Source: Norana najaformis (taxonomy: Eukaryota; Annelida; Clitellata; Crassiclitellata; Hormogastridae). Taken from it: DNA of 64,000 nt. Both the position numbers and the translations under genes were made by a program. Every line of letters begins with the position of its first letter. Within the stretch, counting starts at the first letter, position 1. The notes below the pieces were generated by a model. It made no database searches. It was not told where the DNA came from and saw only the letters and a list, made by a program, of their open reading frames with translations. Location of the stretch: NCBI GenBank assembly GCA_964023275.1, contig OZ029919.1:248001-312000 (forward strand). The letters run 5' to 3'. This document shows positions 1 to 64,000 of the stretch, piece after piece.

Positions 1-992
1 TAGGATAGGGTGGGGTATTGTAGTAGAGCGTAGTGTAAGGTAGGGCTGGAAATAGTATAGTTTGGAAGTGTATGGCCTTATAGTGTAGGGTACGCACGGC
101 GGGATAGGCTAGGGTAAGAACGGGTAGGAGTAGATCAGCCCTACAAATATGCTTTTTGTTACAAATACTTCTAACCTAAATTTGCTTGAATCTCATTGGC
201 CACCTTTAAGAAGTGTTGGAGTCTCAACCCGTACCCCCAGAGAGACACCAGCTCAACCACCTTAGCTCCAAAAAGACCCTTTCCTTCGCATCTCTGCCAC
301 TCCTTGACCGGAAACGATCAGAGGATCCGGCGAATGAAACAGATGCAGACGATTGGACATCAGTGCAGTTCATACGAGGCATTGGCGCCAAGAAAGACTA
401 CACTGTTTCTTGGTCAGTTCAGTGCAGCAGATGAATTTTGGTGAAGATGGTTACATTAAATGAATAAAGCGAAAGCTGTTCACCTTGCCAGTCACGAGAA
501 CACGACAAGTAGTTCTCCAGCTGACAGACACTTGCAGGACCTGAAAGAAAAGTTCAGCGGAAATTACCTTGCTTTTTCCGACGTTTATAGCGGCATAAGT
601 GAATGCATCGAGAACATACCCGAACATGTGTTTAAGGCTGGGTCATGGTTGCCAGGTTTTCGAGACAACGACTTGTGCGACGCATAATGCAAAGTAAGAA
701 CGAGAACGGATGATATTAAATGTGGATGCTGTGCTAAAGAACCGGATGTTGAAGGATGGACCATTACATTATTTTCTTACAGATCAACTTTTTGTTCTTT
801 AGAAACTCTAACAACACTTAGGCTAGCAAGCGCAGCGCTTTTCAAAGGTAGACGCAATCTTAATGCATAGGCCTAAACATATGCAAACATACATAAATAT
901 ATACATACATACATGTAATATATACATGCATATATACATGCACGCATACACACAAATTCATACATATACAGACACACACACGCACAACATAC
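1..992. other. Window edge: intron sequence with an unrecognised plus-strand open stretch
   Basis: Positions 1-130 are degenerate G/T-rich repeats of a GTAGGG/TAAGG type. On the plus strand, 213-434 is open and ends in a stop after VQCSR. A second frame at 460-687 includes FSDVYSGISECIENIPEHVF. I recognise no family in either. Positions 890-980 are TA/CA-rich simple sequence. No DEG/ENaC TM2 was seen on the minus strand. Confidence 0.4.
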
Positions 993-1146
993 CTGGCATG
1001 TAAGGGGCTTTGCACTGGCATTGACTGACGAGAGCCTTCGTTTTGCACTCGAGCTGACATTTGGCTGTTGAATATTCATCCGTCGAATTAAAGAACTCGT
1101 AAGGCTTTGAACTGCATTGACCCCACGGAGCCTCAAGGCTCACACT
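993..1146 (-). CDS. Channel gene exon 32: Cys-rich segment ahead of TM2 (last exon in window)
   Basis: The exon encodes [11 protein letters not shown], then [20 protein letters not shown] and CKAPYMP, then a GTATGT donor in phase 1. This is the DEG/ENaC Cys-rich stretch (P-W-G-x-C, Y-S-x-x-x-C-x-x-x-C, C-x-C-x-x-x-x-M-P). The remaining Cys-rich part, TM2 with the selectivity filter, and the C-terminus were not found between 1 and 992 on the minus strand and are expected beyond the left edge. Confidence 0.9.
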
Positions 1147-4100
1147 CTGCACCAGAGGGGTTAAACAACGTTCAGCCATGAAATGAATTGAAAACATTAA
1201 CACGTATTTGTTTTAATTTTAAAAAACATTAAAAACGTTAAGATATCCGACCGACTTGTCCAATGAAGGCAAATTGGCCTTTGACGGCGTCTTGCCGCTA
1301 GGAATCACGGTCACCCATAACACAGTATTAACGTAGTTAGTTAAGTCCATATTCCTGAAATTACTAAGAAATGTTCAAGTAACGCCTGAATTCAGAAACA
1401 GCTGTGGATTAATCAAATCAAAATTCGCCGATAATTATGTGGAGGAAATATCGACACTGATATTTATAGGAGTCACTGGTCACTAATGACAAAGAAAATT
1501 GTGACCAGACTTCTCCGATGCATAATGATTGTCATAACGGCGATCTGAAAGTAGTTGGATTAGATTGTATTATTATAGTAGATTTGAGTATAATGTTCGT
1601 CGGATTCTACAGAGAACGACCGATCTATTGCCGGTTCACTGTTAACATACGTCCACCAGCTTCTCACTGCAATGCCACTTAATTCAAAAACATGACAGTT
1701 AAGCAAAAAATTGACTCGAAAAATCCCAGAAGCCGAAGAATAAATACGTTCCCTAACATAAAAAGCTCTTAAGAATACGAATCTTCATTAAATAAGAAAA
1801 GATAATAAAACGTTTTTATGTTAATGGGCTGCACAAGAAAACAGATCAGTTACTGCACTTATTAACCCTAGAACGCACACAGCTCCCACCACCGAAGGAC
1901 GAACGGTTATTCAGAAGGAAACACAGACAAATTGTTTTCTAACCGATTGCACTTAGCATTGATTATAAATTGTGATGACTTAGAAGCTGACAGTTGATTG
2001 ATAAATAAATGACAAAATTAATGATGATCGTCAGAGACGTTGCTATTGGCGATAATGAAAACAAGAGGCTGATATGGTTAAATGATGAATAAAGTCATTC
2101 GCAAATAAATGCACTTCAAAATATATTCACTCCTCAATAAAATCACTCCAAAAACAAATTCACTCTTAAATTAATTCACTCCTGAAGTATCTATTCGAAT
2201 GATTTCTATAGCGCCGTAATGGTAATGCCCAAGTCATTAGTTGATGGTCGCTTCAAGTGAAATCGCAATCAAAATCATAATCCGTTGGAGAAGCCAGGTC
2301 GAATTCCAATGGGTCAGAGAAATAGAATGCCAGGCTACGGTTGGTAAGCCAGATGAAAGAGCCATGTCTTAAGTTTAGAGCTGAATGACATCAAAGAGCT
2401 GGCAAAACGAACTGAACTGAGCAGAGAATTGCAAAGCTTTGGACGAGCCACCGAGAAGGCCAAGAGCCCAACAGCGTTCGGGTATAGAGCACAGCAAGTC
2501 ACAGTGTCTACTGATCGAGTGTAATATCTATTAGTATGAGTGGTGAGCACGAAACGTAAATAGGTCGGCTGACCAAATTATTTGCTAAATTGCACATATC
2601 AACAGCTCAAGATGAAATGCACCATACTTCCTTCTTTGAAAACGCTAAACTGCAGACTAATATCTAAACGTTTATGAATTTAAATTAAAGTAAAAACGTG
2701 TCTAAAGCCTATTTAATCAGCAGAATTTAAAAACCAAAACACATAGCCCAAATTCCGCTAAAATTCAACACACTTTTAAACTGACTCAAACAAGAATTGT
2801 GATCTAATCTAATCTAATCCCGTAATCCAAAACGAAATCTCAAATGACACAATGATGATGAAGACGACGACGATGATGATGAACTAACCCCGGAATAGTC
2901 GAGAGGAGCCATGGTCTGGAATCCTGGTGGAACCATGAATCCAGCGTCCATCACCTGAGTGACGTCATTCTGGCTTCGAAAGTGCATCTGAAAGCAACGC
3001 ACTGGGGCAGGTAACCAATGGGACGGATTCAGCAACAGCTAATACTTCTAATTTCATAGAGAAGGCTTTCAATTCGACGATGGACGGCGCATATGATTCT
3101 TGCATTGATATGGAAACAACTGGAGGAAGAAAAGAAGCCGGAAGCAAAAACAGTAGTGAATATTATTATGACGAAGATGGCTGTTAGAACAATGATAACA
3201 ATTACAACAACAATGATGATGATGACAATGATGACGATGGTGACGATGATGGCTATGACGATGACGATGATGATGAATATGACGATGATGATGATGATGA
3301 TGACGATGAGAGGAATGACAAGGACGACGTTTACCTTGATTCCTCGGTTGTATCCGTATCCTGGAACATCTTCGGGCTCTTGGACATTTAGCACGAGCTG
3401 AAGCCCATTTTTCTCTCCTAAAAACAGAACCAATTTCCTGGGCGTTAATTGCGAGATCAACGTCGTTGTCTGAAAAGTCATCTTTGAAAGCAAACAATGA
3501 AGCGACAGAATCGCCTATCGAAGAGCGAGCAGAATGTCGAACAAACTACTTGTAACATCTGCGCAGCAGTTCTATTGTGACGAGTTGGATATTGCCGAAA
3601 CTGCTTGAGTCTTCGAACGCTTCTTGAATGCAATGACTCTAGTGACCTTGACGGCATAAAGCGCTATCTAGTGTTTTCAAAATTTTTGCAGCTGAAATTT
3701 CTAATTTAAAACGGCAATACCGAAGCGTAGAAGTTGCAAGACTCATTGAAAGTAACCCTAACCTAAGTTTTTCGCAACATAGCGTCATACCAACTTCTTT
3801 ATTAACTCCTGTTCTAATGTTTTCCATCCTCATTGGTCATCTGGCTAATCTCTTCTTTTTCAAGAAGACCATTTTCCTCTGCTTTTGAAGCTAATCTAAT
3901 CTAATGGACGGTGGGCATTATATGTGAATGACCACGGATTGTTCTGTCGGGCTGCAGTGTATGTATACCTGTGTTGTCTGCCGACAGAATGCGCTCTTTG
4001 TTTCCATTGAAGGTGTAGCAGGCGCCCATGTCCGTGTACTCTATTTCAATTTCGTCGTCATAACAGTCTCTGCCACTCCACGAGCAGCTGATGATGCAAG

Positions 4101-7100
4101 ACGAGAGACACAAATTATTATCAGCCAAACTCAGTTCTCAGCTGCTTCAGTTCATTCGAAAAACAAGCATCACTCTTCCCATTCAACAGACCTTTCATCT
4201 GGGTACTCAAGTGCAAACAATATGTAGATTTATATCTACATTATACATATGCATAGACTCAAATAGAATGCTGACTATGGAGTTAAAGGCTCATTAAAAG
4301 CCTAGTTATTAATATTAATAAAAATTAGGCTGAACTTTATTGTTTTATTGTTTCTGTTACAGACAGCAATCGTAATTCCGAGATTTCTACAGCGCCCAAC
4401 GAAAGCCTCGCCGCGGGGACCAGCTTATTCACAGGCGCTCAGTCAAAACAAAATCGATAGGCAAAGGGGTTCGGTTCCAGGTCAAGATCCAAAAGTCAGA
4501 CGGAGAGACAGCGTGGGTAAGGTAAGGCAAGAAGGCGAGGTAAGGTAGAGTAAGGCATGGCAAGGTAAGGTAAGGTAAGGTTAGGTAAGTTAAGGCAAGG
4601 TACGTTAAGATAAGAATAGTAACTTCTAAATTCATTCAACAACCTGTGTGAAAATGGACGTTTTAATGCGCGGTCGTGGGCAGCTGATGGATCTTCGGGT
4701 TGAATCGCAGGTAGGGTTAAAGCAGGCAGTAAATAGAATAACCTTCTGTCAGGTGTTGGATTCTGTTTTGACCAATTTAACCGTCCACGAAGGACTTTAT
4801 TTCAATCAGCAAAGCTGCTATATGCGCTATATTAGTGAAGGAATGCCGTAGGCTAGATAGATGCATGTAGATGGATCTACAGGTCAGCAAAGATGGCCGC
4901 CTTACTGGAGTATGAGATGCTCTTTAGTGTGTCCAACCATCTTCCTCAAGTCTCCCATGTTATACTCTACACATAACATAAACCGAAAATTAGTTAACGT
5001 AAGTACCATCATAATTTAGTATCATCATCATCGTCGTCGTCATCATCATCATCATCATCATCACCATTGTCTTCCTTCCAGTCATCATCATCATATCATC
5101 GTCGTCGTCGTCGACGTTGTCGTCGTTATCGTCATCATCACCATCATTGCTATCTCTATGCAAACATTGATCTTCGAGGGTTAATCGATAAGCAATCAAC
5201 ACCAGCAGGCCACAAACGCAACTAACATCAAATAACAAAAATAGACGTTCTAATGGGAGAAATTAACACCAATTAACACCAGTACCAACGCAACTTAAAC
5301 TAATTAACACCAGTACCAACGCGAATAGCATCAGATGTCACCAGTAGCAATAAGCACAGAGAACAGCTTAGCAAATGGGACGATTTACTGAGAACTAACG
5401 ATCGTTTTCTTTGATGACGAGGTCCATGTAGGATGTTCTTGGCAGCCGTTGTCCAGTGTAGGGCACTCGGGCTTCTTCAGACTGACAGCCGCTGCCAGCT
5501 CGAATACCTGCTAAGCAAAAGGTTTCCCTGTCGTACGCGATTCTTCAGTCATAGGCAGTTAACTACTCGCATATAAGCTGAGTCTTCGGACGAGGGACAA
5601 CTCCAACTCACCGACGCTTAAAAACGACCTCATTAGCTGAGGTTGTACTTGAATGGTTGTCTTGAAGGTGCGCTATATAAATGTCCCGAAAGAATAATAA
5701 ATGCTTTTGCTGTTCTTCAGTTTGATGAGCTATGGATCGGAGTCAAATGTTCCTTAGACAAGTTCTCAAAGCCATAACAACTGTTATTGTAGACAGCTTT
5801 TAATTCAACATTCTTAACACTTAACGTCACTGGCTGTCCCAGTCAGGTCGATATACTTGACTGTAGGCCATTCGCCGAGGGTGTTGCAGGGTAGGTTGTT
5901 TCAGACGGATGGTATTGCAACTGCAGAACTCCACCGCTCACTCTAGTCCCTCAGATGTAGAGGTCGCATTAAGTTGCAACATATACAGATATATATGTGA
6001 ATCTTCGAACTTTCTCAGGGGCACAAAAAGCCACTTCTTCACGGGCGCTATATATCAAGTTAAATCCGCAAAGACCAGATTGTTTGGCCAGTTTCGGTGC
6101 CAGGCCTGAATCCGGAGGCGAGGATAGGGCCAGGGAGACAACATGGTGCTACGGTGAAACTGTTGGTGGTGGAGTATTGATGGTGTAGGAGCGGAAACAG
6201 GAAGGAATAGCATCGTCAATACGAGCACTTGAATGCTCGTACTGACAAGCAAGAAAGGAGATGAGCGACCTAACTTTCTTTACTGTAGATCAGCACTTAA
6301 CATCATTTAAAGTAGTCTAATGTCATGTCAAGCAATGTAAGATTCTCGTGACGATCAATGACGATAACCGTAGGTCAGAGTTCAAGTGCGGAAAGAAGAG
6401 GTCATGATCACCTGCTTCTTGACATCTGAAGTCGGCCGAAGTCATAATGTTCCTGACAGTGACTGATTCGAGGTCCACCGTGAATCCGATTTTCTCGGCC
6501 ACAAAAGCCACCTGTTGCATTTGGCCATCGGCGTCATTCAGTGGAACAGTCGCAGAGTTCCAGTCGGATGCGTTCGTCTGGAACTCGTATTGCAGCTCCT
6601 TCAACTTCTGAGTGGACGAGGAGTTGGAGATGTTGGTTGTCTGAATGCTAAGAACGATCTTCGGATGACTCAGTCGATACTGAAACTGGAGACAGGCTGT
6701 CCCGTTGAACTGCATCGGTGGAGCCAGCAACACAGCCATGTCAATGCTCGGTCCAAACACAGCTTCCATGTAATAGTCTGCAAGACATCAAATCAAATTC
6801 AAACAACTTTCAGACATTTTCATTAGCCAACAGACCTCATACGATTTATGTAGCGCATTTTGTGGAACTATATTCACATGCGGTACACAACCTTGTATGC
6901 ACAACAGGCCTTAGAGGAGGAGTGGCCGTGCAGCTCAAGAATCTGTTGCTTAAACTGCAGATAGAGTTAAATCAGATAAACAAAGGACAGCCTTTTCCAG
7001 GGCTTTGATTCTGCTTTGACCAGTTACAGTCCACAAATGACTTTATTTTGTTCAGCAAAGACTGTTATTTCCACCAGACCTTAGTTAGCAGAGATTTAAC

Positions 7101-10100
7101 CTTCTTCAGTGTGGCTCAGACTTTAATAAACGTCGTCTAACTGCTACTTTATGACAGAACAGAGATTTAACTTCCAATCTATTCTAATGACTTCTCGAGC
7201 ACTGTTATCTTGAGGCGGCAATCGGTAGCGCATTATGATACGGCGCTATAGATTCAAGATTAGATTAGCACCTTGGCAAAACGGCAAGAGGCAGAACTCT
7301 TTGACGACGTCTGGATCAGTGGTGCAGCACCAGGGCGCCGCCTCGTAGATTCCGTCAAAGGATGGATTGCGACAGAAGTTGCTGATGTGGCCCAGTTGAA
7401 CATCGTTGTCATCATCAGCGCTGACGAGCAGGGAGTCGGCGAAGTAGCTGGCGTCGTTGTACGGATGTAAATGAGGCGTATCCGATTTCCACGGTTGACA
7501 GACTCGGCCAGAGATCGTCTGGCTCTGCGATCCGACATAATCGCGGCCATCGGAAGTCGACAGGCACTCGCGTGTACTGCTCAAGTCTGCGCATAGATAC
7601 ACAACATAGAGCCATCATTCGGACTCATTCGTAAGTTCTTATCGGGATCGCTGATATACAGTTCAAAAACCAACTCTTAGAAGATTTAGGAACCATCTTT
7701 TTAATGAGACGGTGGTGTCATTACCGGCGGTTGTGGTGGCTGTGTTTATGAAAGCTGCCTGTGTAGATGTAAGAACCCAGCGAGACTGCTGCTCGGATGC
7801 ATCAGTGTAACCACAGCTGTTCATATCTCGAAAATCACACGAAATCAACGACTCCCCAACGCGAAGATCTAAGCACATCAAAATTCTGTTATTATCCGAT
7901 AGAAGTAGATGACATCACATTAGATCTTTAGGGTTAGCACCACTGAATTCAGAAGATAGAATTGGTTGGAAACTGTTTCAAAATAGCTTTCATTGTTCAG
8001 AATATAAAATACCGTTAGTTTCTTCTTGCTAGAGTCATTCAAAGTCTGTCACTTTGCGCTGTTGGATTGCAAGTCCGTCCGAATTAAGGTTCATAGCAGC
8101 ACATGATTTCAATCTATCGATCTGCAGCAACGATGACCATGTGGCTGACAAATCTTACCACTTCTTGGGCAGGCATTGGATTCAATGCTGATGTTGTGAA
8201 TCGTAGTATTTTCCGTTGCATCGATGGCAATCTGAAAGCTCGAAGTGTTGGCCTGCAGTCGAATTCTGATCAGTGCCAGGATTCTCTTTAGCCTTTGCGT
8301 GGATCCACTCGAAAAGATCGTATGATTCAGGTTGACCCCATCAGTCGATCGCTGGAACAACTGCACTTTAAAACTGGAAGCCAGTTCAGCGTTCACAGTC
8401 ATGCAGACCTCGTCTGCAGTTCCTCCAACTGCAACGTCGTAGACGTCCGACACGAACTGAGAGATCGGTGCTTTGGTCGTCTGGGTTTCGTCCGGCGAAA
8501 TCCGTTCAATGAGAAGCGAATAATCTGGCATCAGAACTAGTTCCATTAACCTTATCAATTAATATGTCAAACTACTGCAGAATGGGATGCAACCGGTTCC
8601 AATAATCAAAGTATGAGAACTGTGGGATTACGGGTAGTTAGAACTGAAATGAGGAAGAGGGGTCTTTTGCAAGATAGAAGGACGTTCTTCAACGTGGCGC
8701 TTATCCGTGGATCTGCGGATGGTATTTGCCAGATTTTAACTCAAAGTGTTGCTCAGAGTATGGCTCCGGTGTCTCCAATCAGTTTCCCTGACGTGCATGT
8801 ATATATAAACCATCTCTCTTCTCGCTCATTAGACATTACTTGTGTGATTGGCCTAACTGCGTGCCTCGAAATCGCCACTTGTTACTAGTTCTCTTCCTAC
8901 TCACTGAAGCTAAATCCTACACCCTCCGGCCACAGTCCTGTTTTGTACCCCTCCACTCATCGACCAGGGTGATAGATTTTGGAACCCAGGCCAGGACTGC
9001 TATGGCACAGTGTAGTTATTTCAGGTGGCGAAACCATCTTCAATTGTAAACTCGTCTAGCCAAGTGTAAAATAGGCATCCAAAGTATTTCCTCGGGACCC
9101 TGACTCTACTAAGTAGTGTTTTCTGAAAAAAAGATGCTATACAAACGTCACCAAAAGGGCAAGGTGTCCTCATACTGAATTCAGAAGCATGCGCAGTCCT
9201 GTCAGCAGTACGAATACCTTGAGTAGTATTCGGGCTGATTTCGTACGTGATGTTGAAGATGCAGGGAACGACAGCGGTTGGTATAGAGATGTGAAGGACG
9301 CCGTTATCCGTCGAGTATTCAACTCCGTCTGCTAATGTCATCCAGATAATCGATGACTTTACGAAGACTCCAGAAGACCAAGACCAGATCTAGACACAGG
9401 AACATAGAGAACCGCGTGCTATTCTCAGTGGCGGGTCCAGGATGCTTGCGTGGGGGCAAGGGCGTTTCCAGAGGGGCGCCACATTCTGACAGTCCACCAT
9501 GCACGGGTCGAGTCTGAGGGGCGCCGGCATATAACCAAGAAGTGCGGCGCGGGTTCGGACGAACCGCTTCCTCCCCGCCTCTATAGCTAAATCCGCCATT
9601 GGCGATTCTCAGCCCCGACATGCGAATGGTCCAGTCTTAAATCCACACGAACTTTTCTAAGTCTAATCTAATCTGAAACCCTCTACAGCGGCGCAATCGT
9701 AACGCACAACACGTCAAATGACCAATGAACTATCTGATTAGCGTCTCTTGAATCGGGGCATATAAATTTATAATTGTAATTGCAATCAATGGGCTTCGAA
9801 GTAAAACCGCTTTCCAAAACCACAATCCATTGGACTAATGGAGCCTGTCGCGACCCACAAGGCTCCGCAAGACAGGCTACGAATGATTGTGCAAAACACT
9901 CTCTGCAGATCTTTCGCAGAAAAAGAACATCTGCTACAATTACGCAGAACTGTTTTTAAGTCTTCAACGGCCGAGTATAAGCGACTGAAAGAAGCCAACC
10001 GTGACATTGACGCTGCCGACTTGCGAAGTGGTGCAGCCGGCCGTATCTACAGTAATGGCTGCTCGAAGACTGGCGTTGAACGCTGTCAGGCCGATCACGT

Positions 10101-11152
10101 AGACTGTAGCGGCTTTGCTGACAGATGTCAAGTCCACGGTTCCTGCGAGGTCCCTTCGAACGATCACTAAAGCTAAGGATAACCACAAGACATAGAATCC
10201 CATTTCTCAGCAAACTGGTCTCATAATTATGTGGCAACCAATGGCCCTTAAAGGCAAGTATGATGACGCTCTGAAAATGCAGTAAACGCTCTAGAACTAC
10301 AGCTGTCGTTGACATTAATATCTAGCCCTGTTCGTTGTAGTCACATTTAAGGAACGGCCTCTACTTTAAGAGCTGGTCAATCGAACAAGAGTAAACAATC
10401 TACTCTTTCGCGCCCTTACTAGGTTATTAAAAGGCTCTATATAAATAGCCATATACACACATGCATACACACATACATACATACATACATACACACATAC
10501 ATACACACTCGAGAGAAGAGGACTGAGTGACTCACTTTCGCCTTCGATCGTCAGAGATCCGTCGCCTGCGACGTATTTCCCGATCAGCTGCTTCGATCTT
10601 CTGATGATCCGATCCACGCACAGCGTCCGCTTCACACAGTCTGCATCATAGTAATCTGCTCGAGTAATGTAAGGTAAGGTAAGTTAAGGCAGCGTTAGGT
10701 ATTTAATCATTTATTACATCTCTTTCAACACTCATCCGACGAGATTGGTTGTGCGACGAGGTGTTAAAGCAGGTTAGTGTCCTACTACAAGTCGCTTTAT
10801 CACATACCACAAGATCTATTACAAAGGGTCTGCATTACAGCACTTATTCAGTGTATATCAGCTGAGAAACACCCCATGCAAACGAACAGATAGTGCAAGA
10901 GCACAAAGCGAGGAGACTTCTTTAAGGCGACATCTCTTACGCTAAGGCAGCTTCTTCTTATCATAGGCTGCTCTGAAAAAACAAAGGCCTAATGATACGA
11001 CTTAGTCTGTTGCTGCCAGTAGTGCTAAATAGTTGTTCCTTATAAAGTTTCCAGCTGACCGACCTCGAGATTTACTTCACACTTCATTGCGACTAGGTAT
11101 ACGATTATCTTATATTGCCAAAAGCTCCTAAATTGTTGAGCTACATATTACG

Positions 11153-11201
<49 letters not shown>

Positions 11202-12985
11202 AATCATCAACATCATCATTAGTCGCTGAAATGAAACGGTTAGGCAAACCAAACCTGTTTCCATAACAACGCAGTCCACTTCCTCCCTCAGGATCCGATC
11301 GAAGGAAACGATGGAATAGCCCGTGGTTCTGCGATCGCCGATGAAGGCCAGCTGGAACTGTCCGCTAGGAAGACACAACGAAACGTTGTAGGTCAAGTGA
11401 GGGTCACTGGCCGCGTATGAAGCAATCTTATAGGTCATAAGGTCAAAGACCGAAGTGCGGTAGAGATGTACGGCATCTTTGCTGAAACCCTTCGCCACCA
11501 CACGCATCGTCAGCAGCCGGGTGCTGCCGCTGGTGACGATGGTTGGAGTCAGCATCACGTTGTCCGCAAAGCAGCCTCCGCTCGCATCACAAGTCTCCAA
11601 CGGAGACCAAGCTATATCTGCATAGGTTCAAAGAGCAAAACAATTCTTGCCAGAATGTATTAGCACTCATCTGATCCGTTACATGACGCCTATCAGGAAC
11701 CTTATCTCAAAGCCCACATTTATAAAAAAGAGTAGTAGGTAGACTTTGCCTACTCCTTCTCCCCTTAATGTCTACTCTGCCTTCAACTTCTCCTCCCTTC
11801 TACTTTTCTTTTTACACTTTCATCCATTTCGCCTAATTTCTCGTATCTTCTTTATGGTCCTCGTTCTCTGAATTTTACTTCCGCTTCTTCTTCATTTTCC
11901 TCCTCCTCTTTCTCTTCTTCTTCCTCAAGCTTCTCTTCGTCTTGTATGATTTTTCTACTCGACATTGTTTTGAACAATTAAACAGCAAAAGCAAAATCAT
12001 TCTGAGGGCGATTTATTATGGTTGTTTGTGGCTGGCCTCGGCAGAGATAACACGGTACCACAGATACCACGCGGTACCACGGTACTATTCGAAAATAGTC
12101 TGAACCAGCGGAGGACAATGTATCTCTAATAAGACATACAGACTGAAGGAGCGGGAGGACTGGAGTTTCTCTTTCCTTCCAACAAATCGCATTCTGAACA
12201 TCTGAACTAATTTACTAGTATTGTTTAGCACGATCAAGTTAACAAGCCACCAAGCGAGAAATTAACAGCACCTAAGCTTAAAACTATGCTGCAGAGTGGA
12301 AAAAAATAATCGTTCCCATTCCTGCGGTGCTTATATTCGATGGAAACTCCTAAAACATTGTAGTTCTAGTTTTTGACAACTTAAGAAACCCTGAAGTCGG
12401 GAGATTAGACTTGAGCTCACTTAGACCATCCTTCGTATTCATCTCCGTCCATTCTGCTCCATATCGATAGCCACACGACTTATACGATGTATTGCAGTTG
12501 ATGCTGTAAAGCTCCGTCGAAAACTCCTCTAACCAAAGGACACACACAGACAGATAGATATCCGAATAGACATAGACAGACAGACAGACAGACAACAGCA
12601 AAGTTCAAAGTTCAACAGTTCATTACGTGTTTGTCCTGTAATTAATCGTTTATTACAAAATTATTTTGTCAGTAACTGTAATGTATGCAATATGCTATTA
12701 GAAAAATACAACTGCTTTCGTGTAATTTTATATAATATAGACATTAACATTTGTGACATTTAGACATAAAACGAAATATAAACCGTACCACTAACCCTAA
12801 TAAATTTAATGATACTAATTAAACATGAGTAACTCATATATTTATATTTTACAGATTTCCAATTATAAATGCTTAAGTGTTGAGTATTTCATTATGCAAC
12901 ACCCTTACAGAACCCTCTCCTTCTCCATCTCTCTCTCTCTCCTTCTTTGAGAAAAAATCGTAAGTATGTATGCAAGTAGTTGTGT

Positions 12986-13022
<37 letters not shown>

Positions 13023-13823
13023 TGTGTGTGTACGTCTACATTCAAGCATGGCCGGTTTGGATCCCTTGAATGTGCGCATACTGAAGTTGGTGCCAACTTC
13101 TAAGAGGCGTCCCTTAACCTAACTGCAGAGACAGTGACAAATTTGTGACTGGCAACCAGGTGCCCTTTCCGATGTATAGATCAGGGTCAACGAACTGCAG
13201 ATGCAATTTAGGCTATAAAACGATGAGAGCTCTGTGGCAAGAGAAAGCTACATTTTATACATGTATATATACATATATAAAATGTAGCTTTCTCTTGCCA
13301 TAGAGCTCCCATCGTTATAAATATGTGTGTATATATAGATTGACAGAACATTTTGCTGGTTACCTGCGACGAAGCAGGCTCTGCTGTCGATGCTATGCAG
13401 GATGACAGTCGCATATTTGCTGGAACCAGTGTAGTACTGCGAGGCGGTTATTTCCAGCTGAAGCCAAGTATCATTCGGTAGCCCTGGCGGCAATTTTATG
13501 TTGAAATTGCGATGTCCCGATTGGCTGGCATTCACTATCTCCTTGACGACAGGAGCTGGCAGAGGAACCGTTGCCCTACCAGCTGCAGCAACCGCAGACG
13601 ATGCAGCGAAGGAGAAGAGAGAGAAACGCAAAGCGACATTTAGTGAGTTGAGGGAGGCAGACAGGACAAGACATTGACGTATGGGGTCCATGCGGAACGA
13701 AGGAGATCGAAGAACGGATACTTCGCCGTCACCCTTGAATTCACTTCTGACACCTGCAATCAACAGAATGCAATGGACCGCAGTGAAACTTCACCCTCGA
13801 ATTTACACCTGGCACCTGCAATG

Positions 13824-13855
<32 letters not shown>

Positions 13856-16800
13856 GTAATATATATATATATATATTCGCCTGCTTCGGCTTCCCTCTTC
13901 ATGTGTTACCTTCAAGTAAGGAAAGCAATGTAACTGTGCGAAGAAGACCCCGTCTTACCTCCGGCGGTCGAGGTAGATGGTGTGTAGGAGGAGGAGGTGG
14001 TGGAGGAGGAGCTTGTGAGTGAGACTGAGGCTGGAGCCCAGTTGAATCCGGCGCCCGATTCGTCGACGAAGCCACACATGTTGACTGCAGCGTTGAAATC
14101 GCAGGTTCCGCTCCACTGAGACGGTGCCACTAAAAATCAGTCATTTGAACGGATATTCTGCAATACGTGACCGTTAGAAGGCGCTTTGGAAGTTAATCGA
14201 TTGATGCAAACATAATTGGATCATTCTTTGACCTTTTTTCTATTCTCTAATTCATTTCATTCGCGTCTGTGGAAACAGAGTTTCAGGTCATTTTAGAGGT
14301 CACAAGACCCTGCATAGAAGTCCTCTGATGCAACCCCAGATTTCCCCCGAGCGCCCTGGATTCAAGTCAGAAGGAACAAGTCCGGCCCATTCATGACCTA
14401 ATGACCTCTTGAACTTACCGTAACGCTGAGTATTAACACACACGCGCGCCCCTATTGAACTGATTAGACTTCCGTTATTTAAACCTTTCACTGAACCGTG
14501 TAAGCGGCATGAAAACCTACTTTCTATTTTGACAAATATAGTTTCAGTTATGTACACAGGATTTGTCGAATTCTCTCGTCTTTTGCACAGCTAGCTCTCT
14601 TAATTAGCACGCTCCTCATATGGTTGTCCACAGGGAACTTCGACTTAGTGGTATTACTGTAATTTTTGGGTTCACTCTAACTTAAGGGTCCTTGGTTTAA
14701 GTTAAGGGTTCTTACTGTAACTTAAGGGTTCTTATAGTAATTTTAAGGTCTTACTATAACATAAGGGTTCTTACCATAGCACGGTCCATCGAGGAGCTGG
14801 ATTTCGCTGATGAAAGCTAGGAAACCTGACTCAGCGCTTCTCGCTTCAAAAATCAATACGAACTCCTGGCGATCGGCAGAGACGAAGGCCACAGTTTTCA
14901 GCAACAAGTAGTAGAGTCCAACCGGTTGTATCGCCTTGATGTTCCTATGAAGCAGGATCTGCTGGAAGCTGTTGTTCCGCAGGTAACCCAGGATGACGCT
15001 GAAGCGTGACTGCGCCGTGAACTTAACCGAAAGACACGACGTTTGGTTTAGCGAGAAAATGGGCGAAATCAGTTTGGCCGAATGATCGTAGGCGAAGCTC
15101 TGATAGCCTCCAGTCGGGGAGTTCAGTTGGACAACCAATGTCAGTTCTGAAGAGAATGCAACGACTCAAGTAAGACGTCACTTTAATTAATAGTCTAAAC
15201 CAATATGCGATAGTAAATCGAATCTCACGTAACCTACATTCATCTAATCTAATCTTATCTCATCTGGATAATTAGGGGGGTCTATAAATATTCAATGACG
15301 CATCTGTCCATCCAATCTGCTGTCTCTCTGTCTGTCTATCTATCTATCTATCTATCTGTCTGTCTATTTGTCTGTCTGTCTGTCTATCTATCTATCGATC
15401 TATCTATTTATCTATCTATAGTTCTCTCTCTCTCCCTCTCAGTGGGCTCCTGGCAACCGGGTTTTGTTATTCACACGGTATCTCTGGATAACCCCACGGA
15501 CTTGACGAAGCGCTCGAGAATAAGCTGGTGTTTTGTGCTCAGTTTTTAAGTAGCACTCTGGAAGTTTTCGAGTTTACGACGATTGAGAACATATAAGATC
15601 TCAGCCTATGGTCGCTTCGAACTGAAATCGTAGTTCATGTCCAAAATCCATTAGATATAGGTCAGCGCATTAGATACAGCTCAGTGCACTTGACAGTCAG
15701 TGCATTAGATTTAGACCATGACAATAGATATTGATGAGTGAAAGAGATGCAGGTAAGTGCATTAAATATGTCAGTGCATTAGATTGTACATGAATGCAAC
15801 AGATATGGGTCAGTGCGTTAGACAGGTCAGTGGATTAGATATGCTCCGGAGTAGGGCGCCACTAGCAGACGAACGAACTTTCCGGTCCGTTGGGTCTCAT
15901 CTATCACAAATTGCAATCCTTCATCAGTATACAGACAGACGGGTTCTTAACGGTCCTGAACTCTGCTTCGTCTGTACCTGTATTCTTTGGCATTGAGATT
16001 TTGTAGGTGATGTTGTAACCCTGGCGTTTTTTACCACAATGGGGTTGGTAGAGAAGCTGGACCCAGGTCGTCTTGATCGACATCTTAGGCGGACGATGCG
16101 ATCCACACAGAGTCACCAACTCCGTCCACTGATTCGACGCCTCATTCCAGGTGTAGACCTGATCAACAGTTTCGTTGCCTTATCAATTCTAATCTCATCT
16201 CTAATCTAACCTCTAATCTAATTTCTAATCTAATCAAATCAGGTATTTAAGCAGGTGAAAGAAGAACTTTCCCACCAGATTCAATCACTCAGGAGGCATT
16301 TCGTCTATAGACTTCGCTCAGACGCATGGGTCTCTCTTGCTGCTAAGCACAAATCGTCAAATCGTTCCCGAGTGACGAGAGTTAAGGTGGGATGGGTTCG
16401 TCTAGACTCAGTCAGACGTGCGCCTTCTTGTAGGCTGATGCATTGTGTATGACAAACCGGCGCTATAACAGTTACCAGTTATTAATAATCAGTGATATCT
16501 AGGTTAATGTACTTGGTTATTTACGTAGCGCCTTTGAAAAGCTAGCTGTCAAAGGCGAAGGTTAAGTTCAGTGATTGACAACGGGAATAAGAGGACAACA
16601 TTTACTTATGAGCTGCAGGACTCAAGAGAATGAAGATGATGAAGGGAAGTAATTCCCTTGCCTTCTCTTTCCCATGTATTCTCTTTCCCTTGCTTTCTCT
16701 TAGCCTTGCCTTCTCTTGTCCTTGCCTTACCTCTAATCGAGAGATGTGTTTTGCATTGTTACTCCTATATGAATAAACTGCCCATAGCGAATCGATACTT

Positions 16801-19745
16801 TGAGCATTTCGAGGCTGCAAGCGTAGGAATCGGCTTCAAGGTCAAACACGGGAAAGGTCAAGGTGACAACCGATCCATCTGGTGCGTTGATGTGATTGAT
16901 ACATCTGTTGTTTGCTTTGAATTCACAGGGATCCGGAGACAGGATCGAGTCCTGGCTGCTACGATACGTCTGTCCACAGGGACCACTACTCTTCAAGTCA
17001 ACTGCACAAAGACAATCACACAACTGCCACAATACCCTTACCAGCATGCCCATGTGTAACCTACATTCCCATATGGGTTCCGTCAAATATTAAGGGGCAT
17101 GAAGTCGTGTATTATAGACTATGTACCCATGATTTAATATACAATCATATACATATAAATAATCGTAGACTGTGTAGTATGCTTTAGATAGTCTTATTTG
17201 ACCAATTGTGTTTAACTGCTTCTTACGATAACGATGCTAGTAAAGTTTCTAGATTATTCTCTCATATGAGCAGAATCTATGTTGATGAGCCTTGTTGCCT
17301 TTGTTCTGCTCGCTGTTGGTTGCTACTATCGCTGCGAGAAGTCTATTTAAAAGTAAAGGTAGAGACTCCTTAGAAGGTCGTATCGAAGTTGAAGGATCAT
17401 TTGGCTGAGGTGCAAACACGACCGCAGCAATTCAACTTCAAGGCACTTTTCTTATCCTATCAACTGTAATTTCTTACTCATGAAATTTTCGAACCGCGTC
17501 AAGACGTAGGGCTTAGAGGCACCAGGTGTCCCTGTAGTCTACGCATGTTCACTCATCTATTTAATTACGGGGCTTAGTGGTGCTTCCCTTCACAGTATCT
17601 GCCAGTGTTGTATTAAAACATCAAGCAACCATGTAGTCCTTCACTCGCAATTGCACAGCGCCATCGATTGATTCCAAGTAATTGGATAGTGGCGCTTAAG
17701 GAATTATAATAATAAAAAGTATGCATGGCACTATGGAAGTCTTAAGGTAAGACTAGAGTGCGGACCCCAGTGACCTACCGCACTTAGCGTTCGGCCTATA
17801 CGACAACTCGATCTTCGATGAAGTCGAAACAAGACTGTATCCACAGCTGTTCCTCGCAAAAGAACAGTTGACGGATGACATCATGCCACCTACAACGCAC
17901 ATACGCCCACGTGCACGCACTGGCTGACTTTTTATGTATGTACGTAAAGACCTGGTCATTTGTATAGCGTCTTTTAAGGGCCTCACAAGGAAGCTGAACA
18001 GCCTTACATTGAGGCTTTACGTATATAAGGAGTAAAAGTCAGCTTGATTCGGCAACTAAAAAATTTCGGCTTGAAGAAGACACCAGTGTGGCTAGAAAAC
18101 TGAAAGAACTCAAGTGTCTAGTGTCAAAGCAAATTCTCGGCGACCTGCAACAAACAATTTTTCCAAATTTATTTTTTTAAAGGCCGCCACAATGAAGTCA
18201 GGCTATTGTTCACACTGACTGTGCTCTACTGATAATCAGACAACTAATGGCCATGATCAGCCTAGATGCATTAGTGTCTGGTGTTTCCGGACATGACTGA
18301 AAGAAAGAGAGACGTACCTTTCCTGGTCACGGCGGGTGGTAGCATCGCACATTCTTCGTCTGTAACCTGGACGTCGTCGATGGCAATGTCCACCACAAAC
18401 GGTCGTCCAACCGTCGCTACGAACCCGAGGAAGTATTTTCCGGTCGGTAGACAGACGTTGATCCGCTGCCAATCGAACCCAGTCGACTGCGTCGCCTCTG
18501 TTAACACGCGGACCTGCGCTCCAAGCTGCGAGTACGCCACCAGTTGCAATCGGGAGGTTGATGAAGATGCGTCGCACAATCGCATTGAGTAGGAGAAGTG
18601 AAGAACGGTCGGCCGAGACAGAGAAAGAAGCGGAGATGTCAGCGTCACTTTGTCACCGATTTCTCCAAAGCCAGAGCTGGCCAACATGTAATAGCCTACG
18701 AACGCGTCATGTTTCGAATAACATGATCTGATCATAAATCACATTAATAGCAATTTGTATGTGAGCCTACGGAGCTGACACGTTAGAGGCTACAAACAGC
18801 CAGCAGCACGTGTACAAAAGGAACGGCTTTAATATCTCGGATCCTCAGAATAAACAGCAAAGATTACACAAGCGATTTACACGCGTGCTAGGTTCAGTGC
18901 TCGCATAGGTACTCGGTTTATGTACTTTTCTCAGGTGTCTGTATCGATAATTAGCGGCTGATTCTTTAAGTTTAAACAATATGAGTGGTACGCAAAAGAC
19001 GCTAAATAAATTCACCAATGCTATAAAAAGATAGGGACGAGAAGCCCGGATTGACGGAGGCCTAAGAGAGCATAAGTATATGTAAGTAGGCAGCAGAGAC
19101 CTTGAAGAGATCCGCTGCTGTCGACGACTGGTCCCTGAGTTACTCCGCTCGTGTCGCTTCCCCGTCGCCTCATCCACGACAGAGAACCAACGATCGACGT
19201 CTTGTAGCCACAGCTGAAGGCATCCTCGAAGTTACAAGACACGCTCACCTTGTGCTCTACAAGAACAATGCACGATCACGAAGGTAGGTGAAAGAGAGGC
19301 AGACAGAAATCTAAACACAAACAAACTAGAGACATTTATAGATGCACTTAAAACTCATTTATTTAGACTTTATTACGATTAACTTAGTTTATGTTACGCG
19401 CTTTCGTGCAAGACTAGTTTTGTTTAAGCGCGCTATAAATGTTAGCTTACTTACTTACTTACTTAGAGACAGGGTGTCAATGCTTTGCCTTTCAATGTCA
19501 TCTCTCGCCCCGCATCTTCCCAATATCCTCTTTCTCTCCTCTTTTCTCTTTTCACGATCTCCCATGCGCTAAATTTTTCTCCATGCTCTTATCCCCTACC
19601 TACCTCCATCCATCCTTCTGTATGTCCGAATGGAGCGACGAGTGTAATTACACAGGTTTGATTGACGCATATTTAGCTCTTTCCATACTCACATTCAACA
19701 TCTTCATTCACGATCCAGTTCGGCTATCTTTCTTTTCATGAGAGG

Positions 19746-19805
<60 letters not shown>

Positions 19806-22800
19806 AAAGAGAAAAGAGAGAAAGAGAGAGACAGAAAGACAGAGCGACAGAGAGAGAGAGAGAGAAATAAAGAGAGAGACGATGACTGAAGTTTCTATGA
19901 ATACCACATGATGCTTCGTCGCTTCCGTCGTAACACTCCTTCTGTCCGTTGCAGATGAGGTTGGCCTTCGGAAGACACATTCCATCGCCGCATCGAAACT
20001 CAGTTCCCAGGCGACAGACTGAAAACAGAGTCCGAAGAACACAGACCGGTCTCTTACCAACAACTAGACGACGTATCACCGCTTATAATACATTGCTATG
20101 AGTCAGTATTGGTAAATCAGGCCTCGTTTTTCGTCATTCTAGCCAACCCTGGCGTTTTCATACTTCTAAAGTCCGAAAGGTTATCAAAAGGCGCTATATG
20201 AATATTCAGATGCATACAAACATTTTGCAGAGCGGCCTACATTCTACAATATTGTAGATTAAGTAGATCATAGTTTTAATGGAAAAACTGTAGGAAGAAG
20301 TTGTCTGTTGCCTTTCATTCTTGTCTAGCAGTTTATTCCAGATTTCACAGAGACACCAGGTTGTTTCATGCCAAGACCAAGATTTTCAGCTAAGTATAAA
20401 TCTACATTAAGCGTGATTCATAGATAATAATGTTTTAGGTCTGTAGCTTTTACTCGTTTAAGACTCGAAGGGCCTTTAATTTTAATCACAATCACTTGAT
20501 TCTAAGTTAAATACTTGTCAATCATATGCTAACCACAGTACTTTATGTCACAGGGAGCCAGTCGGATTTCTGAGACGGAAGAAGCGACGGTGGTGGCAAT
20601 CAGACAGGAAGGCCGAGTCCAGGCCGAGGGTCCAAGGATGTTCCTGCAGTAGTTTCTGCTGTTTTTGGTGTTAACATCGGGCAGCTGAGGCCCATAGTCG
20701 CTCCCTACATCCGTCCACATCAGACAAGACTCTCCCGAAGCAGATCGACTCATCGTCCCAAAGTAACCGGTGCCCATCGGATTCACTCGACATTCGAGCT
20801 CCACGTCTAAAAACCAACAGGTGAGCAACTGAGGCGAGAAACATTGATATTTCGTCCATTCACTACGAGTTGTTGCCACACAAAGAAGTAGTCGCGCAGA
20901 AGTCCATTTTAGTGGATCAAACTAATCGACAGACTTTCATCTAGGGCTGGCAAAATACCTTAAATGGCGTGGCGTCCATTCAAACGGGCAACGATGGTGA
21001 AGGACCTCACCCGAAAAAATTATGAAAAATGAGCATGGTCGCTATAGAAAAACATGTCCATTTACATTTATAGGAAGTCTATATAGGATAAAACGTATAG
21101 ACTGCCTATAGTAACGGCATCTGGTAGGCTTCTTGTGACTGAATATTTCAATAACAACTTTTAAGAATCTATGTTAAAGGATGTTTGAGTTTTTAATAGC
21201 AACAGTTTTATCAGCTTGCAACAGAAAAAAGAACGCACAGTCAAAGGAGTTGCGTATCCTTGACCCTTTCTTTTGCATCTGCCCTTTTCTTCATTTCCTC
21301 TTCTCATCGTCTGCTAAATTGTCCTTAACTTCCCTTAAAAAACTAAAGCTCTTTTTCTGGCAGGTTCTACAAACACAAACAACTCTTGCGTTCGTCTCAC
21401 CAAATTTCTCGCATCGTTGTACGATGATGTCGTCGACGGCCAATCCAGTGTAGCTGACGTCTCCCCTCCTCCCCTCAATGACAATCTGATAGATTCCACT
21501 GGGCAGCTCAGTAAACATGCGATTCCATCCGGCCACTGGCTGTCCGATGGTCCTTGTCACCGTCTCTTCCAGCTTCTCTTCCGAGACGACGATGATTGAC
21601 AGGACCGTTTCATCGACGGACGCATCCATCCAGTAGAAGAGTTCGGCGCACTGACCGGTTGTGTCCATGTAAGGCGACTGAAGGCGGGCAAAGTAACCGA
21701 GTCGCTGGTCGCTCGTTAACATCATTTGAAAATGACCGCTAGCTGCAACGACACACAGACAAGTCTTGGCATCATCAAGCAACGCCTCTGTATTAATCTG
21801 GGTACAAACCTAATAGATCTATTGAGTTTCCATTTATTATTCATGTAACAATAGCTTTTCAAAGCCAATAACTTCCTAAGACTTACCTTTGCTTATATTC
21901 AACATAACCAAAAGCTTCACAATTGTTAAAAAGTCGGCTACTCGCCAAATGAGCTCTTCTGAATTGCATTCCAAAGGTTCACAGTCATCTCGACCCACCG
22001 AGGTTCAGAGTGTTATCGAAGGGTATGGAGGGGATGACATCAGCCGTCGTCATAGACCAGATCTCGTTGGCATATGAGGCGTTTACCAGTGGACAGAAAC
22101 CGTCCTCAAAGTTGCAGAAAAATGCCTCTGAATCTGTTATTGAAAACAAGAAGAGAAATCGGTTTCATTTCGTAATCGAACAAAAGACAACGTATACATG
22201 TATACATAACTATGAATGTATACAAATTTTGATATAGCGCCTTTTAATACCTCTCTCTCAAAAACATTGCCTATGCTACTTGAATCGGTGTTCAATGCGT
22301 TAAGAACAAAAAGTTCAAAGCGAAAAGTGCTCAGATAGCTACAAAAAATTAACCAATGTCTCTCAAACCGATCAAAGCAATTGTGACGTAGGTAAGTTAT
22401 GGTTTGGTCCTTCCTTGAAATGAATGATCCTGTTTGAAGAGAATTCGGTGTTTCACAGCGTGAAGAAGAAGCTCAAAGAAATTTCAACAAAATTATCTTA
22501 AGAAGCTCAGTTTAAATGTGGAACTATGCTTTCTTCTAACTATATGAGATTTTTCCGACAGGCGAATCTTTTACCTAGGCATCGTTTCCTTCTGTAGAAT
22601 TCAACTCTGCTGCCGTTATATGAGCAGTTGAAAGCAGCGGCAGCAGCCAAGTCGGAGTCAGTGGAGAGCAGCAGCCATTCGCCCGTGTAGGCGCTGAGGA
22701 TGCAAGTGCGATCGGTTCGGTTGAAGAGGAAGGAACTGCATTCCGTGTCGTAGATGTCTGAACACAGACTCCGACAGACAGAGCGTGTCGCTTCTCCAAC

Positions 22801-25681
22801 GAGAATGTTGCTCCAAGAAAATCGATTCGGAATTATGCAGATCCCAGAGTAGAAAACGTATTCGTCGCAAGAATCTGGAAAGCCATAAGATATACTAACC
22901 ATGCTCTGGTAACTGTGTGATGTCTTAACGGAACTGAAATTATTAGGTCAACAAGATCGCATATTATGGCTGTAAATTGAAGCCACAGTTACATTAATGA
23001 ATTCAAAAACTTAAATAATTTGCATGCTTTGCATCTAAAATATGAACAAGCAGTCTCTCCATGCGCATCACCGTCTCTCTGTATCTCTGTATCTACCTGT
23101 ATCTACCTCAGACACATAGGCAGACAGACGTTACGGTTGACTGCACAACCGAATTAGCTAAATGTTACAAATTGGCATAATAATTTAAGGCGTCACTTAC
23201 AAGCGATGCGATCTTTATTGGCGGAATAATCGTTCACAAGTAAATCATAGAGCCCGTGCTTCTGCAGTGCACTTGATCTGACAAAACAACAAAATCTCGC
23301 TCGTAATCGATTTCAAATTATTCAAACTCTCGTTTCCAAGACAATTGTTGCCACCGAACAGATCGTTCTCGACAAAAAGATCAAATGCTGTTCAACACTC
23401 GAAACTGTGAAGAATTGTTGCACGCTGAACATTCTGTTAGGAAAATATGGAAACTTCTTGAAAATGGAAACTATGGGTGAAGGGGGTTTTATGTCGGGTC
23501 TTCAGTCAACTATAAACTCATGAAGATAACTATACTTTGGACAGGATATCGCTGATAAGGAACCAGCGTAAAAAGGAGTCGAAAGTTCATCGCCCAGTTA
23601 GTTCTTCTCAGTCTTCTTTCTTCTCCGGTTCGTAAGTCCTTTTCATTCTCAACTTAAGACTTTCGTTATCAGGTAGCTTATCTACAAATGGCTGTTTCTC
23701 TGTCTCAGTGAACTGACTTTCTGGGCACCAACCTGATTACTGCTTGGATTCAGTGTGCAGCTCTTGATGCCTTGTGCATTAGACCCAGGTGTTATAGAAA
23801 TGGTTAATTAACAAGTATTAAAAATCGAAAGATGATGGCTCAAATTGACCAAAGAAAAATGCATCAAAGAGGTGTTCCTCTCATGTTGACAGAAGTTCTT
23901 TTTGAACCCTAAAAGCACCAGTTGGAAGAAGTCTTTCCTCTATATAGGTCTACATTAATAATTTTTCAATGCATCTTATTTTGGACAAAGAAAAATGTTT
24001 TACCGGAACTGATTCTGGTTACAGATCGTGACGGCTGGAAAAGGAATGGAATCGTTGTAGAGGATGTCCAAGTTGACAGATTTCGGATGAGAGAAGAGCA
24101 ACTGTAGCTTCGTGGTGATGATGTAGATAAATAAAGAAACGGAGATCAAGATCAGACAAATCCAGACAAACCTACAAGCATACAAACATTATCGCCTTCA
24201 ATTTGCAACATACAGCTGCTAAATTCTCAAGTGTAATTGCCATAGGTTTGAATCCGCACTCAAGGCGAGTTGATAGTTCTGCAAATGGTGCAGTTTGTTA
24301 TTAAATACGTTCATTACTTGAACCGTGCGGACAGTCAGTGAAGCATGACGCTCACCAAAGTTTGTGTGCAAACGTTCGTTTAGTGTTTATTTAAGTGTAT
24401 AATGTAAAGTGTGGGTGTTTATCTCACGCTAGTAAAGATTACTTACTTATTTACTTAGTTAAGAGTTTGAAATTTATGTCGGATAGGACAACATAACTGT
24501 TCAAAGAAGGAGCAGTGGTCAGCTGTTTTGCCGGGGCATTTTAAATCTAGTCTAAACAATTTTTTAGATTCATTTTCCACAGCAAAACCCCTCGGAAAAG
24601 CGACTTTCAAGTGTCTTTCAGTTACTAGACCTTAAGCTAGCTTAAATGGGTCAAATCGACTGAAAGACAAAGTATAAACCTCACATTTAAGAAAGGCGGA
24701 AGTAAGGGTGCAGCCGCAAGAGTAGCAAGTTACACGTAGATCTACGCGGAGTACGAAAGGGGCTCACAGTAGTGCAAAAGTCTCAAGTGTAACTATGAAA
24801 TTCGTAAATATCTTTTGCTTCGTACCAGAGCCAGTGACCACAGGATCGACTCTGCTGATTGATCCAAGGTCGTGATCATAGGAAACAGATCGAAACAAAA
24901 CCACAGCAAATGGAAGTGGCTCGAAAAGACTTACTTCCGGCAGAGATATTTCGTTGGTTCGGCGAGAAATCTGAGTCCATGGACCGTTGTGCTGATGGCG
25001 AAATCCGACAAAAGACAGATCCACGGACGACCTACCGGTTTTGTTTTGACATCCGAATCTGAAGAGAAATAACTACATGAAAATGTTATATTCTATATCT
25101 TTTCTCATATGATGCATAAACTTAGTTTTACATTTATCGAGCAGCTGATTCGCTCCAAGCTAACAGCTCAAACAAATTGTCTTTTGCATTCGTCTATTTA
25201 GAGAGCTTGTGTTGCTGTGGACGAGAGACGAGTGATGTGATCTAAAGTTATGCGCAGTATTATTATTAACAGAAAATGTTAAAGCTCGTTCATGTAACTA
25301 AATGCTACGCAAATGTGCTCAAGAGTTGATCAGGCATAGTATTCTAGAGCCACTACTATGGTACATGTAACACGACACGTCGGCTGCATATCCACAACTC
25401 AAATGTGCATGTCAAGTTGGACTCTAAAATGACATTATTCATTAAAGTTATAATAACTATTAATTAGTAATATTATCGTGCCGGTGTCTAAAGCGCAAGG
25501 CATCAACCGATGGCGCACCAAACCAAGCCGTAATCAGATTCACTTTAAACGAGATTCTATTTGAGAGTTAACTTCTAAGACACACTCGACAGGCGCTTGA
25601 TCTTGTACCGTTCTGCAGTTTCTTGAGTCTTTTCTCATCCGCCATGAACTCCTCCTCACGGAAAGGCATTCCGTCGCTCAT
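993..25681 (-). CDS. Giant modular DEG/ENaC-family channel with PAN, MAM, kringle, LDLa and CUB modules (3' end off window)
   Basis: Thirty-two exons join in phase with GT-AG sites: 25609-25681, 24935-25058, 24004-24171, 23201-23277, 22575-22874, 21999-22127, 21401-21742, 20534-20806, 19905-20018, 19101-19256, 18318-18695, 17779-17889, 16799-17001, 15978-16158, 14775-15146, 13959-14129, 13364-13753, 12421-12528, 11255-11617, 10536-10655, 10000-10172, 9218-9389, 8159-8536, 7725-7868, 7272-7586, 6412-6777, 5400-5507, 4906-4966, 3969-4087, 3335-3417, 2889-2987, 993-1146. The sum is 6,325 nt (2,108 codons plus one base). The family forms trimeric, amiloride-sensitive sodium channels with two membrane spans and a Cys-rich ectodomain. 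Seen: N-terminal HG motif, TM1, FPAVTIC, the G-x-CYTFN motif and the Cys-rich segment. About 1,750 residues of adhesion and binding modules sit between TM1 and the finger region. TM2 is not in the window. Whether the channel conducts is unknown. The exon 21 donor (GTTGGC) is the weakest call. Confidence 0.85.
1147..2888 (-). other. Large intron of the channel gene with a dispersed repeat
   Basis: There is no coding sequence on either strand that I can support. Positions 2,200-2,560 resemble 51,270-51,600, and both contain a TTGATGGTCGC or TTGATAGTCGC motif. They look like degraded copies of one dispersed element. A GATTA-type tail (read as CTAAT on plus) ends at about 2,820. Confidence 0.5.
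2889..5507 (-). CDS. Channel gene exons 27-31: resumed DEG/ENaC finger and palm region
   Basis: Exon 27 (5400-5507) reads [17 protein letters not shown]. Exon 28 (4906-4966) reads [19 protein letters not shown] and joins exon 29 (3969-4087), HCSWSGRDC ... [10 protein letters not shown]. Exon 30 (3335-3417) is [17 protein letters not shown] ending in GIK. Exon 31 (2889-2987) is [20 protein letters not shown] followed by PGFQT. This order matches ASIC-type channels: N-M-R-x-F, C-x-x-x-G-x-x-C, G-x-CYTFN, N-G-L-x-x-x-L, and G-x-x-V-x-PG. Phases are 1, 2, 1, 0, 0 at the successive exon ends. Confidence 0.9.
3190..3310. repeat. GAT/GAC trinucleotide microsatellite
   Basis: An imperfect GAT/GAC-rich tract lies within the intron between exons 30 and 31. 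It creates long spurious open frames (Met-rich on plus, Ile/Val- or His-rich on minus). Confidence 0.9.
4500..4620. repeat. GGTAA-type pentanucleotide repeat
   Basis: Runs of GTAAG and GTTAG-like pentamers (for example GGTAAGGTAAGGTAAGG) lie in the intron between exons 28 and 29. A shorter related run occurs at about 10,670-10,690. Confidence 0.8.
4680..4850. repeat. Dispersed repeat, copy A (matches 6,930-7,090)
   Basis: This stretch and 6,930-7,090 share an ordered series of words: GGGTTAAA/GAGTTAAA, GGATTCTG/TGATTCTG followed by a TTTTGACCA-like word, a TCCACxAA word, GACTTTATTT and CAGCAAAG. They are two diverged copies of one repeat in introns of the channel gene. The family is not recognised. 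Confidence 0.6.
5020..5160. repeat. ATC/GTC trinucleotide microsatellite
   Basis: An imperfect ATC/GTC array lies in the intron between exons 27 and 28. Just downstream, 5,255-5,340 contains a roughly 45-bp tandem duplication with the words AATTAACACCAGTACCAACG. Confidence 0.85.
6412..6777 (-). CDS. Channel gene exon 26: second half of a MAM domain (MAM 7b)
   Basis: The exon starts [15 protein letters not shown] and continues [20 protein letters not shown], then [14 protein letters not shown], then [10 protein letters not shown]. It ends FRCQEAG before a GTGATC donor (phase 1). The A-C-L-x-F-x-Y-R strand is a strong MAM signature. It pairs most simply with exon 24. It is the last inserted module before the channel ectodomain resumes. 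Confidence 0.83.
6930..7090. repeat. Dispersed repeat, copy B (matches 4,680-4,850)
   Basis: Second copy of the repeat described for 4,680-4,850, located between exons 25 and 26. It keeps the GACTTTATTTTGTTCAGCAAAG block in the same orientation. Confidence 0.6.
7205..7268 (+). mobile_element. Short SINE-like 3' end with GATTA tail
   Basis: The words TAGCGCATTATGATACGGCG, CTATAGA and AGATTAGATTAG occur here. The reverse complement of 9,665-9,710 gives the matching series GCGTTACGATTGCGCCGCTG, TAGAGGG, CAGATTAGATTAG. Several other intronic sites (2,806-2,820; 3,889-3,903; 15,240-15,260; 16,185-16,240) keep only the GATTA-type tail. The parent family is unknown. Confidence 0.5.
7272..7586 (-). 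CDS. Channel gene exon 25: kringle domain 2, between two MAM half-exons
   Basis: This symmetric phase-1 exon of 315 nt encodes [37 protein letters not shown] and EFCLLPFC. The kringle order is complete, with an additional cysteine after the P-W-C and an acidic insertion (SADDDNDVQ) before the F-C-R-N. It is longer than kringle 1. It sits exactly in the position of the intron that normally splits a MAM domain. Confidence 0.85.
7725..7868 (-). CDS. Channel gene exon 24: first half of a MAM domain (MAM 7a)
   Basis: The exon encodes [20 protein letters not shown], then SRWVLTS, and ends in a Thr-rich tail before a GTAATG donor in phase 1. The C-D-F and C-G-Y motifs are clear. The next exon is a kringle, and the MAM second half follows that kringle at 6412-6777. 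Confidence 0.8.
8159..8536 (-). CDS. Channel gene exon 23: second half of a MAM domain (MAM 6b)
   Basis: A 378-nt phase-1 exon encodes [51 protein letters not shown] and [11 protein letters not shown]. This is the usual sequence of MAM second-half strands with one central and one terminal cysteine. Several N-x-S/T sites suggest glycosylation. The preceding modules are CUB 2 and exon 20, so the arrangement repeats that of exons 12-15. Confidence 0.75.
9218..10172 (-). CDS. Channel gene exons 21-22: degenerate CUB domain 2
   Basis: Exon 21 (10000-10172) encodes [20 protein letters not shown] and then [13 protein letters not shown]. Exon 22 (9218-9389) encodes IWSWSSG, then [11 protein letters not shown] and [10 protein letters not shown]. 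The split point, the W-x-W start of exon 22 and the final N-I-T-Y-x-I strand match CUB 1 (VYTW and NITYKI), which is why both are called CUB. The internal intron is phase 0 as in CUB 1. The donor of exon 21 (GTTGGC) is weak but is the only phase-0 site consistent with the homologous boundary. Several CUB cysteines are missing. Confidence 0.62.
9426..9601. mobile_element. hAT-type MITE with 8-bp target duplication
   Basis: The element begins CAGTGGCGGGTCC and ends with the near reverse complement AAATCCGCCATTG, a terminal pattern common in hAT elements. The flanking 8-mers are GCTATTCT (9418-9425) and GCGATTCT (9602-9609), a target duplication with one mismatch. At 176 bp with no transposase, it is non-autonomous. 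Its left end lies only 36 bp from the acceptor of channel exon 22. Confidence 0.8.
10450..10508. repeat. ACAT/CATA microsatellite
   Basis: An imperfect CATACATACATACATA run begins about 25 bp downstream (on minus) of the exon 20 donor. Confidence 0.85.
10536..10655 (-). CDS. Channel gene exon 20: short Cys-containing exon, possible degenerate MAM first half
   Basis: This 120-nt phase-1 symmetric exon encodes [13 protein letters not shown] and a basic, then glycine-rich tail ending IEGE before a GTGAGT donor. Its position (before a CUB and then a MAM second half) and its two cysteines mirror exon 12. However, the C-D-F-E and C-G-Y signatures are lost, so its identity as MAM is an inference. 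Confidence 0.55.
11155..11220. repeat. ATC trinucleotide microsatellite
   Basis: About 20 near-perfect ATC units lie in the intron after channel exon 19. The array starts about 35 bp beyond the exon 19 donor on the minus strand. Confidence 0.9.
11255..12528 (-). CDS. Channel gene exons 18-19: MAM domain 5 (divergent)
   Basis: Exon 18 (12421-12528) carries [20 protein letters not shown] and ends at a GTGAGC donor. Exon 19 (11255-11617) carries [28 protein letters not shown] and [18 protein letters not shown]. It ends with a hydrophobic strand and EEVDC. The usual I-D-D-I is replaced by SFDRI, so this is a divergent copy. The frame across the junction is exact. Confidence 0.75.
12980..13032. 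repeat. TG dinucleotide microsatellite
   Basis: A TG/CA run with few interruptions lies in the intron between exons 17 and 18. It is preceded by a CT-rich tract at 12,915-12,945. Confidence 0.9.
13219..13316. repeat. Inverted repeat (hairpin) with about 37-bp arms
   Basis: The left arm CGATGAGAGCTCTGTGGCAA continues GAGAAAGCTACATTTTA. The right arm is its reverse complement with two differences. The loop of about 20 bp is AT-rich (ATACATGTATATATACATAT). It lies in the intron about 50 bp downstream of channel exon 17. Confidence 0.85.
13364..14129 (-). CDS. Channel gene exons 16-17: MAM domain 4 with Ser/Thr-rich insert
   Basis: Exon 16 (13959-14129) encodes [20 protein letters not shown], then FNWAPAS, then a run rich in Ser and Thr that could be O-glycosylated. 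Exon 17 (13364-13753) encodes [38 protein letters not shown] and ends [10 protein letters not shown]. The loop between the strands is longer and more Ala-rich than in MAM 1 and 2. Both joins are phase 1. Confidence 0.8.
13830..13878. repeat. TG and TA dinucleotide microsatellites
   Basis: A TG run followed by two TA runs lies in the intron between exons 16 and 17. Confidence 0.85.
14640..14775 (-). repeat. Short tandem repeats reiterating a splice-donor sequence
   Basis: Read on minus, the exon 15 donor GTAAGAACCCTTA is followed by imperfect tandem units of about 25-30 bp (GTAAGACC, ATAAGAACCCTTA, GTAAGAACCCTTA). At least three donor-like words therefore follow the real donor. Confidence 0.75.
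14775..15146 (-). CDS. Channel gene exon 15: second half of a MAM domain (MAM 3b)
   Basis: The exon encodes a MAM C-terminal half: [10 protein letters not shown], a C-L-x-V-K-F strand, [20 protein letters not shown] and a closing D-G-P-C. It has phase-1 ends. Its first-half partner is most simply exon 12, with the CUB domain lying between. The donor GTAAGAAC sits at the edge of a short tandem array that repeats the donor sequence (14,640-14,775). Confidence 0.78.
15305..15440. repeat. TATC/TGTC tetranucleotide microsatellite
   Basis: An imperfect CTAT/CTGT run is followed by a CT-rich tract. It lies in the intron between exons 14 and 15. Confidence 0.85.
15640..15845. repeat. Degenerate tandem repeat with GTCAGTGCATTAGAT unit
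   Basis: About eight imperfect units contain GTCAGTGCATTAGATATxGG-like words at spacings of about 20-40 bp. The array is intronic in the channel gene. Confidence 0.75.
15978..17001 (-). CDS. Channel gene exons 13-14: CUB domain 1
   Basis: Exon 13 (16799-17001) reads [39 protein letters not shown] and ACSLEMLK. Exon 14 (15978-16158) continues [22 protein letters not shown] and [10 protein letters not shown]. The four cysteines and the final G-Y-N-I-x-Y strand are typical CUB features. The intron inside the domain is phase 0 and the outer boundaries are phase 1. CUB modules commonly mediate protein interaction and calcium-dependent ligand binding. Confidence 0.85.
17779..17889 (-). CDS. Channel gene exon 12: first half of a MAM domain (MAM 3a)
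   Basis: The exon encodes [15 protein letters not shown] and ends AKC, the pattern of a MAM first-half exon (C-x-F ... C-G-Y). It is flanked by a GTAG acceptor and a GTAGGT donor in phase 1. The next exons downstream are a CUB domain, not a MAM second half. A MAM second half appears only at 14775-15146. No open second-half exon was seen between 17,002 and 17,778, where all minus frames carry frequent stops. Confidence 0.75.
18318..19256 (-). CDS. Channel gene exons 10-11: MAM domain 2
   Basis: Exon 10 (19101-19256) opens the domain with [13 protein letters not shown] and a W-x-R-R-x-G-S stretch. Exon 11 (18318-18695) starts [16 protein letters not shown] and continues LTSPLLSL and LHFSYSMRL. 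It ends [20 protein letters not shown], then [10 protein letters not shown] and a cysteine. The exons are in phase with 1-1 boundaries, and donor and acceptor sequences are strong. Confidence 0.87.
19320..19466 (+). mobile_element. LINE 3' end (CR1/L2-like), with TTAC tail
   Basis: The plus strand keeps the end of a non-LTR retrotransposon ORF2: [17 protein letters not shown] then stop. This F-K-x-x-L-K-T-x-L-F pattern is typical of CR1/L2-type C-termini. A short 3' UTR ends GCGCGCTATAAATG and a tail of TTAC units follows. It is antisense within an intron of the channel gene. Confidence 0.7.
19740..19872. repeat. GA dinucleotide microsatellite
   Basis: About 130 bp of GA repeats with a few AAGAGA interruptions lie close to the donor side of channel exon 9. 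They explain the Leu/Ser open frames on the minus strand. Confidence 0.95.
19905..20018 (-). CDS. Channel gene exon 9: LDL-receptor class A module
   Basis: This 114-nt symmetric phase-1 exon encodes a complete LDLa repeat: [15 protein letters not shown], then [18 protein letters not shown]. The six cysteines and the DGSDE acidic cluster that coordinates calcium are visible. Its downstream intron begins GTATTC and runs into a long GA microsatellite at 19,740-19,872. Confidence 0.93.
20534..20806 (-). CDS. Channel gene exon 8: kringle domain 1
   Basis: A single symmetric phase-1 exon of 273 nt encodes one kringle. Its features are an opening ECRV, then [20 protein letters not shown], then RNYCRN, then a Cys near RPSC, and a closing pair APCDIKYC. 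All six kringle cysteines are present in the expected order. Kringles bind lysine-bearing or other protein ligands in plasminogen-type proteases and receptors. I know of none described in a DEG/ENaC channel. Confidence 0.85.
21401..22127 (-). CDS. Channel gene exons 6-7: MAM domain 1
   Basis: Exon 6 (21999-22127) carries the MAM opening [10 protein letters not shown]. Exon 7 (21401-21742) carries ASGHFQM, RLQSPYM, a central CAELFYWM and a WNRM segment. It ends with the typical [20 protein letters not shown] followed by a cysteine. Both exon ends are phase 1. MAM domains are extracellular adhesion/dimerisation modules found in meprins, neuropilins and receptor phosphatases. The donor after exon 6 is GTGGGT and gives a perfect frame across the junction. 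This is the best-conserved MAM copy in the gene. Confidence 0.88.
22575..22874 (-). CDS. Channel gene exon 5: PAN/Apple-like domain
   Basis: A single 300-nt exon (phase 1 in, phase 1 out) encodes about 100 residues with the PAN/Apple cysteine pattern. Two early cysteines are followed by SVCRSLCS, then ECSSFLF, then [11 protein letters not shown], and a final KRC. PAN domains usually bind proteins or carbohydrates. The assignment rests on the C-x3-C, C-S-F-x-F and C-x-L spacing. This is the first inserted module, residues about 147-247. Confidence 0.75.
23201..23277 (-). CDS. Channel gene exon 4: last ectodomain segment before the inserted modules
   Basis: This 77-nt exon reads [20 protein letters not shown] and on to a GTAAGT donor in phase 1. 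It aligns by eye with the ASIC stretch in which a leucine-rich segment and N-x-x-Y follow TM1. The next conserved ASIC segment (F-N-M-R-x-F near the finger) does not appear until exon 28, so the modular insertion begins here. Confidence 0.85.
23580..23800 (+). mobile_element. LINE 3' end fragment, same family as 44,620-44,915
   Basis: It contains CCTTTTCATTCTCAACTTAA, CCTGATTxCxGCTTGG-like and TTGATGCCTTGTGCA blocks in the same order as the better-preserved LINE end at 44,620-44,915. Only the last codons (FHSQLKT) and 3' UTR remain. It lies antisense in the intron between channel exons 3 and 4. Confidence 0.6.
24004..24171 (-). CDS. Channel gene exon 3: TM1 and FPAVTIC motif
   Basis: The exon encodes a hydrophobic span starting [17 protein letters not shown] (about residues 68-92). 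This is followed by the family-typical extracellular segment ending [12 protein letters not shown], which closely matches the post-TM1 motif of ASIC, ENaC and degenerin subunits. The donor is GTAAAA in phase 2. This exon is the clearest proof that the gene is a DEG/ENaC channel. Confidence 0.93.
24935..25058 (-). CDS. Channel gene exon 2: N-terminal HG gating motif
   Basis: The exon translates through [14 protein letters not shown], which matches the conserved pre-TM1 segment of DEG/ENaC channels, including the His-Gly pair known to affect gating. It begins after a CAG acceptor in phase 1 and ends at GTAAGT in phase 2. It joins cleanly to the TM1 exon, giving ...CRKFVWICL. Confidence 0.88.
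25440..25530 (-). mobile_element. LINE 3' UTR fragment
   Basis: Its reverse complement reads GCGCCATCGGTTGATGCCTT, then ACACCGGCAC and ATAATATTAC. This is the same order as the LINE 3' UTR at 44,820-44,890. It sits in the intron between channel exons 1 and 2. Confidence 0.6.
25609..25681 (-). CDS. Channel gene exon 1: start codon and cytoplasmic N-terminus
   Basis: The reading frame opens with [12 protein letters not shown] and continues through a short acidic/basic stretch to a GTACAAG donor in phase 1. The next exon's acceptor restores the frame exactly. This start is chosen because it joins in phase with the exon carrying the DEG/ENaC HG motif. A second in-frame ATG lies four codons downstream and a third lies twelve codons downstream. 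The 5' UTR and promoter were not identified. Confidence 0.7.
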
Positions 25682-27559
25682 TCTTACTCCCTTTACTGCC
25701 GCAGATAAGGAGCTTTATGTAGAACAAGTAGAAAGTTAGTAAGTAGCCTTAGAGGAGGCTTTGCGTTGACCTGAAAGCTTCTGAATGCCTTCTGCACATC
25801 ATCCGCTCACGGGCGTTGTGTACATAGCCAGGAAGAGCGAAAGGGAAGGAGGGAGGAAGGAAGAGGGAGGAAGGGAGGGAGGAGAGACGACAAGTTAACT
25901 TGATAAACTTATTGACCGATGGCAGTCAGACACTTTGTGCATGTCAATAGGGTCGCCGTTCTATCGACTGCAGCAGAGTTCATACATATATCAGAGTACC
26001 GATGAATTTGGTTTTTCCATCTGGATCAGTAGGTGTCGCGGAGAATATCATTTGATGAACGGTCGTTTGCAGGCGATGCAGTCTGCGGCCCATTAGCTGT
26101 TTTGACTTTGCTATCTAATCGAACCGAATTATGGTAACCTTCCTCAACCTCCCTCCCTCCTTTCGTCACTTCATCCGTCAATCGCTATTCCTATAATTAA
26201 GCTTTTACAGTTACTTAAACTGACAGGAAATCGAACCGTTACAAAACTGGAGTCAATGTTCAGCATCTGATTCATCGGTTTCCATCGTTTGTACGTCACA
26301 GCTACTGTAATTGTAGTTGTAACTGTACTCGATATTTTTATAGCGCCTCTTCAAGGAAACTCCTCACAGGCGCACAGCAACAGTCAATTGTCGACCCGGA
26401 GTAGAATCCATTGGTCAGGTTCTACGTGTGTGCGAGGTCCTGCCAACGGAGACTCCGGTTGCTCGCGCGTGACTCGCCTGCGGATGTCCTTGTCCTTCTT
26501 AGTGAACTGTGACAGAACTTAGCCTGATAGGAACCGATTCGAGGGATACTCAGATGGCGAGATAGAAACGTCTAGTTTCAAAGCATTTCGTTAGTAACCA
26601 GTTCAATTGGCTTGTCTCGTGTGACTGTCGTTCCTGGATTTGTTGCACAGGCAAGCCAAAAGCTAATCAAGGCCAGTAAAAAGCCTCTGTGGCTCCCGCA
26701 ATGCAGCAGTCACCAGTCATCTGTCGATCGTCTCCAATGGCTAACTACATTAACATATTCGAATGGTTATTATTACGGGTTATCCAACTAATTTAACCCG
26801 GTTAAAAGACATCGATTCCAGAGACCAACTCGACTCCAGCAGATCCGTGCATATGTGCGTGTTGTAAAAATTACCCTACATTCAGTTCGATCCACTTTGT
26901 ACAGCTTTATCCAGCAACGATAAACTGCCAAACAAAGAGTCGCGATTATTGATTGAATACATTTAGGAGTGTCATTAGAGCGTCATTGACTTTTCGCTTG
27001 GAATAAACGCGGCTCAAAGGTTCGTTTGTGAAGCCAATTTCTCGATTTTAGTCTCCAAATTGCATCGATCTAATTAGCTGCGGAAATTTTTTCATCGGCA
27101 ATTTTATCCAAAAAATGGAACAACCAAATTAACTTGTGATGACCAAATAATTCATTAATTGATGTTTAATCCTTTTTCACTTCTAGAGCGCCATCAGCAT
27201 AATATACTATTGGTTTTAAAGCACTCTTAAATGACTATTGGTTTTAAAACACTCCTAAATGACTACTCCTAAATGATCGTCCAACCGAATAATGGCTGCA
27301 AGAACCACATCACGTTTAAAGCCCACTTAAGTAAGACCTTGCCCTACTTCAGCATAGCACAAATAATCCAGAATTTTGATTCGTCTAAGCCATCGCTGTC
27401 TCTGGATGAATAAATTAACTTCCTAACGTTTTATGTCTGTCGGTGTCTGTATCTCTCTGTCTCATGTTGATGTTTCGGTCTCTACGTCCACTTGTGCTTG
27501 TCTGTCAACCATTCTGTAGACCTATATACTCTACAGCCTAGCCACCCTCACTACATGCT

Positions 27560-28178
<619 letters not shown>

Positions 28179-28769
28179 TTATTTATGCAATCATAATTGT
28201 CAGATAAACTACGAAGCTAAAAATAGGATAACATTGTCTTATTATTTTTCTGTTGATTTTCAACATGATTTTGTCAATTTTCCGTTTCTTTAATAATGTG
28301 GATAACTTTTGAGTATATTTTTGATTGCACATGAGTTTCTAGCTGTTTAATTAGGTTTAGGTTGAGTCTGTTGACACTTTTTGGTTGGAGGTCCAGAAAC
28401 TACAAGTGATTGGAGTTCAGGGTCCGGACCAGAGCCCAGTTTTTAAGAAGACCTGTATTTTTTATCGCACGACTTATTTCACCGTCACCCATCCACTTAA
28501 AGAAATGGCTTTCATAAATTTACATTTTATTATTACTTCACTTTCAAAGGAAAACATAGTCTTTACATTGTCAACTAAGCTTGTCCTGTCAGTACACTGT
28601 CGCCTACCGGCCAGCTGTTGGCAAAGGCCGAGCTGGAAAGATGCCAGGCACTCGAAGTCTTTCGCCACCAAAACCTTTAAAGTGACGTTGCAGCGTTGCT
28701 GCTTTTGATCCAAACAGGACAATAGGCTATTTTAGTCAAAGCGCTTTGCATCTAGATTACTATCATAAG

Positions 28770-29063
28770 ATAACGCGTGGATGCTCGTACAGGACGCCGA
28801 TCGCGCATGCTCACTGGGTCGCAGAATCCACTTGAAAAACATCAGTGCCAGTCCACGAGGGCGATGAACTCAATGAATCTCGCATATAAGAGGGGTTCGT
28901 CTTGTATGCAATTGCTCAAAAAGCGAAATAAGTTCAATGTGAACAGTATTCTGCGTCTACTTCATAGTCATCTGGTGGTGTCGGATTCTAAGAAAACCAA
29001 TCAGCTGGAAAAAGCAGATAATCTCTACTCAAAGTCCAAAGGATTTTTAAAATACAGATACGT
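28770..29063 (+). promoter_or_regulatory. Conserved 5' flank of OATP copy 1 with TATA-like element
   Basis: About 290 bp upstream of the start codon is shared with copies 2 (42,520-42,792) and 3 (54,115-54,391). Shared words are TGCTCACTGGGTCG, CATCAGTG, a GATGAA-like word, GCGAAATAAGTTCAATxTGAA, GTATTCTGC and AACCAATCAGCT. CATATAAGAG at 28,883 is a TATA candidate and AACCAATCAG is a CCAAT candidate. The function is inferred from conservation and position. Confidence 0.6.
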
Positions 29064-38790
<9,727 letters not shown>

Positions 38791-41700
38791 TACGAGGAAA
38801 CTGATAAACAAGAAAGCCAAATGAAACATAAATTTTGTTCCCGATGATTGATGTAATGTGTCTGCTTCATATCATGTCTGATAGTAATAGAAAATTTGTG
38901 CCACTGATTCATACAATATGTCTGCTTTATAATGTCTCAGAAATAGAAATTCTGTGCAAGTGACTCATGCAATATCTGTCTTATAGCGTCTATGATAGGC
39001 ACAGAAATTTTGTATCAATGATTGATGCAATATGTCTGCTTTATATCTCTAACAGAAAAAGAAATTTGATGCCACTGATTCATGCTATATGTCTGCCTTA
39101 TATCTCTAACAGAAAAATAAATTTTATGCCACTGATTTATGCAATATGTCTGCTTTATATCGTATCAGATTGAATTAGCATTTTTGTATCAGTGACTGAT
39201 GCGAAGCTGTTCTCTTAGTATAATCTGTGACATAAATAATTTTAGAATAAAAAGGCAGAGTAATACTCCGGATTCAGCAATGTTCAAACAACTTAGGGCA
39301 AATTATGAGCATCATGGTGCCTTGAGATGGAAACAGAGTATATATTACTCTTACATTTGGGCATCGGATTATGTTGTTCAGGTTCTGAAGGGAGACAAGA
39401 CCAGCCGAAAATTATCTTTTAATATTGTTGTTTTTAATTACAAGAGCAAAATTTGTAAAGTGGTATTAAAGAGATTTTTTTATCTGAAGGGTGTAGTCTT
39501 CTCTTATGCGTTCCTGTTGTTACTATTGTCATCATCAACAACAACTATAACTACAATATCATCATCATCACCATCATATTCATCATCATGAATATCAATT
39601 CAAAATTTCTGAAGCATAGAAATTAATTGTGAAATGCGAATCTGAGGTATCTTTTAATCAGATTTCTTTGCTAAGGATCTTACCCGATCAATTCATTGCA
39701 AGATGAGAAGGGTCGAGGTCATACGGTCGCTATATAAAACCGTGTTTATCTGCATTTAGCATTTTTGTTTGTCTCAGTGATTGTGTTTAGGATAACGACG
39801 CATCGTATCTTAAATTTAGCCGCTCATAGTCAACTAAATTACTCCATCCAATCGCCTACATGTAGGCTTACGTATTATTGTCAAGACTCACGTGTTGTAG
39901 CTCATAAAAATTTACTCATTCAAAAACACAAGCTAACTGTATTGGCTTGAGATAGAAATTATTCAGGTACACTGTTATAATAGCGATCTGAGAGCATGGG
40001 TATGCACACTGCAAATGCTATGTATCCGCCTATTTATATAGCGCTATTTTGGTCAGCAAAGGTTTAGCGTTTTCGTCCGAAAAGAGGAGTCTATAGTCTA
40101 AGAACCGGAGAGAACAAGCATTAGTGTGTCGGAGTTGCATTCATTATTCACAAAGACCTGTTGGGTAATTAAGACGGTTGAATAGTTCAAAAAGTCCATT
40201 GATTATGAATCCGAAGGATGTGATGTGTAGAGGAGATGGGACACTTTCCCCACATCGGAATGAGTTTCCCATTGATTACGCTCCGAAGATAAATTTCTCT
40301 GCCCCAAATACTTCCAACCACAATTAGTGGTTGGGCAGATTGAGATTGCATTATTTAGAGGCAACGGATTCTTGAGTGAGGATTCACTTGAAGCGCCAAT
40401 CGAAATGCATTGCGATAACAACGCCATATGAAGCAGCAGATTAGACAAAAATTATACCGGATATTAGAACTGTGTAACAGAATGTAGCTGTGCCATAGAA
40501 ATGAGAAGACTAGAGAAGATCAAAGATGTACTCTTCATGCTTTGTCGTCCTGAAAATGTACACATTTGCCTATGTCCTCCTTTTTTTTTATTATGAACCA
40601 AGTAAGCTTTTTTGGAAATTATAAACCCTTACTTGGTTCGTTTCGATCCACCTAACTGTGGCGGTCTCGGTCTGAATATAACTTCGCTGAGCGAGGTGAC
40701 GCCAGTCCAGCTCTACGCTCAGATCAACTTAATCACTACTCCTTCTATTCCCAACGTAAATGGCCGTTCTGCACCATCTCTTCCCATTGTGGCAGTTCTC
40801 TCCTAGGAAGGTTCAGGATTGGTGCCTTCCTTAAAACCCGGTCCCGGAATCGGAATCTGCCTCTTCTGCAGTCGCCGGAAGGGCGACGTCCTGAGGATGG
40901 CCTTTTCTCAGAATAAGGTTCGTTCCTTTACCGACAATAGTCGGTCCCTTTTCGTGTGCCTTGGAAACCACGAGCTTCTTCTTCACCACCATTCTACATC
41001 TCGTAACTTTGTAACTACCTCCATTAATATGAGACACCAGCCGTTCTCTTAGTTTCTTGGACATCGGAGTCTTATGACGAGTCTATGTATCTCTCCATCT
41101 TAGACAAATTGTGCATAGCAACGCAGCTCCCCAATAACAAACGTCTCTTGCTTCAAATGCCGTGTGTAGGAGTCCCAGAAGCGCACGCATATGCGCAACA
41201 ACTAACGGAGTAAGTTCTCGTACTAGAACTCTCTTGTTGAGAACTCTCATCCAACACAGTTAATGAATTCTGCTTCGGAAGATAGGATATCTCTGTGGAA
41301 TGCTCACAGCCTAAGTCCTTTCTTTATAATCTTCGCTATTTGCACACAAACCTTCGTCCCGACCTACGCGCGAGGGAATCCGACCCCGCACTTCAGTCAG
41401 TTCTCCGACAAACATATGTAAAGTTGGTATCAACTGTGTCGACTCCTATTCTCCGTGGGTGACTCGATCTGGATTCTGACGTATCGGTTATTCTCGTGGT
41501 CTGATTTAGTATCTCTTTTACCTGGTCAAATTTAGATGCGGACTCTCTTAGTCTTCACCTTGAAACACTTACCTGCGTTATCTTCCCGTTGCATCTTTCC
41601 GCAGTCTGAATTTCCATAAGGAGTTATGTGACGTGCCCTCTCCCGAGTTTTGCACAACCTCCGCTTTCGGGAATCCAACAGTCTCGCGACCTCGCAACAG

Positions 41701-42519
41701 GGTGGGTTCGTATTAGTTATTATTATCATGATCATGATCATCAGCAGCAGCAGCATCATTATCATCACCATCTTACAAAGTTCCAGAACCCAATCTTACT
41801 TTAGGATTATTTAAAACCAATACTCATTTTAGGGTGGTTTAAAAAACAATCCTTATTGGAAGAGCTCAAGCCAGACCAGGGACGGATCTGGAGGAACAAC
41901 TCCGATCAAGCCTCCGAAACACTGACTTGGGCTTCATGGCTGGAGTGCCACAGTCAGTGTGGCCGATAACTAGACAATAATGTGACCGTTTGTTGCAAAC
42001 TCTTAAATGTAATGTATGAAAAACAGTCGCTAAAGAAATGCTCGAATTCAATAAACTATATTTGTTGTCAGTGAACGTTTTCGGCTTCATATAAACCGTG
42101 TTAGAAGGTGAGACATTCAGCAAAGCTCATAAGTTTTTGATATTCAAGTAGGCTGTTGGTGAAGAGGCCAAATCGGTCGTAACCACGTATTATGCATTCT
42201 TGTGATGTTTGAATTTGCATAGATCAGTTACAGATATAGGATAACTGAGTAGTGGTTTCAGTTAAGCATAATTAGTCTGAGTTATTCAGTGTCTTTTGGT
42301 TGCATCTGTCTTGATGTATCGATGTACAGGCTAGACTCTGTATAGATACTCGAACCTGAATTGATGTATAGATTACCTTTGAGTAGATTTAATTAGATTT
42401 ATTTATCACAGTTTACCCTGTATGTATTTAGTTTCTGCTGCTTGTGCATAGGTGTATATTTGATCAATAACAGCTAGAAGCAATGAATAACCATATCCGT
42501 AAGCCATGTGAGTGTGGGT
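38791..42519. other. Intergenic region between OATP copies 1 and 2
   Basis: It holds the 60-bp tandem array, an ATC/ACA tract at 39,528-39,590, a TATATAGCGCT word at about 40,035, and an ATC/CAG microsatellite at 41,725-41,770. A minus-strand open stretch at 40,831-41,064 contains MSKKLRERLVSHINGGSYKV; it is basic and matches no family I recognise. No other gene was seen. Confidence 0.5.
38822..39200 (+). repeat. Tandem repeat of about 60 bp downstream of OATP copy 1
   Basis: About six imperfect units contain AGAAATTTTGTxxCAxTGAT and TGCAATATGTCTGCTTTATA. The array begins about 30 bp after the stop codon, so it probably lies in the 3' UTR or just beyond. The same unit is tandemly repeated after copy 3 (61,690-61,970) and is present once after copy 2 (about 51,180-51,235). 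Confidence 0.85.
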
Positions 42520-42792
42520 GAGTCCGGGACGCTCATAGCGCATGCTCACTGGGTCGTTGAATCTGGGTAACAAACATCAGTGTAAGTGCACGTGGGCGAT
42601 GAAAGCACAATGTAGCTTATATATAAGACTGGTTCATCAGTTTGCAACTGTTCAAAACACGAAATAAGTTCAATCTGAACAGTATTCTACTTTATAGTTA
42701 CACGTGAGTGTCGGATTCTAACAAAACCAATCAGCTTTAAAACACAGATACTCCTTCCTAAGTGACAAGAATTTTCCAAACCGACGTTACAC
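42520..42792 (+). promoter_or_regulatory. Conserved 5' flank of OATP copy 2 with TATA-like element
   Basis: Same conserved block as upstream of copies 1 and 3, including GCGCATGCTCACTGGGTCG, CACGAAATAAGTTCAATCTG and AACCAATCAGCT. TATATAAG at about 42,619 aligns with CATATAAGAG of copy 1. Confidence 0.6.
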
Positions 42793-44871
42793 ATGGAAGA
42801 GTCCGACCAGGCACCAGCGCATGCGCGCAACAGCAGTACCGGCGAGCCACCGTCTGTCCGTTGCAAAGGTGATGAACCTGAAGAAGTTAACATCGGATGT
42901 GGTTGGGGCCGTTTCCGGCCGGCGATACTGAAGCCTTTCGCGCATGTCTGGACGTTCATTGTGCTATACATGGTGTTCTCTTTCACCCACAGCGTCAATG
43001 GGTCGTACAGCTCCGTCGTCCTAACGACGATAGAAAGGCGATTCAACCTCTCCAGTTCCGTTGTCGGGTTTGTCATGAATTTCTCAATATTTGGCTACTT
43101 GTGCAGCGTCATCTTCGTCTCGTTCTTCTTCGCCAAAACGAACAAACCGCTCCTCTTCGCCGGCTGCATGCTCGTGACTTCCCTCAGCGCTTTCCTCTAC
43201 ATACTTCCGCATATCGTCTACGGCACCGGAAATGACGCAATCGACGCGGTGCATGCGCAGAGAAAGACCCTCATCAGCAGCACTGAGTCGCCGAAGAGCG
43301 GAAGTGGAGCGGTTCAGCTGTGCGCATACAGAAGCGCTCCAGGTGGACCTGCAGCGGCTGAGAGCACGTGCAATGCAACAGCGAGTAAGACGGCAGATGA
43401 AGTCATCTCTTTTGTGATGCCTGCGTTGGTGATGTTTGCATTAGCAGAGATATTTCAGGGCCTCGCCGGAGCTCCCATGTGGACAATTGGACTGGCCTTC
43501 ATTGACGACCACACAGACCCGGAACTCTCGGCCAAACTCATCGGTAAGAATTTGCACGGTTGTATTATTAGTAATTTATATAGCGTCAGTGTATAATGCA
43601 GCGCGGCGTCAAGCGATGTCGCACCAAAACCAAGCCGCTGAGAGGTCAATTTCCAGAGGTGTGAGAATCTGGTGTCTTTTTATCCGCGGTTGAATAACGA
43701 TTCAGAATCATCTCGTTCGTAAGCGAATTCATTTGTGAGTTTGTGAAAAGTAGGCTAATTGAACTTTCTCATCAAATTCGTCTTTCTGTGTTTCTCGTGA
43801 ACTGTGTAGCAAATAACTGAGAGCTCTTTTCGTTTGGCTGTGACTTTGGATTGGAAGCATACACAGTCTGCTATAGCTCTGTCTAACTCCCACTTTAACC
43901 TTATTTTTTCTGCCTGGTTATTTAAATTTGATCTTTAAATTTTCTCTCTCTCTCTCTTCCTCTCTCTTCCTCTCTCTGTTGTGGCGAAGTCAGCTGATCG
44001 TAACCGTTCCAATTATGCTACGCCAAAGCTCTTCTGTGCTAGGCCTTTCTCCATGCTATCTGGAAGCCGAAGTTCACGTCTGCAAGATTCTTCTCCACAA
44101 CTCGACCACGTCGTCTACTCCAGTCCCTCGTGGGTTTGTTCATCGAGGTCCATAGGACTTTCCGGTGGTTCTCGTCCTCTGATGCGCGAGCGACATGCTT
44201 CAAGAAGGTCAATCTGGGTTTTCGGACAGTGATAGAGGCTATTAAAATTGACGTCTTCTCTTGGTCGCGAGGTTGCTCCTGTGGTTCAAACAGGAAGTCC
44301 GGAGGATCTTCCTCAATCACTACTTGTAAAATATGTCAAGTTTCTTGTTTACGACTTCTCTCAGCTGTACTGGACAACTGGCAGTCTGTAATGCTTTAGT
44401 TTAGTACTCAGCTCAGATGTAGAGCATCAGATATGTTTACCTAGGAGACTATTCAGGATCTGGCGATTGCAATTCGACGTTTGATATCTAGTTTGCTGGA
44501 ATCATTGGGCATTGTCTGGCTGCCGAAATAAGCGAAGACTTCAACAATTTCTCGCCTGCAGCTATTGGCAGTAACTCGCCAGGTTTGAAATCTACTATTG
44601 AAGTAAAATATCCCACATCCAATATGAACCGGCCTTTTCGATCGCTGGACCTAAATTTTGGAACTCCCTCCCTGCGTCTCTTCGTTCTGCTCAGTCGCTT
44701 CAGTCATTTCATTCTCAACTTAAAACTTACCTGTTTCAAATTGTTTATCCACCGTAGGCTGCCTCTTTGTCTTGTAGCCTGACCTTCTGGATATTGACCT
44801 GATTGCGGCTTGGCTTTGGTTCGCCATCGGTTGATGCCTTGTGCAGTATACACCGGCGCATTAGAAGTTAC

Positions 44872-44918
<47 letters not shown>

Positions 44919-45757
44919 CCACAAGTGGGACGCAGGAGAGGCGCTCGTTTCCTCTTTTTAACAAGAATAATATAATCTGTGATTACAATTACTATTTGTG
45001 GTTACAGGTCTGATGTATACCGTTCGACTTTTAGCTCCGATTACTGCCTACGCGATGGGAGGATATCTGCTGGGGATCTATGCCAATCTCAAAGGTCAGA
45101 CCAGTCACTAGTAAGAAGTACATATTTATATAGCGCCTGCTGGAGACTCTCAAAGGCGCATTGACATGGCTAACTAACCATATGCAGGGGCATGTAATAA
45201 ACACAGAGAGATTAGCGCTTAGCCGAAGTGATAAAAATTGCAGCCTGTTTACTTCTTTAATGCGCTTTCTGGTATAGTTCTAAAGTTTTAAAATGTATAT
45301 GGCTCTGAGTGTTTTCTATATACTAGCATATCAAAGATTGTTGCCAGAAGGATTTACACGGCTTGAGCATACCGGCACAGGACCGCAGAATATGGAAACC
45401 GGTGATAACATCGTAATCGTAATCAAAAATTTATAAAGCTGCACTTCAAGGTATACTCATCAGAGGCGCTCCCGGTCCGACGACCCAGAACCACTGGGCA
45501 ACAAAAAGATCTTGAAGCGCTTGCGGAAGAGAGAGAGAGAAAGGCTGAGAAGTTCATACCGCAGGTCACCAGGCAGGCAGTTCCAAGATCTAAGGCCAGC
45601 CAAAGCAAAACTTCTGCGTTGAGCCGTGGGTTTTCGAGCCAACAAGACAAGCAAGTCACCCTGATCCGCCGAACGGAGCAATCTGCGGCCGGGAACAGAG
45701 GAGGTAACACGTGCATTGGACACCTACTGGCTTTCTGCCCATGGATCTCGATGATGG

Positions 45758-45801
<44 letters not shown>

Positions 45802-48800
45802 GTGATGATGAGCATTTGCATAATTTCTAAGTTTATTAATAATTTTACATCGGTGCACATGTGCATAGATATATATTATGCTAGCCGTTATCTTGTTGAC
45901 CAGTGAACCAACACAGATTCACCAGAATCAGCCGTTCGGATCATTTCCACATAGAGTCAGTCAGCTCGTTACATTTGTGTGATGTAGCAGTACAAATCAT
46001 TTAGCTGGGCGAGCCCCAGTGTATGGCTGGAAGGATGGATGGATGGACGAATGCGCTGGCTGTTCCTAATAACTCGTTGTTAGGCCATCGCTAAGGGAAG
46101 AAATTAGTCGCAAGTAGTTTTCTGAACAGCTTTGCACGTGTGTAGTTGAGAAAAAGAGAATAGTGCAGGATGCAGACTGAGTTCATGACCACTAAGAATA
46201 GACTGACTGTTGGTATTTTGGCCTACGATGATTGTAAACAAAACTCTGATCTTAAAGGTGGTTATCAATTTACCTCCACAACACCGGCATTAGCGTATAT
46301 ATATATATATATGTACATATGTGTCTGCGTGTTTCAAAGGCGCCTTAAACCAGTTTTCAATGGAACTTATCTCTAGGCTAACTTAAACAGCAACTTGGTA
46401 TGTATAAGAACGATGCTCGTGTAGATGGAGAAGTTCTCCACTGACAGTCTCTCGCAGACGCGTATAACATTTACTGGGCCAACGATGACGTAACTCGTAA
46501 CATTTGCATAAACAGACAAAATGTAACATGCATCAGTTGGTCTCTTTGTGTATATGCAACTATGATTGCTATAGAGACGGACCTGACTCCGAAGCATCCT
46601 CAATGGATCGGCGCTTGGTGGCTAGGTTTCCTTATCATCACCATTGTCAACTTCGTCATCTGCATCCCCACTTCAATGCTCCCCAAGGACTTCCGATCAA
46701 TCAGGAAGTCCTCCTCTTACGCCGCAGATTCTATGGACAAAGGAAAGAAAATCGCCGATGAAGAAGAGGAGAAAATGGACGAGAAGGGGAAAACGATGGG
46801 AGAGGAAGCAGAGAAGGAGGAAAACGAGGAGCAGCAAGAACGAAAGATTACGAAAGAGGAAGCAAAAAGAAAAGTGGAGAAAGAATACGAAGACAAAAAG
46901 GAGGAGGAAGAGGCGAAGGAAAAGAAGAAGGTGGAGTATATGAATACGGAGTATATGACGACGGAACAAGAGTCTTCGAGTAGACCAAACACATCCACTG
47001 ATGCATCTTCAGTTGCCTGGAAAGGTAAATCTGAAACTCGGTCTGTTGTTTTGAACGACTGCTGATTAGGACTTTAACATTGCACACTCGGATCTGCTTC
47101 GGTGGCTATCACAACGGTGGATAAATGAACTCGGGCATTACGTCGACATGTAAGCCAAAGTTGAACATCGCATTTTCATTACATTGGCAAACGGATGCTG
47201 TCGTTTCTTTTCAGTTTGAGTCGGCCAAAGTAGTAATTCACGATATCATATGCATTATATTTTAAACACAAACAATGTACTCTGTACCTTTAAAACCATT
47301 TCACTTAAGAATTTATTGTCTGTGTGCTTATTTGTGCAAGATCTGATATTTTGCATCATGATGGATAGCAAGTTGAATATTGGAATAACTCCGACAACGG
47401 TTTAGAAATTTAGAAATAGTGGCCAGATTTAGAAATGATGGCCAAATATTGAAATAGCCAAGCAGTTTAAGATGGGCCACAATTTGAGCCATCTTGCTTA
47501 CATTGCTTGGCTGTTTTAATATGTGGCCGTTACTGGAGTTCCTCCGACATTCAAATCACCATCAATCGTGGTCCAATTTCAGATCTTGCAAACAAAACGC
47601 ATAGCCAACAAGCATTCTAGCTTTCAACGTTGCTTCGTTACCTTGGCCTTGTGATTAACAATATTAAAGAAATACACTTCTTGTTAAGCCTGAAATTAAT
47701 TTAACTGACTCATAACGAGCTGAGGGTTTTCCAGATTTAAAAAGTTACCAAAAATGTAGTCACTTTCGCGAGTCTATAATTAGTTCTGTTTACTGTTTGG
47801 TTTGCTGAAGAGTTCCTTAAAGCCCTGATGCGACTGATAACGAATCCGATCTACATGTTGTCGTTGACCGCTATGTGTATCGATTGGACAGGCTTGGGTT
47901 TCATGTCGTTTATGCCAAAATACTTGGAAGTCCACTTCCAGAAAACGGCATCAGTTGCTAGTCTACTTGGAGGTGATATGTCCTATGTAATTTGCAGTGG
48001 TTCTAACACAAACTAAATATATATATTCAACCATTTTATACCCATCTTAAATTATGCCATGTCGTATTATAACCATTCAGAGTCATCACTTGTTCGATTT
48101 TGCTGCTGCATGACAGCGTCTGTCAAAACAGGTTTCATAGACGAATTCGAGGTTTGCCTTGATTTTAAATATTTGATTTTTTCTCCTGTAATCGGCTGCT
48201 AGTTATCATTAATTACTTCTAAATTTATTAAACGTAAGAGAAGAACAACCACAGTTCACAGACTAAAGCTTACACAGTAACTATTTCAGTAGAGAATGCA
48301 ATCGACATTATGACAACGACGCTATATAGGTCATTAGATTTAATTCGATTTTATATGTGTTCGAACCCGAACTCTCCACGTTACAACCTTAGCTGGGTGA
48401 CCAATCGGCAACTTAACAACGAATTTATTTATTTAATGAGGTGATACTATTAGCAACAAATGTTTAATTAGAAATGTCCCCAACAGAAAGTATGGAATTT
48501 GTAGGCTCTGGGTTGGATTCAGGAATCGGAGTTAAGGGCGAAGTTGTGTTAGAGTCAGGAGCGTAAATAGAAATCCAACGCCACCTTAGTCATTGCTTTT
48601 GGCGTACGTCCCCATGAGCCACACAGGTTCTGAGACTCCTTATCTTATTCGTCGCTCTTGTGTTCTCGTCTAATAAATCGTTTTGCATGTGAACCGTTAA
48701 CGTCTCTTTCTTCCGCGTGTATTGCACAGGAATGATCCCGTCGATATTCTCCGCCGTTGCATCGGGCGTGGGTGGTGTGGTGAGTGGAAAAATCAAGGGA

Positions 48801-51143
48801 ATCGACGGGGGATTGGCAGGACTCTGTCGAATGAATTTCACTCTGTCGGTGATCACTCTTCTGTTCCTCGTGCCTGCCATGCTCCTCTCATGCCCTGATG
48901 TCCCCTACTCCGGACACTTAGTCAACAAGAGGTACGCTAGGACATGTACGCAGGTTCATGCAGACAAACATACAGGCACCTACAGAGACAAACGAATACA
49001 GCGAGTACAAAAGACATTTGCTACACGCACGCTCAATTCGAAGCAGATATTCAAATAAGATAACTATGAATGAGAGGACAAAGGAATTGTCTGAAAAATT
49101 TGAGCATCTGGATACTCTTTCTTTTTGCAACATTTCTCTAGGGGAAGAATCGCTTGGAACAAGAAATTTTTCTGATAAAAAATTTCGAAGGATAGTTTTT
49201 CTAAGCAGAAATGCGTTACTTCCTGTTTAAGATGAGCGCTTAATTAGGCGCCCAGTGTCGACATTATTTTTTTAATCCAACTGGTTGAATGGGTTGAATT
49301 AATGACTGACATCGCCGCCAGTGATTCACATATTTCATAATTTCTAGTGCATGTGTGTGCGAGAGTTTGCGTGTTTCTGTTGATGTTTTGTAACTGCGGA
49401 TGGATATCTGTTCAGACTGAACCTGACAACCGAGTGTAATGTGAACTGTGGTTGTTCGTCGGATAAGTTCGATCCAGTCTGTGGCAGCGACGGGTTCCTG
49501 TACTTCTCCCCTTGCCACGCCGGATGCACACAACTGGCCAACTCAACTGCTGATCCGAACGACCTCGCAGGTCGCCTCGTAAGTCATATCGTCGCCCTCG
49601 TCATTAGGATTATTTTGGAATAGGTATCCTATGAAACTGCAAAAAGTTGCGAACAAACAACAGATGTGAGAGAGAAGTAGCTCTAAATGCATAGGTCGAT
49701 TTGGCTCCAGCAGGAACTTAAGTTAGATGTCGATACGGATTAATTCTGTTTCAGCTGAATTCAATTTTAAAATCTTTTTCTGTTTGCAGCCAATATGTTT
49801 CTGTTTCCTGCGAATCTGTTTCTGCTATGGCAGGTGCGTTCGGCGAAATGTCGATGCGTTGGTGAGGCCGAAGGAAGAGATGAAGATGTCAGAGGAGGAG
49901 TTGTCTTTGCCGGATTCTGCGATAATTCATGTGCATCGCTGATTCCCTATGTCTTGATTTTGATCGCCATGTACGGCTCCAGCAGCCTGTACAACGCTTC
50001 TGACACTGCCGTTTTCCTCAGGTAACTTAACACCATTATCATTTAACTACTTTTCATCATCAGGGGCTGCGCTCATCGTCATGTAACTAATTTCACCCTC
50101 AGTTAACTACAGTCATGATCAAGTAACAAGTGTCATATTCAGGTAACCCATATTCTTCCCGATAATTTCACGGTTTGCAAGTCTCAGTAAGCTGATAAAG
50201 AATGACGACCATGCCTGGGGAGGCAGGCGTTATCTGAGAATGAGAGTAGTTACTTGATCAAGTAACTACTCTCATTCTCAGATAACGCCTGCCTGCCCAG
50301 GCATGGTCGTCATTCTTTATCAGCTTACTGAGAGTTCCTTTACTGATGTATGTCCGCCTGCATAAGCGGAACATTTCCATTAGTGAGCTTTACTAATAAC
50401 ATGGGTTTGAAAGAAGAAACCAAATAATAGCGATGCACATCTCTGCATTTTCTCTTAATGTATTAAGACTGGCTTTGACTGTACATTGATTGTTGACTGC
50501 AAAGTGGCTGATTGTCGTTCAGGTGCACCAGAGAGGAAGATAAGTCGATTGCTCTTGGGCTTCAGGTTTTCTGCATTTGTATGGCCAGTAAGTCTTATGA
50601 ATTTTTAATTTTCTATTCTTTTCAAGTTACTTGCATTTTGCATGTGTTTGTCTGAACGCAGCTGGAAATTTATATGATGCCTTCAATAAACCTGTCTGCA
50701 CCTCACGGACTCTGTATCATTTACTCTGCTGAATTAGTTTCCACGTGTCCTTTTATTAAATAGCGCATAAATAGAACACAAAAGAAAAGGACAAAATTAG
50801 GCCTATAAATGCTAATTTGTTTTTCTGAAAAATAACGGGTCCGTTCTATTTCGGTGAACATCCTGTTTTTTCATCGTTTCTAGTTTTTCCTGCACCTTCG
50901 ATGTACGGAATCATCTTCGATTCGTCATGCGTTCTTAAGAAGACGACATCTTGTACGAACAGCGAGGGAAATTGCCTACTCTATGACCGGCACTCATTGC
51001 GGCTGACCTTTCACGGACTAGCCATTGCAATTAAATCAGTCTCATCGACACTATATTTCGTCACGTATCTCGTAGCCAGGCGCAAACGAATTCAACTCTC
51101 GGCTCAACAAAGATATGCGCCAAATTTGACTGATAGTGCTTAA
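42793..51143 (+). CDS. OATP/SLCO-type organic anion transporter, copy 2
   Basis: Exons: 42793-43543, 45008-45094, 46575-47024, 47784-47972, 48730-48931, 49416-49578, 49834-50021, 50523-50587, 50884-51143. All joins are in phase and the total is 2,355 nt, giving 784 residues, near the upper end for invertebrate OATPs. Seen: TM1 region ending FSFTHSVNGSY, FIDDHTDPELSAKLIG, signature WIGAWWLGFL at about residue 290, an E/K-rich cytoplasmic loop, a KYLEVHFQKTASVASLLGG segment after span 7, the Kazal-like C-x-C domain, and the C-terminal IFPAPSMYG then DSSC. The substrate cannot be predicted. This is the copy whose model is fully consistent. Confidence 0.93.
44000..44325 (-). mobile_element. LINE reverse-transcriptase C-terminal fragment in OATP copy 2 intron 1
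   Basis: The minus frame reads RKPRLTFLKHVARASEDENH, WTSMNKPTRDWSRRRGRVVE and LADVNFG. This matches the H-V-A-R-A-S, P-x-x-W-x-R-x-x-G-R and N-F-G pattern of non-LTR ORF2 C-termini. A homologous, more decayed copy lies at the same place in copy 3 (55,880-56,170), so the insertion predates that duplication. Confidence 0.75.
44620..44915 (+). mobile_element. CR1/L2-like LINE 3' end with ATT tail
   Basis: The frame FSIAGPKFWNSLPASLRSA continues SFHSQLKTYLFQIV, the standard C-terminal pattern. The 3' UTR contains GCCATCGGTTGATGCCTTGT and CACCGGCGCATTA, and a pure ATT tail at 44,872-44,916 follows. This is the best-preserved reference for the LINE 3' ends scattered through the window. Confidence 0.85.
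45423..45735 (-). mobile_element. LINE ORF2 C-terminal fragment
   Basis: The minus frame reads PGRRLLRSADQGDLLVLLAR, AQRRSFALAGLRSWNCLP and GDLRYEL. This is the L-R-S-A-x-x-G-D-L-L-V and F-x-x-x-G-x-x-x-W-N-x-L-P pattern of non-LTR ORF2. It lies between exons 2 and 3 of OATP copy 2. An ATG microsatellite at 45,754-45,806 adjoins it. Confidence 0.8.
50183..50332. repeat. 150-bp near-perfect palindrome in OATP copy 2 intron 7
   Basis: The left arm starts CTCAGTAAGCTGATAAAGAA and the right arm ends TTCTTTATCAGCTTACTGAG. The centre is TACTTGATCAAGTA at 50,257/50,258. There is no spacer and only one mismatched pair across 75 bp arms. Copy 3 keeps only a diverged counterpart of the right arm at about 60,788-60,840, so the left arm is a later inverted duplication. 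Confidence 0.95.
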
Positions 51144-52174
51144 TACGGACAAACTGATGAACGAGGGAAAGTCGAAAGAAACAGAAATTTTGTTCCGGTG
51201 ATAGGTGAAAGATGTTTGCTTTATACCATAGCTGATGGAAATAATTATTATAAATAATAATAGTAATCTGAGGACTTTAATAGCACCAGTATAATAATGC
51301 TCAAGGCATCAGTTGATAGTCGCTACTAAGCAAAATCGCTGTGTAAGCCAAATTCCAAGGCGAGTTTGGTCGAAGAGCCAATAGGGGAATCTGAGAATAC
51401 ACAGAAACAGCTTACGGAGGAAATGATCCCAGGAAGAGACGAGTCTTTAGTCGGGGTCTGAAGGCCGAAACATTCTTTGCAGACGTTTACAGGAAGAGAT
51501 TTTCAGAGCTATGGACCAGAGACAAAGAAGGGAATCCTGCCGATTGGTGTATATATAGTCAGACTAAAACATTCAGCATGCCTTGTCCAGTACAGAAGAG
51601 TTTTGGGAGTCAGAGCAGAATGAAGATAGTGAGGTTGGTTGAAATGTAGTCTTGTCTGCAACTAGCCCAATTTTGCGCTGTAATCGAATTTCTACGGCCA
51701 GCCAATAGACCCTACGTTGGCTTGGTGATATATTCTCATATTTTGGGGTTTTAATTATAGCTCTTGCCAATGTAGTTTGGACTCTGAAGATTAATCAAAT
51801 TAGCTTTTGAAATGTTATATATAGAAATAATGTAAGAACAAGCAGTGTCGGCCTATCGTCGCAGGCAGAGAAACATTTCAGATTTAATACCGTTTAAACG
51901 AGTAAGGTCATAATTATGGGCGTCGAGGAGTCGTGAATCGGATACCGACTACATGTTACCCTTAGATGGGCATCGCACTATTTTCTATATGTACATAAAA
52001 AAGACCAGCGGAAATTGCCTTTTGTTTGTTGTTTTTAACCCAACTGATTATGTCCCAAGGGCAAGATGAGAAAACCAATGTTTCGGCAAATGTGGACTTA
52101 AACCCAGGAAAGTTTCTGCTATGCGTTGCTTTTCTGTATAAGAAGCCTTTCATTGGTACCTATTATAGCAGAAC

Positions 52175-52450
52175 GTAACGTCTTTGGTCAATGCTCATGC
52201 GGTTGCGGTTTCGACTCCGTGTAACGACGCTGGGCAAGTTGTTTGGCAACACAGTGCCTCTGTCACCAAGCAGTATAATTTGGTTCCGGCATAAGCTGGG
52301 AGGAAAACGGCAAGTCCTGCGATGCACTGGCCCCGTGTACAGGACCTTGCGATTCGTCCAATGCCGGCTCATTGGCCTAAAGGAAGGGAAATGAGAGTCA
52401 CCCCTGTGTCTCACTTGTGGGATATAGGGTACTTTACTTACTTACAATTG
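52175..52450 (+). mobile_element. tRNA-derived SINE
   Basis: GGTTTCGACTCCG at about 52,204 matches a tRNA B-box and is followed by GTGTAACGACGCTGGGCAAG, a word order common in animal tRNA-derived SINEs. The 3' end carries a TTTACTTACTTAC tail. I did not find a convincing A-box, so the 5' end is uncertain. Confidence 0.6.
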
Positions 52451-52949
52451 TTGTAGGGCGATGGGGGGTGCTTTTCAATATGCCTGCTCCACTTTTCGTT
52501 AGTAGGGTTACGATCGACTAAGCTCAGATGTACGAAGAATTCGTTCCCAATCTGCTGCTATCTTCCGATGAATACAACACACGGACTCTGCTTATGTCTT
52601 CTTTGCCAAATGATCTGTCGTTTTGGGTCTTGCCTAATTCCTTTGAGGTTTTTAAGCTTTTCAGAATCCTCGCCAAACCTAATCACTTTGGTTGCAGTCG
52701 CCACCTTTCGAACGCAGAGGAAATGTTTATACAATGGCGATTCGCCAAATGGCGACTTTGTAATTGTGATCATAATACCGAGAATATCTAACGCGCTACT
52801 TTAAAGCTAAGCGCAGGGCACCAGCTTATTCAAAAGTTCTGCATCAAGTCAGAGGGGTTGTCAAAAGATTCCATAAGAGAACAAAGTCCGTTTGCCAAAC
52901 GACCAGAGAGAAGGGGCTGGAATAGTTGTAACGATAGGTTGTGTTTAAG

Positions 52950-53470
52950 CTGAGAGAAATTGTCAGCATCTTCACGTGATAATAAGAGATTCAAATATTT
53001 AGAGAAGCAAGTGGGAGTCTCTTGGTTTGAGTGCCGTTGACTGAATTTGGTCATGGGCCGTACTTTGTTCTTTGAAACTGATCATGAAAACTTGTCTGGA
53101 GTTTGCAGTTTCCAACAGCCAGTTCTGAGCTGGAGTTTTTGCACTTCCTGGCTAAATATAAGCAAACAGAGCGCTTCAACTAGTAAAGCAAACCAACCAA
53201 GACCCTGCTTACTTACCGGACCTTTGCTGTTCTATTTCGAGTTTGTCTGGCCGCAGAAATCTTCGTTCCACAATCCGAGGTGAACTTTTTGTTCCTTTTC
53301 CATGTACTTCGCACTTCAACAACGCAACTTCGTCCTTTTCCTCAATTCACCGTCTCTCGCTCCGCTCATCCCTATGTATCCCCAGTGTTGTGCTATTTTT
53401 AGTTGAACTTTGTACTTATGACGCTTTTTCTGGTGCGTGGAATTGTAGTTTCTGTAGCCTGCTTACCTGT
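52950..53470 (+). mobile_element. LINE fragment, copy related to 63,430-63,975
   Basis: It shares long stretches with 63,430-63,975: ATTGTCAGCATCTTCACGT, ACTTGTCTGGAGTTTGCAGT, AACCAACCAAG, CCTGCTTACTTAC, and CGCAGAAATCTTCGTTCCA (CACAGAAATCTTCGTTCCA in the other). The plus frame contains RRNLRSTIRGELFVPF, the L-R-S-x-x-x-x-E-L-x-V-P pattern of non-LTR ORF2 C-termini. Confidence 0.75.
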
Positions 53471-53772
53471 TTAGCGCATATCATAATAACGTTGATCGCG
53501 ATTTTTCCTCTCGTGTTATAATATTCCAGGAAACACTCTAGAACTGCCTCATAGGTCAGAGATGGCTAATAATGGGATCCATAAGGCATCAGATACCGGG
53601 GAACTTCACATCACTTGCCGTATCTCTTCTGGGATCACCCTTGGCTGCTAGACCCGAGGCATTCTTTGATTTCCGTGATCGTCTTTTGGAGTTCGACCGT
53701 CGGCCGATGTAAAAAAGAATTTGTTACGTCCATTCGACCGAGATTATAGTACAGTGGATCCTTTCAATGTTC

Positions 53773-53775
<3 letters not shown>

Positions 53776-53819
<44 letters not shown>

Positions 53820-53854
53820 CTGCGGGCGTGCGTGCGTGCGTGCGTGCGTGCGTG

Positions 53855-53922
<68 letters not shown>

Positions 53923-53925
53923 CGT
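53776..53925. repeat. TGCG/TGCC tetranucleotide microsatellite
   Basis: About 80 bp of GTGC repeats is followed by about 75 bp of CTGC repeats, just upstream of the copy 3 homology block. It creates Cys-Ala-Arg and Cys-Leu-Pro-Ala frames on plus and Arg-Gln-Ala-Gly frames on minus. Confidence 0.95.
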
Positions 53926-54114
53926 GGCTGGCGGGCGCCAGACATTGGTTTTGGCAGAGCAAGGAAGATGCCAGGCATTCGTAGTCTTTCGAGATCAAAG
54001 CTTTCAGCTGGCGTTGCAAGTTCTGCCGTTCTTTGGTCTCAACAGAAGAGCAGGTTATTTTAGTCAGAGCGCTTTGCGCTTAGATTTATTTCCTAAAATG
54101 ACATAGACGTGTGC

Positions 54115-54391
54115 GTGTGCGTCTGCGTGGATGCTTGTCTATACGCTCATCGACCACGCTAACTGAATCTGGGTCAGAAGCATCAGTGTAAGTCAACGAT
54201 GGTAATGAACGCTCAATGGATCATGTACACAAGATGGATTAACCTGTTGGCAATTGCTCAAAAACGAAATACGTTCAGTGTGAGCGGCATTTTGCGTCTA
54301 CTTCGTAGACACCTGTGGGTGCCGGATTCTAAGAAAACCAATCAGCTGGAAAACTCCTCAAAGTGTTAAAATTTTCAAACTAACGCTACAC
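54115..54391 (+). promoter_or_regulatory. Conserved 5' flank of OATP copy 3, TATA-like element lost
   Basis: The conserved block is present (CATCAGTGTAAGT, GAAATACGTTCAGTGTGA, AACCAATCAGCTGG), but the position of the TATA-like word in copies 1 and 2 reads CATGTACACAAG. The CCAAT candidate is kept. Confidence 0.55.
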
Positions 54392-61681
<7,290 letters not shown>

Positions 61682-61689
61682 TATCAATT

Positions 61690-61970
61690 AATCATGCAAT
61701 ATATGAGCTTTGCATGATCTCTGATAGAAATAGACATTTTGTGCCAGTGATTGATGCAATATGTCTGCGTTTCATCATCTCTGGAAGAAACAGAAATTTT
61801 GCATCCTTGATTGCTGCAATATGTCTGCTTTATATCATCGCTTATAGAAACAGAAATTTCCTACCTTTGATTTATGCATTATTTCTGCTTTATATTATCT
61901 GTTATAGAAACAGAAATTTTGTCCCATTGATTAAAACAATAAGTCTGCTTTATAACATCTCTAGAGTTTT
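61690..61970 (+). repeat. Tandem repeat of about 60 bp downstream of OATP copy 3
   Basis: About four to five imperfect units with TGCAATATGTCTGCTTTATA and AGAAACAGAAATTTT words, beginning about ten bases after the stop codon. It is the same unit as at 38,822-39,200. Confidence 0.85.
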
Positions 61971-63429
61971 GTTTGTCAGGGGTCACTTTAAATTATCCAA
62001 CTTCCATTCGTCTCATTGTTTACCAGTAGTGAAATCATCATGATCGTAGGCTTTCACGCTTATATTGCAAATAACGTCGTCGGAATTGTCGCGATATATA
62101 AAAACTATCTTTAACATAACCGTTTGCATTGTATTAAATGATGGCTATTCAGTCTCGAAATATTCGTCAAGGCACTCTATCTTAAACTGTTCACAAGTTC
62201 TTTTTCTAGCCGAAAAGCTGATCGGATAATTTTCGTTTTGACAATTTATTTAATCACAAACGGATGAATATAGAGTGAAACCGTGTAGAGCTATCCAGTC
62301 AAGTGTACAAGGTTATAGGTGTAAAATATATAATGTCGAATGTATTTTGAACATTTAAGGACTACTTGTCAGCAGACCGAGTAGCATGAAGACTGGAGAA
62401 TGCAGTCATACTTACACCCGTGTATAACAGACCAACCGTCATATACAGGCTGGAGTTCAAATTGCAAAGAGGCTTGGAGAACCGGTGACAAGTGGTGGTC
62501 AGCTATTGCACAAATGTATTACTTGGACCAAACGGATGTACACACTGCCTGAAGGACACATCACAAGCTAGACGTGCAGACGTACCATATCGTATCACAA
62601 GACCGGCCTTGTTTAGGCCTCCTGAACATCTCAGACTAACTATGCCATCAGCTGTAACAATGGGCTAAATTTAACTTTGGAATAACATGAGCGCTCACGA
62701 AACTTATGCGCTAGGAGGAAAATGTTATCTTCAAATGTGGTGCTCGCTCGTGCATGCGCGCCACTTAGAGGGAACATTGATCAGTTCAAAGTAGACAGCG
62801 CGCACCGTGTCGTAGCCATATGTGGACCATATGCTTCACAGCCTGCAGGCTAGCTGACAAGCTGTTTGATTTCGCAACATGGGGCAAGAAAACTTTGACC
62901 TGAACATAGTAGGCAAAAAATGCCGGTAGCTGTAAAAATGAGCTAATTTTACCTTTAAAATCTTATGAAATTTGTGCGCTAGAAGAAATAGTTGTGTGCG
63001 CTATTCTCAAAAACTTAGAGGAAACATTACCATAGTCTCGTCACCATCAACATCAGCATCATCATCATCATCATCGTCATCAGTTCCTGATGACAGCTGA
63101 TTGAAGGTTGTGGCTTCAATTGAATTCTCTCTGCTCACAGCTGTCTTATCTCTGGTGCAATGATTCACTTGTGAGGCATTAGTCCGAGTCACGTGATGTC
63201 TCTGCTCTTGTTGTCTGAACAGCAGATTTCTGATCTAAAGTCACAATATATAAAACCATCAAATGTGTAAAGAGACAAATAAATGAGGCAAATACTGTGT
63301 AAATAGAGTTAGTTAGACCTATCAGAGTCTTGAACGGAGAAAGTTCATCAATATTAATCTTAATTATATTTATTATTGTTTTTGTTGTTGCTGCTGCCGC
63401 TGTTTTTGTTATTTTGAGCAAAGACATCT
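61971..63429. other. Intergenic region downstream of OATP copy 3
   Basis: No gene was recognised on either strand. An ATC microsatellite lies at 63,045-63,080. Two stretches, 62,640-62,780 and 62,920-63,030, share words such as GCTGTAAxAATGxGCTAA and TTTGTGCGCTAG or TTATGCGCTAGG. They are a diverged duplication of about 130 bp. Confidence 0.5.
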
Positions 63430-63975
63430 ATGTGAGAATTGTCAGCATCTTCACGTAATAACAAGTGATTCAAATAAACAGACGGAAGTGGAAGTCTGTT
63501 GATTAGAGTGGTGTTGACTGAACTTTGTCGTGATCCGTGCTTTGTACTTTAAAAATGATCAGGGAAACTTGTCTGGAGTTTGCAGTTTGTCATGGCCAGT
63601 TCTAGTTCTTGTACCTCATGGATAAATAAGCAAGCAGATAGCTGCAATTCAAAGTGAATTGAATGTGACTGAAGCAGTTGAACGCTGCAATTCAAAGTAA
63701 ATTAAAAGTGTGTGAAGCAAACCAACCAAGCTCCTGCTTACTTACGGAACCTTTGTCGCCCCATTTCAGATTTGTCTCGCCACAGAAATCTTCGTTCCAT
63801 GACCCGAAGTGAACTTGTTGTTCCTTTTCACTCACTTCGACAATGCAACCTCTTTTCAGTGGCTGGGCCTTCCACCTGGAATGGCCCTCCTTTAGGAGTG
63901 CACGTCCTTTTAACCAGGTACGTACGCCGCATGCTCCTTCCGTCAATTGTTCAATTTCGACGGGGCTGAGCTGGG
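63430..63975 (+). mobile_element. LINE ORF2 C-terminal fragment
   Basis: The plus frame reads NQAPAYLRNL, SRHRNLRSMTRSELVVPF and NLFSVAGPSTWNGPP. This matches the Q-A-P-x-Y-L, L-R-S, V-V-P-F and F-S-V-A-G-P-x-x-W-N pattern of CR1/L2-type ORF2 ends. A homologous fragment lies at 52,950-53,470. Confidence 0.82.
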
Positions 63976-64000
63976 AGCTCCTCTGAACAGGTCTCTTGGA

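Follow-up and report, generated by a model that had tools for sequence, protein, structure and literature searches.

DEG/ENaC channels are described as having one compact ectodomain plan in common. Ion channels are also acted upon by CUB/LDLa auxiliary subunits such as Neto and LEV-10, and PAN and kringle modules co-occur in plasminogen-type proteins. For ENaC, passages of PMC6197857 place the GRIP domain between finger helices 1 and 2 and describe an intersubunit collar formed by the finger and knuckle of neighboring subunits. Here we describe a gene of the annelid Norana najaformis, gene A, whose predicted product is a DEG/ENaC subunit with two inserts that together add about 2,300 residues, largely adhesion or binding modules, to the ectodomain, so that inserts and channel stand at roughly 5:1 by size.

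Gene structure and channel portion

The window, a stretch of 64,000 nucleotides (C7:248001-312000, where C7 is contig OZ029919.1 and window position w is C7:248000+w), comes from a genome of 608 Mb in 17 contigs. The flanks C7:128001-248000 and C7:312001-342000 were added, and the minus strand was the main object of analysis. Simple position weights served to score the splice sites, and candidates were limited to AG acceptors and GT or GC donors. The resulting model of gene A has 37 exons on the minus strand, from 25681 to window -3703 (C7:244297), in one open frame of 2,786 residues; 36 of its 36 introns are GT-AG and the phases are consistent throughout (Table 1). The exons at the channel-module junctions (4, 5, 26 and 27) were the best or sole splice candidates with no phase imposed. 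A phase was required before the splice-site choice for exons 9, 10, 16 and 18; exons 8, 11, 16 and 21 were chosen over or beside equal or better-scoring alternatives for their similarity to a second copy of the gene, copy B; and exons 1, 13 and 37 were placed by eye. The model agrees with all of the boundaries given in the preliminary description (23201, 22874, 6412, 5507, 993 and the ATG at 25681), but its count of 32 exons rose to 37 once the left flank was added, and the TM2 that it had expected to the left of the window was found there, at -3540 to -3703. When the region was compared with itself, collinear relatives of most coding exons from 25 kb to the window edge turned up further left. 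Chance open frames were ruled out by paralog conservation, phases and dN/dS, since two tandem paralogs match exon by exon and dispersed paralogs add to these.

Table 1. Predicted exons and domains of gene A (window positions unless prefixed with C7).
Feature	Position	Strand	Content and basis
exon 1	25609..25681	-	start ATG, cytosolic N-terminus, phase-1 end; placed by eye
exon 2	24935..25058	-	HG motif (STTVHGL) ahead of TM1; aligns to ASIC5
exon 3	24004..24171	-	TM1 and the segment following it; hydropathy, Pfam, ASIC5 alignment
exon 4	23201..23277	-	first finger helix region; phase-1 end is the entry of insert 1
exon 5	22575..22874	-	PAN module; PAN_1 24.4 bits when scanned alone (cut-off 21.4)
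exons 6-7	21401..22133	-	MAM unit 1, phase-1 intron between halves; 67.7 bits joined
exon 8	20534..20806	-	kringle 1, weak; 26.6 bits, below cut-off 34.3
exon 9	19905..20018	-	LDLa; 32.5 bits
exons 10-11	18318..19256	-	MAM unit 2; 74.8 bits
exons 12-15	14775..17889	-	CUB (13-14) flanked by MAM-like halves 12 and 15
exons 13-14	17001-16799 and 16158-15978	-	CUB; 52.7 bits
exons 16-19	11255..14129	-	two MAM-like units; by exon pattern and collinearity
exons 20-23	8159..10640	-	possible degenerate MAM halves (20, 23) around 21-22, a pair assigned to no module; collinear in B and C
exons 24-26	6412..7868	-	MAM unit with nested kringle (exon 25); order same on C14 and C15
exon 25	7586-7272	-	kringle; 52.3 bits
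exons 27-29	3969..5507	-	finger end, CSWSGRDC and CYTFN segments; insert 1 exit at 5507
exons 30-33	484..3417	-	palm, beta-ball, Cys-rich thumb
exon 34	C7:246130-247619	-	insert 2; left of window
exon 35	C7:245448-245707	-	insert 2; left of window
exon 36	C7:244957-245048	-	left of window
exon 37	C7:244297-244460 (window -3540 to -3703)	-	TM2; about 3.6 kb left of window

Pfam detects the ASC domain (PF00858) on both sides of the modules, scoring 69.4 bits in the part with TM1 and 196.6 bits in that with TM2 (cut-off 23.6); profile positions 1-106 correspond to exons 2-4, and positions 131-384 together with a second stretch to exons 27-37. The two strongest hydrophobic stretches in a hydropathy scan, residues 67-85 and 2740-2758, lie at the ends of the ectodomain, and the next-highest value, which falls within the modules, peaks at 1.54. 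The HG motif before TM1 and an FPxVTxCN motif after it are both present and aligned with ASIC5. Among PDB sequences, the N-terminal piece matches ASIC5 (3.9e-14) and ASIC1 (5e-12), the palm-thumb piece matches ASIC1 (2qts; E 2.2e-32) over palm, beta-ball and thumb, and the TM2 piece matches ASIC2 (E 1.8e-10), with a GGS selectivity filter aligned to the GAS of the latter. Counted by eye, 14 cysteines are common with ASICs, 13 of them aligning to ASIC1 and one, after TM1, to ASIC5; we take these to match the seven disulfides of ASIC1. For the C-terminal piece, the part scanned against them, the ENaC model TIGR00859 (194.8 bits, cut-off 428) and the degenerin model TIGR00867 (131.8 bits, cut-off 598.45) scored below their thresholds. 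Four ordinary single-exon DEG/ENaC proteins encoded in this genome also align with the channel exons of gene A and of its tandem copies; these are the 4 of 8 control loci (L001, L002, L003 and L008) that were read in the right orientation. Nothing in the pore or thumb looks unusual, so this part of the predicted protein is by default read as a cation channel.

At least 97 ASC matches are found genome-wide, including many single-exon DEG/ENaC genes and clusters, for example at C2:42.5-43.4 Mb, C7:27-33 Mb, C11 and C16. Head to head with gene A, a tandem array of apparently four OATP/SLCO genes occupies window 28774-64000 on the plus strand and runs on beyond the window's right edge as far as about 72.8 kb; two pieces of one array gene gave Pfam matches to OATP (111.1 bits) and Kazal_2 (41.4 bits).

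Inserts in the finger and probable knuckle

Insert 1 (exons 5-26) is predicted to comprise about 1,743 residues, close to the 1,750 of the preliminary description, with 67 cysteines and 23 N-glycosylation motifs. Its placement in the finger, which agrees with the entry point proposed earlier, follows from the ASIC1 matches, which break between 2qts positions 86, where the N-terminal match stops, and 127, where the next one starts (about 40 residues between). The order of modules is PAN, MAM, kringle, LDLa, MAM, a CUB between MAM-like halves, two further MAM-like units, the region of exons 20-23, and a MAM with a kringle. Each of the five kinds of module named earlier (PAN, MAM, kringle, LDLa and CUB) has Pfam matches in the assembled protein, where MAM scores 140.2 bits (2 stretches) and 63.2 bits (3 stretches), CUB 47.8 bits and PAN_1 22.8 bits (cut-off 21.4). 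A complete MAM above the 26.4-bit cut-off was obtained for 3 of the 7 joined units in gene A, the other four being below it or unmatched: exons 16 and 17 joined gave 20.5 bits, exons 18 and 19 joined gave no MAM match in Pfam, and exons 20-23 gave no Pfam match to MAM or CUB in copies A or B. The single-sequence fold of the PAN exon was uninformative (mean pLDDT 45). This exon closes with a furin-like RRKR, near window 22580, in A and its two tandem copies, and with RRNR in a relative on contig C15. No protease domain was listed by Pfam in gene A.

The MAM units are each split by a phase-1 intron, at the site where nested modules enter. Exon 24 alone covers MAM profile positions 1-27 (15.9 bits) and exon 26 alone positions 49-142 (31.6 bits); joined, they cover positions 1-142 with 50.5 bits, just 3 bits above the sum of the parts, and the joined halves of copy B score 49.4 bits. 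These profile positions support the view that the kringle of exon 25 is nested within a MAM unit. The CUB of exons 13-14 is probably nested likewise, judging from the exon pattern and a weak, sub-threshold MAM match of exon 15 (16.3 bits in A, 17.4 in B). Phase 1 bounds the finger modules on both sides (for exons 13-14 and 21-22, when each pair is taken together), and therefore a splice from exon 4 to exon 27 would be possible in frame.

Insert 2 (exons 34-35), of about 580 residues, lies after the thumb and ahead of the strand preceding TM2. We place it in what is presumably the knuckle of ASIC anatomy, because the ASIC1 matches break between 2qts positions 352, where the thumb match stops, and 378, where the next one starts (about 25 residues between). 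By a crude propensity scan it appears to be helical, with a linker rich in Ser, Thr and Pro, and a search of PDB sequences with it returned no match up to E 1. Its exons enter in phase 1 and exit in phase 2, and skipping them is not in frame. The earlier account of inserted modules thus held for insert 1, but missed both insert 2, lying after exon 33, and the family of six loci to which the gene belongs.

Tandem and dispersed paralogs

Two further copies, B and C, lie to the left of gene A on the same strand, with exon 2 at window -6344 and -33493, respectively. Exons 2-37 could be placed in order in both, collinear with A exon by exon; a homologue of exon 1 was not found in either. Splice sites in B and C were picked with the phases of A imposed, and exon 7 in both copies, exon 11 in C, exons 6 and 17 in B and exon 34 in C were set by hand; the donor is GC in exon 11 of C and a weak GT in exon 7 of both copies. 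Exon lengths in the three copies are mostly equal or a few codons apart, with exon 16 differing by 17 and exon 34 by more. The TM2 exon is found at C7:244315, C7:216274 and C7:186246 in the A, B and C regions, respectively. Copy B additionally contains, in the region of exon 24, a partial internal duplication (window -21935 to -22600) that involves a MAM half and a fragment of a kringle. The three proteins differ by roughly 15-55%; given this divergence and the presence of relatives on the separate contigs C12, C14 and C15, mis-assembly is unlikely.

A simple count method, by which most synonymous sites are at or near saturation in the A-B and A-C pairs, gave B-C dN/dS values of 0.37 (channel), 0.54 (modules 9-26) and 0.48 (insert 2), with higher values for exon 19 (1.09), exons 20-22 (1.03) and the CUB (0.81). 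Purifying selection thus acts over most of the gene; since some exons have values near 1, some of the module sequence may be under weak constraint or be diversifying. The TM2 exons of B and C are 0.99 identical, synonymous sites being identical as well, which may reflect homogenization. Exons 5 and 7 (window 22575-22874 and 21401-21742) show 96-98% DNA identity between A and B or C, with dS of 0.04-0.09, in contrast to exon 6 and most other exons, which are at or near saturation, and exon 8, which is partly so (dS 0.28-0.53). This identity mostly ends at the exon edges: over intron 30-mers it is 0.17-0.33, though 0.77-0.80 directly before exon 7. Exon-limited gene conversion is its likely cause.

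In all, six loci of the genome can be assigned to the subfamily (A, B, C and one each on C14, C15 and C12), and relatives of both inserts are found at all six, the C12 locus being known from search matches alone. After A, B and C, the best matches to the TM1 exon are on C13, C14:25105889, C15:24111716 and C12:26366788. A search with the PAN exon (E up to 0.1) listed six places and none beyond these loci, namely A, B, C, C14:25111875, C15:24115061 and C12:26368837, the last a weak and partial match (E 0.06); all six sit 0.6-5.8 kb downstream of the TM1 match on the same strand. Kringle matches (98 genome-wide) include two on C14, two on C15 and one at C12:26377183, and MAM matches (48) include four on C12, two on C14 (one with an internal stop) and three on C15. 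With exon 34, 9 of 9 candidates scored lie within the six loci, C12 at E 0.003; exon 32 finds A, B, C and C14 and, weakly, C12 (E 0.07). The DNA of the C14 locus, read for its 3' half, holds relatives of exons 23-26, 29, 30 and 32-37 in order, and that of C15 relatives of exons 4-9, 23-27, 29-31 and 34-36, with an exon 4/5 junction that by eye is of phase 1, as in A. TM2 matches occur at C14:25144086 and C12:26405914; on C15 none was obtained by the TM2 search or in the DNA read to 24,150,000. The subfamily is old enough that members on different contigs have only some 20-65% of residues in common per exon.

Two further places have partial likeness. A DEG/ENaC locus at C13:24325817-24338318, of which a 3-kb piece was read, has a TM1 exon close to the subfamily; the genome-wide MAM, kringle and PAN-exon searches listed no match there, and these searches make it a possible module-free relative. 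On C6, where a TM2-like exon (43%) was found, 60 kb of DNA contained exon 36- and 37-like matches and a few isolated weak ones but no module series, and C6 was left out of the locus count.

Proposed function and comparison with known channels

The evidence strongly supports, at the level of genomic sequence, a single chimeric DEG/ENaC gene rather than two interleaved ones, as the preliminary description had proposed: the frame is open over 37 exons, TM2 is in the expected place, the two tandem copies are collinear, and the same module order recurs on C14 and C15. These loci seem best labeled a DEG/ENaC subfamily of new architecture, marked by a giant composite ectodomain. The literature, as covered by titles and abstract beginnings and by freely accessible papers, yielded no DEG/ENaC channel that carries MAM or kringle modules. 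In the text reached by a term scan, the DEG/ENaC phylogeny papers PMC10507113 and PMC9822975 contain kringle 0 times in either, and word starts in 'mam' number 11 and 3, respectively, those displayed being mammal or mammalian. The earlier remark that no known family member is so built holds for the literature thus covered and for PDB sequences, the sole material compared; the same architecture may exist elsewhere, unannotated or in literature beyond that surveyed.

We favor, as fairly probable, the reading that gene A, one member of a subfamily with six loci, encodes a DEG/ENaC subunit with two large ectodomain inserts, through which binding or pull is passed to the gate. The subunits would assemble as a trimeric cation channel, and binding to or pull on the modules would be transmitted via finger and thumb to the gate, by analogy with the finger-inserted GRIP domain of ENaC, from which proteolysis is thought to reach the gate likewise. 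The tether, supplied by separate matrix proteins in nematode touch channels, would here be built into the channel chain. Because the finger-knuckle collar is where both inserts emerge, gating could respond to binding, pull or cleavage, and we infer that ligand, matrix or protease might each serve as the stimulus. A more specific version, which we put forward tentatively, is that of a cis-tethered DEG/ENaC subfamily, in which each subunit has, spliced into its finger and knuckle, an array for tethering or ligand binding of the kind that separate proteins provide in other animals. Phase-1 modules would have been inserted repeatedly to build it, some nested in others (the kringle, and probably the CUB, in MAM). 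Were this so, three subunits would carry about 7,000 extra residues, through which adhesion, flow or the binding of ligands could act directly on the gate.

The main alternative to a role in gating is one in adhesion or placement of the channel. In its most developed form, which is possible if rather less likely, alternative splicing would yield a plain short channel and a long modular form, the modules serving adhesion or localization. That modules can be skipped in frame, one by one or pairwise, is consistent with this, but insert 2 cannot be so skipped and is listed at the same six loci only. Proteolytic control in the manner of ENaC, with an inhibitory finger insert removed by proteases that kringle and PAN recruit, strikes us as unlikely. 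It would account for the location of insert 1 at the site of the ENaC GRIP domain, for a pairing of PAN and kringle like that in plasminogen-type proteins and for the RRKR motif in A, B and C; the relative on C15 departs from this motif, though, and because the PAN exon has been homogenized among A, B and C, their agreement on it is not independent, nor does Pfam find a protease domain in A. Improbable, in turn, is a loss of conduction that left the channel part as a mere trimeric membrane anchor of an adhesion protein: the inserts are indeed about five times the channel part, but TM2, the GGS filter and the thumb cysteines are conserved, the channel dN/dS between B and C is low, and their TM2 exons are nearly identical, though possibly by homogenization. 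An ordinary DEG/ENaC gene whose intron 4 holds a separate same-strand secreted multi-module gene, for which the phase-symmetrical module exons and the phase-compatible exons 4 and 27 leave room, is very unlikely, because two genes must then have kept their register through joint duplication and dispersal: three tandem copies preserve the arrangement, and C14 and C15 the order, with the C12 search matches in agreement, junction phases fit splicing into the channel in A and (exon 4/5) on C15, and the PAN exon is listed nowhere beyond the six loci at E up to 0.1.

In this subfamily, two inserts that jointly measure about five times the channel lie in subdomains that touch at the ENaC subunit interface, and the finger, host of insert 1, takes part in ENaC gating. 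The inserts show how far the DEG/ENaC scaffold extends, and offer a natural test of whether force, ligands or proteases take hold of the channel at the finger-knuckle collar. Furthermore, the nesting of phase-1 modules is a clear case of domain shuffling within domains.

Among solved structures, ASIC1 (2qts) is the best relative of gene A, whose 14 conserved cysteines have counterparts in ASICs; where gene A has its inserts, ASIC1 has about 40 and 25 residues. This likeness is one of sequence proximity alone, proton gating being the ASIC trait. With ENaC, gene A shares an insert in the same finger part as GRIP and possibly a furin-like motif, but GRIP has a beta-strand core with inhibitory tracts, whereas in gene A there are about 1,743 residues of extracellular modules. 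Neto and LEV-10 are separate auxiliary proteins, and of other channel families. The C. elegans MEC-4/MEC-10 channel resembles gene A as a DEG/ENaC channel relying on extracellular matrix partners; there, MEC-1, MEC-5 and MEC-9 are separate proteins, whereas the modules of gene A lie within the channel chain.
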